Of a stretch of 64,000 nucleotides of DNA, positions 1-64,000 are shown piece after piece. A program made the position numbers and the translations under genes. The notes under the pieces are model-generated. The model saw only the letters and a program-made list of their open reading frames with translations, made no database searches and was not told the origin of the DNA. How positions within the stretch are numbered: position 1 is the stretch's first letter; each line of letters opens with the position of its first letter. The DNA is taken from NCBI GenBank assembly GCA_017644185.1, contig JAEPMA010000002.1, positions 310,001 to 374,000 of the forward strand. Reading direction: 5' to 3'. The DNA comes from Rhodospirillales bacterium. GTDB taxonomy: Bacteria > Pseudomonadota > Alphaproteobacteria > Rhodospirillales > Casp-alpha2.

Positions 1-151
1 GATCCATAGAGTGTTTCCAAAGAGTAACCATTCTTTCGATCTAGCAACTATCGCGTATTACCGCGAACACAGCGGGAGTTTTTTTATTGCGACGTCTGAT
101 GTCGATATGCCGGACTTACAGACTTACGTTACGTTAAGCACAAAGACTCTC

Positions 152-952
152 TCACCCACCGAATATGCGCTTCGTGAGGTTGTCAATTATAGGCATGACC
201 TCTTTAAAGGAAGATATCTGAAAATCGATAAACTCTCGATTATCAGGGTTTTGCCACTTTGGCTGAAATTTGCTTGGAAAATAGATCGTCGTAAGGCCCG
301 CACTTTTTGCCGGAACAATATCACGATCAAGCTGATCGCCAATCATTACCGCTTCACTAGGCCCAACGCCAAGCTTTGTAAGGCGGCGATATAGATCTTC
401 GTTTTTCGCGCCCGCAATAATCTGCCTCACCGTACTATCGAGATTGTGATATTCGATGAACTTACTGCATTTTTCCTTTGAGCCCTCGGTGACAATGAAT
501 ACTTCGCAGTTCTTCTCTTTAAAATGCTCAAACCCCTCTTTGACCCCAGTTCGGAGCGCTGGAGTCACGTCAAGTCGGTCAGCGTATATTCGGAGGATTC
601 CCTCTACGTTATCTTTCAATAGCGGGATACTTGGTCTTTGGCCATAAACCACCCTTTTTGCAGCAACAACAGGTTCGATTCCTTTAAGGCCAAACCCAAG
701 CGCGTAAACAAGTAGCACGGGTGGATAACGAAGATGTAAGTGATGCGTGTTCGCAATCTCTTGATCGAATTCACGAATATACTCGAGACGATCTCCCTCT
801 GTTACGCCCTGGCCTATTAACTTCTCCACCTCAGATAACAGAGCAAGTTGAGCATCAGCGTATATGGAATCCGTATCCCATAAAGTATTGTCTGCATCGA
901 CTAAAATAGTGAGCGCTATCGGGCATCCATCTACCAAGCAGGAATTCTCCAA
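152..952 (-). CDS. HAD-superfamily hydrolase
   Basis: A 266-residue protein of the haloacid dehalogenase fold, probably a phosphatase acting on a small phosphorylated metabolite. Motif I is the clear LVDADNTLWDTD near residues 17-28, motif II is the threonine in VFIVTEGSKE, a lysine follows for motif III, and motif IV is GDQLDRDIVPAKSAGL near the C-terminus. The frame opens with TTG at 952; a second TTG five codons in has a better-spaced GGAG, so the exact start is unsure. It lies downstream of the membrane-protein gene and in the same direction, beyond the last dpd gene. No HAD protein belongs to the dpd set as I know it, so a link to that system is only positional. The fold is certain; the substrate is unknown. 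Confidence 0.8.
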   Translation of the reverse strand: MENSCLVDGCPIALTILVDADNTLWDTDSIYADAQLALLSEVEKLIGQGVTEGDRLEYIREFDQEIANTHHLHLRYPPVLLVYALGFGLKGIEPVVAAKRVVYGQRPSIPLLKDNVEGILRIYADRLDVTPALRTGVKEGFEHFKEKNCEVFIVTEGSKEKCSKFIEYHNLDSTVRQIIAGAKNEDLYRRLTKLGVGPSEAVMIGDQLDRDIVPAKSAGLTTIYFPSKFQPKWQNPDNREFIDFQISSFKEVMPIIDNLTKRIFGG

Positions 953-989
953 GAAAAAGGGGCTATATTCGAAAAATTACATACATGCG

Positions 990-1994
990 CTAGGGGAATG
1001 GAATGTAAGTTTCACCCAACCCCATCCGCTGCCTGTATAGGCTCTCAGTATGCAAAATACTCCGACAGCATTTATCGATACGTGAAACCGATTGATCTCC
1101 GGCATCTTTTTGTCGAGAGGCCTCCTCTAGTCTAATCGAAGCCGAAGTGGAATTTGCCTCGGAGGTCTCTGCGAGGAAAACTGAGCCTAAGATAAAAACG
1201 ATCGCCCAAAAGAAAAGAATTTTTATTGAGACGTTCAGTAGCGTCTGGCCAGGTCGCAGTGCGTTTAATTTGTCTGAAACTTTTGCGGCAACAAGGTAGC
1301 TTTCCACGATGTAATTTTTCACATACTCAAGGCCCAACCTTTCGATTCCCCCGTTGGGCCTCTGCGCATTGCCCTGAAAATGCTCAAAGAAGGACGCAGC
1401 CCAGTTTTCGGGTTCAACCGAGACAATCTCCGGGAAAAACAAATACGATTTAGTTTTTTGGCTTCTTCCCTCTTTGTTTAAATTATCTCTCAACTCTGGG
1501 TACTTAAAACGGATCCGCGTGGCGTGAAAAACAACAAGCGCACCAGAAATGGCGCATATTATAAACGTTGAGAACAGGAAGTAGTTTGCAAAAACCAAGC
1601 CTTTCTCGAAATGCGAATAATCACTCGACCAGTATGCGTTCAGCGGAAATGCGTCCGAAAAATCCGAGAACAATACCCCAGTAAGTGCACTCAAGAACGT
1701 TACAACCGTTAGGTTACGAATTGCTTTCTGATCTTCGTATTCGGTTAGTTCTTTGACCTCATCTAAGCTCTCCCTACCGCGCTCTATCAAGAAACGGACC
1801 TCTTTCTCCGTCAGTGCAGGATAGCTTTCGATCTTGTGTATTATTCGTTGGATCGAATCTTTTGTATTAGTTCGGGTGGCGTTACCATCTCCATCAACAT
1901 CTTCGGGAAATCCCGAAAAATTTTCGTCAGAACCAGACAACGCGACCCACACAGACTTTAGTAGCATTTTCAAGGATGTTTTATTTTCCTGCAT
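990..1994 (-). CDS. Hypothetical three-helix membrane protein
   Basis: A 334-residue protein that I do not recognise. The ATG at 1994 is chosen because AAAGGA precedes it at good spacing; an ATG 16 codons upstream has only a distant GGA. Three hydrophobic stretches lie near residues 95-111, 133-156 and 254-275, with a soluble domain between the second and third. Residues 32-40 (EDVDGDGNA) resemble a calcium loop but stand alone. The C-terminal tail is hydrophilic and basic. It is co-directional with dpdD and begins about 150 bases after it, so it may be an appendage of the defence cluster or an independent gene. Membrane proteins that kill the host are common beside defence genes, but nothing here proves that role. 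Confidence 0.65.
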   Translation of the reverse strand: MQENKTSLKMLLKSVWVALSGSDENFSGFPEDVDGDGNATRTNTKDSIQRIIHKIESYPALTEKEVRFLIERGRESLDEVKELTEYEDQKAIRNLTVVTFLSALTGVLFSDFSDAFPLNAYWSSDYSHFEKGLVFANYFLFSTFIICAISGALVVFHATRIRFKYPELRDNLNKEGRSQKTKSYLFFPEIVSVEPENWAASFFEHFQGNAQRPNGGIERLGLEYVKNYIVESYLVAAKVSDKLNALRPGQTLLNVSIKILFFWAIVFILGSVFLAETSEANSTSASIRLEEASRQKDAGDQSVSRIDKCCRSILHTESLYRQRMGLGETYIPFP

Positions 1995-2141
1995 GAAACG
2001 TATCCTTTGGCCGCCTAACTCGGGCACCTGTATTATTTTCATTTCTGTGCAATCGTCCTTTGCACAACACGATGCGGATTGAAGGAATTAAATCGTCCAG
2101 ATTATTCATAGGATGATAGGCGCATCCACCTTTAAATATGC

Positions 2142-4007
2142 CTACGCTAGGCAGGCCAAGTTTTCCTCGATCGACCTTAGAATACTGCAGCAACCCCTCC
2201 CAGCAGCGTAGAGGATATGTTCTGCGTCTCGTTGAGCGCGAATACAATCCGTTGCCGCATGTTTCGCAGATGATGTCGTGATGATCATAAAATCGGCATT
2301 TTGCGAGAGCTTGGTTAGTCGTGGCGTGCAAACTTTGTCAGAAGAGACCTCTACCTTGACGTCGGGCGCAATTCTCAAAAGCGCTGCTTTTGCCTGTCGC
2401 CCCGCGCTCTCGGTCAACGTATAGATGCCAACTAATTTGCCACGCAGTAGATCCGCAGTTGTTTCTTTTTCATCACTCTCTTCATCAGGCAGGGGCTCCC
2501 AGCCGGCAGTTTTAGCGACGCTTGAATAGGCTGAGTGCTGCAATGATGAAAGTTGGTTCGCAATTGGCTTTAAGCTACCCAAAATCTGATTGAGCAGTGT
2601 ATTCCTGGCTGCCTCGATAGGCGCCGAGAATCTGCATAAGACTTCTGCAATATCTATCAACCAATATGCATCACTCGTCCCGGCGCCATCCGGGATCGAG
2701 TCTGACACACCTTGCAATAAGCTTTTGTATTGTTCACCGGAAAGACCAACTTCCAAGAGTGCTGTGAACATCTCCGAGATGCCTTCTCGAAACTCGCCAT
2801 CCCGGTTCTGTGTCTCGATGAGTCGCAGCAAGACAATCTCATATATGGGTGACATTAGTTTTCGAGGGTAACCATCATCTTGTTTGAGCCACGTAATGAT
2901 TTGGGGAAGTGCTTGCTCGAGTCGCTCTAACTCCCTCTTCGAGCTTAGTTCAAACAATGCCTCCTCAATTTCTCCAACATCCTCCGGATCATGAATTGAT
3001 GACGCATCGTCATTCAGCACTAAGTCCTCTGCTCTTTCCCTAAACCTGAACTCTTTGTCGTTGAGTGCGTTTATCCACTCAAGCCACCCCGTTTGAAGGT
3101 CGGGAGGTTGATCAGATGAAGATGTTTCCTCTTCTGCTTTCTCGTCAGCAGGGGGAACCCCTTGTTTGGCAGGGCCTTCTCCAGGCCAGAATTCTTTGAA
3201 AGCATCCGCTGCCCATCTACTCGGCATCCCTGAACTTGCGAAGATATCTTCCGCGAAATCTTTGCAGTGTTTATCGAAGGTAGATTGCCGAGACGGCTCC
3301 CCCTCAGGATGCCCACTCATAAAGGTGAACCAAAGCGCTTCGAGGAGATGGTGTGCGATGATGAGGGGTTTGGTTACCCGGCAGAGTTCGGGAAAAGTAG
3401 GATCTGAAAGAATTTTCTTCCACTCACGAAAATGCGCATAGAACTTGACCCTCGTAAAACTAATGTTAAGTGAATCCAGACGGAATTCGTCCTTCATTCG
3501 AGAGAGCCAGTGCTTTGCGCCGTCTCGATCTCCTTCGACCAGACACATATCGAAATGCGAGATCATAGCTGCCGTTGAAATTTGCGTAGGGCGCAAGTCG
3601 ACAGGCCTAGCGAGGAGCGTATCCCTCATGCGCACCAGCGCCCGGGCGGCGAAAGCGACATTCTTGGATGGAATCAAACGTGCTACAGCGTGCGGGTTCT
3701 GTGTGATGAGAAAAGCCTCAACTTCATTCTCGGCTGTTAAGTCAGCGGGTTCGCCATTGAAAGTGGTAACTGTATGCCCGGCATAAGCTGTCAATATCGG
3801 CTGAAGAGCACGCCATTCCGTCTGATCCATTGCAATGGCGTACCATCGGATTCCATCTTCGCCCCAACAGGGCAATACGCAGCCGGGAAAGCGTTCTTCA
3901 AAGAGAGTCTCTTCAAGCCCACCGGCTAAGAACGTCTCAGGCATACTTGACCAAAGAGCGACCTTCTTGAATGTGTCGAGATTAAAGTCCGCCATCGAAC
4001 GCTTCAT
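2142..4007 (-). CDS. dpdD: DpdD, restriction component of the 7-deazaguanine DNA system
   Basis: A 621-residue protein assigned to DpdD from its place at the end of the E-F-G-H-I-J-K-D series and from its size. In Salmonella Montevideo dpdD is among the genes needed for the restriction-like phenotype rather than for base synthesis. The N-terminal part is unlike any enzyme I know. The middle (about residues 285-350) is acidic and likely disordered. The last 90 residues look like a DUF2325-type Rossmann domain: a leading LVGIYTLTES strand, then SAKHAATDCIRAQR, and a closing glycine-rich GRGCCSILRSI. The start overlaps the end of dpdK by 26 bases, which indicates translational coupling. A second ATG four codons in is an alternative start. 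Confidence 0.72.
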   Translation of the reverse strand: MKRSMADFNLDTFKKVALWSSMPETFLAGGLEETLFEERFPGCVLPCWGEDGIRWYAIAMDQTEWRALQPILTAYAGHTVTTFNGEPADLTAENEVEAFLITQNPHAVARLIPSKNVAFAARALVRMRDTLLARPVDLRPTQISTAAMISHFDMCLVEGDRDGAKHWLSRMKDEFRLDSLNISFTRVKFYAHFREWKKILSDPTFPELCRVTKPLIIAHHLLEALWFTFMSGHPEGEPSRQSTFDKHCKDFAEDIFASSGMPSRWAADAFKEFWPGEGPAKQGVPPADEKAEEETSSSDQPPDLQTGWLEWINALNDKEFRFRERAEDLVLNDDASSIHDPEDVGEIEEALFELSSKRELERLEQALPQIITWLKQDDGYPRKLMSPIYEIVLLRLIETQNRDGEFREGISEMFTALLEVGLSGEQYKSLLQGVSDSIPDGAGTSDAYWLIDIAEVLCRFSAPIEAARNTLLNQILGSLKPIANQLSSLQHSAYSSVAKTAGWEPLPDEESDEKETTADLLRGKLVGIYTLTESAGRQAKAALLRIAPDVKVEVSSDKVCTPRLTKLSQNADFMIITTSSAKHAATDCIRAQRDAEHILYAAGRGCCSILRSIEENLACLA

Positions 4008-4506
4008 GCCATTGGTTTGCTAATTCGAGACGACGTGCCGCAACAATTTCAGGTGCTGTCCGAAGGATTAAATGCTCGCCGTTAACCGTTGTCCCGTGGT
4101 GCGTAAAATTCATGGAACCGGCTAAATCGAAATTTCTTCCGATGATTCCCTTTTGGTGTTCATACTCCCCCAACACCCACCACAACTGCCTTGGAAACTC
4201 TCGTTTCAACGGCGCAAGATGGTCAAGGAATCTCTCATTGTGCTCAACGTCCCTGAGCACAAGGGCTATACGCCCGGCTCTGGACAGAATGGTTTTCAAA
4301 ACATGAGAAAAGCGAACTTTTCCGGTAGGCCAATCTGGGTCAATCGCACCAAATTCACGGGCGCCATTCTCAATGACAGGAATATCGCTGATCCAACCAG
4401 ACAGAATCCAAATGGGATCGCTGGGATACAGAGCCTCCATGACAAAAAGGCTTTGCAACACATCAGCGATCGCATCGGCCTGTAAAGGACCCGTAAGATC
4501 TCTCAT
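3982..4506 (-). CDS. dpdK: DpdK, phospholipase D-like nuclease
   Basis: A 174-residue single-domain PLD-family protein. Near the C-terminus it has HxK (H117, K119), an aspartate at 127, then AGSMNFTHHG and NGE, the layout of PLD-type nucleases that dimerise to form one active site. The role would be cleavage of DNA lacking the deazaguanine mark; DpdK is one of the restriction-side proteins in the known cluster. The ATG at 4506 directly follows the dpdJ stop (two bases between) with GGGAG upstream; an earlier frame opening inside dpdJ is less likely. The end overlaps dpdD. Nuclease activity is inferred from family motifs only. Confidence 0.85.
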   Translation of the reverse strand: MRDLTGPLQADAIADVLQSLFVMEALYPSDPIWILSGWISDIPVIENGAREFGAIDPDWPTGKVRFSHVLKTILSRAGRIALVLRDVEHNERFLDHLAPLKREFPRQLWWVLGEYEHQKGIIGRNFDLAGSMNFTHHGTTVNGEHLILRTAPEIVAARRLELANQWHEAFDGGL

Positions 4507-4508
4507 GA

Positions 4509-7500
4509 TCAGACGTGCTCCCTTAACGTCACGACGATACAAGGCCCACTGTCATCCGCATCGCTATAAGAGTCTACAACTGGGTAAAAGTTGTGGTAGT
4601 GCACGGTAACTGGCTTGCTGATTATTTCCATGACGCTTTGGGAAAGGGCATCCATGTCGTGGTTGGAGGCCATTCCAACAATTCCAGATTCGACCAATTC
4701 CTCAGTCACTTCCTCCAACCAGTCATCTGACCTCACTGACACGACTTTGATTTGAGCACGGGCAATAACAGAACGAACGAGACCTGCGTCACTGATCCAA
4801 GGTTCGCGGTACGTATTGTAAGATTGAACTCCAAATTGTCGCAGTTCACCTCCTCTAGCCCAGAGAAGTCTCTCGGCCGTAGAGAGTTCATTCCCATCCC
4901 CCCCAACGACGGATAGCGCCGCCTTGATTGATGGGGCCAAGTTGGAAATCGAAGCTAGAAGCCTCACAGGCAAACAGACTTCATGCCTTTCTTCCAGGCG
5001 GTCCCAAAACTCAAGAAGCTGCTTTGTAAGCTCATCTGTTTCTTTTGAAGTACTCGCTTTTACAAACCGCGTTGAAAAACTGACCCCAAGCGCTCTCGAA
5101 TATGGGATTCCTCTGGAACCTAATGCCTTTACAAATTCAATCCTGGCATCTTCGCGTTCCCTCGAGTCCCGAGCCCGCCTCATTTTCGATAAGCTGTCTG
5201 TGACGCTTTCATCTTTCGTTATCTCAGAGAGGATTTTTGACAAACCGATTGCCGCATTTTCTGAGTCACTTGGCGCCAGGGCCGCTTCCATTGCTTTGAA
5301 AAAAGATCTCGGATCACGTGAGAATTTGTCGGCCAGTGCTTCTATCGTGCCACCACCACCCAGTGTCGACTCAACGATGACAACCGTGCAAGCGTCGTCA
5401 TTTTCAACAAGATCAACTGTCAACCCTTCTAGCGCCGTGTTCTTCGGGATGGATAGAACACATGCTTGAAGTGCCGCCTCAGCAAGTGTTTGAGCATAAA
5501 TTTCCTTGATCCAAATACCCGGCAGTGAAACCTCGCTATCGAAGGTCTCGGAGCCAATTTTGCAAATTCGCTCCAACACTCCCTCGGTCTCGAGATCCGT
5601 TAGGAGAGTTTGTTCGAGTTTGGCTTCTCTCGCTTCGGAGGGGTCATCAATGATCTCGCAACTTATGGTCTGCGCAATAGCGGGCTTTAAATCGTAGGCT
5701 TCACTTTTCGCGGCAATATGATCAAAGGCATCCTTCAGGGAAATTTCTTTCTCTTCGCTCTTAACCAGAGCAGCGTGCCACACAACCTGCATCAGCCAAT
5801 CCCGGCGGAATTGATTTATTGTGTTGGGCAGATCTCCATCGCTCGAAATACGCTGACGATACCTCAGCGTTGTCAGCCATCTCTTGACATCAGGTGGCAA
5901 CTTAAGGCCCGCCAACTCGTCTGCAGACGGCAACTGCAAGGGGATACATACCGCATCGCTTTCATACGCAAATCCAACTGCCGCTGGTTTCGATTGGTCA
6001 CTGTCCGTTAGAGAAAACTCGATTCGTCGGGTCTCTCCGTTCACCCTCAGGCTTGCTACTCCAGAGTGGGCGTAACGACATACCGTCACGGCGCTTGCCA
6101 ACCTGTGCAGATAAAAATTCAAACTAGTGACTATGTTCTTCCAAGCTGGGAGTTGTGGAAGCGAAAGAAGGTGGGCCTCACCTTTAAACTCAAAGTCACT
6201 ATTCCAATGCCACATAGCCGTTGATGTGTGACTAATACGCTGTCGGTTCGAAATTGCTGCGACGCGTGTCGCCCAAGGCCTATATGTATGAACTGATCCT
6301 TTCCCTGTTATAGCGAATGCCCCTAGGTACTCATGCCGTTCGGCATACTCATTGATGTCTATCGATTGTTTTTCTTTTTCGGGATCAAGTGGAAACCAGT
6401 GGGCGATATTGCCGGCCCTATCCGCGAAACGCCTCCGGACTTTCCCTGGCGTGAATTCTGTTAGTGCTTGGCGAATGCGCAGGCGTTCCTCACGCTCTTC
6501 TTCATACTTCGAACTGGGAGGAACAAGGATGGTTACTTCCGGCAAATTCAACTCGCCAAAAAGTTCCCGCGGCATGAAATCCGGTAATGGATGGTATGGA
6601 ACATTCAGATCGAAATCTCGCTGGTCGTTTGCCATACGCCAATCTGTGAACAGTCGGCGTGCAAGCGTTGGCAAGACTTCGAGAAACAGGGATCTGGGCT
6701 GCTCCCAAAGGATCAAGTCAAGCGCGTGATCATCAATTTTCAGACACTTCGTTAAATGCTCTCTAAAAGATCTCACCCGATTTGGTTCGAGTTGAATGAG
6801 GTCTTTGATCACCTCTTTTGCAATATCTAAGAAAGCTACTTTTGATTTTGCGTCTTTGGGTGTTGAGAGTTCTTTCCAAGACCATCCATAGACCTTGTTC
6901 CTAGCCGCAATTTCGGAGATCCAATCGAACAACGCGCATACAGCTTGCATACGCAAAATATATCCATTGCTGACGGGCAGAGGTTGCCGTTCAATCTGAG
7001 GAGAGAACAACTCCTCGTAAGCTTGAAAAGCCAGGCGATCTCGGCCGTAATCTGACAACACAGTAATCATAATGGGCCGCATTCCTCTACGGCGCCCCGC
7101 TCGACCTTTCCGCTGCACAAATGATGCGTTTGAGTGAGGCGCTTTGTGTTGGAGTACCGCGCCTACGTCGGGATCATTGAACCCCACCTCCAGAGAAGCA
7201 GTAGCCACAACAACATCCGAGGCATTGAGGACCCCCGGGTCCCTTGACGTCGTGCGACCAATACTTAGACGTTCCTTCAAATTTCCACGGAGATCTTCTG
7301 CCAACGACCAAAGCTGGCCATCCAAATCACGATCATCCGTGTCTGGCTCGTGCCGACTTCGCAGTTGGGCAAGCGGTTCTCGATTTGGATCAGGATCGTT
7401 TATCTGCCAAGGCTTATAAGCCTCCGCATCCCTGAAATCGTCGTACAAACGGTTAATAACATCCAGATTGTCGGTGAAGGCAAACACACGGCTACCAAAT

Positions 7501-8972
7501 AGTCCTTTTGATGGGCCATTGGAATTAGGGTCCAACATACGAGCCAACAACATCAAGCACTGAATTGAAGTAGAAAGCGTAGCTGCCTGAGAACTCGGGT
7601 CAGAGCGAACCAAGATTTGATAGTCTGCACCCTCCTCCTCCATGTCTACCAGTCTAGGAGTGATCTCCTGGACGTTCGCGCCATACAATCCCGTTAAGTC
7701 TTCGAAGAATTGCCCTGCTTCTTCAAGCGTTGCGGATAAGCCCACCCAGTGAATTGGCGCGGATAGCATCTTCCGCCATCGGCGGAGCAGAAGCGCTGTT
7801 TGCGCACCACTTGTCCCTGTGTAGGTGTGAACTTCATCTAAAAGGATATAGCTGGGCTTTAATTCCGCTCTGCACCCTATACCAAAAAGGGTTCTCATCT
7901 CCGCATCGGACATGCGCTGATTGAGCATTTCTGTTGTGGTAAATAGAAAATCGGGTGGCGTCGCACGGATCGAACTTCGCGTTAAACGCAACTCATCAGG
8001 TGAACTAGCAAAATGGCATGATGTGCACGAGACCTTTTCTCGTTTAGCCAAGAGATCCTCTTTCTTCCACACAGTCTCAGAGCCACATTCAGGGCATCGC
8101 AAGAAAGGGCATAAATACCCCCCATGTCGCCAAACCCAACGAGAATAGTCTTTAACTGCTGTCTCTCCGGGGAAAAGGGGGACTTGACCGTACAATGGCC
8201 CAACGCTCAGCTTGGGCTTTCCAGCAGCCTGCAAAGTGGGGTTCGCAGATCGCGCCAGTTTGTATACCTCGGTGAGTTGATCTTTTAGCAACTCATTCCG
8301 AGGATAGAGGGACAACACCTTCGTAAAAGACTGACCAGGCTGCAGGTTTGCACAAACCCTAAGCAACGCCGGCAGATAAAAAGAAAGTGTCTTTCCACTA
8401 CCTGTGCCCGCCGTAATGATCGTTCCGAAATCCTTGGACGCCCAAAAAATCCGCTTGAATGCATCCACTTGGAACTGGGAAAGGGATTTCATTCCTCCCG
8501 CTGCGAGGACCGCGCCCCAGACTTTCTCCTGCAGATCGGTGAACCCGGCTCCAGCTGCGTTGATTTCTGCCTTCCCGTTCTCTGACGAAATGTCCCTTTT
8601 GGGATATCGCCGAGGAGAAATATCAAGCCGGTAATCAGAAACAAGCGTAGGTGATGATCGCCAAGGACGATTGTCAAACAACTGACGGGACCTTGCCGTC
8701 AATCGAACCAACTCAGCAAATCTTGAACGGTAACAACGGTCATCGTCTGACAACCAAAAACGAACGAGCAGCCTTTCTTCTAGTTCGGCAACGACGTCTT
8801 CCACATCTGTATCTATGGAATGCCTATTAAAGGCTTTTGAAATTTGTGCAATGAGTTGGTCTTCGGTGATGAACGAGTCAACGAACCCCCATGCTAAACT
8901 TGGAAACTCCAACTCTTCCAGTGCGCCAAGGGCGATTTCAATCGATCGCTGATCGATATCGGCTGCGCTCAT
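4509..8972 (-). CDS. dpdJ: DpdJ, large DEAH-box helicase
   Basis: A 1487-residue superfamily 2 helicase, the largest protein here. Walker A is TAGTGSGKT (about 188-196), the DEVH box is at 379-382, motif III is LSAT (412-415), and the second RecA domain ends in a clear motif VI, QRKGRAGRRRGMRP. A zinc ribbon (C293, C296, C316, C319) is inserted between Walker A and the DEVH box. The C-terminal half has a glycine-rich LGGGGTIEALAD block like DUF1998-type domains found at the end of defence helicases. It likely translocates on DNA in the restriction complex with DpdK. It starts four bases after dpdI and ends two bases before dpdK, so it is part of one polycistronic unit. Confidence 0.9.
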   Translation of the reverse strand: MSAADIDQRSIEIALGALEELEFPSLAWGFVDSFITEDQLIAQISKAFNRHSIDTDVEDVVAELEERLLVRFWLSDDDRCYRSRFAELVRLTARSRQLFDNRPWRSSPTLVSDYRLDISPRRYPKRDISSENGKAEINAAGAGFTDLQEKVWGAVLAAGGMKSLSQFQVDAFKRIFWASKDFGTIITAGTGSGKTLSFYLPALLRVCANLQPGQSFTKVLSLYPRNELLKDQLTEVYKLARSANPTLQAAGKPKLSVGPLYGQVPLFPGETAVKDYSRWVWRHGGYLCPFLRCPECGSETVWKKEDLLAKREKVSCTSCHFASSPDELRLTRSSIRATPPDFLFTTTEMLNQRMSDAEMRTLFGIGCRAELKPSYILLDEVHTYTGTSGAQTALLLRRWRKMLSAPIHWVGLSATLEEAGQFFEDLTGLYGANVQEITPRLVDMEEEGADYQILVRSDPSSQAATLSTSIQCLMLLARMLDPNSNGPSKGLFGSRVFAFTDNLDVINRLYDDFRDAEAYKPWQINDPDPNREPLAQLRSRHEPDTDDRDLDGQLWSLAEDLRGNLKERLSIGRTTSRDPGVLNASDVVVATASLEVGFNDPDVGAVLQHKAPHSNASFVQRKGRAGRRRGMRPIMITVLSDYGRDRLAFQAYEELFSPQIERQPLPVSNGYILRMQAVCALFDWISEIAARNKVYGWSWKELSTPKDAKSKVAFLDIAKEVIKDLIQLEPNRVRSFREHLTKCLKIDDHALDLILWEQPRSLFLEVLPTLARRLFTDWRMANDQRDFDLNVPYHPLPDFMPRELFGELNLPEVTILVPPSSKYEEEREERLRIRQALTEFTPGKVRRRFADRAGNIAHWFPLDPEKEKQSIDINEYAERHEYLGAFAITGKGSVHTYRPWATRVAAISNRQRISHTSTAMWHWNSDFEFKGEAHLLSLPQLPAWKNIVTSLNFYLHRLASAVTVCRYAHSGVASLRVNGETRRIEFSLTDSDQSKPAAVGFAYESDAVCIPLQLPSADELAGLKLPPDVKRWLTTLRYRQRISSDGDLPNTINQFRRDWLMQVVWHAALVKSEEKEISLKDAFDHIAAKSEAYDLKPAIAQTISCEIIDDPSEAREAKLEQTLLTDLETEGVLERICKIGSETFDSEVSLPGIWIKEIYAQTLAEAALQACVLSIPKNTALEGLTVDLVENDDACTVVIVESTLGGGGTIEALADKFSRDPRSFFKAMEAALAPSDSENAAIGLSKILSEITKDESVTDSLSKMRRARDSREREDARIEFVKALGSRGIPYSRALGVSFSTRFVKASTSKETDELTKQLLEFWDRLEERHEVCLPVRLLASISNLAPSIKAALSVVGGDGNELSTAERLLWARGGELRQFGVQSYNTYREPWISDAGLVRSVIARAQIKVVSVRSDDWLEEVTEELVESGIVGMASNHDMDALSQSVMEIISKPVTVHYHNFYPVVDSYSDADDSGPCIVVTLREHV

Positions 8973-8976
8973 CTAT

Positions 8977-9690
8977 TCATCCAAATCGAATACAAAGCCG
9001 GTCCAACATTTCATGCTCGCCCAACCACTCTCGTACTTCGTCCGTCAAATCATCGAGTTGAGCCCCGTGGCCTGATGCCGCTCTAAGGAAGGCCCGAACT
9101 GCCTCAGGAATTCCATCCAAAGTGTCAAAGATGCTTCGGGCTTTCTTAGACAGATCGCGAACGCGTTTTATCGCTGTCTCATCCTGCGGGAGGTCCGAAC
9201 GCAAGTCCTTAATCTCTTGCAAGCACTCGGTGACATCTTTTTTTGCTCGCCCAATATCACCACTGTCGGGCAACGAGTTCAGCCAACTTCCGGAAATCTG
9301 CGGTGCCGTCTCGTCAACAAAAGCTCGCCAATCATCATTCAGTTTTTGAGTGACATTCTTTGCGGCATGGTCGCGCGAGGGCTCAATTAAATTCGTGACA
9401 AGTGTTTTCTCTCCGAGTGTTTTCTCCCAATTCTCCGCAAAGCTCTCTCTCACCTGCTCACATTTCTTGATCAGTTTTTTTGATGCTGCCGGGCGCTCTT
9501 GTAAGTCCACCCCTGCTTTCACCAAAATCGTCCGTGTTGTATTTGCCTCATCAATTACCTCGCGCACTTTATGGATCTGGGTTGCACGACTATTCAAAGC
9601 TAGCAAGCGCTCTTGGCTCGCACCCAAATTATCAAGTTGATCCATCAGATTTTTGACGTCGCCTGCGAGTTCAATGAGGTTCTGCAACAT
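8977..9690 (-). CDS. dpdI: DpdI, coiled-coil component
   Basis: A 237-residue, highly charged, mostly helical protein with long heptad-like stretches (for example in residues 1-60 and 130-190) and no catalytic motif. It is assigned to DpdI by position between the ATPase DpdH and the helicase DpdJ. In the known cluster DpdI belongs to the restriction side; its biochemical role is not established. A structural bridge between the ATPase and the helicase would fit the sequence, but this is inference. The ATG at 9690 lies inside the last 20 bases of dpdH and has a strong GGGAGG site, so translation is coupled to dpdH. Confidence 0.75.
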   Translation of the reverse strand: MLQNLIELAGDVKNLMDQLDNLGASQERLLALNSRATQIHKVREVIDEANTTRTILVKAGVDLQERPAASKKLIKKCEQVRESFAENWEKTLGEKTLVTNLIEPSRDHAAKNVTQKLNDDWRAFVDETAPQISGSWLNSLPDSGDIGRAKKDVTECLQEIKDLRSDLPQDETAIKRVRDLSKKARSIFDTLDGIPEAVRAFLRAASGHGAQLDDLTDEVREWLGEHEMLDRLCIRFG

Positions 9691-12682
9691 CGCCTCCCTG
9701 CAACGCTCGAGAAATTTCTTCTAAATCTGCTCCGATTTGGGAGACCAGGGTTTCGATTGCGCCAGGATCATATCCCACATCATTCAGCTTTGCCTCGATA
9801 TCACTTTTAGCGCGCACCAACACTTGAGTGGCATTATTGATAAGATCCGCACTGACCTCCTTTGCTCCGCGAATGTTGGGAGCAACGTGCCATGGACGAA
9901 CAGCTTCGGCCTTCTTCATCTCGCGGGTCGCACGAACCGCGGATGAGAAGTCACACTGGGCAAATTGGTTCGCTTTAAACTGCAGATCGCTCGTTCCTTG
10001 AATGCCAAGCTTTGAAACAGCAGATGCGGCAGATTTAATGGCATCAGAGATTCTTTTCTCATCCGTCTCTGCGCCAAAAGCAGCATCCACGTCTGCAAGC
10101 CACTTTAACCGCACATCCACTTCCTGCTTAAGTGCCGCGTCCAATTTCCCGCTGACGCTCTTTGCAAGTGCGAGAATTTCCTTGTGCCATGTCAGGGGAA
10201 CACCATCCGAACTTGGCAGATCCATGAGCTTATAGTTTCTACGTTTGAAACTAACCATAGCCTCGACAAGAATATTTGATTGTAGAAAGTTTCCCGATTG
10301 CCCCCCCTTTGAGGCCGTCACCCCTTCTCGAATAAATTTTATTAAGTCTGCTTGTTTGCTGCGTATTTGCTCCACAATCTTCTCTAAATCTGTCGAAAGG
10401 TATCCTGAGGTAGGTGACATCTCTTGGAAACCCATTTCCAAGAGATCAAGCTTGTCGGGTTCCTTCTCGAGGGATGATGTCAACAGTCTGCCAAGAACGC
10501 TCAACTCTAATGCAGCAGATGCTGGGAACCATCCATCTGGCCCCTCCTTCAGGTCAGAAATCTGCCGGGCGATCTCTCCGCTCCATAACCGCAGACACTC
10601 TTGTAGGCACACATATTTCTTCGCGGCGCCTTCAAACCTCCAATGCCTGTTACGCTCGGCCTCAATCAATCCTGACAAAGCTAGGTACGTATTAGTGCGA
10701 TCTGAATCATCTTCCCAGTTGAGAGGGACAGTCAGACTTATCAAAGACCCTGCCCTCGCTTTGGTCGTCTGGTTCTCGAAGATGACGCCGTTTTGTTTGA
10801 ATACGCCGCTCGAGCCTGCCCAGAAGGTTCTCGGACATCCGAGTTCATCCCAGTTGATGAAACTAACTACAGCATCGAAAACCAGTGGTCGGAGTTCGTT
10901 GGCGACCTGTTGAGGTAACTTGATGTCGCTATTCGCCCATCTTGATAGGGCATCAATCTCTGGTATCGATGGCCCTGGACTAAGACCCGATGGTCCTGGC
11001 GGTTGAGTGGGTATTGTTGGGACATCAGACCCCTGCTCACCTTCAAGATTGAGGGGCTTCAATCCAAAGGCCTCTTGGATGCCATGAGGCAAATCCTTGG
11101 CTCTTACTGAACCGCCCCAAAGTGCGATGAGGGCCAAGTGACGATCCGCATCCTCTGGAGACCGCTTTTTCACCTTTTCCTGTTCATCGGGGGGGAAGTC
11201 TCGGAGTCCTCCCATATCATTAAGCAATGACTTAGGTGGAAACCGCCCACCTTCGAGTTCTGACGTCAATCCCGTTACCGGACGTAAAACACTTGTTTGA
11301 AACGTCCTTGCGTTAAATTTCTCATCGACGTTTTGGTCGGTGCGATGGGCCATGACATTGATCGCATTCTTAGTAAATGGATAAAGCCCAGAGCCATCAA
11401 CCTGGCCAAATGCGGCATGACATTCTGACCGATGCTCACACTCATCACAGGCTGAATCGATACTAAACGAAGCATCCTCTTCTTTATGCAGTTCCCATGA
11501 CTTCCGGAGTTTTTCCGGGCCAAGACGAACGGCATTCATGTAGCGCGCAACCATCCCCTCAAGATTAAATTTGTCTTTCCCCTCTTTGAGGGGGGTGTCC
11601 ATATCAATGACAAAACTAAGTCTCGTCTTCGCCGTTGCTTCTAGAGACCCATAGAAACCCGTTGTGCACGCGAACGCGGTTCTGAGCGTGCATAAGTCAT
11701 CATTCCCTTGCTCGAGAACGCTTTGGAGCAACGCGCGGTCTAACCCCTGCAAACGCGCAAAGTCTTCAATCAGGAGAATTAGTTCTTTTCCAGTTTTTTT
11801 CAGGTTCTCTCTAATTTCTGTCATTATCTGGATGAGATGATCACCGCTCAGGTTCAAGCACCGGGCAATCGCTGCATCCGTGTGACGATTGACTATTGAA
11901 ACTGCTTTTTCTGACAAGCGCATATCTTGTCCAGCAAGAAACTGGAGGAACTCGCGGGTTGCTTTGGCAGAGTGCGTTAAATCGTCGATGTGCGAAGGAA
12001 GGTCTTGCAGCGTGAACTCTCGCCGCTTCTCAGCGGGGTTGTATCCGTCTGGTTTCTCAAAAATATGGTTCGCAAGGTCAGCTGCGAAACTGTCATCTTT
12101 TAAGAAATGCTGATCACGAACATAGGGGTCTATGAAAAGGCTACTTAACCCACGAAGGAGGAACTCGAGCTCGTCGCGATCCTCGCGACTATCATCCTTG
12201 TAGCTTTCGTCGTTCTTCAACTCAGCTTGAATATTACTGAGGATCAGGGAGCGTTGGGCAGAGACGATGTAGGACGTTGTCCCTGTCCCCTGCACCATGT
12301 TGAGATATTTCTCTTGTGACCCATCTGGGAGCCGTCCAATAAGAGCAATAACAATATCCCTGAGATTGGTTCTTGCCTTCGGCACGAACAACACTTCCCG
12401 AGTGTCGTCCCTCTTAATTCTCAAATTCATCCAACGAACGAGATGAGATTTCCCCGACCCAGAATATCCGATAATCGGAACGAGAGCATATTTTGGAGGA
12501 TCTAAAAACTGATCCAAAACCTCTTCAGCATTAATGACAGATGTACTGCTTCGTTCTCGATCTTGTTTGCGAATTGGAACATCGGTATGGACAGCGCGAA
12601 AATAAGCATCCGGCTGGGCATCGACGTCTGGATTAATGATCTCGAGTGCATCATCACGGTTCCAACAAACGAAATTCTTCAT
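9671..12682 (-). CDS. dpdH: DpdH, large P-loop ATPase
   Basis: A 1003-residue protein with an N-terminal ATPase module: Walker A GYSGSGKSHLVRW at 72-84 and a strong Walker B LILLIEDFARL at 301-311. This layout resembles STAND/AAA-type ATPases of defence systems that sense or remodel a nucleic-acid complex. A cysteine cluster, CDECEHRSECHAAF, follows around residue 410 and probably binds zinc. A proline-rich linker sits near the middle, and the C-terminal half is helical. The sequence and its position between dpdG and dpdI match DpdH. The ATG at 12682 is 11 bases after the dpdG stop. What the ATPase acts on is not known. Confidence 0.85.
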   Translation of the reverse strand: MKNFVCWNRDDALEIINPDVDAQPDAYFRAVHTDVPIRKQDRERSSTSVINAEEVLDQFLDPPKYALVPIIGYSGSGKSHLVRWMNLRIKRDDTREVLFVPKARTNLRDIVIALIGRLPDGSQEKYLNMVQGTGTTSYIVSAQRSLILSNIQAELKNDESYKDDSREDRDELEFLLRGLSSLFIDPYVRDQHFLKDDSFAADLANHIFEKPDGYNPAEKRREFTLQDLPSHIDDLTHSAKATREFLQFLAGQDMRLSEKAVSIVNRHTDAAIARCLNLSGDHLIQIMTEIRENLKKTGKELILLIEDFARLQGLDRALLQSVLEQGNDDLCTLRTAFACTTGFYGSLEATAKTRLSFVIDMDTPLKEGKDKFNLEGMVARYMNAVRLGPEKLRKSWELHKEEDASFSIDSACDECEHRSECHAAFGQVDGSGLYPFTKNAINVMAHRTDQNVDEKFNARTFQTSVLRPVTGLTSELEGGRFPPKSLLNDMGGLRDFPPDEQEKVKKRSPEDADRHLALIALWGGSVRAKDLPHGIQEAFGLKPLNLEGEQGSDVPTIPTQPPGPSGLSPGPSIPEIDALSRWANSDIKLPQQVANELRPLVFDAVVSFINWDELGCPRTFWAGSSGVFKQNGVIFENQTTKARAGSLISLTVPLNWEDDSDRTNTYLALSGLIEAERNRHWRFEGAAKKYVCLQECLRLWSGEIARQISDLKEGPDGWFPASAALELSVLGRLLTSSLEKEPDKLDLLEMGFQEMSPTSGYLSTDLEKIVEQIRSKQADLIKFIREGVTASKGGQSGNFLQSNILVEAMVSFKRRNYKLMDLPSSDGVPLTWHKEILALAKSVSGKLDAALKQEVDVRLKWLADVDAAFGAETDEKRISDAIKSAASAVSKLGIQGTSDLQFKANQFAQCDFSSAVRATREMKKAEAVRPWHVAPNIRGAKEVSADLINNATQVLVRAKSDIEAKLNDVGYDPGAIETLVSQIGADLEEISRALQGGDVAEPH

Positions 12683-12693
12683 GACAAATACGC

Positions 12694-13545
12694 CTACGAC
12701 TTCGCCAAAGTGATGTGAGAGATGGCGATGTCACGTCCATCCATTTCCGACAACAAGAACGACTGAGCGTCGGCAAGGGTTTCCAGCTTTACTTTTCCGC
12801 TCAGTTCTAGACGACGCAGAGCCAACGACGTCGACTTAGAGAGCGACTCGGGATCACGGGGCACCTTCAATCGACTTTCTACCTCTGCTCGAAAATGACC
12901 CGTTTCAAACACTGGAAGCCTCTCAGCAACCGATTCGATAACGTTCCTTATTGGCGTTTGTTTTCTCGGCGCTAAAACTTCGCTGAGGCAATTCATCAGG
13001 GCTCGCGTTGGATCTGGGCAACAATATGTGCTGCCTCTGAACTCAAACCACTCTGCGAAACCCAATGCGTGAGCCCAGTATTCAAGCATGCTGGACCTAC
13101 TCGCGTTGGTCAGTTCGAATATTTCATCACCGCTTAGGTCATTCCGGAGTTCCACTTGAAACTCTGAGCCAGAGGTCAAACTAGGACCGATGGAACGCGT
13201 TAAAAGCCAAGCGAGTGCGAGAGGGAAGGCCTCATTGCCGGGGCACGGAACCCCACTCGCGGGAATAAGGATATCTCGACAATAGGCAAGAAAATCGGAG
13301 CGACTTGACACCTGTTTTTTTGACACGCCGTCGGCAAGGGTCAACGTCTTCTCTCCGTCATTTTCGACTAGAAGCCCTAATCTCTTTGTCTCACGAACTA
13401 AATTGTTAAATTGATCTACATTTTCTGCGCCGGGGACGACCCTTCTGGCAAGGTCAACTCTCGAGATATTCTTGACTGATGCCACAACCCCAACCAGGGC
13501 CCTCACCCGATTTGGCATGGGTTCCAAGGTCATAAGGATGCTCAT
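12694..13545 (-). CDS. dpdG: DpdG, restriction-side protein
   Basis: A 283-residue protein assigned to DpdG by its position between the RecQ-like helicase and the ATPase. The first 70 residues (ALVGVVASVKNISRVDLA, then a predicted recognition helix and a TLTLADG wing) look like a winged helix-turn-helix, so it may bind DNA or act as an adaptor. No catalytic residues stand out. The ATG at 13545 overlaps the dpdF stop in an ATGA arrangement, so the two are translated together. DpdG is required for the restriction-like phenotype in the known cluster; its molecular function is not established. Confidence 0.75.
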   Translation of the reverse strand: MSILMTLEPMPNRVRALVGVVASVKNISRVDLARRVVPGAENVDQFNNLVRETKRLGLLVENDGEKTLTLADGVSKKQVSSRSDFLAYCRDILIPASGVPCPGNEAFPLALAWLLTRSIGPSLTSGSEFQVELRNDLSGDEIFELTNASRSSMLEYWAHALGFAEWFEFRGSTYCCPDPTRALMNCLSEVLAPRKQTPIRNVIESVAERLPVFETGHFRAEVESRLKVPRDPESLSKSTSLALRRLELSGKVKLETLADAQSFLLSEMDGRDIAISHITLAKS

Positions 13546-16031
13546 TTTAAATACCTCTTACAAAACACGGCAAAATCTAACCTCTCAAACCGCGTTATGT
13601 CAGAAATCCTCCTATCTGGAATGTCGGCATCTCTCGCTCCTTCAGGAATGAAGATTATTTCTGGGAAATCTCCACGCGCATTTAGTTGCCCTCCTCGAAG
13701 CGCAACATCCGAACCAGTAAACGTCAGCGAGTTTCCTTTTGGCCATGGTATAGGGTTCCATAGTTTATCAAACACCCGCAGCCATGGGCGACCTGCAACG
13801 GCCTTCTCTAAGGAAGACTGAAGCCAATCCGGCAACGTCCCGAGAAGTATTGCTATCCGGAATCCCTCTTTATCGAGACGTTTAAAGATCGTCTGCATAT
13901 CCCTCGCCCTGATGCCTTTCGGCAAATCAGGGCCATACTCTACGACAACGCATCTTGCAGCCCCGAGCACTTGCTTGGTGGCTTCAGATAAATTCGGGGC
14001 GTACGCCCAGGGAAGTGACGGCTCTCCCACGATCTGACTCGGATACCGTTCACCCGGATCCACCCGACACCTCGGACACTCAGTACAAGCTCTCTTGCAA
14101 CCAGGATACAAGCTTGCGATTAACTTGCACGCGCAAGAATCCTTAGTTATGAATTTACGCAAAGTTTGAAATGCTGTCGCGTTTGCAAGGGCTATTTCTT
14201 GGCGCCGGCCCTCAAAGACCTCTTTCCAGACCGCTTTGACTAAATGCCCATCATGGCAAATCCGGACTCCTTGATAGGGGTGTATTTCCTCACCTGGTTC
14301 AGTCTCAATCTCAGGAAACCCTGATAATTGAACTAAACCGCTCCTCGCCATCATTGACAGAACTCGAGCGTTCCAATCGATACTCCGCTCTCCAATCAGA
14401 TCAATATCTTCGGGGGCCTTGCTTGGCGCCGTATCCAATCTCACCCCATAAGTGAGGTTGCCTAAGTCTATTCGGCTGGAACTTTCAAACATCGCCTTCC
14501 ATCGCTGGAACCCTCGATCTACCGAAATGATTTTTTGCTTGGATAGACTCTCCGCTACTTCAAGGTCGTTAAATTCAGGGATCAAAAGGGAAATTGAACT
14601 GCATCCATCCCGTCCACCTCGACCGACCTCCTGATAGAAACGATCAAGTTTTTCTGGAACGCAGGCATGGATAACTGAACGCACATGAGGATAGTCAATT
14701 CCTAGACCAAATGCAGACGTGGCAACGACGAGATCGACGGAACCAGCAGCCCAACCTGCGAGGACGTTTTCACGTTCTCCTGAACCAGTTCCTCCGTGAA
14801 CTTTCTTGATTCTTTGAAAGCCTTCTAGGTAGCGCAAATGATGATACCAGTATTCTGCATCTTCGACCTTGGTCACATATAAGATGGCGGGCCTAGGGAG
14901 ATGATAAACTGCCTCGAGGACGCGCCTTCTTCGCTCTTCGATATCGGTAAAATCGGCTATCCAGAATTCTGGTTCTGGACGGATACTCGCAGCCGACACC
15001 GTCTCAATTTTTTCATTAGGAGAGAACAGTTCTTGGATCGTGTCTCTAGCTATCGCGGACAAAGTCGCGGACAAAAATAGAACCCGAAAAGATCGCGTTG
15101 TCTCAGGCCCTCCTCGCCACTGATGGCAAAGACCAGCGAAGGTTTGGAACTCCGTTCTGAACCCAGTTCCCCACCCCTCGATTAAATGTGCTTCATCGAC
15201 TACAACCGCGCGCACTCCATCACGCTCGAGGGCCTTCCCGATCGAAAATCTTAGTGGACCAACTACGGCTTCGGGCGCCGCAAAAACCAACTCTTGCTGG
15301 CCGGATCGTATACCCTCAACAATCTTCGCATTCCTTTCAGGCTCATTTCCGACATAGGCCATCGGCGCTTCTGAGCTTCCACCACAAGAACGCTCGTGAT
15401 CTAGGGCGAGAGTGACAGTTGGAACAATGACTATTGTAAGCGCTGTCTGATTTCCAGGCAGGTCACTTGAGAAGCCAATCTTTTGGATGCTTCTAAAGAC
15501 TAAACTTTTTCCCTCTCCCGTCGGCAGATCAACTATCAACATGGAACCAGACGGCATACTTAATGCGGCCCGTACGGCTGCTCTCTGTCCAGCGCTTCGG
15601 TACCTCTGCAACCCAAATTGCGCTAAGAATGGGTCACCAAGGACACCGCTACCCGGATGGAATCTCTTTCGCTCCGCCCGCATAGACGCTTCGTCCACAG
15701 GTACAACTTTGGCATCCTCCAACCATGACGGAGCCCAAGGTTTGGCAGTGATGGAGACTTGGGTGCCGCCCGTTTTGACCTGCAGACCGGCAGCTTCCAG
15801 TACAGCTGGATCAACACGATCCGTCTCGAACACAACAGACGCAGACCGACGCAGCGACTCATAGCGTAATGCATGGCGCATGAGCACCGCCAAGTCAGGG
15901 CCACTTGCGTCGTTCGCCCTGATCGCTAACCGCAAACGCTCAAATTCAGGATCAGAAAATTCCGTTTCAAAACCGTCGTCATCCCGCAAGCTTTGAGCCA
16001 ACGATTGGAACGCAACACTCCCCTCAAGCAT
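13542..16031 (-). CDS. dpdF: DpdF, RecQ-like DNA helicase
   Basis: An 829-residue superfamily 2 helicase of RecQ type. Walker A reads DLPTGEGKS, the DEAH box is in VVVDEAHLIEGWG, motif III is LFLSATL, and motif VI is FYQEVGRGGRDG, close to canonical RecQ. After the helicase core a cysteine-rich knot, CACKLIASLYPGCKRAC followed by CPRC, probably binds zinc. The C-terminal 200 residues are a phosphoribosyltransferase-like or other Rossmann-type region I cannot place firmly. The role in the known dpd system is not fixed, but DNA unwinding during restriction is the simplest reading. The start overlaps the dpdE stop by eight bases. Confidence 0.87.
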   Translation of the reverse strand: MLEGSVAFQSLAQSLRDDDGFETEFSDPEFERLRLAIRANDASGPDLAVLMRHALRYESLRRSASVVFETDRVDPAVLEAAGLQVKTGGTQVSITAKPWAPSWLEDAKVVPVDEASMRAERKRFHPGSGVLGDPFLAQFGLQRYRSAGQRAAVRAALSMPSGSMLIVDLPTGEGKSLVFRSIQKIGFSSDLPGNQTALTIVIVPTVTLALDHERSCGGSSEAPMAYVGNEPERNAKIVEGIRSGQQELVFAAPEAVVGPLRFSIGKALERDGVRAVVVDEAHLIEGWGTGFRTEFQTFAGLCHQWRGGPETTRSFRVLFLSATLSAIARDTIQELFSPNEKIETVSAASIRPEPEFWIADFTDIEERRRRVLEAVYHLPRPAILYVTKVEDAEYWYHHLRYLEGFQRIKKVHGGTGSGERENVLAGWAAGSVDLVVATSAFGLGIDYPHVRSVIHACVPEKLDRFYQEVGRGGRDGCSSISLLIPEFNDLEVAESLSKQKIISVDRGFQRWKAMFESSSRIDLGNLTYGVRLDTAPSKAPEDIDLIGERSIDWNARVLSMMARSGLVQLSGFPEIETEPGEEIHPYQGVRICHDGHLVKAVWKEVFEGRRQEIALANATAFQTLRKFITKDSCACKLIASLYPGCKRACTECPRCRVDPGERYPSQIVGEPSLPWAYAPNLSEATKQVLGAARCVVVEYGPDLPKGIRARDMQTIFKRLDKEGFRIAILLGTLPDWLQSSLEKAVAGRPWLRVFDKLWNPIPWPKGNSLTFTGSDVALRGGQLNARGDFPEIIFIPEGARDADIPDRRISDITRFERLDFAVFCKRYLK

Positions 16032-19000
16032 CTGGAGGCTCCGGCGATACTACGAGTAAACCACATTCGTCCAGTCTTAGTCGCGGATTCTCTATTGCCC
16101 TTTTGAGTGAATCCAAATCAGCTATAGCGTCCTCAACGCCTTCATAGATTTGTTCAAACTCACGTTGGAGGTACGCCTGCCTCCTTTCGAGGCTATGTCG
16201 GATTAAAGAGTCATCACGATAGAGTTTCTCTTTGGCTCTCTCGAGGGCGTCCGCCACGTCATCGTGTTGCCAAACGTGTTCCTCTGCTCTCAATCGGAGG
16301 TCTCTTATTGTGTCCCGTAAAACCGTGGGATCCATAATTTCGGATAGTGCGTCCGGTCGGCTACCGAGATTTATGTCATAGACGCCGACATGATTTGGCC
16401 GCTTCACGTAAGGCTGATTTAATCTCTCAACAAGTTCGTTGTCGGCGACCGTATCACCGCTGGTGTCGGTCCAGAAATCCAAAGTTACAATCGGAAGGTA
16501 CGCTTCGGCGCGACGATGAAGGTCCGGTCTCTTCTTTGTCCTCCATACAGCGGTTCCATCGGACAGGTCAGGACCGACCACCCACACCCAACGAAACCCA
16601 ACCCAAATATCAGATGCTTGAGGATCGACACGCCATGTAGCGTAAGCGGTTCCTCGATCGTCCCAATTCGAAATTCTCTCCAATGCATCAAGCAAGTCGC
16701 ACCCTGGGCGGAGCAGGATGGGGATTTCTTTGGATGTCTGGGAGAGATTGCGGCGCCATGTCAACGGACGATCTACAGACGAGCTTAAAACCCGCTCCCA
16801 TGGGATGATTGGCAAAAGAGGTTTGTAAATAAAAACCCGGTGCGTCTGGTTACGCTCTGGGTTCTGTGGGTCTTGATCGATATGCAAGACTCCATTCATC
16901 CAATTGAGAACTGCTTTGTTTAGTTGGGTCTCATCTTCTTCGGCCTCCTCCATACGATCAATGAAGGACACCGCATCGTCACTCAAATTGGCAATTTGAT
17001 CCAAAGCATGCTGTTCGTTCAGTTTCTCTCGCTCTTCATCAATTGCCGCAGCCACCTGTTCAGCCAACTCTTCAGCACATCCACTTCCTTCAGATAGGAA
17101 CCGGGACCAAATCAATCGATCTAAGGTTTCTAATTGAAATTGGATATCACTGACGGAACCGTTGAAAATGCGGAACCCATTGAAAAGAACATTTATCCAT
17201 GCATACCAAGGCGCTTCTTCATCATCATCTGGCAAATAAATTCTGTGTTCTAGTTTCGGCAAAGTCCGACCAAACCGGTCCAATCTTCCAATTCGCTGCT
17301 CTAACCGCCCGACATCCGCTGGGAGATCCAGATGGAAAATCGCACTCATGAACTGTAGATTTAGTCCCTCTTCGTCATGCCGACTACCGACCAAAATCCA
17401 ACACTGTGCATCATCTCGAAAACTCGAGATTTTTCGCTCTCTCTCCAACGGATCGGATGTCTCAGATAGATTGAGAACATCATATGGGCCAAAACATTGC
17501 CGAAATTCGGTATAGATAGTTGCTGCCTCATCTTCATCTGAGACGAAGCAGGCGATCTTTGGCGTTTTTTGTGAGAGTGAATTGCCTTGTCCCGCTCTCC
17601 ACGCTTTCACCTCAGCACAGAGAGTCTTGATACGAACTTCACGTTCAAAATCACTGGTAGCAACGGTCTTCAGGGCGTCTAGATACTCTTTTTCGCCCTC
17701 AAAAATTGGCTCCAAAGAGTCAACATATCGAGCAATTGACTCGCGCCCCAAAAAAGAGATCGATACCAAGTCACGCCACCGGCGAAACAGTTGTGCGTCA
17801 CTTTCTGTTGCGAAACTGGCCGCAACAACTCTCCATTCCTCCAATGCATTTGACAGATCGGTACTCCACGACGTTTGATTCGGTACGATCCGAACGTGGC
17901 TTAAGTTCGGCCAAGGCTCTGACCTTGGTCGCATTGCCCATCCCTCAGCATCGGCCCGTCTCGATCTAATAAGTCGGTCGTGAATACGGTAAGTGCGCGC
18001 TATGTGATCTCGCAAGAGCACGGTTGATCGATCGCGCTTCTCTACGTCCTCTCCCGCGCCAAGCAGGTCGTTCGCAATGGAAGTCACATAGGTATCGTCT
18101 GGAAACATCTCCATCGCAGACTTTGCCTGTGCCCGCACGACGAAGGCCGTACCCCCAGGCTGAATTGTCATCAAAAGACGGCCAATTTCCTGACGACTTT
18201 GGACCTTTCGCCGAAAACCATCTAAGTCACCAATTGGGTAGGCTGATGGATCAAGCAAGTGGAGGAGGCCGAACAAACGAGCTTCATCACCAAGTGCTGG
18301 CGTCGCTGATAACAGTAATAGACTTTCCGATTTATGGGCTAGCGACTGAATGTGGTTTCCCAACTGATCTTCTTCATCGGGATTTGTCGCGATCACGCGA
18401 TGAGCTTCATCGACAACTAGAAGATCAGGTGCTTGTTGAATTTCCAGGCTGGCCCCGTAACCTAATATTCTAACATTTTGATCACGTGGACTGATGTAGA
18501 ATCGTTTTTCGAGCTCTTCGCGCCATTGGGAGAGCAGACTATCTGGGACCAGAACAAGGGTCTCTAGATCTGGCCTATCCAACAACATCTGGCGAATAAT
18601 GCATCCAGCCTCAATTGTCTTTCCCAAGCCAACCTCGTCAGCCAGCAGATATCGCACCAATGTGTCTTGAAGCACTTTGCGTACAGATGACATCTGGTGC
18701 GGCATGAGCTCAATTGCTGACGAATATGGGCCCGTTAGGCCTTCGCAAGCAGAGCGGAGCATTCTTATTGTTTTGAGGGCTTTTCTGCGCCTATCTGCCA
18801 CTGCTTGAGTTTCTGAGCATCCTGCCGCGAGGGTCTCTGAGGGATCCGCATACACATCCAAACAACGAACGTAGAGGTCGATTTCGGAGAGGTCCTGATT
18901 GTCTTGATTGGGAAAGCGAACTTCATACCGGTTGGCAGATCCGAATTCACTTAAGTGAGACCTAACTCGTCCTACTCGCCAGTGCCCTGGCGAGATCTCA

Positions 19001-19188
19001 ATGAACACCCGAGTCTCGGGAGGCAATTCGACGCGTGAAAGATCAGCTAAATCAACCTGCTCGGTTGCGCGTTCCGCAACCGAGTGGAAGTACTCAATCG
19101 TTGCGGTCGTTTCTTCAACATCCAGAAGTTTGGCAAAGACACGATCATCGCCGTGCACAAGCACAAATCCATCGTGAATGAAGTTCAC
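16024..19188 (-). CDS. dpdE: DpdE, SNF2-like DNA translocase
   Basis: A 1054-residue SNF2/RapA-type ATPase. The N-terminal 110 residues are beta-rich, resembling Tudor-like domains. The core has Walker A LLADEVGLGKTIEAG (181-195), DEAH at 260-263, motif III LLLLSATPALG, and a C-terminal lobe with the motif VI block RLEQRIGRLDRFGR. Such enzymes translocate on duplex DNA without unwinding it, which suits a sensor that scans for missing deazaguanine. The start is GTG at 19188 with a strong AGGGGGG site. It heads the restriction operon, behind its own predicted promoter, about 217 bases after queC. Loss of dpdE abolishes the restriction-like phenotype in Salmonella. Confidence 0.9.
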   Translation of the reverse strand: MNFIHDGFVLVHGDDRVFAKLLDVEETTATIEYFHSVAERATEQVDLADLSRVELPPETRVFIEISPGHWRVGRVRSHLSEFGSANRYEVRFPNQDNQDLSEIDLYVRCLDVYADPSETLAAGCSETQAVADRRRKALKTIRMLRSACEGLTGPYSSAIELMPHQMSSVRKVLQDTLVRYLLADEVGLGKTIEAGCIIRQMLLDRPDLETLVLVPDSLLSQWREELEKRFYISPRDQNVRILGYGASLEIQQAPDLLVVDEAHRVIATNPDEEDQLGNHIQSLAHKSESLLLLSATPALGDEARLFGLLHLLDPSAYPIGDLDGFRRKVQSRQEIGRLLMTIQPGGTAFVVRAQAKSAMEMFPDDTYVTSIANDLLGAGEDVEKRDRSTVLLRDHIARTYRIHDRLIRSRRADAEGWAMRPRSEPWPNLSHVRIVPNQTSWSTDLSNALEEWRVVAASFATESDAQLFRRWRDLVSISFLGRESIARYVDSLEPIFEGEKEYLDALKTVATSDFEREVRIKTLCAEVKAWRAGQGNSLSQKTPKIACFVSDEDEAATIYTEFRQCFGPYDVLNLSETSDPLERERKISSFRDDAQCWILVGSRHDEEGLNLQFMSAIFHLDLPADVGRLEQRIGRLDRFGRTLPKLEHRIYLPDDDEEAPWYAWINVLFNGFRIFNGSVSDIQFQLETLDRLIWSRFLSEGSGCAEELAEQVAAAIDEEREKLNEQHALDQIANLSDDAVSFIDRMEEAEEDETQLNKAVLNWMNGVLHIDQDPQNPERNQTHRVFIYKPLLPIIPWERVLSSSVDRPLTWRRNLSQTSKEIPILLRPGCDLLDALERISNWDDRGTAYATWRVDPQASDIWVGFRWVWVVGPDLSDGTAVWRTKKRPDLHRRAEAYLPIVTLDFWTDTSGDTVADNELVERLNQPYVKRPNHVGVYDINLGSRPDALSEIMDPTVLRDTIRDLRLRAEEHVWQHDDVADALERAKEKLYRDDSLIRHSLERRQAYLQREFEQIYEGVEDAIADLDSLKRAIENPRLRLDECGLLVVSPEPPDA

Positions 19189-19271
19189 GCGCCCCCCTGG
19201 CTCTTTTTTAGCGCCCCAATCTGGCTTGCGCTTCCACTGATATCCTCACCGGTATTGTAAGAAGCGCTTGC

Positions 19272-19289
19272 CCTGAGTGTAATTACTCA
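19272..19289. promoter_or_regulatory. Inverted repeat in the dpdE leader (possible operator)
   Basis: An 18-base inverted repeat, CTGAGT-GTAATT-ACTCAG, with perfect six-base arms. It lies just inside the start of the predicted dpdE transcript, between the promoter and the gene. It could be a repressor site or a leader hairpin. No dedicated regulator gene is recognisable inside the dpd cluster. Confidence 0.4.
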
Positions 19290-19303
19290 GAGTTGTTAAC
19301 GAC

Positions 19304-19332
19304 AATCCTATAAATTGCATATGGGGGTGTCA
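19304..19332 (-). promoter_or_regulatory. Predicted promoter of the dpdE-dpdD restriction operon
   Basis: On the minus strand a perfect TTGACA (19332-19327) is followed after 17 bases by TAGGAT (19309-19304), a sigma-70-like pair. It is placed about 115 bases before the dpdE start, in the only sizeable gap of the minus-strand dpd block. This suggests that the restriction genes are transcribed separately from the modification genes, although read-through from queC is possible. Confidence 0.5.
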
Positions 19333-19405
19333 AAAAGCGAATAAAAAGAGGAGGCGAAACGCGACCTAAGTGACAAAAAAAAACATTGCCTGGCCCCAAA
19401 AACAG

Positions 19406-20098
19406 TCAGGATTTGAAAGACTGGAACCCTTTTTGTCGAAGGTCACACGCTGGGCACTCACCGCATCCATAGCCCCAGTCATGGCGAATTGTCCGATCAC
19501 CCGTGTAACAGGTATGAGTATGTTCGGTCATAAGCTCAATCAGCGTTTGCCCGCCCAGTTCGTTGGCCATTGACCAAGTCGCCGCTTTGTCGATCCACAT
19601 GAGCGGCGTCTCAATGACGAAGCGGGTCTCCATACCAAGATTTATCGTCGCTTGCAGGGCTTTTAAGGTATCGTCTCGACAATCCGGATAGCCAGAAAAG
19701 TCAGTCTCGCACATCCCGCCCACGATGTGCTTACACTCTCGCCGATATGCGAGAGCCGATGCGTAGGTGAAAAATATCAGATTCCGGCCCGGCACAAACG
19801 TGTTCGGCAAACCGTTCTCTTGCATTCGAATTTCTACACCGGGCGTCAATCCGGTTTCGCCGAGGTCGGCGAGACCAGAAATGTCCACCATTGTGTCTCT
19901 TCCTAATTTTTCTGACCAGTTCGGGAAATTTGAGCGCAACGCCGAAACAAACTCCTGCCGGATCTCGAGTTCAACGCCATGCCGTTGTTTGTAATCAAAC
20001 CCGACGGTTTCAACATAATCATAGCGATCAAGCGCCCAAGCGAGGCAAGTTGCAGAGTCCTGTCCACCAGAAAAAAGAACGAGTGCGCGTTGTTCCAT
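19406..20098 (-). CDS. queC: QueC, 7-cyano-7-deazaguanine (preQ0) synthase
   Basis: A 230-residue enzyme that turns 7-carboxy-7-deazaguanine into preQ0 using ATP and ammonia. The PP-loop SGGQDS is at residues 10-15, the substrate-binding [14 protein letters not shown] block is in the middle, and the structural zinc site is C197, C212, C215 and C218 (CGECPAC). Length is usual for QueC. It is the last gene of the modification operon, 11 bases after dpdB2, with the ATG at 20098 preceded by GTAGGGG. A copy inside the island means that preQ0 for DNA need not depend on the host's queuosine pathway. Confidence 0.95.
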
Positions 20099-20109
20099 AA
20101 ATTTGGCCC

Positions 20110-21183
20110 CTACTCACCTGCTCTCAATTCAACGACCTTATCGACGTTTGATCTTTTCAAAACGCGGGTCAAAAACGCGGCCAGCGTCTGAATATCACGA
20201 CTGATATTTTGGATGCCATTCCACGGGCGCGTTTCCGTCTCATCAAAATGCCACTCGCCTCTAGTCCAGTGTGTATGCTCGACGAGAGGTATCAAGCCAC
20301 GCTCAAACTCAACCTGCGATGTGGCGCCATGGCGGGCATATAAATACTCCATGACGTAACCCATCGAGATGATGCCTGCGCCATGAACCAAGCGAGAGGA
20401 TTTCGGTTTATGCCCCTCCCAATCCTCGGCAAAGACGGTCTGAATAGCAGCAAAGAAATCGCTGATCAGTTTGAAGCATTGCTCTTCTCCGTCTTCCTCC
20501 CTGATGAGTTCTCGGCAAACGCCATCGGAGAGAGAGTTCAAGATGAAGCGTTGAATGCAGGTGTCCGTGATCAAGCCAGTCGGATTTGTATGCTGCTTGA
20601 TCTGCCCTCTGAGTGAGGAGCCTTCCTCATAATTTAGGGCATCTGTGAGCTTTGCGGCACGCGCTCGCGATGACATTTTATCGGGCAACCCATCAACGGT
20701 CGGCAGTAATTCATAGATCAGCGACTTTGGAAGTGGGCGCGTGTTGTTAATTAGGATAAATTGCCGCCTTAACTCTTCCTCATCGCGACAAATCAGCACT
20801 GAGACAAAAACCTCAAAATCGCTGTCAGGCAATCCACTGAGAGCGGTTAAGCGCTGCTGACCATCAACGACGAGACCTGGGGGGCCATCCGACAAATCGA
20901 TTTGCAGAACACAGTTTGAGCCTTTTCCTTTCACGGATACGCGATCCGTAAAAGCAACAACGATGGGGTTTGGCAAAACCGCGTCGTCAGATTTCAGGTA
21001 GTCGCGGATTTCGTTGATGTGCTGAGAAATCTGCGGTCGTTGAAAGCCTCGAATGCCGCCGCTCTCGTCACGGGCTATCTGCTCGATCGAGGCAAACTTT
21101 TGTATATCCGACGCCTTTGCTGGGAAGCACAGAACCTTGTGCCGTTCGCTTTGCTGCGCTCTAACTGCTTTGAACTCGAGCAT
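20110..21183 (-). CDS. Second DpdB-type DGQQR-domain protein
   Basis: A 357-residue paralogue of the DpdB encoded on the other side of dpdA. The family signature VDGQQR is at 106-111, and the two proteins share ordered blocks: GFQR followed by HxxxIxxYL, RxQFILxNxxxPLP, TDTxIxxxI, and a C-terminal W-N-x-I-Q segment. DpdB and DndB-like DGQQR/DGQHR proteins accompany DNA base or backbone modification enzymes; DpdB is needed with DpdA for preQ0 insertion in Salmonella but is dispensable in some clusters. The ATG at 21183 has GGA at good spacing and lies inside the 3' end of dpdA, so translation is coupled. An ATG seven codons upstream is less likely. Confidence 0.85.
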
Positions 21184-22489
21184 CGTCAGATCCTTTCTCT
21201 TCATTCCCTGTCAAACGCTGCAATTGCTTTTGAAACACCCACATGTTGTGGATGCCGCGACGCTTGTTTCGATTGCTGGCTCGGAAGATTGCTCCCTCGA
21301 CACCAATTTGAGCACAGATATTACAATCACACTCTTCCCAAGGACGGTCAGCTAAAGTTTTGCGGTAACTTTCCTCCAGAGAAGCCAACTTCTGGTCCGA
21401 GGGAGGCTCATTATTTTTCGGGTTGGTTAGCGTTGTTCGCGAATAAGCCATCACCGCAGCTATCGCCGTATCCAACTTTACTTTTCTGCTCGCATAGCCT
21501 CGAACAGCATCAAGGGCTTCTCGCTCTTGTGCGATGACCGCGCTCTGATTTGCAAACCCCTTTGAATAGAGAAGCTTGAGCCCCTTGCTTTCCGTTGCTT
21601 GGGGGATTCGAACGGCCGTGTAGTAACGCATTCGTTGGTCATTGGTCGGCATAAAAAAGTTATAACGATTGTCTTTGAAGGCTCGAAGTAGGGGTGACGT
21701 CGTATCAATACTGGTCACGTAGTAGTCAGCGTAATCAGCGATATCGTCGATTTTCCCAAAGCCCAAAATATGAAGGCGAATGTGGTCCTGCACTTTCTCA
21801 CGAACGGCAGCGACAACCTCTAGGATTGTGGGGTGAGCAAGCGGCACCATGCCGCCGAGGGCAATATAATCATAACCCATTTTAACAAGGTCCCCTGCCG
21901 CTTTCGCCATGCTGCCGGGGGACCAACCTTGAACGACACCAATTGGCGTAAAAGGCCCGGAGACATGCTTACACTCCCTCAGAAAAGCAGAAGCATTCTC
22001 CTGGGTTATCTCATAACGATTTAACGCATCTCTGGCCGTCGCAATGTCGCTCGGCGCCTCCATCCCTTTAAGGGTGTTGTCGTGCGTAAAGATGATGTGA
22101 TCGAGAGAGCATCCGTGGCTAAACCCACCATCTTCATAAAACTCGACAATCTCTGAAATCGAGTAAGGGGGTTTGTCTGATTTCGCATAATTGAATGCGC
22201 CGCAGTCGCCAAAGATTTGGAAGTCTTTGTACTGGCTACCCGTCAGCCTAAGGAATTTGCGCGCCCCATCTCGAAGGAAGCGGAAAGTTTCTGCCTCTCC
22301 GTATTTGCCGCTAGACACACGATCCGAAAAGACCGCTTTAGAAAAAAGTACACCGTCGTACGGCGCTCTCGAAAGCACCTCGTGTGGATAAAGGTCGCTT
22401 CGCGTATCCCGACCTGAAGGCGAAGAATCGCGAAGAAAGTCGTAGTTCGGATCGACCGTATCTTTGCTATCAGCGTAGATAAATTTCAT
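21161..22489 (-). CDS. dpdA: DpdA, DNA guanine transglycosylase (TGT fold)
   Basis: A 442-residue relative of tRNA-guanine transglycosylase that would exchange guanine in DNA for preQ0. Visible TGT hallmarks are the aspartate in FGDCGAF (D95), the substrate loop IALGGMVPL (209-217), a second catalytic-type aspartate in SIDTTSP (D262), and the zinc site C387, C389, C392, H414 (CxCxxC then H). The region around residues 270-380 differs from tRNA enzymes, as expected for DpdA. The ATG at 22489 overlaps the dpdB stop as ATGA. Its neighbours (two DpdB proteins, DpdC, QueC) are the modification half of the cluster. This is the diagnostic gene of the system. Confidence 0.93.
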   Translation of the reverse strand: MKFIYADSKDTVDPNYDFLRDSSPSGRDTRSDLYPHEVLSRAPYDGVLFSKAVFSDRVSSGKYGEAETFRFLRDGARKFLRLTGSQYKDFQIFGDCGAFNYAKSDKPPYSISEIVEFYEDGGFSHGCSLDHIIFTHDNTLKGMEAPSDIATARDALNRYEITQENASAFLRECKHVSGPFTPIGVVQGWSPGSMAKAAGDLVKMGYDYIALGGMVPLAHPTILEVVAAVREKVQDHIRLHILGFGKIDDIADYADYYVTSIDTTSPLLRAFKDNRYNFFMPTNDQRMRYYTAVRIPQATESKGLKLLYSKGFANQSAVIAQEREALDAVRGYASRKVKLDTAIAAVMAYSRTTLTNPKNNEPPSDQKLASLEESYRKTLADRPWEECDCNICAQIGVEGAIFRASNRNKRRGIHNMWVFQKQLQRLTGNEEKGSDDARVQSS

Positions 22490-23619
22490 GCGTTTTGCCT
22501 GGAGAGTTCCCGGTCGAGACGGCAGAGATAATCCGCAAGCCGATTGATATGGCCATCAATACTCTGGATTTCATTCCATTCCATGCCAATCCCATCCCAG
22601 ACACCGCTTGTCCAACAGCAGTACGGCGCAATGCGCAATAACGAGTTGCGGATTTCATCCTCAGGGGCAGCCAACCCCTCAGCGCGAAGCATAATCTGAT
22701 CCATAAGAATTCCAACAGAACGGATCCCGGCTGAGTGCATCAGTCTGCTCTTTTGCGGCGTCAGCCCCCAAGCATCATCAAAGACCTCTCGGACAACACC
22801 CCAAAACAAGACGATCGTCTTATACATCGCGTCCGTATCTGCAGGCTGATTTGCAAAGCCTCGATATTGATTCAAAGCACCAATCGGTGGGCGCAAACTC
22901 CTTGCGATCATTTTTTCAATCGCCGTATCCGTGATGACCGACTTCTTGCCGTCAGAGAATCGCGAGATGATTCCCTTAAAGGGAGAGTTCGGGTCCCGTG
23001 CGAGGATATTGCAGAGTTCGCTCGGCAGCTTTCGAACCGAGAGATCTCTCGGCAACATCGTTCCGACCTCCGGGAGCAATTCATTGATCAGTCGAGTGGG
23101 AAGCGGTTTCGCTTTGTTCACAAGAATGAATTGCTCGCGTTGGATCTCGAGATCTGGCGAGACAAAAGCGATAACTGGAACCGGCAAGTTTTTGTTCTTC
23201 GTCTCAGAAAGCGCAAGGGACCGCTGCTGACCATCGACGATCCAAGCAAGCCGCTTTCCCTCCTCCAGTATTGGAATATGCAAGGTACCGGCAACGGATG
23301 CATCCATTACGCCCTGAGGATCGCGGCCTCTCGCTTGTTTGAATTCAACATCTGATCCAAGAGATAGAATAATGGCGTTTGGGAATAACACGTCCCCTTG
23401 ATTGAGGTATTCAATGATGCTCTGAACGTGAGTGCGGATCCCCTTTCTTTGGAACCCTTTGAGTTCACCGTGATCATCTCGCTCTACGCGCGTGATGTCG
23501 GCAATCTCTAGAACAGCAGACCCTGGCAAAAACATGGCGTAGATATTGATGCCTTTGCGCTGCTGGGTCTTGAGCGCCCGAACTACAATCTCTTTTTGCT
23601 TAGCGTTTGGTTTTTTCAT
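22486..23619 (-). CDS. dpdB: DpdB, DGQQR-domain partner of DpdA
   Basis: A 377-residue protein with WIVDGQQR at 126-133, preceded by a GFQRKGIRTHVQSIIEYL segment and followed by REQFILVNKAKPLP. These are the signatures of the ParB/DndB-like DGQQR family. With DpdA it forms dPreQ0 in DNA in Salmonella; how it helps is unclear, perhaps by DNA targeting or an ATPase step. The ATG at 23619 overlaps the dpdC stop (ATGA), which decides the start over one 20 codons upstream. It overlaps dpdA in the same way. Which of the two paralogues is the true functional DpdB cannot be decided from sequence alone; this one has the canonical position before dpdA. Confidence 0.88.
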   Translation of the reverse strand: MKKPNAKQKEIVVRALKTQQRKGINIYAMFLPGSAVLEIADITRVERDDHGELKGFQRKGIRTHVQSIIEYLNQGDVLFPNAIILSLGSDVEFKQARGRDPQGVMDASVAGTLHIPILEEGKRLAWIVDGQQRSLALSETKNKNLPVPVIAFVSPDLEIQREQFILVNKAKPLPTRLINELLPEVGTMLPRDLSVRKLPSELCNILARDPNSPFKGIISRFSDGKKSVITDTAIEKMIARSLRPPIGALNQYRGFANQPADTDAMYKTIVLFWGVVREVFDDAWGLTPQKSRLMHSAGIRSVGILMDQIMLRAEGLAAPEDEIRNSLLRIAPYCCWTSGVWDGIGMEWNEIQSIDGHINRLADYLCRLDRELSRQNA

Positions 23620-24554
23620 GCCAACCCGTGTGCTTCTTTGGCTCGTTTGAATAACGTCGCAAAGCGACCCTGTTCGCATGCGATTTGCTCCTCATCACGA
23701 AGGATCCGGAGCATTTTTGATGACTTTCCCTCGGCACGATCCCAAAGATCGGGCACCAACTGAATCAAATCATCATCACTAATTGCCTTGCGGGAGATCT
23801 GTTCGGGGGACCGTTTCCCTTTGAGACTCGTACGCACCATTTGCGCATGCGCTCTTTGATCGAGCCTTTGCTTATCCTTCTCTGAAATCAGTTGGCAGAA
23901 ATGGTGTAGCGCCCGCTGCGCAAAATCCCCTCGCGTCCCTGGGTTCGGCGTGTCGGGGCCATCCAACCGATCGTCATAGGGCATCACAACTGAGGCGAGC
24001 TTTTCTGGAACATCCACAGACGGACGAATGCCAACAAGCCTTAGACGATTAATTTGAGGCATTGAGAGAGAGCACAGATCGTCCCGAACGAGATCAAGGT
24101 AACTCGACGAGAGGCCTATAATAGCGAGTTTGTTTTTCTCAGCCTTCAGAAGACTCGCCAGTGGGTGCTCATCCCCCTTCGCGGCACCCAAATGGCTCCA
24201 CCAATCGGCATCAACAATCGGATCTATGATCTTAATTTGGATCCGATCTTTAGAGCTTTTGGCCGTTGTTAAGTCATAGGCCGGAATTTCATCGTCGGGC
24301 CCGACCAAACCAAGCCCCGCGGAAATCACATAGAGAGGCGCCCCGATAACTTCACTCGCCAGTGACGCCTCAACAAAGGTACGGCCACAATAAACTTGCG
24401 CCGCGAATGATCGCTCGTTAGCGCCTGACAGACGACGAACCCACTCCTTGGCAACATCTTCGACCGAACCTTTTTTAAGGTTCCGCGCTTGCAAGACACG
24501 CGGCGCAGCCTTTTGTTTTCTATTCGTGCAGGTTGTGATGATCACAGCGGACAT
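23616..24554 (-). CDS. dpdC: DpdC-like protein (preQ0-to-amide step), YaaA/DUF6884-like
   Basis: A 312-residue protein. The N-terminal region has IITTCTNRKQ, a YCGRTFVEAS segment, then LYVISAGLGLVGPDDEIPAYDL, the layout of YaaA/DUF6884-type domains. DpdC, the protein that converts dPreQ0 to the amide dADG, is of this type as I recall, and it sits at the head of the modification operon next to dpdB-dpdA as here. The C-terminal 100 residues are helical and basic. The ATG at 24554 is chosen because homology-like sequence begins there; a frame extension of 16 codons upstream lacks a good ribosome site. The naming rests on context plus domain type, so chemistry should be treated as likely rather than shown. 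Confidence 0.75.
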   Translation of the reverse strand: MSAVIITTCTNRKQKAAPRVLQARNLKKGSVEDVAKEWVRRLSGANERSFAAQVYCGRTFVEASLASEVIGAPLYVISAGLGLVGPDDEIPAYDLTTAKSSKDRIQIKIIDPIVDADWWSHLGAAKGDEHPLASLLKAEKNKLAIIGLSSSYLDLVRDDLCSLSMPQINRLRLVGIRPSVDVPEKLASVVMPYDDRLDGPDTPNPGTRGDFAQRALHHFCQLISEKDKQRLDQRAHAQMVRTSLKGKRSPEQISRKAISDDDLIQLVPDLWDRAEGKSSKMLRILRDEEQIACEQGRFATLFKRAKEAHGLA

Positions 24555-24679
24555 AAAGCACCCGACCCGGTTCAAATCCCGATTTAATGATCCCTCAACC
24601 ACATTAATTTAGCAAATCCTAAGCCTCATTTTTTACATTTAATTGTGCATAACAGCGCCAATTAGACTGCATTTAATGT

Positions 24680-24707
24680 TTGCACGAATTTCTGGTGGGG
24701 GTATATC
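24680..24707 (+). promoter_or_regulatory. Possible promoter of queE-queD
   Basis: TTGCAC (24680-24685), 16 bases, then TATATC (24702-24707), ending 18 bases before the queE ATG, which is preceded by a strong GAGG. It lies in the 171-base divergent gap between dpdC and queE. The minus-strand promoter for dpdC must be in the same gap, but I could not choose one box pair. The spacing is acceptable but the match is only moderate. Confidence 0.35.
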
Positions 24708-24725
24708 GTGTAGGAATTGAGGTAA

Positions 24726-25385
24726 ATGACCCCTGAATATGGGATTTTGATGACATACTCGGTTAAGGAAGCCTTCCTAACCCTCCAAGGCGAGGGGACG
24801 CACTCAGGGAAACGGGCCGTATTTTGCCGTTTTTCAGGGTGTAATTTATGGGACGGCCTCGAGAAAAATCGAGCGTCAGCAGTTTGCCAATTTTGTGACA
24901 CGGATTTTGTCGGCACCGACGGGGAAAACGGCGGCAAATATCACACAGCAGACAGCCTTGCTCAGAAAATTAATGAGCTATGGGGAGACGGAGGCGAAGA
25001 CCACAAATTTGTCGTCCTGACCGGTGGCGAACCTCTCTTGCAGGTCGATGAACGGCTCATCGATTCGCTTCATGCATTTGGCTTTAAAGTCGCAATTGAG
25101 ACCAATGGGACATTGCCGACCCCAGAAAAAATTGACTGGGTATGCGTCAGCCCAAAAGCCAATGCGGAATTGAAATGCCTTTCGGGTGACGAACTTAAGC
25201 TCGTGTTTCCTCAGATCGACGCCATGCCGGAGCAATTCGAGCATCTGTCGTTTACGCACCACTATCTGCAACCCATGGACAATGCAGACCTGAAGACCAA
25301 CACCCAAGAGGCCATCCAATACTGCCTGCAAAACCCGAAATGGCGCATCAGCCTACAAAGCCACAAGCTAATGGGAATTCAGTGA
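24726..25385 (+). CDS. queE: QueE, 7-carboxy-7-deazaguanine synthase (radical SAM)
   Basis: A 219-residue radical SAM enzyme that contracts carboxytetrahydropterin to 7-carboxy-7-deazaguanine. The cluster cysteines are C39, C54 and C57, a Cx14CxxC spacing rather than the classic CxxxCxxC; such a long loop is known in QueE proteins of the Burkholderia type. The substrate and SAM motifs LQGEG (20-24) and VVLTGGEPLL are intact. The ATG at 24726 has GAGG seven bases before it; an internal ATG eight codons in is less well placed. It is followed two bases later by queD, and both run divergently from the dpd genes. Confidence 0.95.
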   Translation: MTPEYGILMTYSVKEAFLTLQGEGTHSGKRAVFCRFSGCNLWDGLEKNRASAVCQFCDTDFVGTDGENGGKYHTADSLAQKINELWGDGGEDHKFVVLTGGEPLLQVDERLIDSLHAFGFKVAIETNGTLPTPEKIDWVCVSPKANAELKCLSGDELKLVFPQIDAMPEQFEHLSFTHHYLQPMDNADLKTNTQEAIQYCLQNPKWRISLQSHKLMGIQ

Positions 25386-25387
25386 CG

Positions 25388-25753
25388 ATGATTGAGATAT
25401 ACAAAGAGTTCACATTTGAGGCCGCTCATCAACTTGCGGCGAATGTCGACCCGGGTCATCCGTACTCTTATGTCCATGGGCACTCTTTCTCAGTCCAAGT
25501 CTTTTTCCGCGGGGAACCGGATCCAGAAACCCAGTGGGTGCATGATTTTGCAGAGATCGAAGAAAAGATTAACCCCGTTCGAGAAATCCTGGATCACAGG
25601 TATCTTAATGAGATCGAGGGCCTCTCACGTCCAACGCTTGAAAACATCACGAGATGGATTTGGGAACAACTCGAACCGAGCCTTCCGATCATCGATCGCG
25701 TTATTGTGAAGCGCGGGACCTGCGGCGAGGGGTGCGTATACCGTAAGGTCTGA
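25388..25753 (+). CDS. queD: QueD-family 6-carboxytetrahydropterin synthase, catalytic Cys replaced
   Basis: A 121-residue QueD/PTPS-fold protein. Zinc ligands H14 (FEAAH), H30 and H32 (HGHSF) are present, as are the LDHRYLN histidine and the C-terminal CGEGCVYRK. In classical QueD a cysteine sits four residues before HGH (CxxxHGH); here the residue is Y26. Similar substitutions may be usual in alphaproteobacterial QueD proteins, so activity is not excluded. It would make 6-carboxytetrahydropterin from dihydroneopterin triphosphate for QueE. The ATG two bases after the queE stop is preferred over one 16 codons upstream inside queE. No folE or queF gene is in the window. Confidence 0.9.
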   Translation: MIEIYKEFTFEAAHQLAANVDPGHPYSYVHGHSFSVQVFFRGEPDPETQWVHDFAEIEEKINPVREILDHRYLNEIEGLSRPTLENITRWIWEQLEPSLPIIDRVIVKRGTCGEGCVYRKV

Positions 25754-25781
25754 TTGAGTGCTTTTCTGCAACCATCCTTAG

Positions 25782-26084
25782 TCATTCAGAATAAAAGTCG
25801 AATAATTTTCTCAAATGCTGCTCGTAGAGATGCACCCGTTCGAGATTTCTAGGATCTAACGGTTTTTGGAGAAATACTGATGGCAACTCGCTCTTCTTAG
25901 TGACGACCAGCAAGGTCAAATCCGGTCGGCCCGCATCTTTTTCGTCTTTCAAAAGTTGGTCAAGCTTCGGCCACGGGCCTCGAGCGGTCCTTCCAACTTT
26001 AACGCCCAGATCACCATACGTTAGTTTCGATCCACGTTTCGCTGCGTCGATAAGTACAGTGCGTATGATTGCGTTGGCGTCCAT
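25782..26084 (-). CDS. Hypothetical 100-aa protein beside queD
   Basis: I do not recognise this small protein. It begins with a helix and KLTYGDLGVKVGR, then a hydrophobic TLLVVTKKSELPS strand, a shape seen in small winged-helix domains attached to HNH or restriction-like proteins. The ATG at 26084 follows GAGAGG at good spacing; a GTG two codons upstream is possible. It converges on queD, with 28 bases between stops. It sits between queD and the preQ0-type transporter gene but on the opposite strand to queD, so a link to deazaguanine metabolism is only positional. Confidence 0.6.
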   Translation of the reverse strand: MDANAIIRTVLIDAAKRGSKLTYGDLGVKVGRTARGPWPKLDQLLKDEKDAGRPDLTLLVVTKKSELPSVFLQKPLDPRNLERVHLYEQHLRKLFDFYSE

Positions 26085-26184
26085 GATCACCTCTCACTCA
26101 GAGAGTTTTGAGCGTCACACCCAAGACCTAGCTATTTTTACCGCATTGTGCAGTGGGCGCTTAGTTCAAAAAGCCCATCGAGTC

Positions 26185-26739
26185 TCACGCTGGCTGTATC
26201 CCGAGCTTTTCTTCTCTATTGCGTATCCACCAAATAAACGGAATGGCGAGAACCACCATCCAACCCTTACCAACAATTTGACCGGCTAGATATTCCAAGC
26301 TTCCGAAAGCCAAGTACAAGAAGACCATACTGTCGATTACAAGTCCGATAACGCTACTCGCGATCACCGCAGTAATAAGTCGCCGTTCTTGCAATGGCGT
26401 ATAGACGGCGAAATCAGCCAACTCTGACAAAAGAAAAGCGGTGGCAGATGCGACAACCAAAGCTGATGGAGCAACAAAAGCTGATACAAGTGCGCCAATG
26501 ATAATAGCAGCCAGTGCCCAAACCTTACCGAGCCGCCTTTGAACCAGATCGCGCAGCACCAACGCCAAGCCAATCATCAAGACTCCACTAGGGGCAGATA
26601 GCCCAGGCGCAACGGGAACTAAACAAGGCCCGTCTGGCACGCAATAAGTACCCACGTTACCAACCATCCAGTTTGCAACAGGAATGCTGGCTATAAACCC
26701 AGCCAAATAGAGATATCCATGCAATTTTTGCTGCGCCAT
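26185..26739 (-). CDS. YhhQ-family queuosine precursor transporter
   Basis: A 184-residue membrane protein of the YhhQ/VUT family (COG1738), whose E. coli member imports preQ0 and preQ1. Five to six hydrophobic segments are visible. The family region SAPSGVLMIGLALVLRDLVQRRLG, here in residues 49-72, is intact and followed by the conserved LLSELADFAVYTPL block. It is a little shorter than E. coli YhhQ (about 220), mainly at the N-terminus. The ATG at 26739 is preceded by GGAAAA. Its position a few hundred bases from queE-queD suggests that it supplies preQ0 to the DNA modification enzymes; this is inference from context. Confidence 0.85.
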   Translation of the reverse strand: MAQQKLHGYLYLAGFIASIPVANWMVGNVGTYCVPDGPCLVPVAPGLSAPSGVLMIGLALVLRDLVQRRLGKVWALAAIIIGALVSAFVAPSALVVASATAFLLSELADFAVYTPLQERRLITAVIASSVIGLVIDSMVFLYLAFGSLEYLAGQIVGKGWMVVLAIPFIWWIRNREEKLGIQPA

Positions 26740-26920
26740 TTTTCCGAGCCCACAATAATTCCCGTATCAGAGAAGCATAGGAATACGCCCCTCTTAATCC
26801 AAGATATAGCGTTTAAAGATACAGTACATACAGAATTTATGCTTACCTTCATGCACTCTTATTAACTTTCCTCAAGCATTCTCTACTCCAATCAGAAAAT
26901 GGATAACAGTGAGAGAACCT

Positions 26921-27172
26921 ATGAAAAATGCATGCCACAGAACGGCTTATATTGAATTCGCGAAGTGGGCCGGAACGTCTGCGGGAGTGGTTGGGGCTAT
27001 TCTGATCGCCCTTAACATCGGCGTGGTCGCCTATGGTTTCGGTTTCTTCCTCTTATCCGCCCTTTTCTGGGCATGGGTTGGTTGGGTGCAGCGAGAAACA
27101 AGTCTCGTAATACTTCAAGGCGCATTTTTGATTATTGATGCAATGGGACTCTATCGATGGTTTGAATTCTAA
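26921..27172 (+). CDS. Small hydrophobic membrane protein
   Basis: An 83-residue protein with about three hydrophobic helices and the closing GLYRW pattern common in a family of short uncharacterised membrane proteins of proteobacteria. ATG at 26921 is chosen; a GTG four codons earlier overlaps its weak GAGAG site. It stands alone between the transporter gene and the HTH protein gene. Function unknown. Confidence 0.6.
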   Translation: MKNACHRTAYIEFAKWAGTSAGVVGAILIALNIGVVAYGFGFFLLSALFWAWVGWVQRETSLVILQGAFLIIDAMGLYRWFEF

Positions 27173-27263
27173 AAGACCTAGTTTGCCGACAGGCTTCGAG
27201 ATTGCCGACTGAGATGTGCCCAAAACGCTATCCTGCACAATTTTCGGAAGAGAGAACTTTGGA

Positions 27264-28550
27264 ATGCTTACTCGTGCAGAACTTCACCAATTGGCTTGGT
27301 CCGAACCGATGACGAAAATCGCCGCAAGGTTTGGAGTTTCGAGTAGTTATATGGCAAGGGTGTGTGACCTTATGAACGTCCCGCGTCCGGGCCGCGGGTA
27401 TTGGGCAAAACTGCAGGCTGGGAAAACTGTGCCTCGCATCCCGCTCCCAGACGTCAGGCCGAGCGACCTTCTGCAGTGGTCCAAGGGTGATGCCTTGGCT
27501 TCCCAATCTCCTCCAATCCCCTCACCTCCTAAGCCTCGACGCCCAAGGAACAAACTCTCCAGGACTATCTCCGATAATCATCATCTTGTTCGCGGAGTTA
27601 TTCCCCTGTTCGAAAAGGTTCGTTCATCACGAGATGATAGCTATTTAAGACCCACGAAGAAGTTGCTTGTAGACATCATTTCCTCGCGGGCATGCCTCGA
27701 AAAAGCATTGGATTTTGCAAATGAGCTGTTCAGCGCATTCGAAAGTGCTGGCCATCACGTGGCACTGGCGCCATCCCACCAACGATACACCCGCGCAGAC
27801 ATTGATGAACATGAGGTTTCCAAGTCGACAAACAGGCGACGTTATCCCGAACTCTGGTCCCCATGGAGGCCAACTCTGGTCTTTATCGATGAGGTCGCGT
27901 TTGGACTAGCCATCGTTGAAATGTCAGAAAACATTGAGATGCGATATGTCCAGGGGAAATACGTGCCCGAGAGAGAGTTCACAGAGAATGGGAAGCCACT
28001 GCCAAGGAGTTACTCCTGGACAACGCATCAAGATATCCCGAGCGGGCGTCTCAGGCTGATCGTCTATTCCCCATACTATCGGGTACCATGGCAAGAATCC
28101 TGGCAGGAAACGGAACGAACGAGCCTCTCTTCCAAGATTAAATCAATCGTCAAGCAAGTTGCGCGTGAAGCGCCTAATATTGTGCAGAAACTTGAGGAAG
28201 CGAACCGAAAGGCTGAGATCGAGAGGCAGGAATGGCTCGCCGCAGAAGAGCGGCGGCGTCGCGCTGAGGATCAACGCAAAACACAGCAATCATTTCTGGA
28301 TAGCAGAGAGCATCTGGAACAAATCATAACCGAGTGGTCCAAGAGCCTGCGTATATCAGAGTTCCTCGCTGGCTTAGACAACAAGGCAGCGAGCCTCCCA
28401 GAAACGGAGAGGCAAGCAATACAAGCCCGCATCGATCTCGCCCGCGACCTTCTAGGGAACGATGACCCCATGAACTATTTCCTGTCGTGGAAAACCCCGG
28501 ATGAAATCTACCGTCCGCAATTTCCCGACGAGGCGGATCAAACACCCTGA
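27264..28550 (+). CDS. Hypothetical protein with N-terminal helix-turn-helix
   Basis: A 428-residue protein of a widespread but unnamed proteobacterial family. The first 45 residues carry LTRAELHQLAWSEPMTKIAA, a helix-turn-helix-like FGVSSSYMARVC and the conserved PRPGRGYWAKLQAGK signature. A long middle domain is mixed alpha/beta. Residues 310-360 form a charged coiled coil rich in E and R. The ATG at 27264 follows TTTGGA; an ATG 16 codons upstream extends beyond the conserved start. It probably binds DNA, but no partner or target is evident. It ends about 200 bases before tRNA-Ile, which is on the other strand. Confidence 0.7.
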   Translation: MLTRAELHQLAWSEPMTKIAARFGVSSSYMARVCDLMNVPRPGRGYWAKLQAGKTVPRIPLPDVRPSDLLQWSKGDALASQSPPIPSPPKPRRPRNKLSRTISDNHHLVRGVIPLFEKVRSSRDDSYLRPTKKLLVDIISSRACLEKALDFANELFSAFESAGHHVALAPSHQRYTRADIDEHEVSKSTNRRRYPELWSPWRPTLVFIDEVAFGLAIVEMSENIEMRYVQGKYVPEREFTENGKPLPRSYSWTTHQDIPSGRLRLIVYSPYYRVPWQESWQETERTSLSSKIKSIVKQVAREAPNIVQKLEEANRKAEIERQEWLAAEERRRRAEDQRKTQQSFLDSREHLEQIITEWSKSLRISEFLAGLDNKAASLPETERQAIQARIDLARDLLGNDDPMNYFLSWKTPDEIYRPQFPDEADQTP

Positions 28551-28762
28551 TCCAGCAACTCAAACTGCCTGTTTAGAAAGTAGATGTTTGCCTGCGAAAA
28601 TCTGAAAACTCCCGATGAATACCGATATTCGACGCAAACCCCGGCAGTTGAGGTTAAGAAACCCCAGTTGATCCCTGGAATATTTCGGGACTGAAATAAA
28701 AGAACGATCAATGATTGAACGGTTGGAAACGATAGCGGAACGACGCCCGTCACATGACGGGC

Positions 28763-28837
28763 TGGTAGGGATGCCGGGAATTGAACCTGGATCTGACGCT
28801 TATAAGGCGTCTGCTCTAACCATTGAGCTACACCCCC
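28763..28837 (-). tRNA. tRNA-Ile(UAU)
   Basis: A cloverleaf of 75 bases with an encoded CCA. Acceptor stem is seven pairs with two G-U pairs, D arm GCTC/GAGC, anticodon stem GACGC/GCGTC around the loop CTTATAA (anticodon TAT), and T loop TTCAATT. The T stem has one A-C mismatch. Bacteria normally read AUA with a lysidine-modified tRNA-Ile(CAU), so a UAU anticodon is rare. Its place among accessory genes suggests that it came with mobile DNA. Confidence 0.85.
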
Positions 28838-28983
28838 GCTGCAATTAGCGGAGGTGCGATATTCGGATTTGTGCGGTCATCAGGAACGTCATCACGTGAC
28901 GATACTGCCGGGTCAGGCACTCCCCATCAAGACAATTTCCGGACTTCGTCAGAAAAAAAAGAACATGCAGTCGAAAAAACATC

Positions 28984-29012
28984 TTGCATTTTAAGACTAA
29001 GTCCTTTATTAT
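28984..29012 (+). promoter_or_regulatory. Predicted promoter of the 92-aa/33-aa unit
   Basis: TTGCAT (28984-28989), 17 bases, then TATTAT (29007-29012), close to sigma-70 consensus. The spacer holds the small palindrome GACTAAGTC, which could be an operator half. The ATG of the 92-aa gene is 26 bases downstream. Confidence 0.5.
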
Positions 29013-29038
29013 CATTTCATCAACTGAGGAGACGAGCC

Positions 29039-29317
29039 ATGGTCGGACGCCCACCGATATCTGGAGAAGCGATGACCGCCGCCGAACTCAAGCAACGGCA
29101 GCGTGCGTTGGCCAAGGAACAAGGTTTGCCAAACCGCGATCAGCTGACATCAGCTCTCGTAAAGGCAACGATCGACGAGTGTCGGACCCATGGCTTAAAC
29201 GACACGCTCAAGCGATTGAGCATAAACGCGGTGCGTATCTTGGAGAAAAAAGGATTTGATCGACGCCGCTCGTCCGATGCCCTGAACAGATTACTGGGGG
29301 TGGGCGGCCAGAAATAA
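29039..29317 (+). CDS. Hypothetical 92-aa basic protein (GRPP motif)
   Basis: A 92-residue basic protein that begins VGRPPISGEAMTAAELKQRQR, a type of N-terminus frequent in small plasmid- and phage-encoded proteins. The remainder is predicted helical, with a KKGFDRRRSSDALNRLL end, and may bind DNA. The ATG has GAGGAG eight bases upstream, which rules out a longer upstream reading that runs through the tRNA. It has its own promoter and is followed after 12 bases by a 33-codon gene and a terminator, so the two form a closed transcription unit. No function is assigned. Confidence 0.65.
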   Translation: MVGRPPISGEAMTAAELKQRQRALAKEQGLPNRDQLTSALVKATIDECRTHGLNDTLKRLSINAVRILEKKGFDRRRSSDALNRLLGVGGQK

Positions 29318-29329
29318 GGAACCGCCCAC

Positions 29330-29431
29330 ATGCAAACTATCTTTCTTATCTTTGAAATTGCGTACTATGTCGTCGCGCCGGTGGTGATCTTCAATCACGC
29401 ATCGCACATGATCCACAAATTCTTGCACTGA
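29330..29431 (+). CDS. 33-aa hydrophobic peptide
   Basis: A 33-codon frame directly after the 92-aa gene. The first 22 residues (MQTIFLIFEIAYYVVAPVV onwards) form one hydrophobic helix, and the tail is histidine-rich (HASHMIHKFLH). AAGGA lies nine bases before the ATG, and a good terminator follows 26 bases after the stop. The compact arrangement supports real translation. Small membrane peptides in such places are often toxins or membrane-protein regulators, but there is no direct evidence here. Confidence 0.5.
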   Translation: MQTIFLIFEIAYYVVAPVVIFNHASHMIHKFLH

Positions 29432-29457
29432 TCTGTATAGGTCACTGCGAACAATAA

Positions 29458-29489
29458 GGGCGGGCCAATTGGTCCGCCCTTTATGTTTT
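29458..29489 (+). terminator. Rho-independent terminator of the 92-aa/33-aa unit
   Basis: Nine-base stem GGGCGGGCC / GGTCCGCCC (one G-U pair) with an AATT loop at 29458-29479, followed by TTTATGTTTT. Confidence 0.8.
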
Positions 29490-29695
29490 GCGCTCGGACT
29501 GCCAAGAGTTGGTCTGTCGGCATTCATCACAATGCATGGACGGGAACCGACCCGCATTGCGGGAGGTTTTCCATACGGCGGGAATTTCGCTTAGCTTTGT
29601 GTTTATGGCTAGGGGCCCCAACTCTCAAGCCTACCGAAAGGTATGCCAACTACGTAGTCATTAGAGTTACTCCCCCCGTTACTCCACATAAAAGA

Positions 29696-30105
29696 AACAA
29701 AAATATGCGGAAGGGTAACAAAAATATGCAGTCCGGATCTCCGACTGCATTTTCGCGTTTCAGAACTGCACAAGGTCGTTGCACAACTGCATATTTTTGT
29801 TGCCCCGGTCTATTTTCGGGGGCTGGGTGCTCACCCGAGGGGCCAACCCGATCTCCGGAACTGCACCTGGAAAGCGCCGGAAAACCCCAGGAATCTAAGG
29901 GTTATGACACAATGGCTCCACCCAGAATTTAGCCGGCACGACTTAAGTGCCTGAAAAGAAATGTGAACAGCAAAGTGTGAATCAAAAATATCCGGTTAGG
30001 CAACAAAAATATTGAGTTAGGCAACAAAAATATTTGGTTAGGCAACAGAAATATTGAGTTAAGTAACAAAAATATTGGGTTAAGTAACAAAAATATGCAC
30101 CGCTT
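29696..30105. repeat. 21-bp-phased AACAAAAATAT iteron-like repeats
   Basis: The core AACAAAAATAT starts at 29696 and 29717 (21 bases apart), occurs inverted near 29790-29801, and then recurs as a tandem run from 29981 to 30105 with unit length 21 (units at 30001, 30022, 30043, 30064, 30085, plus a degenerate first unit). The unit is roughly CAACAAAAATATTGAGTTAGG. Exact 21-base phasing puts every copy on the same face of the helix, as in plasmid iterons. The stretch 29490-29690 between the terminator and the first copies shows no gene I can support. Confidence 0.8.
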
Positions 30106-30106
30106 G

Positions 30107-30285
30107 ATGAATCGAGATCGCCATACTTTATGCGTAAAATGAATCGTCTCGATGTAAAAACCACATAAAACCCACATAAAATGAATCGAGATCACCATAA
30201 AATGAATCGAGAAGAATCGAGATCGCCATAAAATGAATCGAGTCGATTCAAAAGCACCATAAAACCCACATAAAATGATTCATCC
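30107..30285. repeat. Second repeat family, ATGAATCGAG with CATAAAA spacers
   Basis: Six or more imperfect copies of ATGAATCGAG (near 30107, 30139, 30181, 30202, 30232 and a shortened one at 30274), several followed by ATCNCCATAAA, plus two copies of CCACATAAAA-type sequence. Some units combine to form short palindromes such as GAATCGAGTCGATTC. Spacing is irregular, about 20-40 bases, unlike the first family. The field ends 25 bases before the 221-aa gene. Confidence 0.75.
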
Positions 30286-30309
30286 GGCGGACAGCCAGAC
30301 GTATTCGCA

Positions 30310-30975
30310 ATGACTTGGCGACCTGCCGCACCGGGTTACCATTCTGAATTCCTGAGAGGAACGTTCGATAGAGTTTCGAACACAGATGCCTCGGAAGTGA
30401 AGCCATCCATATCGAGATGTGCTATCAAATACCGTGCGATCTTACCAAGCGACTTCGAGAGCACCCTTATGACCGAACACTCCAAGATGCATCTCAGAGT
30501 ACGGGCCTGCGATCGTATCGCGTACTATATCCAGCAAACTCGTATCGACGGGTTTGATGCCGATACGAGAATTCTCGAAGCCCCCTATATCTTTGACGGG
30601 TTCACATATGCTGGCATCTCCAAACAGGCTCAAAAGGAAGTCGGCAGAAAGATTCGCGAGCATGTCGTACCGCGCAAGTTGATCCGCGACGAAGCTGTGA
30701 ACATGTTTGCAAATGGGTGCTGCCGTGAAGACGTTGCAAATGCAATCAGCCGACATCTGCACATTGTGAAAATTACGCGAGCGGAACGAGACCGGATCGA
30801 TAACGAACTGAAATGGAAAAATTGCATGCCGCCCGACTGGACGTGGAATGAGGACTGCCCGTTCGAGAGATTGCGGCGAGGAGGCATCGTGTTCGATATC
30901 GAAAATCTGGCCCTGGATGCCATCGGCCTCTCCCGGGGCGAGTTCACTTCAATGGCCACCAAACCATTGGAATGA
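30310..30975 (+). CDS. Hypothetical 221-aa protein behind the repeat field
   Basis: I do not recognise this protein. It is soluble, mixed alpha/beta, with a basic RKIREHVVPRKLIRDEA helix in the middle and tryptophan-rich PPDWTWNEDCPF near residue 180. No known replication-initiator or nuclease motif is visible. The ATG at 30310 has no clear ribosome site; an internal ATG at 30469 is an alternative start. Its place immediately downstream of two repeat families would fit a protein that binds them, as plasmid Rep proteins bind iterons, but this is a guess from position. Confidence 0.55.
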   Translation: MTWRPAAPGYHSEFLRGTFDRVSNTDASEVKPSISRCAIKYRAILPSDFESTLMTEHSKMHLRVRACDRIAYYIQQTRIDGFDADTRILEAPYIFDGFTYAGISKQAQKEVGRKIREHVVPRKLIRDEAVNMFANGCCREDVANAISRHLHIVKITRAERDRIDNELKWKNCMPPDWTWNEDCPFERLRRGGIVFDIENLALDAIGLSRGEFTSMATKPLE

Positions 30976-31032
30976 GTTTCCCGTTCCATCGCCTACCAAA
31001 TCACCATGACCAAACCCTTTCCGCCGCCGTAG

Positions 31033-31677
31033 TCACTTCAACTTCGCAAGCCTATCGAGAACGCCAGTGCAAATTTCTGCCAACTCGGACACATCGAACT
31101 CCGCTTTCCCGTCGTCCTTCTTCAAGCCCAACCGACAGCTCGGGTGAGTGAGATATACTGTTTCATCCTCGAAAACCTCGTATGTATTTTCTGGAATTCC
31201 CTCGAGAATTGCCCTCAAAGCATGTTCATCCATCGTGTCCTTCCGGCCACCAGCGCTCACATAGATCGCTACGCGCAAGTGGTCGTTACCAATATCAACG
31301 CCAAGCATCGCATATTTCGCAGTGTCGGAGTCCTGAGAGTATTCACGCCAGAGGCCCTCGTCCCATACCGCGTTAGGCGCCAACTCCTTGAATGTGTCCC
31401 ATTTTGCTTTCGGCTCCCCGACTACTTTCTCAATCTTCCTATAACCGTCGCCCCAGCAAAACTGCCACAAGTTCCACATTGCCTTGTGATAGTCGAAACG
31501 CGTGACCTCTGCAGCCAGAAAGGCTTCGTGGTAATGTAGTTGCTCTTCCCATTTCAGGTGTTCCGGGAATTTGTCGGGCTTTGCCTCCAAAAGAGACTCA
31601 ATCGAACCGTGCCAAGCCTCATCTCCGTAATACTTCACTAGGGTTTCCGGCAACGTTATGCTCATCTTTTTACTCAC
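31033..31677 (-). CDS. Hypothetical 214-aa partner of the PD-(D/E)XK protein
   Basis: An unrecognised 214-residue protein. The first 110 residues are helical and tryptophan-rich; the second half has a beta-rich LGVDIGNDHLRVAIYVSAGG segment followed by a helix, and ends with a helix. The fold may be related to DUF4268-type domains that accompany restriction-like nucleases, but this is weak. The start GTG at 31677 overlaps the stop of the nuclease gene (GTGA), so the two are translated together. An ATG four codons in is an alternative. Confidence 0.65.
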   Translation of the reverse strand: MSKKMSITLPETLVKYYGDEAWHGSIESLLEAKPDKFPEHLKWEEQLHYHEAFLAAEVTRFDYHKAMWNLWQFCWGDGYRKIEKVVGEPKAKWDTFKELAPNAVWDEGLWREYSQDSDTAKYAMLGVDIGNDHLRVAIYVSAGGRKDTMDEHALRAILEGIPENTYEVFEDETVYLTHPSCRLGLKKDDGKAEFDVSELAEICTGVLDRLAKLK

Positions 31678-32585
31678 GAGAATTTTCCCCCTCCCGTTTC
31701 AAACACGGTCCGCATGAACCTTGCAAAATCGCCATCTGAGTTAAGGTGGCCGCTGGTGAATATTTCAGCGCCTTCATCTCCTCGACAAATCTCATAGGAA
31801 GCAAACAGGCTTCCCCATGGCACCACTGTCCAATCCGAGCCAATCTTGTGCTTGGATCCGATAGAGTCTCGGGACCTGGCAACGAGATACTTCTCAATCC
31901 AGGGCGGCAGATCGATATCCAAGCCGCTATTTCCCGCCTCGCGCAGTTTTTTCTTCCGGAACATTTGATCGTATTTTCTGAGCTGCCCCGCCCCCAGGTC
32001 CGCATTCATCTTGCACTCCATCGCGATCGCCGCGGAGGGTCGTTTTCGAGCAAGATTTGGAAAGAACAGGATCAGCAGGTCAATACGCCCGGCATTGTCT
32101 CCATACTCTGTTGCGCAATATGCATCCTTTGCCTCGGCCAACGCCTCGCGAAACGTTACGGATTGCCCGCTGCCGAACCGGTCCAGAGCATTCGCCAAAC
32201 GTACGCATCGATCGACACGAAGCCAGCGATCCGTCCCAGCATTCAGAAATTGAGCGAACCCACGGGTGATTTGCGTCTCCAGGAGTTCAAACCCCCAATC
32301 CAATCTGGAAGAGTTTAGAAAGTGCACCCCGCGCCCGAAGTCACCGAAAACCGTCTTGAGGTTGCGTTCGACATTCACCACCGAGTCGGCGGCCGACATT
32401 CTCCACGAATCTACGTTCCGCACTTCCCTGACGGCGTACTCTATGGATTTGGCCGTTTTCCCGACGTACCATTCAACAGCAGGAGATAAACCAAGACGGC
32501 CCTGCAGAAAACGACCAACGTCGTTAAAAATAGAAATATCCAGCACGGCATCGCTCTCACGACTTACCTTCGTTTTTCTTGCCAT
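31674..32585 (-). CDS. PD-(D/E)XK nuclease-like protein
   Basis: A 303-residue protein with the motif set of PD-(D/E)XK nucleases: glutamates in helix GFELLETQ (about 99-106), D169 in GRIDLLILFF, E190 and K192 in AMECK, then Q201 and Y205 in GQLRKYDQ. The C-terminal third is mixed and may hold a target-binding domain. ATG at 32585 follows AGGGGGCAGG. It is the second gene of a three-gene unit, 24 bases after the PcfJ-HIRAN gene and overlapping the 214-aa gene. Nuclease activity is inferred from the motifs. Confidence 0.75.
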   Translation of the reverse strand: MARKTKVSRESDAVLDISIFNDVGRFLQGRLGLSPAVEWYVGKTAKSIEYAVREVRNVDSWRMSAADSVVNVERNLKTVFGDFGRGVHFLNSSRLDWGFELLETQITRGFAQFLNAGTDRWLRVDRCVRLANALDRFGSGQSVTFREALAEAKDAYCATEYGDNAGRIDLLILFFPNLARKRPSAAIAMECKMNADLGAGQLRKYDQMFRKKKLREAGNSGLDIDLPPWIEKYLVARSRDSIGSKHKIGSDWTVVPWGSLFASYEICRGDEGAEIFTSGHLNSDGDFARFMRTVFETGGGKFS

Positions 32586-32609
32586 GCCTGCCCCCTTGAT
32601 TCACTTGGC

Positions 32610-34121
32610 TCAAGCTGCCGCCCGGTCATCGTAAGCATGCAAACTTATCTGCACTTCGATCTCCGGCCAATCGTCGTCTTCAAACTCGGCCATGACGACG
32701 GCAACTTCATAGATATCCCCGTTATCCAGTTCCCGCGCCAGCACCCTGTTCCGGTTACGTGGCACGTACCCGAGCTTCGACCCACAGCATGTGTAGATGG
32801 CAACCGCATTGCCGTCGTGAGGGTTGTCTGCTTCCCGTCGGAGCAGCAGCGCCGACCCTGTTGCTATCTGCTCCTTTACGTTGCGCGCCTGATAGTAGCC
32901 CGTGCCGGCCACATGCGTCCGGAAGGTATCGAGTTGCGCATCACCCAACTGCAGCCGAAGTACTTCGAGTATTTCGTCCTTCGTCTTCTTCGATGGTCGG
33001 GCATTGTCGCGTAACCGGCACATGTCGAACCGCCATAGCCCATCCTCGTCACGCAATAGCGAAACCGTGGCACGCTCTTCACCGAACCACGAATAGAAAT
33101 ACTCTGCGCCACCCAGGACACTGCTCACGTAGTCGCCGGCACAATGATGCATGCAGGCACCTTCTTCCCTCAGGGAGACAGAATTCAGAATTGGGCGTAA
33201 TCTCTCGTCACCGGGAATGGGGGGCTTGGGAAAAGTACGCGGTGGCTCCAATCGATTGTTCCATTTCAACAGAACAAGATCCGCCATCTCAGGCTCACTG
33301 TCACGTAAAGATTGCCGAATGGACTTACGATACTTTTCCGGCGCCTCAAGCAGCCACGACGGAAACGTCTCCTCGAACTTCTCGCCCATCAGATCCAACT
33401 CGGCGACGAATTCGAGCACGCCTGGACTTGCCAGCCAGTCTGGCAGACGTGAAGCGTACTTCATGAAATCGCCGGTCAGCCGGCTGACCCGTTGCACATA
33501 TGGCGCTGCTTCCCGGTCTTCCAGCATGTCCAGAAGGCGCCACAGCGAAGACTCTCGCAGCTTTCGGCACTCGATCTTGCCGAGGGCGCGGACAAACGCG
33601 GCGGGAACATGCCGACCCATCAGGTCACCGAGGATCTCACGGCGCGGCCGATACATGATGTGGTCAGCAATATCAGAAATCTGTGACATGCTGCTGGATG
33701 AAACACCGCTCAGACAAACCACTGCCTCCACGTACCCCGGACCGGATGTGCCTATCTCCTGCTCAAGAAATTCGATCATCTCCGGGCGCAACCTGCAGGC
33801 GTGTAACAGGAAGTACTGGGCTCCAAAGAAAGATCCGCACGCCAGGCGAACGCGTCTCGGGACCGCGCCGAAGTACCGCTCCACAGCCGCCCGCCCCGAC
33901 GCCACGATGCCGTTATCGGACGAGTCGAGCCGATCACTCACACGGACACTGCCGTCGTACTCGAACGGGCGTTGTTTCGGCAGGATGCCAAGGGGCCATT
34001 CATGGCCGGACACGTACTCATCGCATCGAAATCCGTCTTGCCATGGCGCATAGATGCGATGACCACCATCCGGCCGCGCCTCAATCATTGTCCCGGCATG
34101 AAATGTGTATTGAACGTTCAT
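32610..34121 (-). CDS. PcfJ-like / HIRAN fusion protein
   Basis: A 503-residue protein with two recognisable parts. Residues 308-390 match PcfJ-like proteins (LREEGACMHHCAGDYV, then EYFYSWF and RATVSLL), a family found on mobile elements. Residues 404-496 read as a HIRAN domain: VAGTGYYQARNV, LLRREADNPHDGNAVAIY and KLGYVPRNRNRVLA, the module that recognises damaged or single-stranded DNA ends in helicases such as HLTF. The N-terminal 300 residues are helical and not assigned. The ATG at 34121 has a strong GGAGAAGG site, so a frame extension of 24 codons is rejected. It heads the operon with the PD-(D/E)XK gene. Confidence 0.8.
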   Translation of the reverse strand: MNVQYTFHAGTMIEARPDGGHRIYAPWQDGFRCDEYVSGHEWPLGILPKQRPFEYDGSVRVSDRLDSSDNGIVASGRAAVERYFGAVPRRVRLACGSFFGAQYFLLHACRLRPEMIEFLEQEIGTSGPGYVEAVVCLSGVSSSSMSQISDIADHIMYRPRREILGDLMGRHVPAAFVRALGKIECRKLRESSLWRLLDMLEDREAAPYVQRVSRLTGDFMKYASRLPDWLASPGVLEFVAELDLMGEKFEETFPSWLLEAPEKYRKSIRQSLRDSEPEMADLVLLKWNNRLEPPRTFPKPPIPGDERLRPILNSVSLREEGACMHHCAGDYVSSVLGGAEYFYSWFGEERATVSLLRDEDGLWRFDMCRLRDNARPSKKTKDEILEVLRLQLGDAQLDTFRTHVAGTGYYQARNVKEQIATGSALLLRREADNPHDGNAVAIYTCCGSKLGYVPRNRNRVLARELDNGDIYEVAVVMAEFEDDDWPEIEVQISLHAYDDRAAA

Positions 34122-34294
34122 CGGCCTTCTCCTGCCGATGTTATGCCGGAAGGGGGCGACGTTTTTGGTCACCACTTCAAGCCCGATACTCAAAAGGCAT
34201 TTATTGGCGTCATCCGAGCAGCAATAATGCGACGAGCATGAACGCTACCTTTTCTAGCCATTCGTTTTTTGAACCCAATACTCCTGGAGCTGAA

Positions 34295-34813
34295 ATGAAC
34301 AACACAGACCAAGTTGACCAGGATTGGAACTCGTTACTTGAGATGAATGCCGTATTCTCTGCATGCCGAAGATATCGATATGCTCTGATGCGTACATGGG
34401 AACCCTCAAAGCCGACTTGTCTGTTTGTGGGCTTGAATCCTTCCACGGCCGACGAAACGGAAAATGATCACACAATAAACAGGTGTCTTAGTTATGCGCG
34501 CAACTGGGGTTATGGCCGCATGTTCATGGGGAACTTGTTCGCATTCGCCAGCACAGATCCAGCAGGAATGAAGAAGGCAATCGACCCGATCGGACCAGAA
34601 AACGACGCCTGGCTCATGAAACTGTCGGCAACATCCGATCTAACGGTAGGTGTTTGGGGAAATCACGGGGCCTTCATGGGCAGGTCTACGCAAGTACGCG
34701 GCATTCTTGGTGATCTCTATTGCCTAAGAATCAATAAGTCCGGAGAGCCGGCACACCCGATATATCAACTAGGAACGCTGTTGCCCCAAACATTCCCAAA
34801 CATTCCCGCTTAA
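34295..34813 (+). CDS. DUF1643 domain protein
   Basis: A 172-residue DUF1643 protein. The family signature CLFVGLNPSTADETENDHTINRC near residues 48-70 is complete, followed by NWGYGRMFMGNLFAFASTDP and a glycine-rich VGVWGNHG strand. DUF1643 proteins are common in mobile DNA and have no settled function. The ATG at 34295 has GGAG nine bases upstream; an in-frame ATG at 34238 is a weaker option. It is divergent from the PcfJ-HIRAN gene. Confidence 0.8.
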   Translation: MNNTDQVDQDWNSLLEMNAVFSACRRYRYALMRTWEPSKPTCLFVGLNPSTADETENDHTINRCLSYARNWGYGRMFMGNLFAFASTDPAGMKKAIDPIGPENDAWLMKLSATSDLTVGVWGNHGAFMGRSTQVRGILGDLYCLRINKSGEPAHPIYQLGTLLPQTFPNIPA

Positions 34814-35022
34814 GCTTGGGAAGTCTTCGAAGTTTCTGGTTTGCTCGTAACAACATGATGCCGGCAGAATTGTACAGCGCCGTAAATGGCAAACCCGGTA
34901 ACAACAAAAAAGCCTACTGCGCGATGCATCTCAGTCTCCAATGTTTTACTTTTGTCATCAAACTATCAAATAGACATTTATCGCCGAGTTCCGATCTCAA
35001 CGATTACAAATTTATCAATAAT

Positions 35023-36267
35023 TCACCGTGCCAATTCCATTGCCGAAACAATCTCATCCCGCACCATTTCCAATTCAAGCGTTATCGGCCGCTGATACGA
35101 TTGGAGTCTTTCACTGCCCGTTTCCAAAAAGAACTCTAAATCACTTAACTCACTCTCCACTTTATCTTTTACACGTTGAAACTGCCCCTCCAACGTTCGC
35201 TTGCGGCTACTAATCGTACTAGACTTGTTAAATAATGACCTTAGTTCACCGATTTTATCATTCATGCTTTTTGATGCTTGATCACCAGACAATCCAATCT
35301 CACAGAAATTCTCGAACGATTTAAGAATGGAATTGCGACGAATAGTTTTCAGTGCTTCATCGTGCGGAAAGGCCGCGAGCACCATCCAATTCGCAATGCG
35401 AGCACGAGCGCACATGACCCATTCCTCGCACAGGCCTTCAAGTTTTCGTTGATGCTTGTCGATGTTTTTATAGAAATCCCCTGTTCCAAAAGAGTCTGAA
35501 TGCTTAATCATCGGAGTGCGGTCAATAAGATCGCAAATCTCCGATTGTATATGGTTTTGTGCGTTGATTAGGTCCCGCTCGACCGCCTCTAGATTAAACC
35601 GCACCGGTTCTGGAAATTCACCTTGCTGAATTACTTCTCGCGCTTGATCTAAATAATGCACGGCACCGACCAACACAGAACGTCTTTCACCCACTAAAAA
35701 TTTCTCGATCGAACTGACGCCCTCTTTGATGTCGTCAAGACTTTCCTGGATGTCAGCCAAGTGTTTTTGAGCAACTATAATAGATGCCAACTGCCATACC
35801 TGAGCCGCTCCTACCAACGTTTGAAGTTTCTTAGGCCCGAATAGTCTGGCGTTTTCCTTGATCTTACCTCCAGCGCGTGAAAAAGCCCGAAGGCCATTGC
35901 CGTCCGCACTTTTGGCCAACGTCCCATCGATCACCACTTGCATATACCTTTTTCCAGCTATTTCCGCACCGACCGCTGCAGTCGGTATCAATTGAAGTAG
36001 TGGAGTCAAAATATCGATTTTCGTTTGGCCCAGATTCAGCGGTCGACGCTCCGATGAGCAGTCCGCCGTTTGCAAACTCGCAACTTCAAGAAATGGGGCG
36101 GACTTATCACCTCCAATGAAAACCGAGTTGGACTCGGATCTGCCTACTAAATGACCCGCCCCCGAGATGCTCGACGTCTTTCTCCGGTGTTTCGAAATGA
36201 AAACAGTTAGCAGGACGCCGACAAAAAATATGGCAGCCCCAAATAGGATCCCATTTTCTAACAACAT
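35023..36267 (-). CDS. Membrane-anchored coiled-coil protein
   Basis: A 414-residue protein I do not recognise. Residues 5-24 form one membrane helix with a short N-terminus, followed by basic residues, so the rest is probably cytoplasmic. The body is largely helical, with coiled-coil-like stretches near 170-200 and 340-400. No enzyme motif is seen. The ATG at 36267 has a strong GAGAGGGG site. The gene is single, and its upstream region is shared with the divergent DUF2779 gene and its operators. The 209 bases between this stop and the DUF1643 gene hold nothing I can support. Confidence 0.65.
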   Translation of the reverse strand: MLLENGILFGAAIFFVGVLLTVFISKHRRKTSSISGAGHLVGRSESNSVFIGGDKSAPFLEVASLQTADCSSERRPLNLGQTKIDILTPLLQLIPTAAVGAEIAGKRYMQVVIDGTLAKSADGNGLRAFSRAGGKIKENARLFGPKKLQTLVGAAQVWQLASIIVAQKHLADIQESLDDIKEGVSSIEKFLVGERRSVLVGAVHYLDQAREVIQQGEFPEPVRFNLEAVERDLINAQNHIQSEICDLIDRTPMIKHSDSFGTGDFYKNIDKHQRKLEGLCEEWVMCARARIANWMVLAAFPHDEALKTIRRNSILKSFENFCEIGLSGDQASKSMNDKIGELRSLFNKSSTISSRKRTLEGQFQRVKDKVESELSDLEFFLETGSERLQSYQRPITLELEMVRDEIVSAMELAR

Positions 36268-36379
36268 TGCCCCTCTCTAATTCAAAACGGCTCTAGAGAA
36301 TACTGATGTGTCTAAGAGTATAATTTTCATGACACTACTGAAAATTGCTTCCAATCAAACTGAAGATTAATTTAACAAA

Positions 36380-36396
36380 GTGACAATTTTGGTCAC
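36380..36396. promoter_or_regulatory. 17-bp operator O1 (WYL regulon)
   Basis: GTGACA-ATTTT-GGTCAC, an inverted repeat matching the site before the WYL regulator gene in 11 of 12 arm positions. It lies in the 308-base divergent gap between the coiled-coil gene and the DUF2779 gene; apart from O1, O2 and a promoter the gap shows nothing else. Confidence 0.6.
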
Positions 36397-36475
36397 AGTG
36401 GAGGCATCCCTAACACTGAGAAGAAATGCAAGAGCCTCGACTTAACCACCCATCGAGTAGTTTCTTTTCAAGCAG

Positions 36476-36492
36476 GTGACCAGTTTTGTCAC
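36476..36492. promoter_or_regulatory. 17-bp operator O2 overlapping a promoter
   Basis: GTGACC-AGTTT-TGTCAC. Its right arm contains TTGTCA (36486-36491), which with TATGAA at 36509-36514 (17-base spacer) makes a likely promoter for the DUF2779 gene. Binding here would cover the -35 box, so repression is the simplest reading. Confidence 0.6.
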
Positions 36493-36575
36493 TCACGGTC
36501 TTCACAATTATGAATTGACAGAATCCGCCCCGCTGACGGAGGCGATTAAGCAATCTCCATGAAGGAGACTTCAAC

Positions 36576-38042
36576 ATGCCCCATCTGACCAAGTCGAAGT
36601 TTACGTCGGGCCTGACGTGTTCCCGGCAGTTGTGGTTCAAGGTGCACGACCCGATACCGTTCGATGATCCGCCGCCGGGCTCGCCGATGGACGTCGGCAA
36701 TATCGTCGGCCATGGCGCGCATACCCTTTTCCCGGGCGGCGTCGAAGTTACCGAACGACCATGGGAACACACCGAGGCTGTCACCACGACAGCAACGCTC
36801 ATGGCCGACGCCGATGTGCCAGCAATCTTCGAGGCTGCCTTCGATTTCGACGACATCCGCATTCGTGTTGACGTCCTGGAACGTCTCGGTGGCGGGCAAT
36901 GGGGAATCCGCGAGGTCAAATCGTCCGGCAGCCTCAAGGACTATCATCTGTGGGACGCTGCCGTGCAGCTTCATGTCGCCGAGGGCGCCGGCGTCAATGT
37001 CGGCTCGGTGGAGCTTGTGCATGTCGACACCTCCTACGTACACGCTGGCGGCGAACCGGATTGGTCTCAATTGCTGATGGCCGAGGATATCACCACGGAT
37101 TGCCGGAACATGCTTGCCGATGTCGCGGACGAGATTGAACGACAACACGCGACGCTGAGCGAGACTGCACCGCCGGACGTTCACCCGACCAGGTCACGGT
37201 GCCAGTCGGGCTTCGGATGCGACTACTGGGACCGTTGCACGGCCGAGATGCCCGATGACTGGGTGCAACTGTTGCCGAGCATCCGTGGTAACAGTATCGA
37301 AGAACTCGCCGATCAAGGCATCCATGCCATGTCGGATCTGCCACCAGGGTACAGGTTGAACGGCACCCAGCAGCGCGTTGTCGATGCCACGCTGTCCGCA
37401 GAACCTTATGTCTCGCCGGATATCGGAAACGCGCTCCACAACTTCGGACCGCCGGCCTACTACCTCGATTTCGAGACAATGCGGCCGATGATCCCCGTTT
37501 ATCCCGACACAAGCCCGGCCGAAGAGATCGTCTTTCAATGGTCCCTTCATCACCTCAGCGCAGACGGTGAAGTCTCGCATCGAGAATTCCTCGGCCCGAT
37601 TAACGAAGATCCACGCCGTGCACTTGCCGAGGCCTTGATCGGCGCCATCGCCGATGACGGCGCACCGATCCTCGCTTACAACGCATCGTTCGAGGCACGC
37701 GTGCTGCGGGAACTCGCCGACCGTTTCGACAATCTTGCCGAGCCACTAAGGGCGATCGAGCGGAGGCTGCTCGACCTACTAGTCCCCGTGAAAAGTCACA
37801 CCTACTTCCCGGGCTACAAAGGGTCGTTTTCGCTGAAGACCGTCGGCCCAACCCTGGCGCCCACCTATTCGTACGACGATCTTGAAGGCGTTGCCGTCGG
37901 GACCGATGCATCTGCGGCCTATTGGCACATGGTGTACACGGGTGAGGACGACCCCGAAATCCGCGAAGCACTTCTGGCGTACTGTGGTCTCGATACCGAT
38001 ATCCTGATGGCGGTTCATCAGAAGCTCATCGAACTTTCCTAG
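36576..38042 (+). CDS. DUF2779 protein: Cas4-like Fe-S nuclease plus DEDD exonuclease
   Basis: A 488-residue DUF2779 protein with two nuclease-like halves. The N-terminal half has the Cas4/AddB-type pattern: one early cysteine (C15), D99, E113 and K115 in REVKSS, and three later cysteines (C209, C215, C221) that would complete a 4Fe-4S cluster. The C-terminal half opens with YYLDFET (D298, E300) and has NASFEARVL and a final YCGLDTD, the layout of DEDD exonucleases. Members of this family appear in defence and repair neighbourhoods. The ATG follows AAGGAGA. It is controlled, by inference, from O1/O2 through the WYL regulator. It overlaps the end of the convergent 211-aa gene by 17 bases. Confidence 0.82.
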   Translation: MPHLTKSKFTSGLTCSRQLWFKVHDPIPFDDPPPGSPMDVGNIVGHGAHTLFPGGVEVTERPWEHTEAVTTTATLMADADVPAIFEAAFDFDDIRIRVDVLERLGGGQWGIREVKSSGSLKDYHLWDAAVQLHVAEGAGVNVGSVELVHVDTSYVHAGGEPDWSQLLMAEDITTDCRNMLADVADEIERQHATLSETAPPDVHPTRSRCQSGFGCDYWDRCTAEMPDDWVQLLPSIRGNSIEELADQGIHAMSDLPPGYRLNGTQQRVVDATLSAEPYVSPDIGNALHNFGPPAYYLDFETMRPMIPVYPDTSPAEEIVFQWSLHHLSADGEVSHREFLGPINEDPRRALAEALIGAIADDGAPILAYNASFEARVLRELADRFDNLAEPLRAIERRLLDLLVPVKSHTYFPGYKGSFSLKTVGPTLAPTYSYDDLEGVAVGTDASAAYWHMVYTGEDDPEIREALLAYCGLDTDILMAVHQKLIELS

Positions 38043-38661
38043 TTTCGCCCGGAACTGGACGAGGCAACGTTTTCACATTCCGACCCTGAAATCGTAGGCA
38101 GGCGGTCGCCAACTCCCGGCGATGCCTGCGATCGAGAGCGAACGCCTTCTGCCGGAACATCTGGAACGCCAGCGCTTCCATTTCATCAATGACTTTCAAC
38201 CCGTCGAGAACCTTGGCGAATTGAGGCACCTGGTTCATCAGGTCGAGCATCAACCACTGATAATTGCCAAAGGGAGCGGCCAGAAGGCGGCAACCTGCGG
38301 GAATTTGTGACATGAACGCGCTGGAAATGGGCTCTCGATTGGGATCGTTCCCTGCCGGCAGGATACGAGCCGCGGACGTCACCGCGATATGCCATCCCGG
38401 CAACCATACGCCCGCGGGCCTCAATACCGGCGCCGTCGGCAGCAGTTCCCGAACATCCTCGGCAGCAGAGTCACGCACCCATAGACCGAAGGCCCGCCCC
38501 CATGCGCCACAGATGAAGGTCTGCTCGCCCGCGCGTTCGACAAGGTTCCCATCGCACCAGTCAACGGCCGGCTTGTCGTCGCCGGCCTGATTACAGCCGC
38601 TGATGCCATTCAGGAGGTCAAGCTGTCGCATGACGCCCCGATTCAACAAGGGAATGATCAT
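38026..38661 (-). CDS. Hypothetical 211-aa protein
   Basis: I do not recognise this 211-residue protein. It is globular, with a hydrophobic LLPTAPVLRPAGVWLPGWHIAVTS core and a basic C-terminal region rich in arginine. The frame starts with ATG at 38661 (GAGAA upstream); an ATG ten codons in, preceded by GGGG, is equally possible. It is convergent with DUF2779 and divergent from the WYL gene, and the gap to the latter holds two operator-like sites, so the three genes may be one regulated module. Confidence 0.6.
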   Translation of the reverse strand: MIIPLLNRGVMRQLDLLNGISGCNQAGDDKPAVDWCDGNLVERAGEQTFICGAWGRAFGLWVRDSAAEDVRELLPTAPVLRPAGVWLPGWHIAVTSAARILPAGNDPNREPISSAFMSQIPAGCRLLAAPFGNYQWLMLDLMNQVPQFAKVLDGLKVIDEMEALAFQMFRQKAFALDRRHRRELATACLRFQGRNVKTLPRPVPGETRKVR

Positions 38662-38697
38662 GTTTCGTTCTCATGCATCGAAACATAAAGCGCCGAT

Positions 38698-38714
38698 GAG
38701 TCAAAATCGGTCAC
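38698..38714. promoter_or_regulatory. Degenerate operator O4
   Basis: GAGTCA-AAATC-GGTCAC matches the 17-base consensus at 9 of 12 arm positions and lies between the divergent 211-aa and WYL genes. Weaker than the other three copies. Confidence 0.35.
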
Positions 38715-38773
38715 ACCCAATGCCCCCAGAGGCGTTCCCGTTTCCTGCATGGGGTTTCAAAAAATACAACTAT

Positions 38774-38790
38774 GTGACAGAATTTGTCAC
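38774..38790. promoter_or_regulatory. 17-bp operator O3 before the WYL gene
   Basis: GTGACA-GAATT-TGTCAC, a perfect inverted repeat with six-base arms, 26 bases before the WYL start codon. It has the same arms and spacer length as O1 and O2 upstream of DUF2779, so the regulator probably controls itself. Confidence 0.65.
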
Positions 38791-38816
38791 CTGCTGCCGA
38801 TATACTCGGAGACATC

Positions 38817-39803
38817 ATGAGATACGGAAAAGCCGACAATCTGCTTCAGCTGGCATTCGAGATGCAGGCGCGCCGCTACGGCGTGTCTTTGCTGGACATC
38901 GAATATCAGTTTGGCGTCAGCCGACGTACCGCCATGCGGATGCGGGACGCCATTCTCCGAAACTTTCCGCAGGCTGAGGAGATCGTTACCGGCGCGCCGA
39001 TCAAGCGGTGGCGGATTCCATCAGGCGTCGTCAACCAGCTCGTCAACTTCTCCGCAGATGAAATCGTCGACCTTGAATCGGCGGCTGAACTGCTGCGCCG
39101 GGACAACAGAAACCTGCAGGCGGCAAACGTCGATACCGCGGTTGCCAAGCTGAAGGCGCTCATGCCTCCCGAAACGCAACGCCGGATCGAGCCTGATCTT
39201 GAGGCGTTGTCGGAAGCAGAAGGTATTGCCATGCGCCCGGGACCCCGCCCCCGCGTACGCATCACGGTGCTCGAGGATTTGCGGCGCGCGATAAAAGGCT
39301 GCAATCGGGTAAAGCTGAAATACCGGCGGCGTAGCGACAACAGGGTCAATGTGCGGACGGTCGAGCCATATGGCTTCCTTCACGGGCACCGCCACTATCT
39401 GGTTGCCTGGCACATCCATCAGAAGGAAAGCATGTTCCTGACATTCGCAATGCCGAACATTGAGGCCGTGGAAGTCCTGACCGAAACCTTTCCCCGCGAT
39501 CCGGATTTCTCGCTTTCCGACTATGCGGAACAGTCTTTTGGCGTGTTCCAGGAAGAACCCTTCGATGTTGTCTGGCGTTTCAGTCCGGAGGCGGCCGCAA
39601 CCGCGTCAGACTTCCTGTTTCATCCGAGCCAGACCACCGAGTATGAAGACGACGGCTCCCTGATCGTACGCTTCCGCGCCGGATCTGATCTGGAAATGGC
39701 CTGGCACCTGAACCTCTGGGGCGATGCGGTTGAAGTCCTTGAACCGAAGAGCCTTGCCAGGATGGTCAACAACCGCCGCGTCAAATGGCCGGCGTTGCCA
39801 TAG
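38817..39803 (+). CDS. WYL-domain transcription regulator
   Basis: A 328-residue WYL regulator: an N-terminal helix-turn-helix (about residues 15-45, FGVSRRTAMRMRDAI), a middle WYL domain (KLKYRRRSDNRVNVRTVEPYGF, then HRHYLVAWHI) and a C-terminal WCX extension ending LEPKSLARMV. WYL domains sense ligands or nucleic acid and control many phage-defence loci. The ATG at 38817 follows CGGAG and is preferred over a frame opening 11 codons upstream. It faces the same way as DUF2779 with the 211-aa gene between them on the other strand. Targets are inferred from shared operators. Confidence 0.88.
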   Translation: MRYGKADNLLQLAFEMQARRYGVSLLDIEYQFGVSRRTAMRMRDAILRNFPQAEEIVTGAPIKRWRIPSGVVNQLVNFSADEIVDLESAAELLRRDNRNLQAANVDTAVAKLKALMPPETQRRIEPDLEALSEAEGIAMRPGPRPRVRITVLEDLRRAIKGCNRVKLKYRRRSDNRVNVRTVEPYGFLHGHRHYLVAWHIHQKESMFLTFAMPNIEAVEVLTETFPRDPDFSLSDYAEQSFGVFQEEPFDVVWRFSPEAAATASDFLFHPSQTTEYEDDGSLIVRFRAGSDLEMAWHLNLWGDAVEVLEPKSLARMVNNRRVKWPALP

Positions 39804-39862
39804 ATGGCTCATACACCATTCTTCGAAAGCACAGGAAAAACGTTACCCATGAAACGACGACT

Positions 39863-40111
39863 TCATTCAACCTTGTCGTAACGCCCCCACCCTCTCATGT
39901 GCGTTACGGCCGCGCGCTGCCGATCATCGATACGTCGATGCGCTTCAGCGATCGTGTAGTTCATCCTGCGAAGCACCTTCTCGTTCTTGGTTGCGAGCGC
40001 CAAGGTCAACGCTTCGCTTGTCGACGGCCACCCAGGGAATTCCCCGGTGTGGAGAATTTCAATAGACTCCTCGATCATTCGCTCCGTCATCGGATCCATT
40101 GTCTCTGTCAT
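39863..40111 (-). CDS. Small hypothetical protein downstream of the tandem-MucR gene
   Basis: An 82-residue acidic protein beginning MTETMDPMTERMIEESIEIL. GGAAAGGA lies before the ATG at 40111. It follows the tandem-MucR gene by 18 bases, so it is probably cotranscribed. No domain is recognised. Confidence 0.5.
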   Translation of the reverse strand: MTETMDPMTERMIEESIEILHTGEFPGWPSTSEALTLALATKNEKVLRRMNYTIAEAHRRIDDRQRAAVTHMRGWGRYDKVE

Positions 40112-40129
40112 TTTACTGTTCCTTTCCAT

Positions 40130-40819
40130 TCATCTGGTTCTCTGTCTGTCTTTAGGGACGATCATCATTTTGTAGTCGTCTGGCAGCCCCCATTTTTCTT
40201 TATATTCTTCGATGGTCATGTTGTGCTGGGTCGAAAGATAGCGCTTCAGGTTTTTGGTGCTCTTTCCATCTTCTAGACAGATGATGTGCGTATCCGTCAC
40301 CGACTGATCGATCGGCACAGCGGGTTCGGGGCGCGTCTCGTTGGCTCCGGCACGTTTGCGCCGCACCTGTCCCAATCCAGTCTTCTCCGCAATCTCGCGC
40401 TTTCGCTGAGAAACCGAGGCGCATTGCTTGGGATAATCCGGCGGCAATCCCCATCGTTCGTAATACCCGTCGAGAGTCATGCCGTGCCGCTTTACATAAT
40501 GCTTGAGTATCTTCGCGTGCTCTCCATCCTCGAGCCCGACGATGTGATCGAAGTAGACCGACCTCTCACGCGGCACCGCCGGCGTCAGATCACCCGGGAT
40601 TGGCCGAAGCCGACGCGCCCAGTCTCCGACCATGGGCGCTGCGCCGTCGGTCGCATGATCGGCCGTAGTAACAGTAGCCTCGGAGCCACCCTTGCCGACG
40701 CGCAGGCTCTCCCTTACCGACGAGATCGTTTCGTCCAGGTTCTCAAGACCGACCTCGCCTTTCTGAATCAGCGCGGCAACGATCATCGCGACGCCGTCGT
40801 CTCCGTCTTTATCCGCCAT
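40130..40819 (-). CDS. Tandem-domain MucR/Ros-like regulator
   Basis: A 229-residue protein with two MucR/Ros-type domains, at about 80-150 (HIVGLEDGEHAKILKHYVKR, GMTLDGYYERWGLPPDYP, ending IAEKTGLG) and 168-225 (HIICLEDGKSTKNLKRYLST, NMTIEEYKEKWGLP). Usual MucR proteins are about 140 residues with one such domain and a zinc knuckle; here the second zinc cysteine is an aspartate in both copies, as in some MucR proteins, and the first copy also lacks the first cysteine. The N-terminal 45 residues match the MucR oligomerisation region. The ATG at 40819 follows AAGGAG; an earlier frame opening is rejected. Likely an alphaproteobacterial DNA-binding regulator. Confidence 0.8.
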   Translation of the reverse strand: MADKDGDDGVAMIVAALIQKGEVGLENLDETISSVRESLRVGKGGSEATVTTADHATDGAAPMVGDWARRLRPIPGDLTPAVPRERSVYFDHIVGLEDGEHAKILKHYVKRHGMTLDGYYERWGLPPDYPKQCASVSQRKREIAEKTGLGQVRRKRAGANETRPEPAVPIDQSVTDTHIICLEDGKSTKNLKRYLSTQHNMTIEEYKEKWGLPDDYKMMIVPKDRQRTR

Positions 40820-40928
40820 ACGGCGACACTCCTTCCGCTGGGACGCTCTCGCGTCATTATCACAACACAGTAACAAACATATATTAATTTATAGTTTAAG
40901 TAAAGTTTATTGTTTTTGTGTTCCAGAT

Positions 40929-40977
40929 GTGTTCCAAATTTTCATCCGACTGGCTTCATCAAGCAAATTTGGAACAC
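40929..40977. repeat. Perfect 13-bp inverted repeat near tRNA-Met
   Basis: GTGTTCCAAATTT (40929-40941) and AAATTTGGAACAC (40965-40977) with 23 bases between. A third, direct, copy of TGTGTTCCA is at 40917-40925. It lies upstream of the MucR-like gene and beside the tRNA-Met terminator, so it could be an autoregulatory site or a relic of a recombination site. Confidence 0.6.
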
Positions 40978-40978
40978 G

Positions 40979-41014
40979 AAAAAGCCCCGCGACCTGTTGA
41001 GGTCACGGGGCTTT
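40979..41014 (-). terminator. Terminator-like hairpin after tRNA-Met
   Basis: AAAGCCCCG..GACC pairs with GGTC..CGGGGCTTT across a short TGTTGA-type loop; on the minus strand it lies just past the tRNA 3' end and runs into TTTTT. The A/T-rich flanks make it look functional in both directions. Confidence 0.75.
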
Positions 41015-41017
41015 GAT

Positions 41018-41094
41018 TGGTAGCGGAGGAGGGATTTGAACCCCCGACACATGGATTATGATTCCACTGCTCTAACCAACTGAGCTACTCCGCC
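41018..41094 (-). tRNA. tRNA-Met(CAU), elongator
   Basis: A 77-base cloverleaf with encoded CCA: acceptor stem GGCGGAG/CTCCGCT-type, D loop AGTTGGTTA, anticodon loop ATCATAA (CAT) and T loop TTCAAAT. The sequence is the usual alphaproteobacterial elongator tRNA-Met. The accessory DNA begins at its 3' side, the position where integrative elements normally enter. Confidence 0.95.
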
Positions 41095-41172
41095 ACAAGC
41101 GAGGAACCGGGGATTTACGGCGTTCGCACGCCCCTGTCAAGGCACCGGGAGACCTCAATGCGCATCCCGATC

Positions 41173-41259
41173 CGTCATCCTGAACTTGATTCAGGATCCA
41201 TACCTTCAAACGCCCATCGTGCCGGGTTTTCAAGGGTCCTGAATCACGTTCAGGACGAC
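41173..41259. repeat. Dispersed palindromic repeat, family A (copy 1)
   Basis: CGTCATCCTGAACTTGATTC..GGATCCA and, 40 bases on, its inverse GGTCCTGAATC..TTCAGGACGAC. The same element recurs at 44601-44683, 58906-58992 and 62643-62731, always between genes. Confidence 0.75.
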
Positions 41260-41369
41260 GCGATGCGCGTTTTGCCGGCGTCCAGATTCCGCCGTATTGA
41301 CGAATATTTGATTTAAGCCGGGCCCGGTTCGCGCGTAGCATTTCAAACGGTCAGCAATTGGAGTCGCCG

Positions 41370-42080
41370 ATGCGCCGTTTATCGCCGTTTTTCGCCGTGT
41401 TCATCGCCCTTTTCGCCCTCACCCATCCGGTGAAGGCGGAGAAGGTCGACCTGGAACTGGTGCTCGCCGCCGACGGGTCGGGCTCCATCGACGATGAAGA
41501 ACTGAAGCTCCAGCGCGAGGGCTATGCCGCCGCGATCACGCACCCGAAAATCCTCGACGCGATCCGGGGCGGATTTCATCAGAAGATCGCCATCGCTTAT
41601 GTCGAATGGGGTGCGCCCTGGTCGCAGCACACCATCGCCGACTGGGCCGTCATCGACGGCCCGGAAAGCGCCGCCCGGTTCGCGAACGCCCTTCTGACGG
41701 CGCCCCGCATGGCGGAGAGTTACAACTCGATTTCGGAAGCGATCTTCTATTCCGTCAATCTGATCGAAACCAACCAATACGACGGCCGGCGCAAGATCAT
41801 CGATATCTCGGGCGACGGCCCCCAGATCAACGGCCGCCCGCTCCCGGAAGCCAAGGCGCTGGCGATGCTGAACAACATCACCATCAACGCACTTGTCGTC
41901 TATAAACCGGACGGGCTGCTGACGGGGCCGTTCGGGGAGCCCCTGATCGACCACTACAGAAAAGACGTGATCGGCGGGCGCGGCGCATTCGCCCACATCG
42001 CCGAGGGCCGGGACCAGTTCGCCCCCGCCATCCTGAAAAAGATGATCCTCGAGATCGCCGAGGCGGTGCGGCGGGAGTAA
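41370..42080 (+). CDS. DUF1194 protein, exported VWA-like
   Basis: A 236-residue DUF1194 protein of the von Willebrand factor A type. Residues 1-23 are a signal peptide ending PVKA, and the metal-site motif DGSGSID (about 33-39) follows. A later ISGDGPQINGRP strand completes the domain. Probably periplasmic; role unknown. The ATG at 41370 with GGAG upstream is preferred to a TTG four codons earlier. First clear core gene right of tRNA-Met. Confidence 0.85.
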   Translation: MRRLSPFFAVFIALFALTHPVKAEKVDLELVLAADGSGSIDDEELKLQREGYAAAITHPKILDAIRGGFHQKIAIAYVEWGAPWSQHTIADWAVIDGPESAARFANALLTAPRMAESYNSISEAIFYSVNLIETNQYDGRRKIIDISGDGPQINGRPLPEAKALAMLNNITINALVVYKPDGLLTGPFGEPLIDHYRKDVIGGRGAFAHIAEGRDQFAPAILKKMILEIAEAVRRE

Positions 42081-42083
42081 TCC

Positions 42084-42192
42084 CCCCTCACCCTCCCGTT
42101 CGCTTACACTCACGGGCCCCTCCCTCTCCCGGGGGGAGAGGGGTATTGGGCGTGCGTCCCCTCTCCCTTGGGAGAGGGACAGGGTGAGGGGA
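42084..42192. repeat. Dispersed repeat, family C (copy 1)
   Basis: CCCCTCACCCTCCC.. with internal CTCTCCC/GGGAGAG palindromes and a closing inverse GGGTGAGGGG. Related copies lie at 53411-53520 and 61193-61316, each directly after a gene. Confidence 0.65.
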
Positions 42193-42211
42193 CCTGCGGA
42201 TGGAAGATGGG

Positions 42212-42230
42212 CCCCGGATCAAGTCCGGGG
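42212..42230. repeat. CCCCGGATC palindrome, family D (copy 1)
   Basis: CCCCGGATCAAGTCCGGGG, repeated with one base changed at 44536-44554. A short dispersed palindrome between genes. Confidence 0.6.
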
Positions 42231-42251
42231 TAGACGGCTTTTATAAACCCC

Positions 42252-42764
42252 CTACTCCAGATCCTGAGCCGGGTCGGGGAGGATGAATTTCGCGGGTGTC
42301 GCGGTCTCGGTCGGGGATGTCCCGGGCGTCTCGCCGGTCGCGATCCGGCGCAGGAAGGCGCGCGTCCCCGTCGCCGACGTTTCGAGCGTCCTGATCCGGC
42401 GGATGTCGGACGCTTCGGCCTTGCCCTCCGCCGTCAGCCAGGGCCGGTCCGTCAGGTCACCCTTGGCCATCGGGCGCGGGATCGGTTCCGGATCCTTAAC
42501 CCAATAGTTCACCATCTCGGGGGCCTTGAAATTTGGCTCTTGCAGGGGTTCGGGAGCGTCGTAACGGCTCGGGTGGGGGCCGTAATAATTCACCAGCCTC
42601 AAACTGTCCGAGTGCTTCGGCGCGCGGTAGCACTGCACGGCACCGAGAGACTTGTAACAGTACGTCGGTTCCCAGTCGTGTACCTGGCGCTCGTATTCGT
42701 CCACATAGCTGCACGCCGACAGCGACACCGCGAAAATCAGCGCAATCCCGAATTTCCTGAGCAT
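42252..42764 (-). CDS. Putative lipoprotein
   Basis: A 170-residue protein with a lipoprotein signal: a hydrophobic stretch and the lipobox LSAC (C18). The mature part has several prolines and a YCYKSLGAVQCYRAP segment with a likely disulfide. Probably an envelope protein of unknown role; such small lipoproteins are common in Rhodospirillales-like genomes. The ATG has a perfect AGGAGG site. Confidence 0.75.
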   Translation of the reverse strand: MLRKFGIALIFAVSLSACSYVDEYERQVHDWEPTYCYKSLGAVQCYRAPKHSDSLRLVNYYGPHPSRYDAPEPLQEPNFKAPEMVNYWVKDPEPIPRPMAKGDLTDRPWLTAEGKAEASDIRRIRTLETSATGTRAFLRRIATGETPGTSPTETATPAKFILPDPAQDLE

Positions 42765-42833
42765 TTCGACCTCCTGAACGTCAAATTCAGAGAGATAAAT
42801 GCACGATGGGTGCCAAACAGACCGCCGAACACG

Positions 42834-42866
42834 AAAAAGCCGCCGGGGATGATCTCCCGACGGCTT
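42834..42866 (-). terminator. Terminator of the YhdH/AcuI-type reductase gene
   Basis: On the minus strand AAGCCGTCGGGAGATCATCC pairs with its inverse and is followed by TTTTTCG, just past the stop of the reductase gene. Confidence 0.8.
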
Positions 42867-42903
42867 ATCGTTTCAGAATCAATAAGTTAAGACACGTTAA
42901 CCT

Positions 42904-43908
42904 TTAGCCGTTCACGTCGATCACCATCCGGCCCCGGATCTGACCCTTGAGAATCTGCCCGGCCAGATCGGGCAACTCGGCAAAGCCTGCCCGGTTGGTG
43001 GCGCTGTCCAGCTTATCCAGAGGCAGTTCCTTCGAAAGCCGGTCCCAGGCGACGATGCGGCGGTCCTTCGGGCACGTCGCGCTATCGATGCCGCAGAGAT
43101 TAATGCCCCGCAGCAGGAACGGCAGCACGGTGGTTTCCAGCTTGAACGACCCCGCATTCCCGACCGACGCGCATGCCCCCCAGTACGCCAGCGTCGCCAG
43201 CGCGTGGTGCAGGGTCGGCCCGCCGACGTTGTCGATCACGCCGGCCCAGCGTTCGCGGCCAAGCGGTCCCTTCGGGGGCTCGAGAAGCTCGTCGCGTTCG
43301 ACAATCGTCGTCGCGCCCAAACCCTTGAGATAATCGTGCTGTTCGGCGCGGCCGGTGGAGGCCGCCACCTTATAACCCAGATTGGCGAGGACGGACGTCG
43401 CGATCGATCCGACGCCCCCCGCACCGCCGGTGACCAGCACCTCTTTATCGGTATCGGTCGAAAGCTTGTGCTCTTCGAGGGTCATGATCGCCAGCATGGC
43501 GGTGAAGCCCGCCGTCCCGATGGCCATCGCCTGTTCGAGCGTGAGGCCCTTGGGCAACGGCACCAGCCAGTCGCCCTTGACCCTGGCCCGGGTCGCCATG
43601 CCGCCCCAATGCACCTCGCCGACGCGCCAGCCGGTCAGGATGACCTCGTCGCCCGGTTTGAAATCGGGATGGGACGATTCCTCGACCACGCCTGAAAAAT
43701 CGATGCCGGGCACGTGCGGATAGTCGCGCACCAGCTTACCCAGGCCGTTCAGGATCATCCCATCCTTGTAATTCAGGGTGGTGTACTTGACAGCCACCGT
43801 GACGTCGCCTTCCGGAAGGCGGTCGTTGGACAAGGTTTCGAAGCTCGAAGACACCTTCCCCTCGTCGTCGGTGGTCAGCAAAAGGGCGTTGAATTCCGTA
43901 TCGCTCAT
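42904..43908 (-). CDS. YhdH/AcuI-type MDR oxidoreductase
   Basis: A 334-residue zinc-independent medium-chain reductase of the YhdH/YhfP/AcuI family; AcuI reduces acryloyl-CoA with NADPH. The N-terminal TTLNYKDGMILNGLGKLVRDYPHVPG signature of this family is intact, and the nucleotide site is VTGGAGGVGSIATSVLANLG. The C-terminal end ILKGQIRGRMVIDVNG is also typical. ATG at 43908 follows AGGAGAG; the long upstream frame is rejected. Single gene with its own terminator. The substrate cannot be fixed from sequence. Confidence 0.85.
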   Translation of the reverse strand: MSDTEFNALLLTTDDEGKVSSSFETLSNDRLPEGDVTVAVKYTTLNYKDGMILNGLGKLVRDYPHVPGIDFSGVVEESSHPDFKPGDEVILTGWRVGEVHWGGMATRARVKGDWLVPLPKGLTLEQAMAIGTAGFTAMLAIMTLEEHKLSTDTDKEVLVTGGAGGVGSIATSVLANLGYKVAASTGRAEQHDYLKGLGATTIVERDELLEPPKGPLGRERWAGVIDNVGGPTLHHALATLAYWGACASVGNAGSFKLETTVLPFLLRGINLCGIDSATCPKDRRIVAWDRLSKELPLDKLDSATNRAGFAELPDLAGQILKGQIRGRMVIDVNG

Positions 43909-44036
43909 TATTTCTCTCCTGGGGACTTTTCTGATCCAGACCTTACGCACGCCTGCGCTTAGGTCAATCCCCGCACCTTTTAGGTCGTTGTCGCAATTGT
44001 CGAGACCCCCTATCTTTGGTTGAGCAGGAGAGCATA

Positions 44037-44447
44037 TTGAACGATACGCAGGTCGATCAGACACCCGAACAGGACGACGAGGAAATTGAACTGGAATACC
44101 GGGAATACAAACCCGGCCAGGTTATTTTCCACCAGGGCGAAGTCGGTGCGGAGGCGTACTTTGTCGATAACGGCAAGGTCGAGATCGCACGCGGCGACGG
44201 CAATGCCGAGCTGGTACTCGGTGTCGTCGGCAAGGGCGAGCTTTTGGGGGAAATGGCCCTCGTCGATGCCGAAGAGCGGATGGCGACCGCACGCGCCATG
44301 GGCAGGACGACATTGATCGTCGTCCCCAAAAAAGTGTTCGACCGCGTGCTTCGGAAAAGCAATCCGATCGTGGTCGCCATGATGAAGACGCTGCTGCGCC
44401 GTCTGCGCGCCGAGGGTGGCGCCAATACCAAGAAAACCCTCGGGTAA
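44037..44447 (+). CDS. Cyclic nucleotide-binding domain protein
   Basis: A 136-residue protein that is a single cNMP-binding beta-barrel (PGQVIFHQGEVGAEAYFVDNG, then GELLGEMALVDAEERMATARA) without a DNA-binding or enzyme domain. In this family the phosphate-binding cassette is the GEMALVDAEERMATA block. The start is taken as TTG at 44037 with AGGAG six bases upstream; another TTG lies seven codons earlier. Such stand-alone domains may bind a nucleotide or a protein partner. Confidence 0.8.
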   Translation: MNDTQVDQTPEQDDEEIELEYREYKPGQVIFHQGEVGAEAYFVDNGKVEIARGDGNAELVLGVVGKGELLGEMALVDAEERMATARAMGRTTLIVVPKKVFDRVLRKSNPIVVAMMKTLLRRLRAEGGANTKKTLG

Positions 44448-44460
44448 AAAAACCACGTCT

Positions 44461-44494
44461 ATCCCGGAAATGCGCGTCAGCGCGTTATCCGGGA
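44461..44494. repeat. ATCCCGGA palindrome
   Basis: ATCCCGGA..TGCGC and its inverse GCGCG..TCCGGGAT form a palindromic element 13 bases after the cNMP gene, probably another dispersed repeat type. Confidence 0.5.
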
Positions 44495-44535
44495 CCCATT
44501 TCCGATCACAATGGATGTCGAAAAGGCAAACATAG

Positions 44536-44554
44536 GCCCCGGATCAGGTCCGGG
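44536..44554. repeat. CCCCGGATC palindrome, family D (copy 2)
   Basis: CCCCGGATCAGGTCCGGGG, the second copy of the element at 42212. Confidence 0.6.
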
Positions 44555-44600
44555 GTAGACGATGGTGGTTTTGCATCAGGCGTCTCGGACTCATCTCTAC

Positions 44601-44683
44601 CGTCATCCTGAACTTGATTCAGGATCCATAAAATCGCGCACGGTGCCTGAATGCATGGGTCCTGAATCGAGTTCAGGACGACG
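44601..44683. repeat. Dispersed palindromic repeat, family A (copy 2)
   Basis: CGTCATCCTGAACTTGATTC.. and its inverse, nearly identical to the copy at 41173, directly behind pyrC. Confidence 0.75.
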
Positions 44684-44700
44684 ATATTAAGTCGAAGGCG

Positions 44701-45750
44701 TTAGCCGACCAGCTTCCAGTCCAGCGTCTCACCCGCCATGAAGGGGGTCAGGGTCTGGCCGTTGCCGGCGTCGATGCTGTCCGGCACCTTCCACGGTTCA
44801 CGCACAAGAGCGATCTCGTCCGCGTTCGGCTCCACCCCATAGAACTTCGGGCCATTCAAAGACGCGAAAGCTTCGAGCTTATCCAATGCGTCCTCTTCCT
44901 CGAACACCTTGGCATAGACCTCCATCGCGACGGGCGCGGTGTAAATCCCGGCGCAGCCGCAGGCGGCTTCTTTCAAATGCCTGGCGTGCGGCGCGGTATC
45001 GGTGCCCAGGAAATAACGCGGATCGCCCGACGTCGCCGCTTTTCTGAGCGCCAGTCTGTGCGCTTCCCGTTTGGCGATGGGCAAACAATAAAGATGCGGG
45101 CGGATGCCGCCCTTAAAGATGTCGGTGCGGTTGATGACCAGGTGATGCGCGGTGATCGTCGCCCCCAAACGGGACGCATCGCCGGCCGCGACGAAATCGA
45201 CCGCTTGCTTCGTCGTCACGTGTTCGAGCACGACCTTCAGTTCGGGCAGCCGATCGACCAACGGCGCGAGCGTGCGGTCGATAAAGATCGCTTCACGGTC
45301 GAAAATATCGATGTCCGCGTCCGTCACCTCGCCATGGATCAGCAACGGCAGCCCGATCTCCTGCATGGTTTCGAGGACGGGGATAACGTTCTCGATATCC
45401 GTGACACCCGACGCGGAATTCGTCGTCGCACCCGCGGGATAGAGCTTCACTGCGGTGAACACGCCCTTTTCCGCCCCTTCCCGCAGCTCATTCGGATCGG
45501 TGTTATCGGTCAGATAGGCGGTCATCAGGGGGGTGAAGTCCAGCCCCTTGGGCACGGCGGCCATGATCCGTTCACGATATCTCACCGCGGCGTCGATGTC
45601 GGTCACGGGGGGCACGAGATTGGGCATGACGATGGCGCGTGCGAATTGTTGGGCGCTCGCCGGCACCACGGCCTGCATCATATCGCCGTCCCGGAAATGC
45701 GCGTGCCAGTCGTCGGGGCGCCGGAGGGTGATTCTGTTCGTCTCAGCCAT
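44701..45750 (-). CDS. pyrC: PyrC, class II dihydroorotase
   Basis: A 349-residue dihydroorotase that closes carbamoyl-aspartate to dihydroorotate in pyrimidine synthesis. Metal ligands H16 and H18 are in [10 protein letters not shown], the carboxylated lysine is K102 in AVKLYPAG, and further ligands are in LLIHGEVTD and [21 protein letters not shown] supplies the catalytic aspartate region. Size and motifs match E. coli PyrC. ATG at 45750. Confidence 0.95.
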
Positions 45751-45851
45751 GATTTTTAGCTCGCACGTTTACGCCGCCCTGTCCAGCGACAAGCGCTTCC
45801 CGCCCGTGTTCATCGTGCTAACATATCCGATATTTCCGGGAGGAGACCGCC

Positions 45852-46745
45852 ATGCGCCCGTTCTTATTTGTAATCTCCGCGATCGTCGCGATTGCCTGCC
45901 TCGCACCATTCAAATCCGACGCACAAAATTCGCGCTATTCGACGTGGTCGGACCCGTCGGCACAAAGTACCGGCGGCGAGGATCTGAACGCCTTCATAGA
46001 AAAGCTCAACAAGCTGATCGACGAAGCCGAAAAAGCCAAGGCCGCGGACCCGGTCTTCCTGCAGGACTTAAGAAACCTCGCCAACGGGGCCAAGACACCC
46101 TGGAATACGGTGGTGCTGGACGACGCCTTCGCCGACGGCAACTTCACCGCCAACCCGGCGTGGGAGGTTTTGTCGGGGGCGTATTTCATCGAGACCGGCT
46201 GGGGATTGAGAAACAAGCTGATCCAGGCGCAGCAACAGCAATCATCAGGCAGCGCCGGGGGCGACGATCTGGCGAAGGTGTTGCTCGGGACCATCCTAAA
46301 GAAAGCGACCGGCCAACAGAACACGAGCCAACCCGCGAGCAACGTGATCGTGACCCGGACGAAGGTCACCAACGCCTTCCAGATCGAACTCGAACTGTCG
46401 TCGTGGGAACCGGACGGGAACTTCACGGTCGGGGTGTTCCAGGGGCAGGCCGCCAACATCGGCTACCGGCTGCTGTATACGTCAGGTAAGGGCGTGCAGC
46501 TTCACCGGGTCGGCAGCTCGGGCTCGAGCGTCGTCGCAACGTCGGAACCGTTAACCCTCGAAGACAAAAAATCCCATGTGATCAGGTGGTCGAGAGGCAC
46601 GGATGGTCAGATGGTGATCAATGTCGACGGGAATGAGATGATCTCGACCACGGACCGTGGGTTCTCCGACCCGTTCGACGGGGTCCGGATTTCAAACACG
46701 TCGGGTGATTTCATCGTCAAACGGATCACGGCGAAGGGGGTTTGA
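45852..46745 (+). CDS. Exported hypothetical protein with a lectin/glucanase-like domain
   Basis: A 297-residue protein with a signal peptide ending SDA (about residue 24). After a helical segment (LNAFIEKLNKLIDEAEKAKA) come beta-strand repeats ending in FDGVRISNTSGDFIVKRITA, like LamG/DUF1080-type jelly-roll domains that bind carbohydrate. GGGAGGAGA precedes the ATG. Likely periplasmic; partner unknown. Confidence 0.65.
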   Translation: MRPFLFVISAIVAIACLAPFKSDAQNSRYSTWSDPSAQSTGGEDLNAFIEKLNKLIDEAEKAKAADPVFLQDLRNLANGAKTPWNTVVLDDAFADGNFTANPAWEVLSGAYFIETGWGLRNKLIQAQQQQSSGSAGGDDLAKVLLGTILKKATGQQNTSQPASNVIVTRTKVTNAFQIELELSSWEPDGNFTVGVFQGQAANIGYRLLYTSGKGVQLHRVGSSGSSVVATSEPLTLEDKKSHVIRWSRGTDGQMVINVDGNEMISTTDRGFSDPFDGVRISNTSGDFIVKRITAKGV

Positions 46746-46762
46746 AGCGCATACCCCACTTT

Positions 46763-46834
46763 GTCATCCCCGCGGACGCGGGGACCCAGGGCACCGGCAC
46801 GATATTGCTGGGTTCCCGCTTTCGCGGGAATGAC
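46763..46834. repeat. Dispersed palindromic repeat, family B (copy 1)
   Basis: GTCATCCCCGCGGACGCGGG..ACCCAG and its inverse GGGTTCCC..CGGGAATGAC. A second, inverted copy is at 59014-59087. Confidence 0.7.
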
Positions 46835-46840
46835 AAGAAT

Positions 46841-48613
46841 TTATGAACTCAAAATTCCAAACACATCGCCCGATGCGTCCGCACCCTCGATATGGCGTTT
46901 GTGCCAGAGCGCGTAAAACAGAAGCGTCCACTGTGCCTGTCCCTGATCTCTCCCCGCACTGAACAGCCGTTTGACGGCGTCCGGGTCGCAGACCTCGTTC
47001 ACCCCCGGGTTGGCGGCAACCAATTCTCCCAGTTTCTCGCCCTTACCCGCGATCCAGTCGCCGACCGGGACCGTGAAGCCGCGTTTCTTAGTGAAGGGCT
47101 TCGATTCCGGCAAAGCGGTTTCCAGCCATTTCCTTAACAGCCACTTGCCCGTCCCGTGCCTGACTTTCAGTTTGTCCGGCAGCCGGAACGCGAAATCGGC
47201 GACGAACGGGTCCAGGAACGGCACACGGCCCTCGACCCCGTGCGCCATCAGGCAGCGGTCGAGCTTGTTTAATAGGTCGTTGGGGAGCCAGTCCGCGATA
47301 TCGACGGCCTGCGCCGCCTGCAGGCGCGACCGGCCGTATTCACCCGCCTCGGCTTCCGCCGCGACGATGCCGTTGCGCCAGCCCATGGGCTCTTCACGCA
47401 ACACGCCCGTCCCCGCCAAAATATAGGTATGGCGCATCTTACGCCCGCCGAAGATCGCCAGGCGTTTCTGGCGTCTGTAACGGCCGTATCCGGCAAAAAG
47501 CTCGTCGCCCCCCTCACCCGACAGAACGACCTTGAGACCATTCTCTCTCGCCTTCCTCGCCAGCATGTAGGTCGGCAAGATGGCATAGTCGGCGGTGGGA
47601 TCGTCCATGCAGGCGGCGATAGCGGGAAGCTCGCGCCAGAAATCGTCTTCGGTGATCGTGATCTCTTCATGATCGGCCCCGCAGGCGCGCGCGACGTCTT
47701 TGGCGTGTTCGCGTTCGTCGTGGACACCCGTCCCGGGGAAACCGGCGGTGAGGGCATGGACCGGCGTCGGGTTCAGTCTGCGCATCACGGCCAATATCAC
47801 GGATGAATCGATCCCCCCCGACAGGAACATCCCATAAGGCACGTCCGAGCGCTGGTGCACATTCACCGAATCAGAGATCACCCGATCGAATTCGTAAAGC
47901 GCCTCGTCGCGGCCGAATTTAGTCGGGTTCCCGGGGGGCAGAGCCGACAGCTTCACCCGCTCCGCGATCCGGCCTTTTCTCAGGATGATCGTCTCGCCGG
48001 GAAGGACGCGATAGATACCGGGAAAGAGCGTCTCCGCCCCCGTCGTGAATTGGAGGGCGAGCAATTCATCGCGTTTGGCCGGTTCGACGGCGCGATTGAC
48101 CAACCCCGCCGCCAACAACGCCTGCGGTTCGGATGCGAAGACGAAGCCGTCTTCCGCCACCCCGTAATAGAGCGGTTTGATCCCGAACGGATCACGCGCC
48201 AGAACAAGCGCGCCGTCGTCAGGATCATGGATCGCGACGGCGTACATCCCCCGAAGATGCTCGGCGAAATCCATCCCGTGCTCGCGATAGAGATAGAGCA
48301 TCGATTCACAATCCGACCCGGTCGCGTAGTCGATGTTCGACATTTGCTGGCGCAGTTCGATGTAGTTATAAATCTCGCCGTTGGCGATCAGGGCGAGGCG
48401 GCCGTGATCTTCGTCCGCGGGGGCGTAAAGGGGTTGGTCACCGGTCTTAAGATCGATGATCGCGAGCCTGACCTGCATCATCGCGACGTCGCCGTCGATA
48501 TAGTCGCCGCGCCCGTCCGGCCCCCGGTGGCCAATCGCCGCCGCCATCCGGTCGAGCACGTCGGTCGCGGGGGCTGTGCCGTCTGCCGTCATCAGCCCTG
48601 CGATTCCGCACAT
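46841..48613 (-). CDS. Asparagine synthase (glutamine-hydrolysing) family protein
   Basis: A 590-residue AsnB-type protein: the N-terminal glutaminase nucleophile is C2 (MCGIAGL), and the synthetase domain has the PP-loop FLSGGIDSSVILAV and the LSGEGGDELFAGYGRYRR block. It may make asparagine, but it ends a glycosyltransferase operon, where such enzymes often amidate a sugar or peptide of a surface polysaccharide. It starts three bases after the upstream glycosyltransferase. No gene symbol is given because the substrate is uncertain. Confidence 0.88.
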   Translation of the reverse strand: MCGIAGLMTADGTAPATDVLDRMAAAIGHRGPDGRGDYIDGDVAMMQVRLAIIDLKTGDQPLYAPADEDHGRLALIANGEIYNYIELRQQMSNIDYATGSDCESMLYLYREHGMDFAEHLRGMYAVAIHDPDDGALVLARDPFGIKPLYYGVAEDGFVFASEPQALLAAGLVNRAVEPAKRDELLALQFTTGAETLFPGIYRVLPGETIILRKGRIAERVKLSALPPGNPTKFGRDEALYEFDRVISDSVNVHQRSDVPYGMFLSGGIDSSVILAVMRRLNPTPVHALTAGFPGTGVHDEREHAKDVARACGADHEEITITEDDFWRELPAIAACMDDPTADYAILPTYMLARKARENGLKVVLSGEGGDELFAGYGRYRRQKRLAIFGGRKMRHTYILAGTGVLREEPMGWRNGIVAAEAEAGEYGRSRLQAAQAVDIADWLPNDLLNKLDRCLMAHGVEGRVPFLDPFVADFAFRLPDKLKVRHGTGKWLLRKWLETALPESKPFTKKRGFTVPVGDWIAGKGEKLGELVAANPGVNEVCDPDAVKRLFSAGRDQGQAQWTLLFYALWHKRHIEGADASGDVFGILSS

Positions 48614-48616
48614 GGC

Positions 48617-49639
48617 TCAGCCCGTCACCTTGTCGAAGAAATCGAGATACTGCTGCACCACCTTTTCCTCGGTGAAGTTGCGGCGGTAGGCGTCATGTCC
48701 CTGCCTGGCGATGCGTTCGGCGAGGTTATCGTCATCGAGCACGCCCCTGATCGCGCGGCCCATCAGAATCTCGTCATCGACCGGGACCAGGATACCGGTC
48801 TCACCGTTCTCGATCAGGGTGCCCGGACCCATAGAATCGGCGGCGACGACGGGAAGGCCCTGCGCCCATGCCTCGATCACCACGTTGCCCAGCGGCTCGT
48901 GGCGGGACGGGCAGACGAACAGATCGCCCGACGCCAGAATGTTCTCGGTGTCGTCACGCCATCCCAAAAAGCGCACGCGCGGCTTGATCGCCAGTTCTTC
49001 GGCGAGCTTCATCAGCTCACCCTTCAACGGTCCCTCGCCCGCCAGCCACAAGTACGCGTTCGGCACCCGCGCCAAAGCCCTCAAAAGGGTGTCGAAGGCC
49101 TTGTTCTCGTGAAGCCTGCCCATCGACACGATCAGGGGCACGCCCTTGGGGGTATAGTACTGGCCGCGATCCAGCGGCTCGCCATGTTCGGCGGAAACGA
49201 AGTTCGGCAGGTAGTGCGCCTTTTCCTTCGGCCAGCCGTGCTCGACAAGATATTCGACAATGTCACGGGTATTGCCGATCAGATGATCGCAGTTCTGGTA
49301 ATACTTCAGATCGTAGTACCCGCCCTGTCTTGCGACGTGGACGAAGTCCCCCTTCGGGCACATCAGGCTGGCGCGGTTCATCCACGTCAGAACCACGTCG
49401 GGTTTGTAACTGTTAATCTCGCGTTTCAGGGCGCGCGGCGTCGACAAATCGAACCGCCCGCCGAATTTCAGCTCGACCGGCTCGATCCCCGCATCACGCA
49501 GCAATTTCGCGCGCGCCGGGTTCTCGCGGATGACGATCTTCTGATCGAGACCGGCGCGATGCAGCCCGATCGCCAGGCGCACGAAAAACGCCTCGGCGCC
49601 GCCGAACTCCGCACCGGCCATGGCTTGCAGAACTTTCAT
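48617..49639 (-). CDS. Family 4 glycosyltransferase (first of two)
   Basis: A 340-residue GT4-type glycosyltransferase of GT-B fold. The N-terminal FGGAEAFFVRLA glycine loop binds the acceptor side, and the C-terminal donor site shows FVCPSRHEPLGNVVIEAWAQGLPVV, the usual E-x7-E pattern. The ATG overlaps the stop of the second family 4 gene (ATGA). Likely adds a sugar to lipopolysaccharide core or a related polymer; the sugar is unknown. Confidence 0.85.
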   Translation of the reverse strand: MKVLQAMAGAEFGGAEAFFVRLAIGLHRAGLDQKIVIRENPARAKLLRDAGIEPVELKFGGRFDLSTPRALKREINSYKPDVVLTWMNRASLMCPKGDFVHVARQGGYYDLKYYQNCDHLIGNTRDIVEYLVEHGWPKEKAHYLPNFVSAEHGEPLDRGQYYTPKGVPLIVSMGRLHENKAFDTLLRALARVPNAYLWLAGEGPLKGELMKLAEELAIKPRVRFLGWRDDTENILASGDLFVCPSRHEPLGNVVIEAWAQGLPVVAADSMGPGTLIENGETGILVPVDDEILMGRAIRGVLDDDNLAERIARQGHDAYRRNFTEEKVVQQYLDFFDKVTG

Positions 49640-50676
49640 GGGGACGTGATCAACTCCTCGAATGCGGCTGCGGCGTCAGGCCAGCGCCACGAACGCTGAA
49701 CCGCCAATGCGCGGTCATGCTGGGCATGCCACAACGCATCATCCGTGAGCAGCCGCCTCGCGGCAAGGGCGAAGGACGCGTCGTCGGGCGCAATGAAACC
49801 GGTCTCCTGATCACGCACGCGCTCCACCATCGAGCCGATGGGCTGCACCACGCAGGGCACGCCCAAACACTGGGCCTCGGCAATGGCGAGACAGAACGTC
49901 TCATTGATATCACCCTTATAGAGCATGACGCGCGCCAGCCGTAACTCATCGATCAGCGCTTTCTTACCCACCGGATCCCGCAGTCTCACCCCCTGGCTTT
50001 CGAGCGCGCGCGCCTTGTCGAGCACGACACCCATCGCGTCGCCCTTGCGCGCCCCCGCCGCCCCATAAGTCGCGGCGCCGGAAAAAATGTGAAGTTCGGC
50101 ACCCGGGACTTCCGGTTCGATCTCGTTCGCCCACCTGTCCAGCAACCAATCCAACCCCCTCAATGGGTTGGATGTGAAGATCGCCCGAGGGCCCGGCACG
50201 TTCGAAGCTGGTTCGGACTCACAGAAAAGATCCGGCAACCCGTAGGGGATGGTTCGGCGCCCGCCGTCGGGCACCCAGCCGGGTAAGGTTTCCGCGTGAT
50301 AATCCCCAATAAACACGATCACCGGCTTTCTGCGCCAGAACTGCCACAGATAGCGCATCTTCAACATGTAGCTGCAGGGATTGTGGGTCCAGAACACGGT
50401 CTTCTTCGCGTTCTCGCAAAGCTTCAACAGCTTGTCGCCCCGGTTGGCGATATACAGATCGGCGGTGTCCGGCACCCCGTCTGATATCTGACGCCATTTC
50501 ACCCCCTTATAGTCGAGCGCGGCGGCGCACTTGTTGTAGACGGTGACGTCATGGCCGCGCGCCGCCAAGATCTCGACCAGTTGGATGACCGAGCTTTCGG
50601 CCCCACCCAGCGGGCCTTTCTCAGGCGTCTGCCCATCGAAACTGATGCCGTCGTCGGCAAGGATAATGACGGCCAT
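49636..50676 (-). CDS. Family 4 glycosyltransferase (second of two)
   Basis: A 346-residue GT-B glycosyltransferase. GPLGGAESSVIQLVEILAARGH lies near the N-terminus, and the donor site block NETFCLAIAEAQCLGVPCVV has the E-x7-E-like pattern. A cysteine-rich NPCSYMLKMRYLWQFWRRKP region in the middle is atypical and may touch the membrane. Three bases after the family 2 gene and overlapping the next, so all five genes form one operon. Confidence 0.82.
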   Translation of the reverse strand: MAVIILADDGISFDGQTPEKGPLGGAESSVIQLVEILAARGHDVTVYNKCAAALDYKGVKWRQISDGVPDTADLYIANRGDKLLKLCENAKKTVFWTHNPCSYMLKMRYLWQFWRRKPVIVFIGDYHAETLPGWVPDGGRRTIPYGLPDLFCESEPASNVPGPRAIFTSNPLRGLDWLLDRWANEIEPEVPGAELHIFSGAATYGAAGARKGDAMGVVLDKARALESQGVRLRDPVGKKALIDELRLARVMLYKGDINETFCLAIAEAQCLGVPCVVQPIGSMVERVRDQETGFIAPDDASFALAARRLLTDDALWHAQHDRALAVQRSWRWPDAAAAFEELITSP

Positions 50677-50679
50677 CGG

Positions 50680-51432
50680 TTAACGCCCCTTCCGCATTTC
50701 AGCGGCCTTTATATAGGAGATCAGCGGGAACAATCCGGCGCAGATCGCGATCAAGAGCCCCATCCCGCCCTCTTTATAGCCCTTGCGCGACACGAAGCAT
50801 TTGAAGAATCTTGAAAAGAAACGCCGCACGTTATTCGGCATCGAGCCGATATCCCCGCTGTCGATCAGATCCTTTGCCCGCGCCGTCGAATAACTGTCGA
50901 GCCGCTTGATCATGTCGGAGATATCGCGGTCGACGTGATGGATGAGGCGGCTTTCCAGCATCGAACCCTTTTTGCCCGACCACGTAAGCGACGGGTGCAC
51001 GCGCTGCATCCCCCAGCGTTTGACGCCTTTCTTGAACAAACCCGGATAGGCCGCCTTGCCGAACGACGCGCCCCAACCGTATCTGACCAGCCGTTCTCCC
51101 ACATAATTGTCGACGAGAATCTCGTGCCAGTCGTCACCGGTCGTTTCGATCACGGCGCGGATTTCCTTAGCCAACGCCTCGGGGACACGTTCGTCGGCGT
51201 CGATCTCGAAAACCCATTTTCCATCACACGCGTCGATCCCGGCGTTGCGGCGCTCGCCCTCGATCGTCCAGTTCCCCTCGACGATCTTATCCGTGAATTC
51301 TTCGGCGATTTCCTTCGAGCCGTCGGTGCATTTATCCAAAAGCACGACGATTTCGTCGGCGAAACCAAGCGTTGCCAGACAATCGCGAAGCTGGTGTTCC
51401 TCGTTGTGCACGCTGATCACCGCGGAAAGCAT
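50680..51432 (-). CDS. Family 2 glycosyltransferase (WaaE-like)
   Basis: A 250-residue family 2 glycosyltransferase of GT-A fold. It has AVISVHNEEHQLRDCLATL, the FEIDADER metal motif and a conserved WGMQRVHPSLTW segment, like WaaE/KdtX core glucosyltransferases. A C-terminal hydrophobic stretch (GMGLLIAICAGLFPLISYI) may anchor it to the membrane. The ATG at 51432 is taken because MLSAVISVHNEE is the family start, 14 codons into the frame. Nine bases (no overlap) after the GT9 gene. Confidence 0.82.
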   Translation of the reverse strand: MLSAVISVHNEEHQLRDCLATLGFADEIVVLLDKCTDGSKEIAEEFTDKIVEGNWTIEGERRNAGIDACDGKWVFEIDADERVPEALAKEIRAVIETTGDDWHEILVDNYVGERLVRYGWGASFGKAAYPGLFKKGVKRWGMQRVHPSLTWSGKKGSMLESRLIHHVDRDISDMIKRLDSYSTARAKDLIDSGDIGSMPNNVRRFFSRFFKCFVSRKGYKEGGMGLLIAICAGLFPLISYIKAAEMRKGR

Positions 51433-51443
51433 GATCTGGCCGC

Positions 51444-52406
51444 TCACGCCGCCGCGTCCCGGGCCCTGGCCCACAAGGCGTTCGCCGCATCTTCGGCCTG
51501 ATCGACGGAAAGGCTATCCATCAAAGTGTCGGTGTTTCGGTGATCGAAGTCTTCGGGGAAGATTTCGTCGAAGCCCTTTGACGCCTGCACATGATCGCAG
51601 AGTTCCCCCCACGGCGCGTACTGCTCCGCCGGGGATGGGCCGAACAACCCGAGTGTCGGAATGCCGCTGGCCGCCGCCAGATGCATCAATCCGGAATCAT
51701 TGCCGATATAGAGGGATGCGCGCTCCAGACACGCAAATACGGTGAGCAGATCGATCCGCCCGACCAGATCGAGCAATCTGTCTTCGGGCACCGATTCGAT
51801 GACCGGCAGCGCCATGGGGCGCTCATCGTCCCTGCCGAAGATCGCGACCCTGGCACCGGGCAGAATCCCGGTCGGCGATGTCAACCGCTGGATCAGTTCG
51901 GCGAACGAATGGCCGCGCCACTGTTTCCCCCGCCAGTTCGCGGTCGGTCCGATGGCGAGCACGGGCCCGCCGTCGGGGATCAACTTTTTCGCCGTTTCGC
52001 GCCTGGCCTCGTCGACCCACAATTTCGGCGCGGGGGGGTCGTTTTCGGCACCGATCACTTTCGACAAACTGCGGATCCGGTGCCCGCCGTCACGGGACCG
52101 GGTCAGTCGATAGCGCTTCCTGGCGGCGATCAGGTACGTCACCGGCGCATTTCTGAGGTCCACCAGGATATCCCAGCGCCTGCCCACCGTTTGCGCCCAC
52201 AGATATGCCCAATGGAGCGAGCCCAGCATCTTGTCGAGCACGATGATGCGCTCCACCCCAGGCATCGCCTCGAACAAAGACGCCGCCGCCGGCCCGCACG
52301 CGAGCGTGACCTTCAACCCCGGGTTTTCCTCCAGAATCCTGGACAGAACCCCCGTGGAGAGAATCGCGTCCCCGACGCGTGTGGATGTGACGAATAAAGC
52401 GCGCAT
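51444..52406 (-). CDS. Family 9 glycosyltransferase (heptosyltransferase-like)
   Basis: A 320-residue family 9 glycosyltransferase, the class that adds ADP-heptose to the lipopolysaccharide inner core. The donor site block YIGNDSGLMHLAAASG followed by GLFGPS is intact; the N-terminal LFVTSTRVGDAILSTGVL is also typical. It heads the five-gene minus-strand operon. Activity on heptose is assumed from the family. Confidence 0.88.
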   Translation of the reverse strand: MRALFVTSTRVGDAILSTGVLSRILEENPGLKVTLACGPAAASLFEAMPGVERIIVLDKMLGSLHWAYLWAQTVGRRWDILVDLRNAPVTYLIAARKRYRLTRSRDGGHRIRSLSKVIGAENDPPAPKLWVDEARRETAKKLIPDGGPVLAIGPTANWRGKQWRGHSFAELIQRLTSPTGILPGARVAIFGRDDERPMALPVIESVPEDRLLDLVGRIDLLTVFACLERASLYIGNDSGLMHLAAASGIPTLGLFGPSPAEQYAPWGELCDHVQASKGFDEIFPEDFDHRNTDTLMDSLSVDQAEDAANALWARARDAAA

Positions 52407-52527
52407 ACGCCCCTTAACCCCTTGTTCCGCCCCCTTATAAGGGCGCCCGGCGCCGATGCAAACCCCGGCACTTGCAAGGCCCGGGGGCCTGCCCCCATCT
52501 TATAGTCTAAGGCCCAAGAGGAGCGCT

Positions 52528-53409
52528 ATGAAACGCATTCAACTGAGCGACCGCTGCATGATCCGCATTTCCGGCGAGGACAGCCGGACTTTCATGCAGG
52601 GGCTGATATCCAACGATATCGAAAAAGCGGATGGTTCGAGAGCGATCTACGCCGCCCTGCTGACCCCGCAGGGTAAGTACCAGTTCGACTTCTTCATCGT
52701 TTCCGACGGTGACGATCTGTTACTCGATGGGGTCAAGGGCGACGCCGAGGCGCTGATCAAGAAGCTCACCATGTTCAAACTGCGTTCCAAGGCGACGTTG
52801 GAAGACGTGACGGCGGATTACGCGGTCTATGCCCTGATCGGTGACGGCGCAGCGGATGTTCTCGACAACGACATGCAGACCAAGACCGAAGACGGCGCAA
52901 TCCTTTACGCCGACCCGCGCCTTGAACAGGCGGGGGTCCGGGTGATCGCCCCGAAGGATATGGATGCAACCGCGCTCGGCGGCGATAACGGGTCGGAAGA
53001 CGATTACCAGAAGCATCGCATCTCCCTCGGCCTTCCCGAAGCGCCGTTCGATCTGGAAAAAGAGAAATCCATCCTTCTCGAAAGCGGCTTCGACGAATTG
53101 TCGGGCGTCGACTGGAAGAAGGGCTGCTACATGGGCCAGGAACTGACCGCCAGAACGAAATACCGTGGACTGGTCAAAAAGCGCCTGTTCCCGGTCACCC
53201 TTTCAAGACCCGGCATCGAACCTGGGACCGACATCCTGCAGGACGGGAAGGTGGTTGGCGAAATCCGCTCCGTCATGGACGACCGGGGATTGGCGATGCT
53301 GCGCCTGAAGGCGCTCGGCGGCTCGGACATGAGCGCTGGTAATGCCGCCGTCTTTCCCGCCGTCCCGGACTGGATGCAACTTCCCGAAAAAGATGAGGCG
53401 GAAGCATAA
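52528..53409 (+). CDS. ygfZ: YgfZ/GcvT-domain folate-binding protein
   Basis: A 293-residue COG0354 protein of the YgfZ/CAF17 type, which helps repair or assemble iron-sulfur clusters using tetrahydrofolate. The diagnostic KGCYMGQE is followed by LTARTKYRGLVKKR. Start ATG at 52528 with AAGAGGAG upstream; a frame extension of 24 codons is rejected. Divergent from the glycosyltransferase operon. Confidence 0.88.
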   Translation: MKRIQLSDRCMIRISGEDSRTFMQGLISNDIEKADGSRAIYAALLTPQGKYQFDFFIVSDGDDLLLDGVKGDAEALIKKLTMFKLRSKATLEDVTADYAVYALIGDGAADVLDNDMQTKTEDGAILYADPRLEQAGVRVIAPKDMDATALGGDNGSEDDYQKHRISLGLPEAPFDLEKEKSILLESGFDELSGVDWKKGCYMGQELTARTKYRGLVKKRLFPVTLSRPGIEPGTDILQDGKVVGEIRSVMDDRGLAMLRLKALGGSDMSAGNAAVFPAVPDWMQLPEKDEAEA

Positions 53410-53410
53410 G

Positions 53411-53520
53411 CCCCCTCACCTGTCCTCTCCCCCACTTACGTGGTGGAGAGGGACCCTGCCGATAGAGCGCGACCACTAATCCCTCTCCCCCTTTTAGGGG
53501 GAGAGGTTAGGTGAGGGGGT
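53411..53520. repeat. Dispersed repeat, family C (copy 2)
   Basis: CCCCTCACC..CTCTCCC with internal inverse GGGGGAGAGG and closing GGTGAGGGG, directly behind the ygfZ-like gene. Confidence 0.65.
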
Positions 53521-53579
53521 GCATGTACTCACTCAAACAACCGTTTGGCAGATATCGCCCCAGCGGCTAGCCTTTCCGG

Positions 53580-54230
53580 GTGATCATCCAGATTCTCAGA
53601 CGCGCGCCGAAACTGCTGGCCCCGGTCGCCCGGATTTACGGGCGTCGACTGGATCAGTGCGGCGCCAACGCCAAGGGCGTGTTCTGGAAAGGCGAAGTGT
53701 GGCAGCGCCGCCGTTTCGAACGCCTGACCGACATTTTCGAACCCGAAGACATGGCGAAAGGCGGGGTCACCATCAACGATTTCGGCTGCGGTTACGGCGC
53801 GTTTTTCGAATACCTCGCCGAGTACCCGGTCATGGGGGGCAGCTTCTATTACGGCTACGACATCTCGCAGCCGATGATCGCCGCCTGCCGCGACCGTATC
53901 ACCGACCCGCGCGCCATCTTTTATCGGAAGATGTGGGCGACCCGGAATGCGGACTACAGCTTCGCGTCCGGCACCTACAACCTGCACGGCAGCGCCGATG
54001 ATGACGCGTGGTGGGAGTACGTGGAGGCGAGCTTAAGACAGCTCTGGCATCGGACGGGGAAGGCTTTGGCGTTCAACATGCTGCGCGCCGACGAGGACGA
54101 GCAATACGAAGGGCTTTATTACGTGGACCCTGAAAAGGTGCTCAGATTCTGCCGCAAGCATCTGTCCGAGGACGTCGAGATGTTCGACGAGCGCCCGATG
54201 CCGGACGCCACGTTCTTCGTCAGACGATAA
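53580..54230 (+). CDS. SAM-dependent methyltransferase
   Basis: A 216-residue class I methyltransferase. Motif I is INDFGCGYGAFFEYLAE, motif II is YGYDISQPMI, and the rest fits the Rossmann-like fold with a helical N-terminal cap. The start is GTG at 53580. Substrate unknown. Probably cotranscribed after the YgfZ-like gene or separate, as the family C repeat lies between them. Confidence 0.78.
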   Translation: MIIQILRRAPKLLAPVARIYGRRLDQCGANAKGVFWKGEVWQRRRFERLTDIFEPEDMAKGGVTINDFGCGYGAFFEYLAEYPVMGGSFYYGYDISQPMIAACRDRITDPRAIFYRKMWATRNADYSFASGTYNLHGSADDDAWWEYVEASLRQLWHRTGKALAFNMLRADEDEQYEGLYYVDPEKVLRFCRKHLSEDVEMFDERPMPDATFFVRR

Positions 54231-54233
54231 AGG

Positions 54234-54728
54234 TTACTCGGCGGCGTTCGCAGTCGGTAGCGGGACGTGGCCGAAGCGGAGGGTCCCGCTTAAGTCTTCG
54301 GCCAACGCCTCGACGTAAGGTTTCAACACCTGAATGTCGCGCCAGACGCCGCGGTGGAACCTGAGTTCCTCGTCCCCCTCGAACTTCCACACCACGTATT
54401 CCGGATCGCCCGGGAACTTACGCGGCAGCGCTTCCGCCGCCTCGTCCCCGATCATCACCACAACGTCGACCAGTGCGATCTTGGGATTCGCGAACCCATC
54501 CCAATGCTTGGGCCATAACCCTTCGTTCCCGAGACCTGCAAGCGTCAACGCCGACAACGCGAACGAATCCGCCCGGTCGGCGGGGTCGATCCCGGCACTG
54601 AAGGCGCGCACACCGCGCACGCGACGGCTCCTGAGTAGCGATTCTGCTATCAGCGAGTGACGCGCATTGTCCGCACACACGAACAGCACGTTGATTTTCT
54701 TCGCTTCTTGATTTTGAAAGGCGTTCAT
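54234..54728 (-). CDS. ArsC/low-molecular-weight phosphatase-like protein with altered P-loop
   Basis: A 164-residue protein of the low-molecular-weight tyrosine phosphatase/arsenate reductase family. In the family the P-loop is CxxxxxR, as in CTHNSARS; here the aligned stretch is CADNARHS, so the position of the essential arginine is H24 and an arginine stands one residue earlier. The following IAESLL helix and FSAGI strand are normal. The change may weaken or alter activity. Convergent with the methyltransferase gene. Confidence 0.75.
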   Translation of the reverse strand: MNAFQNQEAKKINVLFVCADNARHSLIAESLLRSRRVRGVRAFSAGIDPADRADSFALSALTLAGLGNEGLWPKHWDGFANPKIALVDVVVMIGDEAAEALPRKFPGDPEYVVWKFEGDEELRFHRGVWRDIQVLKPYVEALAEDLSGTLRFGHVPLPTANAAE

Positions 54729-54828
54729 CGGCTTCTCCGATCTGTACTAGGATCGGAGTATGCCCGCGAAGCCTGACTTGAAGATGACAAGCCGGCATTA
54801 ATTAGAAAAAGCTGATATTAATATCGGA

Positions 54829-55269
54829 CTATACGTCCGGCGCACGCGCGGCGATCTTTTCCGCCAGGTTGCCGATCTCGTCCATATCCCCCGGCACCAT
54901 ATCCCAGTTCATGGTCAGCCCGTCCTCAAGATTGCGCGGGATGACGTGGAAATGGATGTGGAACACCGACTGCGCCGCGCCCTTGTCGTTGGCTTGAAGA
55001 ATATTCATCCCGTCGGGCTTCACTTCATCCCGGACCGCGCGGGCGACCCGGCTGACCGACCCCAATGTCGGGCCCAGCCATTCCTCGGGGGCTTCGTAGA
55101 TATTGGGCGTGTGGAACTTGGGCACGATGAGGGCATGCCCGGTCGCCACCGGGTTGATATCCATGAAGGCGTAGGTTTTGTCGTCTTCCCAGACTTTAAA
55201 ACTGGGAATCTCACCCCGGATGATCTTGCAGAAAACGCAGTCGTCGACGAGATGCTCGTGATCGCTCAT
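54829..55269 (-). CDS. HIT family protein
   Basis: A 146-residue histidine-triad hydrolase: VFHIHFHVIPR holds the HxHxH motif, and the N-terminal CVFCKIIRGEIPSF is the usual opening. These proteins hydrolyse nucleoside phosphoramidates or dinucleotides. It follows the NMT1-like gene by two bases, so the two share a transcript. Confidence 0.92.
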   Translation of the reverse strand: MSDHEHLVDDCVFCKIIRGEIPSFKVWEDDKTYAFMDINPVATGHALIVPKFHTPNIYEAPEEWLGPTLGSVSRVARAVRDEVKPDGMNILQANDKGAAQSVFHIHFHVIPRNLEDGLTMNWDMVPGDMDEIGNLAEKIAARAPDV

Positions 55270-55271
55270 GC

Positions 55272-56162
55272 TCAGACCTCCGGCGGGGGTGCGACGACGT
55301 CTTCGTACTTCGGCCGCGTCTCGATCCGGCCGTCATGTTCGAAGACATCGAGGGCAGCCTCATACGACTCGCGCGTGATTTCGACGTGCGGCGTCCAGTT
55401 CCCCAGGTTCTGATAATACCCGACCGTCGACGCCAGCACCGAGGCATGGATCGAGGGGAAGTATTCCGATAGCGTCCCCGCGACCTCGTCGGCGGGGGTC
55501 GAAATCAGCCATGCGCGGGCCTTCGCGTACGCCCGCGTGAACGCCTTGGCCATATCCGTTTCAAGCCATTCGCGCGTCGACGCAAGCGACGAGAACGCAC
55601 ACGGGCCGATGGCCGGACCGACGGCGGCGACGATGTAACCCGCACCGTCGAATTCGAGTTGTTGGGGCGCCGGGCCCTGTAAGTGGATGTAGTCGCCCGC
55701 GCCGCCCTTGAACGCATCGATCATGTCGGCACCGGTGCCGGCGTTGACGATCTCGAGCTTCGAGAAATCGAGGCCGCTTTTGAAGCACGCGTACTTGAAC
55801 ATGCAGAGCGGTTGCACACTCGTCTGGTCGACGATGATCTTGGCGCCGTTTAGCTTATCCCACGTGAAATCCGGGTCGGCCTTCTGACCGGCCAGAAAAA
55901 ACCCATCCATCTCGTTGATCTGCGCGAAGTGCACCTCGGGCGGCGTGACGCCTTTCGAGGCCGGAATGAAGCCCTGCGACGGCGCGGACTGAACGACATG
56001 CGCCGATCCATCGATCAATGCGTCGACGGCGGACTTGCCGACCGCGGAGTTCGACCATTCATGATCCAACCCCTCGTCCTTCAGAAAGCCGCCGCCCATG
56101 GTCGCGATCAACGGGCTGTAGAACGCGGAAAACCGCGAAAACTGGATGCTGATTTTGCTCAT
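55272..56162 (-). CDS. NMT1/THI5-like periplasmic-binding-fold protein without signal peptide
   Basis: A 296-residue protein of the NMT1/THI5 type, related to substrate-binding proteins of thiamine-precursor or sulfonate ABC transporters. FYSPLIATMGGGFLKDEGL near the N-terminus and the SAPSQG, GPAPQQLEF strands fit the fold. No signal peptide is seen, and no permease or ATPase gene is nearby, so it may act in the cytoplasm. Upstream of the HIT gene in the same unit; downstream of ppdK by 34 bases. Confidence 0.75.
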   Translation of the reverse strand: MSKISIQFSRFSAFYSPLIATMGGGFLKDEGLDHEWSNSAVGKSAVDALIDGSAHVVQSAPSQGFIPASKGVTPPEVHFAQINEMDGFFLAGQKADPDFTWDKLNGAKIIVDQTSVQPLCMFKYACFKSGLDFSKLEIVNAGTGADMIDAFKGGAGDYIHLQGPAPQQLEFDGAGYIVAAVGPAIGPCAFSSLASTREWLETDMAKAFTRAYAKARAWLISTPADEVAGTLSEYFPSIHASVLASTVGYYQNLGNWTPHVEITRESYEAALDVFEHDGRIETRPKYEDVVAPPPEV

Positions 56163-56196
56163 CTGTCAGGCCCTCCCAAGCCCGGTGATTGGGATC

Positions 56197-58860
56197 TTAG
56201 CCCTTTTCCGCCAATGCCGCCTGTGCCGCCGCGAGACGCGCGATCGGCACCCTGTAGGGCGAACACGACACATATGTCAGCCCGATCTGGTGGCAGAAGT
56301 GCACCGACGCCGGATCGCCGCCGTGCTCCCCACAAATACCGAGCTTGATGTCCGGGCGCGCTTTCTTGCCGCGCTCGATACCGATCTTGACCAGTTCCCC
56401 GACACCTTCGGTGTCGATGGTCATGAACGGATCGCTCTCCATCACACCCTTGCGGTGATAGACATCCAGGAACGGCGCCGCATCATCGCGCGAAAAACCG
56501 AACGTCGTCTGCGTCAGGTCGTTGGTGCCGAACGAGAAGAATTCCGCCGTCTCGGCGATTTCTTCGGCCATCAGACACGCGCGCGGCAGTTCGATCATGG
56601 TCCCGACCATGTATTCGAATTCGGCACCCGTCTCTTTCTTGACTGCGTCGGCGGCCTTGTTCACCACATCCGCCATCATGTCCAGTTCGGACTTCATACC
56701 CACCAGCGGGATCATCACTTCCGGTACCGCCTTCACGCCGTCTTTCTGGACGTTGACCGCGGCTTCGAAGATGGCACGGGCCTGCATCTCGTAGACTTCC
56801 GGATAGGTGATCCCCAAACGGCAGCCCCGGTGACCCAGCATCGGGTTGGCCTCGTCCAACTGGTTCTTGCGGATCTTGATGTCTTTCAGCGTGACGTTGG
56901 CCGCCTTGGCGACGTCTTTCAGTTCTTCTTCCGAATGCGGCAGGAATTCGTTCAACGGCGGATCCAGAAGCCGGATCGTGATCGGCCGCCCTTCCATGAT
57001 CCGGAACAGGGTTTCGAAGTCTTCCCTCTGATAAGGCAGCAGCTTGTCGACCGCCTTGCGGCGCTGCTCTTCGGTCGACGACATAATCATTTCCCGCATG
57101 TGCACGATACGCTCGGGGTCGAAGAACATATGCTCGGTTCTCGAAAGACCGATCCCCTCGGCGCCGAACTTGCGGGCGGTTTCCGCATCCAGCGGGGTTT
57201 CCGCGTTGGCGCGCACCCCCATGGTGCGGAAGTTGTCGACCCATTCCATCAGCTTGCCGAAATCGCCGGTCAGTTCGGGCAGGATCATGTCGACCGTCCC
57301 GTCCATGATCTGCCCGGTGGTGCCGTCCAGCGTGATGATATCGCCCTCGTTATACGTTTTGTCAGGACACGTCAGGGTTTTCGAGATCGCGTCGACCCGA
57401 AGATCGCCCGCCCCCGACACGCACGGCCGGCCCATGCCGCGCGCGACCACGGCGGCGTGCGACGTCATGCCGCCCCGGGTCGTCAGAATCCCCTCCGCCG
57501 CGTGCATCCCCCCGATGTCTTCGGGCGATGTTTCGGTCCGGACCAGGATCACGGACTTTCCATCCGCCTTCCACTGCTCCGCGTCCTCGGCGGTAAAGAC
57601 GACCGCGCCCGTCGCGGCCCCCGGCGATGCCGGCAACCCACGGCCGACGACGTGCTTTTCAGCTTCAGGGTCGAGCATCGGGTGTAAAAGCTGATCCAAC
57701 TGCATCGGATCGACGCGCTTCACCGCGTCGGACTGGGAGATCAACCCCTCGTCCACCATGTCGCAGGCGATTTTCAACGCGGCGCGCGCGGTGCGCTTGC
57801 CGGACCGGGTCTGCAGCATCCAGAGACGGTTCTGCTGGATGGTGAATTCCATGTCCTGCATGTCTTTGTAGTGCGCTTCGAGGCGCGCGCGGATATCGCA
57901 AAGCTCCTTGAACGTCTCCGGCATCGCTTCTTCCATCGACGGCAGATCGGAGCCGGCCTGTTCGCGCTCGGCCTTGGTCAATTGCTGCGGCGTGCGGATG
58001 CCCGCGACCACGTCTTCGCCCTGGGCATTGATCAGGTATTCGCCGTAGAACGCGTTGTCGCCGGTCGACGGGTTACGCGAGAAGCAGACACCCGTCGCAC
58101 AGTCTTCGCCCATGTTGCCGAACACCATGGCCTGGACGTTGACCGCTGTGCCCCAGCTTGCCGGGATATCGTGGAGGCGGCGGTACGTATCGGCGCGCGG
58201 GTTCATCCAAGACCCGAACACCGCGCCGATGGCGCCCCACAGCTGTTCGTGCGCATCCTGCGGGAACGGATCGTCCAGCACCTCGACCACGCGCGCCTTG
58301 TACATCGGCACGAGCTGTTTCCAGTCGTCAGCGGAAACTTCGGTGTCGAGGCGATATCCCCGGTCGATTTTGAAATTATCGAGGATCTCCTCGAACTCGC
58401 CGTGATCGACACCCAACACCACATCCGAATACATGGTGATGAAACGGCGGTAGCTGTCGTAAGCGAAGCGCGCATCGCCCGATTCAGCCGCCAGCGCTTC
58501 GACCGTTTCGTCGTTCAAACCCAAATTGAGGACGGTGTCCATCATCCCCGGCATCGAGGCGCGCGCACCGGAGCGGACCGACACCAGCAACGGCTTGTCG
58601 ACGGAGCCGAACTTGCGCCCGAGGGTCGTTTCGATCTTGTTAAGCGCGTCCTGGACCTGGCTTTCCAGATCGCCCGGGTACGATTTCGCGTTGTCGTAAT
58701 AGTGGGTGCAGACCTCGGTCGAGATGGTGAACCCGGGGGGTACCGGCAGGCCGAGATTGGACATCTCGGCGAGGTTGGCGCCCTTGCCGCCCAACAGGTT
58801 CTTCATGTCGGCGCTACCGTCGGCCGACCCGTCCCCGAATGCGTATACCCACTTGGTCAT
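56197..58860 (-). CDS. ppdK: PpdK, pyruvate phosphate dikinase
   Basis: An 887-residue enzyme that interconverts pyruvate and phosphoenolpyruvate. The N-terminal ATP-grasp domain starts WVYAFGDG and has LLGGKGANLAEMSNLGLPVPPGF; the swivelling domain has the phospho-histidine in GGMTSHAAVVARGMGRPCVSG; and the C-terminal barrel ends with the catalytic cysteine in GICGEHGGDP. Full length is standard. It follows glyQ-glyS in the same direction. Confidence 0.97.
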   Translation of the reverse strand: MTKWVYAFGDGSADGSADMKNLLGGKGANLAEMSNLGLPVPPGFTISTEVCTHYYDNAKSYPGDLESQVQDALNKIETTLGRKFGSVDKPLLVSVRSGARASMPGMMDTVLNLGLNDETVEALAAESGDARFAYDSYRRFITMYSDVVLGVDHGEFEEILDNFKIDRGYRLDTEVSADDWKQLVPMYKARVVEVLDDPFPQDAHEQLWGAIGAVFGSWMNPRADTYRRLHDIPASWGTAVNVQAMVFGNMGEDCATGVCFSRNPSTGDNAFYGEYLINAQGEDVVAGIRTPQQLTKAEREQAGSDLPSMEEAMPETFKELCDIRARLEAHYKDMQDMEFTIQQNRLWMLQTRSGKRTARAALKIACDMVDEGLISQSDAVKRVDPMQLDQLLHPMLDPEAEKHVVGRGLPASPGAATGAVVFTAEDAEQWKADGKSVILVRTETSPEDIGGMHAAEGILTTRGGMTSHAAVVARGMGRPCVSGAGDLRVDAISKTLTCPDKTYNEGDIITLDGTTGQIMDGTVDMILPELTGDFGKLMEWVDNFRTMGVRANAETPLDAETARKFGAEGIGLSRTEHMFFDPERIVHMREMIMSSTEEQRRKAVDKLLPYQREDFETLFRIMEGRPITIRLLDPPLNEFLPHSEEELKDVAKAANVTLKDIKIRKNQLDEANPMLGHRGCRLGITYPEVYEMQARAIFEAAVNVQKDGVKAVPEVMIPLVGMKSELDMMADVVNKAADAVKKETGAEFEYMVGTMIELPRACLMAEEIAETAEFFSFGTNDLTQTTFGFSRDDAAPFLDVYHRKGVMESDPFMTIDTEGVGELVKIGIERGKKARPDIKLGICGEHGGDPASVHFCHQIGLTYVSCSPYRVPIARLAAAQAALAEKG

Positions 58861-58905
58861 CGCGTATCCTCGTTAATCGCTAAATCCGTCGTCTAATCAA
58901 AACCC

Positions 58906-58992
58906 GTCGTCCTGAACTCGATTCAGGACCCACAGTCTTCTTATCCGTCCCGTCGTTGCCGTCATGGACCCTGAATCAAGTTCAGGGTGACG
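58906..58992. repeat. Dispersed palindromic repeat, family A (copy 3)
   Basis: CGTCGTCCTGAACTCGATTC.. with its inverse ..CTGAATCAAGTTCAGGGTGAC, upstream of ppdK. Confidence 0.7.
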
Positions 58993-59013
58993 GCCTCTTC
59001 TGTTTCTTCCCAC

Positions 59014-59087
59014 CGTCATTCCCGCGAACGCGGGAACCCAGATATATCGTGCCGGTGCCCTGGGTCCCCGCGTTCGCGGGGATGACG
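59014..59087. repeat. Dispersed palindromic repeat, family B (copy 2)
   Basis: CGTCATTCCCGCGAACGCGG.. and ..CGCGGGGATGACG, inverted relative to the copy at 46763. Confidence 0.7.
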
Positions 59088-59092
59088 GGCAT

Positions 59093-61186
59093 TTACTTAC
59101 CTTCGATCTTCGAGAAGTCCGCCACCCCATCGAGGGCGGAGCGGATTCCGTTCAGAAGCTTCAGTCGGTTGACGCGCAGCGCCGCATCGTCGGCGTTCAC
59201 GGTCACATCGTCGAAGAACGTATCGACGGGCTTCCTGAGTCCGGCCAGCGCCTGCATGGCGGCGACGAAATCTTCCGACGCGAGCGCGTTTTCGATGGCC
59301 GGGGTCGCGGTGCCGAGCGCGTCGGCCAGCGCCTTTTCCGCATCGTCGGTCAAAAGCGCACTTTCGGGCGCGTCGCGGTATTCGGCGGCGTCTTTTTTCT
59401 CTTCCGCGCGGAGGATGTTGGCGGCGCGCTTGTAGGCGGTCAAAAGATTATCGCCGTCTTCGGTCGCCAGGAACGACTGCAACGCCTCGACCCGCTTGAT
59501 CAGGCGCACCAGATCGTCCTCGCCGCCCAGCGCGAAAACCGCGTCGATCAGATCGTGCCGCACGCCCTGCTCGCGCAGATGCACCTTCAGACGGTCGGCG
59601 AAGAATTCCATTAGATTGTCTTCTAACGCGATATCAATGGAGGTGATGTCCAAATCCTCGCGCCGAAGATTTCCACGAATAGAGTATTGGCTCAGGGCGT
59701 CCCCAAAGAATGTTCTGAGGTGAAGCCTGAGCCCATTCTCCAAAACCAACCTTATCACCCCCAACGCGGCGCGGCGGAGCGCATAGGGGTCTTTCGAGCC
59801 CGTCGGCTTCTCGTCGATGGCGAAGAAACCGACCAACGTGTCGATCTTGTCGGCGAGCGAAACACAAACACTAACCGGCTTGGTCGGACACGCATCGTTA
59901 GGGCCGAGCGGCGAGTAGTGTTCGGCGACGGCGTCGGCGACGGCGGCATCTTCACCGTCGTGCTGGGCATAATAGCGCCCCATCAATCCCTGGAGCTCGG
60001 GGAACTCCCCGACCATCCCGGTCGAGAGGTCGGCCTTAGCCAACCGTGCGGCGCGCATAGCCAAAGTCGGTTCTTCGTCTGAAGCCTGGCAGATGCGGGC
60101 GGCTAATTGTTCTATGCGAAGCACTTTTTCGTGCAAAGTGTCGAGCCGCGCATGGAAAACGCGATCCTTGAGCGCATCGACCCGGCTCTCGAGGGTCTGC
60201 GAACGATCCTGATCCCAGAAGAACTTGGCATCCGACAGGCGCGCGCGCAGCACGCGTTCGTTGCCGGCGACGACCTGTTGGCCGCCGTCTCTCGTTTCCG
60301 TGTTCGCGACGACGATGAAGCGCGCGGCGAGCTTGCCGTCGTTAGAGAGCGTCGAAAAGTATTTCTGGTGCGACCGCATAGAGGTCGAGAGCACTTCGTC
60401 CGGCAACTCCATGAACTGCTGATCGATGGTCCCCATCAAAACGACCGGCCATTCGACGAGACCCGTGACTTCGTCCAGAAGGCCGGGGTCGTCCTTCAGC
60501 GACAGCCCTTCTTTCTCGCAGAGCTTTTTCGCGTCCGCCTCGATCTTCGAACGGCGCTCGGCGGGGTCGAGCATGACCTTGGCGGCGAGCAACTTCTGTT
60601 TGTAGTCGGCGAAGTCCGAAACTTTGATCAGGTCAGGCGCGAGGAAACGGTGACCGACAGTAGCTAGCCCCGCTGTCACGGGACCAAGTGCGGCAGGCAC
60701 GACCTCCCCATCGAACAGACAAACCAAAGTATGAACCGGACGCACCCAACGGACCGGATAATCCGCCCAGCGCATCGATTTCGGCCACGGCAAGTTTGCC
60801 ATCGCTTCCGAAACCAACCTGACAAGCACATCCTTCGTTTCCGCGCCTTTGGTATCGACCAACGCAAAGAAGAACGTCCCCTTGGGGGTCTCGCGCTGTT
60901 CGATCACCGCGCCTTCGGGGAGCGAGCCCTTGAAGCCGTTGATCGCCTGCTCGGGGGCGTTGACGTTCGGGCCGCGTTTTTCCTCGGAAACATCCGGCTG
61001 CTTTTCGGGCAGTCCGTCGACGACAAGGCAAAGCCGGCGCGGCGTCACATATGATTCAGCCGACGTGAATTCGAGACCGGCCGCTTTCAAACCATCCGTC
61101 ACCAGGCGCTTCAGATCGTCCGCCGCGCGCGCCTGCATGCGGGCCGGGATTTCTTCCGACAGAATTTCGAGAAGGAGTTCAGGCAT
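59093..61186 (-). CDS. glyS: GlyS, glycyl-tRNA synthetase beta chain
   Basis: A 697-residue beta subunit of the bacterial two-chain glycyl-tRNA synthetase. It opens with the standard [20 protein letters not shown], has the [10 protein letters not shown] block and a C-terminal anticodon-binding region with [19 protein letters not shown] at 61186; an upstream frame extension runs through a repeat and is rejected. It pairs with GlyQ upstream. Confidence 0.97.
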
Positions 61187-61192
61187 GGGAAC

Positions 61193-61316
61193 TCCCCTCA
61201 CCCGGCGCTTCGCGCCACCCTCTCCCCAGGGAGAGGGACGCACGCGGCATGTCCCCTCTCCCTTGGGAGAGGGAGGGGCCCGCGCGCATCGCGCGTGGGA
61301 GGGTGAGGGATCCGTT
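61193..61316. repeat. Dispersed repeat, family C (copy 3)
   Basis: CTCCCCTCACCC.. with two internal CTCTCCC/GGGAGAGG palindromes and closing GGGTGAGGG, filling the gap between glyQ and glyS. Confidence 0.65.
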
Positions 61317-61318
61317 CA

Positions 61319-62236
61319 TCACGATCCCTCCTCACCGAGTTTCTGCGCCATCCACGCATCGGCGCAGCCCTTGGCGAGCGCGCGGACGCGCCCGATATAG
61401 GCCTGCCGTTCCGTCACCGAGATCACGCCCCGCGCATCCAGCAGATTAAAAAGGTGCGATGCCTTCAGACACTGATCATAGGCGGGCAGCACAAGATCTT
61501 TATTGCCTCCCGCTTCAAGCACCGCCTTGCATTCGGCTTCCGCGTCCTCGAAATGCTTGCGCACCATGTCGGTGTTGGCGTGTTCGAAGTTGTAGGCGGA
61601 ATATTCGACCTCGGCGCGATGGAACACGTCGCCGTATGTCTTCCCGCCCTTGGACTTGTCGATACCGTCCCAATCGAGGTCGTAAACGTTCTCGACCCCT
61701 TGGACGTACATCGCCAGCCGTTCCAACCCATACGTCAACTCGACCGGCACCGGATTGCAGTCGTACCCGCCGACTTGTTGGAAGTACGTGAACTGCGTCA
61801 CTTCCATCCCGTCGCACCAAACCTCCCAGCCGAGACCCCAGGCGCCGAGCGTCGGGCTTTCCCAATCATCCTCGACGAATCGGATATCGTGCATGTCGGG
61901 ATCGATACCGAGGGTGCGCAGACTATCCAGATAGAGCTTCTGCGGGTCAGCCGGGCTCGGCTTCATCAAAACCTGATACTGATAATAGTGCTGCAGACGG
62001 TTGGGGTTCTCCCCATACCGCCCATCGGTCGGGCGCCTGGACGGCTGCACATAGGCGCAGTTCCAGACGTCGTCGGGGCGGCCGAGGGCGCGTAGCGTCG
62101 TCGCCGGATGAAAGGTCCCCGCGCCCACTTCCATGTCGAACGGCTGCAGGATCACACAGCCCTGCTCCGCCCAGTAGCCTTGCAGCTTCAGGATCAGGTT
62201 CTGGAAGCAGGTTTCTTTATCCGGTGCGTTCGCCAT
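61319..62236 (-). CDS. glyQ: GlyQ, glycyl-tRNA synthetase alpha chain
   Basis: A 305-residue alpha subunit of glycyl-tRNA synthetase. It has [17 protein letters not shown], the class II motif 2 block [20 protein letters not shown]-like sequence, and [11 protein letters not shown]. Start ATG at 62236 ([10 protein letters not shown]); the 21-codon upstream frame does not match the family. Same direction as glyS, separated by a family C repeat. Confidence 0.97.
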
Positions 62237-62321
62237 AGATGGGGTGTTCGGCTCCGTTTCGGTGCGCCGCAACATACGGTCCGGGGGGCCGTTGATCAAG
62301 GATTAGGGGCGGGAAAATGCC

Positions 62322-62579
62322 TCAGCCCGGATAGGGGCAGTCCTTGCGCCCGCAGGACTTGGCGCCGGGGCTGGCAACGAACGCGTCACAAACCGTGCAA
62401 CGGACCATATCCTCGACCGGGTCGGCCGTGCCCTGCGTCTCGGTTCGGGCCTCGCGGACCTTTTCGTGGCGCTTTTTGTCCTGCACTTCCTGGCGGCGCT
62501 GCAGGTACTTGAAGCCCTGCCACACGCCGAAAATGATCAGCGCCAGAATCAAGAGCTTGGGGAGTGAAAATCCGAACAT
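62322..62579 (-). CDS. Small membrane protein with a cysteine knot (PP0621-like)
   Basis: An 85-residue protein with one N-terminal membrane helix (FSLPKLLILALIIFGVW), a charged linker and a C-terminal MVRCTVCDAFVASPGAKSCG ending CPYPG, four cysteines that may bind a metal. The pattern is close to PP0621-type proteins found next to various core genes. The ATG at 62579 marks the hydrophobic start; a frame opening seven codons upstream is less likely. Confidence 0.7.
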   Translation of the reverse strand: MFGFSLPKLLILALIIFGVWQGFKYLQRRQEVQDKKRHEKVREARTETQGTADPVEDMVRCTVCDAFVASPGAKSCGRKDCPYPG

Positions 62580-62642
62580 CCGCTGTTTTACGTGTCCCAA
62601 CGATTCGCGGTCAAGAGAATCCCCTGCCTGGACCCGATATAC

Positions 62643-62731
62643 CGTCGTCCTGAACTGGATTCAGGACCCATGAAATCCCTGAGCTTGGGTGCTCGTTGCT
62701 CATGGATCCCAAATCAAGTTTGGGATGACGA
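62643..62731. repeat. Dispersed palindromic repeat, family A (copy 4)
   Basis: CGTCGTCCTGAACTGGATTC.. with inverse ..CCCAAATCAAGTTTGGGATGACG, behind the putA-like gene. Confidence 0.65.
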
Positions 62732-62750
62732 TTGCCTATGGCAGTGGCCT

Positions 62751-64000
62751 CTACCCCTCACCCGGCAGGCTCGAAGACCCGTCCCCGATCGATAGAAGCG
62801 ATGCGTTGCCGCCGGACGCCGTTGTGTCGATGGAAAGCGAGCGTTCGTGCACGAAGCGGTGCAGATAGTGCGGGCTGCCCGCGAGCGGCTGGCCGGCGCC
62901 GATATCCTGGGCCGGGTTCTCGCGGAACGGAATGACCGGGCGGATCGCGGCGTCGGCACCCGCCAGAACCGCGCTGATCGCGGAAACGAGATCCACCGGT
63001 CCGGCGACCGCGACCGCCTCTACGCCCTTGAGGGCGACCAGATCCCCGAGAGAGGCATCTTTGCCCTTTGAAACCGCGGCGACACATCCCTTGTCGACCC
63101 CAGCGCCGGTGAACATCTTCACCACCCCTTCGGCGACGGCGGAATCCGGGTGCCAGACGACCGCGGCGTTACCGGCAGCCAGCGCGGCCCCGGTTTCGGC
63201 GATCAGTGCCGCAACGCTTCCCGCGCCGCCCGACGAAATACAGAGGACCGGGCCACGGGCGGAAAGGCTGAGTTCGTTCCGCTCCCCCGTTGGGCCGGGC
63301 AACGTTTGCGGATCGCCGAATTCGGCGTCGACGTGGGCCGCGTAAGCCCTGAGATACGCCGCCGCCCGCGCCGCATCGTCACCCGAGATCCCCTTCACCC
63401 CATCGCTTTCGAGCTTCTCGGCCACATCCTCGATCACGTCGCAGCGCATCTCGGCGCTCAAGGACCAGCGATCCATCCCGTCCAGCAGCCCGCCGAGCTT
63501 GCCCCGGTCGATACAACTGTCGTCGAGTGCGATCGGATCATACGCGGGTGCATCCGTCTGATCGCCGGTTTCCGAGACGAACCTGTGCAGATAATCCGGG
63601 CCGCCCGCCTTCGGGCCGGTACCGGAAAGCCCCTGCCCGCCAAACGGCTGCACGCCGACGATGGCGCCGATCTGGTTCCGGTTCACGTACGTGTTCCCCA
63701 CCTTCGCGGCGGCGAAGACACGCCGCCAGTTGTCGTCGATGCGGGTGTGCACCCCCATGGTCAGGCCGTAGCCGGTGTTGTTGATGGTCTCCACGACCTT
63801 CTCCAACTTATCGGATTTGAAGCGGACGACGTGGAGAATCGGACCGAACACTTCGCGCTGAAGCTGACTAAGGCTCTCGATCTCGAACGCGGCGGGGGTC
63901 ACGAACGAGCCGTTCTCCGTCCCCGCGCCCAGCTTGGTGCGCATGATCTCGTTGCCCTCACCCAGCATGCGCTTGATGTGGCCGTTCAGCATATCTTGCG
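62751..64000 (-). CDS. putA: PutA-like, C-terminal part of delta-1-pyrroline-5-carboxylate dehydrogenase (partial)
   Basis: The 3' part of a gene cut by the right window edge. The visible part has EVFGPILHVVRFKSDKLEKV, GNTYVNRNQIGAIVGVQPFG and GGPDYLHRF, the aldehyde-dehydrogenase end of PutA, which oxidises the proline breakdown product to glutamate. The following 200 residues resemble the C-terminal tail of long PutA proteins, including a second, inactive aldehyde-dehydrogenase-like region and a repeated AGSPHYLHRFVHE. The catalytic cysteine would lie outside the window. Confidence 0.85.
   Translation of the reverse strand, partial: QDMLNGHIKRMLGEGNEIMRTKLGAGTENGSFVTPAAFEIESLSQLQREVFGPILHVVRFKSDKLEKVVETINNTGYGLTMGVHTRIDDNWRRVFAAAKVGNTYVNRNQIGAIVGVQPFGGQGLSGTGPKAGGPDYLHRFVSETGDQTDAPAYDPIALDDSCIDRGKLGGLLDGMDRWSLSAEMRCDVIEDVAEKLESDGVKGISGDDAARAAAYLRAYAAHVDAEFGDPQTLPGPTGERNELSLSARGPVLCISSGGAGSVAALIAETGAALAAGNAAVVWHPDSAVAEGVVKMFTGAGVDKGCVAAVSKGKDASLGDLVALKGVEAVAVAGPVDLVSAISAVLAGADAAIRPVIPFRENPAQDIGAGQPLAGSPHYLHRFVHERSLSIDTTASGGNASLLSIGDGSSSLPGEG

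Follow-up and report, generated by a model that had tools for sequence, protein, structure and literature searches.

Genomic islands for 7-deazaguanine modification of DNA have been described in Salmonella Montevideo and Kineococcus radiotolerans among other bacteria; in the relevant parts of a 2025 preprint (PMC11888242) dpdA-C are assigned to synthesis and dpdD-K to restriction, horizontal transfer is reported, and islands with two dpdB genes and islands with que genes are counted. The 64,000-nucleotide stretch analysed here (the window), from a Rhodospirillales bacterium, carries an island with both traits. Two DpdBs around dpdA and que genes are thus already known from other islands, and the present one is not the first of its kind. 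It adds a further mobile island with a full dpd gene set, one for which the ends, the target site and an empty site are known.

The genes dpdC-dpdB-dpdA-dpdB-queC and dpdE-F-G-H-I-J-K-D lie on the minus strand, with a gap of 217 bp separating queC from dpdE. The gene for the DUF6884-like protein DpdC, by family the enzyme of the preQ0-to-amide step (23616-24602), gave 323 bits with the PADLOC DpdC model and no NCBIfam match. It is followed by dpdB1 (22486-23679; NF041060, 436 bits, cut-off 300), the DNA-guanine transglycosylase gene dpdA (21161-22489; NF041059, 505 bits, cut-off 200), dpdB2 (20110-21204; NF041060, 386 bits, cut-off 300) and queC (19406-20098; TIGR00364, 202 bits, cut-off 150). 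The restriction genes, all present from dpdD to dpdK, begin with the SNF2-like helicase gene dpdE (16024-19188; NF041062, 845 bits, cut-off 500), the RecQ-like helicase gene dpdF (13542-16031; NF041063, 710/550), dpdG (12694-13545; NF041064, 134/80) and the ATPase-like dpdH (9671-12682; 1003 aa; NF041065, 593/450). Between dpdH and dpdJ sits a divergent dpdI (8977-9690), which scored 62 bits with NF041066, below the cut-off of 150, and had no PADLOC match. The run ends with the DEAD/DEAH helicase-like dpdJ (4509-8972; 1487 aa; NF041067, 1532/800; GSGKT and DEVH motifs), the phospholipase-D-like dpdK (3982-4542; NF041068, 169/100; HQK and GSMN motifs) and dpdD (2142-4007; 621 aa; NF041061, 397/300).

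Divergent from these runs, on the plus strand, are the radical SAM gene queE (24726-25385; TIGR04508, 344/240; C-x14-C-x2-C) and a non-canonical queD (25340-25753; Pfam PTPS, 104/22). All sixteen island genes are open, ORFs of 1487 and 1054 aa among them. Every gene named in the first-pass annotation proved to be an intact ORF where it had been placed and to match the expected family, DpdI and QueD falling below NCBIfam cut-offs; among DpdA to DpdK, all proteins except DpdC and DpdI passed the NCBIfam cut-off. The interval given for the island also contains a VUT/YhhQ-family gene that had been left unnamed (26185-26739, minus strand; 184 aa; PF02592, 44 bits, cut-off 27; the queuosine-precursor transporter model TIGR00697, 33 bits, cut-off 51). 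When the PDB was searched with the DpdA sequence, 7ui4 (E 5.6e-86) was the only match at E 0.001 or better, and structure searches with DpdC and a DpdB profile returned no useful solved structure. The reading of the locus as a dpd modification-restriction system is backed by the family HMMs, by a layout common to related loci and by the match of DpdA to 7ui4.

An element of 44.6 kb, inserted into a tRNA-Met gene, contains the dpd cluster. A 52-bp repeat occurs twice in the genome: the right, attR-like copy (41017-41068, plus strand) is the 3′ part of the tRNA-Met gene (41018-41094, minus strand), and the left copy, outside the window at 306377-306428 of contig C22, precedes an integrase-like gene. 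The integrase-like ORF, of 552 aa, lies 145 bp from the left repeat and gave 20.5 bits with Arm-DNA-bind_3, below the cut-off of 27. The integration site is empty in one genome of the same genus (G076), DpdA was found in one of 48 genomes of the family, and the G+C content is 45-52% in the first 31 kb as against about 60% in the flanks. With att repeats and an empty site found, the element qualifies as a genomic island integrated in tRNA-Met, probably acquired horizontally.

For comparison we used the best 80 of 291 related loci, close kin by choice, each locus ending at 10 kb or at a contig end. DpdB flanks DpdA on both sides in at least 74 of these 80, and QueC, QueD and QueE are found in at least 69, 63 and 58 of them, respectively. 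In a FastTree tree of 179 DpdBs one set (support 96) contains all 81 upstream copies, DpdB1 among them, and a single further row, and a second set (support 98) unites 84 of the 86 downstream copies, DpdB2 included, with one other. The DGQQR motif is kept in 81 of 81 upstream and 85 of 86 downstream copies. Two DpdBs as a peculiarity of this genome was a possibility we rejected, as the double DpdB recurs in related loci. Judged from these sequences the two DpdBs appear to be old, separately conserved paralogues, and they would probably act as a pair around DpdA.

The island QueC keeps the SGGxDS, YxQxHxxE, VPxRN and YPDC motifs and the Cys4 zinc motif, and qualifies as a canonical QueC. Its zinc loop, C-x14-CGECPAC, is longer than the x8 loop in the motif list taken from PMC13329287. 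The x14 loop was considered as a speciality of dpd islands and rejected: five of 20 QueC genes from outside the given dpd loci (L188, L189, L198, L199 and L200) have it.

The same genome carries on contig C30 its own queC, queE-queD, tgt and a QueF-like ORF, the last giving 56 bits with the long-form QueF model TIGR03138, below the cut-off of 293 bits. Two preQ0 gene sets and one likely preQ0 consumer are therefore present in one cell. The absence of queF from the island, noted in the first-pass annotation, held in a whole-genome search with TIGR03138, which matched only another contig and nothing in the window. A search of 30 genomes gave QueF in 29, so the lack of queF in an island does not separate that island's preQ0 from tRNA queuosine. 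The first-pass proposal that preQ0 is made independently of host queuosine synthesis is therefore supported only in part. In its favour are queC, queD and queE in the island and the Ser-type QueDs described below, the sole PTPS match in ten of 17 other genomes; against it are the host que set with the QueF-like ORF, the residues Tyr42 and Arg125 of the island QueD and a possible importer of the VUT family.

The island QueD has HPYSYVHGH with Tyr42 at the Cys column of CxxxHGH, the motif given for QueD/PTPS-I in the pertinent section of PMC5041015, and thus lacks the signature. Arg125 stands where all 44 Cys-bearing single-domain QueDs compared have Glu. The zinc ligands His30, His46 and His48 and the pair Asp85-His86 are kept. 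With TIGR03367 the protein scored 85.3, under the equivalog cut-off of 89.25, and the host copy 112.8. Its fold matched the QueD structures 3qn0 and 2oba (Foldseek probability 1.00, TM 0.87-0.88 by target), a tunnel fold. The called queD and queE share 46 bp, whereas with Met17 as its start queD would directly adjoin queE.

Loss of the signature Cys is not confined to the window: 37 of 68 dpd-island QueDs have Ser there plus Arg at the Glu column, and these and the window QueD fail the published QueD signature. Among the papers listed for dpd systems and the QueD active site, none treated a Cys-less dpd QueD. Of 85 single-domain rows, 44 combine Cys with Glu and the other 41 carry Arg and no Cys, the zinc His and Asp-His residues being invariant; the set is a 115-row tree minus 15 domains of triple-domain proteins (L028, L076, L088, L096 and L097) and minus 15 distant or tandem PTPS rows from 12 loci. 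Among the rows left out, the island QueDs L070, L080 and L090 have Cys; in the tandem paralogues L159-L162 Ala takes the place of Cys while Glu is kept, and in the triple QueDs the third domain has Glu but no Cys. By these left-out sequences, loss of Cys and loss of Glu are not always coupled.

Further PTPS genes were looked for in genomes of unstated completeness, those of 30 of 86 DpdA loci (17 Ser-type, eight Cys-type, four triple-domain and one other), then of nine more. The island QueD was the only PTPS match in ten of the 17 Ser-type genomes, and there was a single match in two of the eight Cys-type genomes as well. Ser-type QueDs may therefore work. The median dN/dS of Ser-type QueDs was 0.079 over 50 pairs, which, as a sequence measure, indicates that they are under purifying selection. 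The idea that a Cys-less QueD is simply a dead gene was rejected for the Ser type on these two grounds, a rejection that reaches the Ser type and not the Tyr type of the window: selection on the window QueD is not measurable because it sits on a long branch with no close relative. In seven of the ten single-PTPS Ser-type genomes another QueC is encoded elsewhere than in the island, a hint that something unseen replaces QueD there.

Taken together, we consider it rather likely that the locus is an acquired tRNA-Met island with a complete Dpd set whose que genes raise the preQ0 supply. Judged by family membership, DpdA with DpdB1 and DpdB2 would replace guanine in DNA by preQ0, DpdC would hydrolyse the preQ0 in DNA to the amide, and DNA without the mark would be restricted by the DpdD-K set. 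QueE, QueC and the non-canonical QueD of the island would add to the preQ0 made by the host queC/D/E genes, and the host QueD could cover a failure of the island enzyme. QueD appears to be the least certain step, with zinc site and Asp-His kept and signature Cys and Glu gone: either the rebuilt active site works, or the QueD step is made elsewhere. We lean slightly towards the former, in which the island QueD would still make CPH4 or an equivalent.

The latter, with all dpd functions present but QueD no CPH4 synthase (dead or a helper) and preQ0 coming from the C30 queD/E/C genes or VUT-mediated import, is a serious alternative that we nevertheless find rather doubtful. It would account for the missing Cys and Glu, and a full host que set is at hand. 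In L023, a Kordiimonas MAG whose island has the closest DpdA, queD bears a stop and queE has no match; QueC is kept without intact QueD or QueE in six of the best 80 of 291 loci, and two such genomes have no PTPS match. Against it, the window queD is an unbroken ORF that overlaps or adjoins queE, its product retains the zinc and Asp-His residues, and the Ser-type relatives are under purifying selection and in ten of 17 genomes the sole PTPS match. It seems improbable that the product of the island QueD is another pterin, outside preQ0 synthesis. The PTPS of Aminobacter and Paroceanicella, beside EAL-domain and molybdopterin-oxidoreductase genes, may make one, and in a motif-free alignment the Aminobacter protein is the nearest to the window QueD by identity (64% across 91 columns) and resembles it in its P-(F/Y)-S-x-x-HGH and R-G signature; however, queD adjoins queE, queC is in the same island, and the QueD tree (90 rows thinned to 55, bootstrap not settled) gives no starred set joining the two. 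A silent relic, intact but unexpressed or no longer restricting, would fit the sporadic presence of DpdA in the family and the decay of the L023 island, but is very unlikely given sixteen open genes, those of 1487 and 1054 aa included, with helicase and PLD motifs present.

A bolder proposal is that DNA-modification islands use a QueD subfamily, its members all to one side of a single branch of the trees, with Cys replaced by Ser, Tyr or Asn and Glu by Arg, which might still feed QueE, as a CPH4 synthase whose active site has been rebuilt or whose substrate is another. This we put forward tentatively, holding it slightly less likely than not. If Cys-less QueDs work, the annotation rules will have to be revised, as will the mechanism for the first committed step of 7-deazaguanine synthesis; if they are inactive, CPH4 or CDG must be reached by a different route hidden in these hosts.

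From its family the VUT protein might import preQ0 or one of its precursors, and may serve the island in that role. VUT is present in at least 29 of the best 80 of 291 related loci. By QueD type, 22 of 23 Cys-type and four of 37 Ser-type islands have it; the association with Cys-type QueD is no evidence of coupling because a single change on the tree accounts for it.

The islands treated in the corresponding parts of PMC11888242 share with ours dpdA-C for synthesis, the dpdD-K restriction genes and horizontal spread. The present island has two dpdB paralogues around dpdA, its own queC/D/E and VUT, traits counted there in other islands, and is integrated in tRNA-Met, whereas leuX is the site named there. 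Compared with QueD/PTPS-I of E. coli (3qn0) and P. aeruginosa (2oba), the window QueD is alike in fold, zinc His and Asp-His, but the signature Cys and Glu are replaced. The alphaproteobacterial plasmid islands of Sinorhizobium americanum (L016) and Methylobacterium (L022), with the order dpdC-dpdB-dpdA-dpdB-queE-queD-queC-VUT, have the synthesis genes, both dpdB copies and an x14-loop QueC in common with the window; their queE-queD-queC genes are co-directional with dpdA, whereas queE-queD is divergent in the window, and their QueD has Cys and Glu where the window QueD has Tyr and Arg. Deazaguanine phages such as 9g are not known to carry a restriction set. According to the sections of PMC6884629 on these phages, they carry, as the island does, their own preQ0 genes together with DpdA, and there the product of Gat-QueC is suggested to be channelled to DpdA.

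Profile searches matched 14 of the 16 genes in 2142-26739 to Dpd, QueC or QueE families, and 12 of these 14 matches passed the curated NCBIfam cut-off; DpdI stayed below it (62 bits vs 150), and DpdC was matched from PADLOC only, with no hit over the NCBIfam cut-off. The remaining two genes encode a VUT-family protein and a queD-like product (25340-25753, plus strand) scoring slightly below the QueD cut-off and far above that of PTPS, the Pfam family of QueD. The gene calls of the first-pass annotation, which had read a complete dpd cluster with queC, queD and queE, were thereby borne out. Gene overlaps and gaps suggest a minus-strand unit in which dpdC, dpdB1 (22486-23679), dpdA, dpdB2 (20110-21204) and queC are followed, after a 217-bp gap, by dpdE-F-G-H-I-J-K-D, with queE-queD divergent.

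The cluster lies in a 44.6-kb insertion in a tRNA-Met gene. A 52-bp repeat at 41017-41068 is the 3′ part of the tRNA gene, and its second copy (position 306377 of the contig) stands 145 bp ahead of an integrase-like ORF of 552 aa with a weak Arm-DNA-binding match (20.5 bits vs a cut-off of 27). Searched with up to three mismatches in this genome and seven others of the genus, the repeat has two copies in the former and a single copy in each of two of the latter. In the same-genus genome G076 the left flank, the tRNA and the right flank are contiguous, without the intervening 44.6 kb; in G073, of the same genus, the right flank adjoins the tRNA repeat site but the left flank is different. DpdA was found in one of 48 genomes of the family, the window's own. 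The first 31 kb of the window have a G+C content of 45-52%; beyond this it is mixed as far as 36 kb, and the flanks stand at about 60%. The repeats, the empty site in G076, the occurrence of DpdA and the G+C contrast therefore identify the element as a horizontally acquired genomic island. It also carries a tRNA-Ile gene with the anticodon TAT (28763-28837, minus strand), which may serve the codon use of the element itself, since the share of ATA among Ile codons is 13.8% for 17 genes of the element vs 4.3% for 13 flanking genes. On the minus strand of the element at 31674-34193, a PD-(D/E)XK-like protein (31674-32585) adjoins a HIRAN-domain protein (32610-34193); the pair are possible further defence genes.

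Island QueE has the radical-SAM cysteines, and island QueC the canonical motifs listed in an excerpt of PMC13329287. The claim that the island has its own preQ0 genes held; independence from host queuosine synthesis is still hypothetical, as another contig of the genome carries host queC, queE-queD and tgt, together with a QueF-like ORF (E 6.9e-15, below the cut-off of the long-form QueF model).

In QueD the signature cysteine is catalytic and a glutamate anchors the pterin. Island QueD departs from the signature CxxxHGH (excerpt of PMC5041015), reading HPYSYVHGH vs HKCRRLHGH in the host copy; PDB alignments have GHKC in E. coli 3qn0 and GHKA in 3qna and 4ntk. Among 85 single-domain QueD rows, 44 have Cys and Glu, and 41 lack the Cys (Ser 37, Tyr 3 including the window, Asn 1) and have Arg in the Glu column, in a register that is not entirely certain, the Cys-less group being one residue longer there and Asp following Arg in most Ser-type rows. 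The three zinc His and the Asp-His pair are invariant over the 85; rows outside them include Cys-less domains with Glu kept. With the motif columns excluded, the Cys-less rows were still gathered to one side of a single branch (bootstrap 99, SH-aLRT 92), and again (99/96) after five rows had been added and the set thinned to 55, the root being unfixed in both trees. In a 115-row tree including more distant PTPS proteins the 41 Cys-less rows formed one set (SH-aLRT 98). The model of window QueD (mean pLDDT 88) matches the QueD of E. coli and that of P. aeruginosa. Literature searches on QueD/PTPS, with the main primary papers outside their cover, found no description of this variant kind of supply enzyme.

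Other arrangements were also seen. Triple-domain QueDs in beta/gammaproteobacterial dpd islands (loci L028, L076, L088, L096, L097) have CxxxHGH and Glu but no Asp-His pair in the middle domain, and Asp-His in the third, as if the active site were divided among domains. Four genomes of the window's own family (L159-L162) have tandem PTPS pairs, one copy with Cys and without the first zinc His, the other with Ala for Cys and Glu kept.

Ser-type QueD is under purifying selection (median dN/dS 0.079 over 50 pairs; Cys type, 0.046 over 48). It was the sole PTPS match in 10 of 17 genomes tested (Cys type, 2 of 8). Cys-less QueD accompanies queE in three genomes of the window's order, one also with queC, and both genes on Tistrella and Microvirga plasmids, where the sequence read around the respective loci (16 and 12 kb) gave no dpd match. 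Selection, sole-PTPS genomes and the company of queE and queC would thus favour a functional Cys-less QueD. Other observations point away from it or to alternatives. A route other than QueD, not yet recognised, may exist in seven of the ten sole-PTPS Ser-type genomes, because these encode a further QueC away from the island yet no second PTPS protein. QueC is kept without intact QueD or QueE in six loci (L040, L049, L067, L078, L100, L023), five of which carry VUT; L067 has a short queE remnant, and no PTPS match was obtained in the genomes that carry L049 and L078. L023, whose DpdA is the closest to the window's among the matches listed, has a queD remnant with a stop (7446-7793, minus strand), divergent from dpdC and with Tyr at the Cys column. 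It is also possible that window QueD makes another product, because the protein closest to it, from Aminobacter, is a PTPS whose gene neighbours encode EAL-domain and molybdopterin-oxidoreductase proteins. PTPS proteins lacking the Cys, in which a loop is shortened and Arg is present, are encoded on Aminobacter and Paroceanicella plasmids (L207, L209), next to EAL-domain and molybdopterin-dependent oxidoreductase genes.

Related loci were compared, to a distance of at most 10 kb per side, for the best 80 of 291 DpdA relatives in named genomes. DpdA is flanked by DpdB on both sides in 74 of these 80; QueC is present in 69, QueD in 63 and QueE in 58; 57 have the three together, and 29 have VUT. 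In a tree of 179 DpdB sequences all 81 upstream copies fell in one supported set and 84 of 86 downstream copies in a second, each with one other row; DGQQR is kept in 81/81 upstream and 85/86 downstream copies. The two DpdBs are thus an old duplication with both copies retained, and we infer that DpdB1, DpdA and DpdB2 form a complex. A Variovorax plasmid (L018:12013-13580) has DpdB and a DUF6884 protein without a DpdA match, adjoining type I-E CRISPR-Cas genes. Two DpdBs and a QueD of the Ser type also occur in the dpd synthesis cluster of MT835580.1 (L204), a record labelled Bacteriophage sp. (unverified) that is possibly a bacterial contig.

The layout has precedents: the preprint PMC11888242, in excerpt, counts 801 additional dpdB copies among 2,335 unique islands, about 27% of which have preQ0 genes and about 9% YhhQ. 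The window cluster is a further member of this known dpd kind, in a mobile island with clear bounds.
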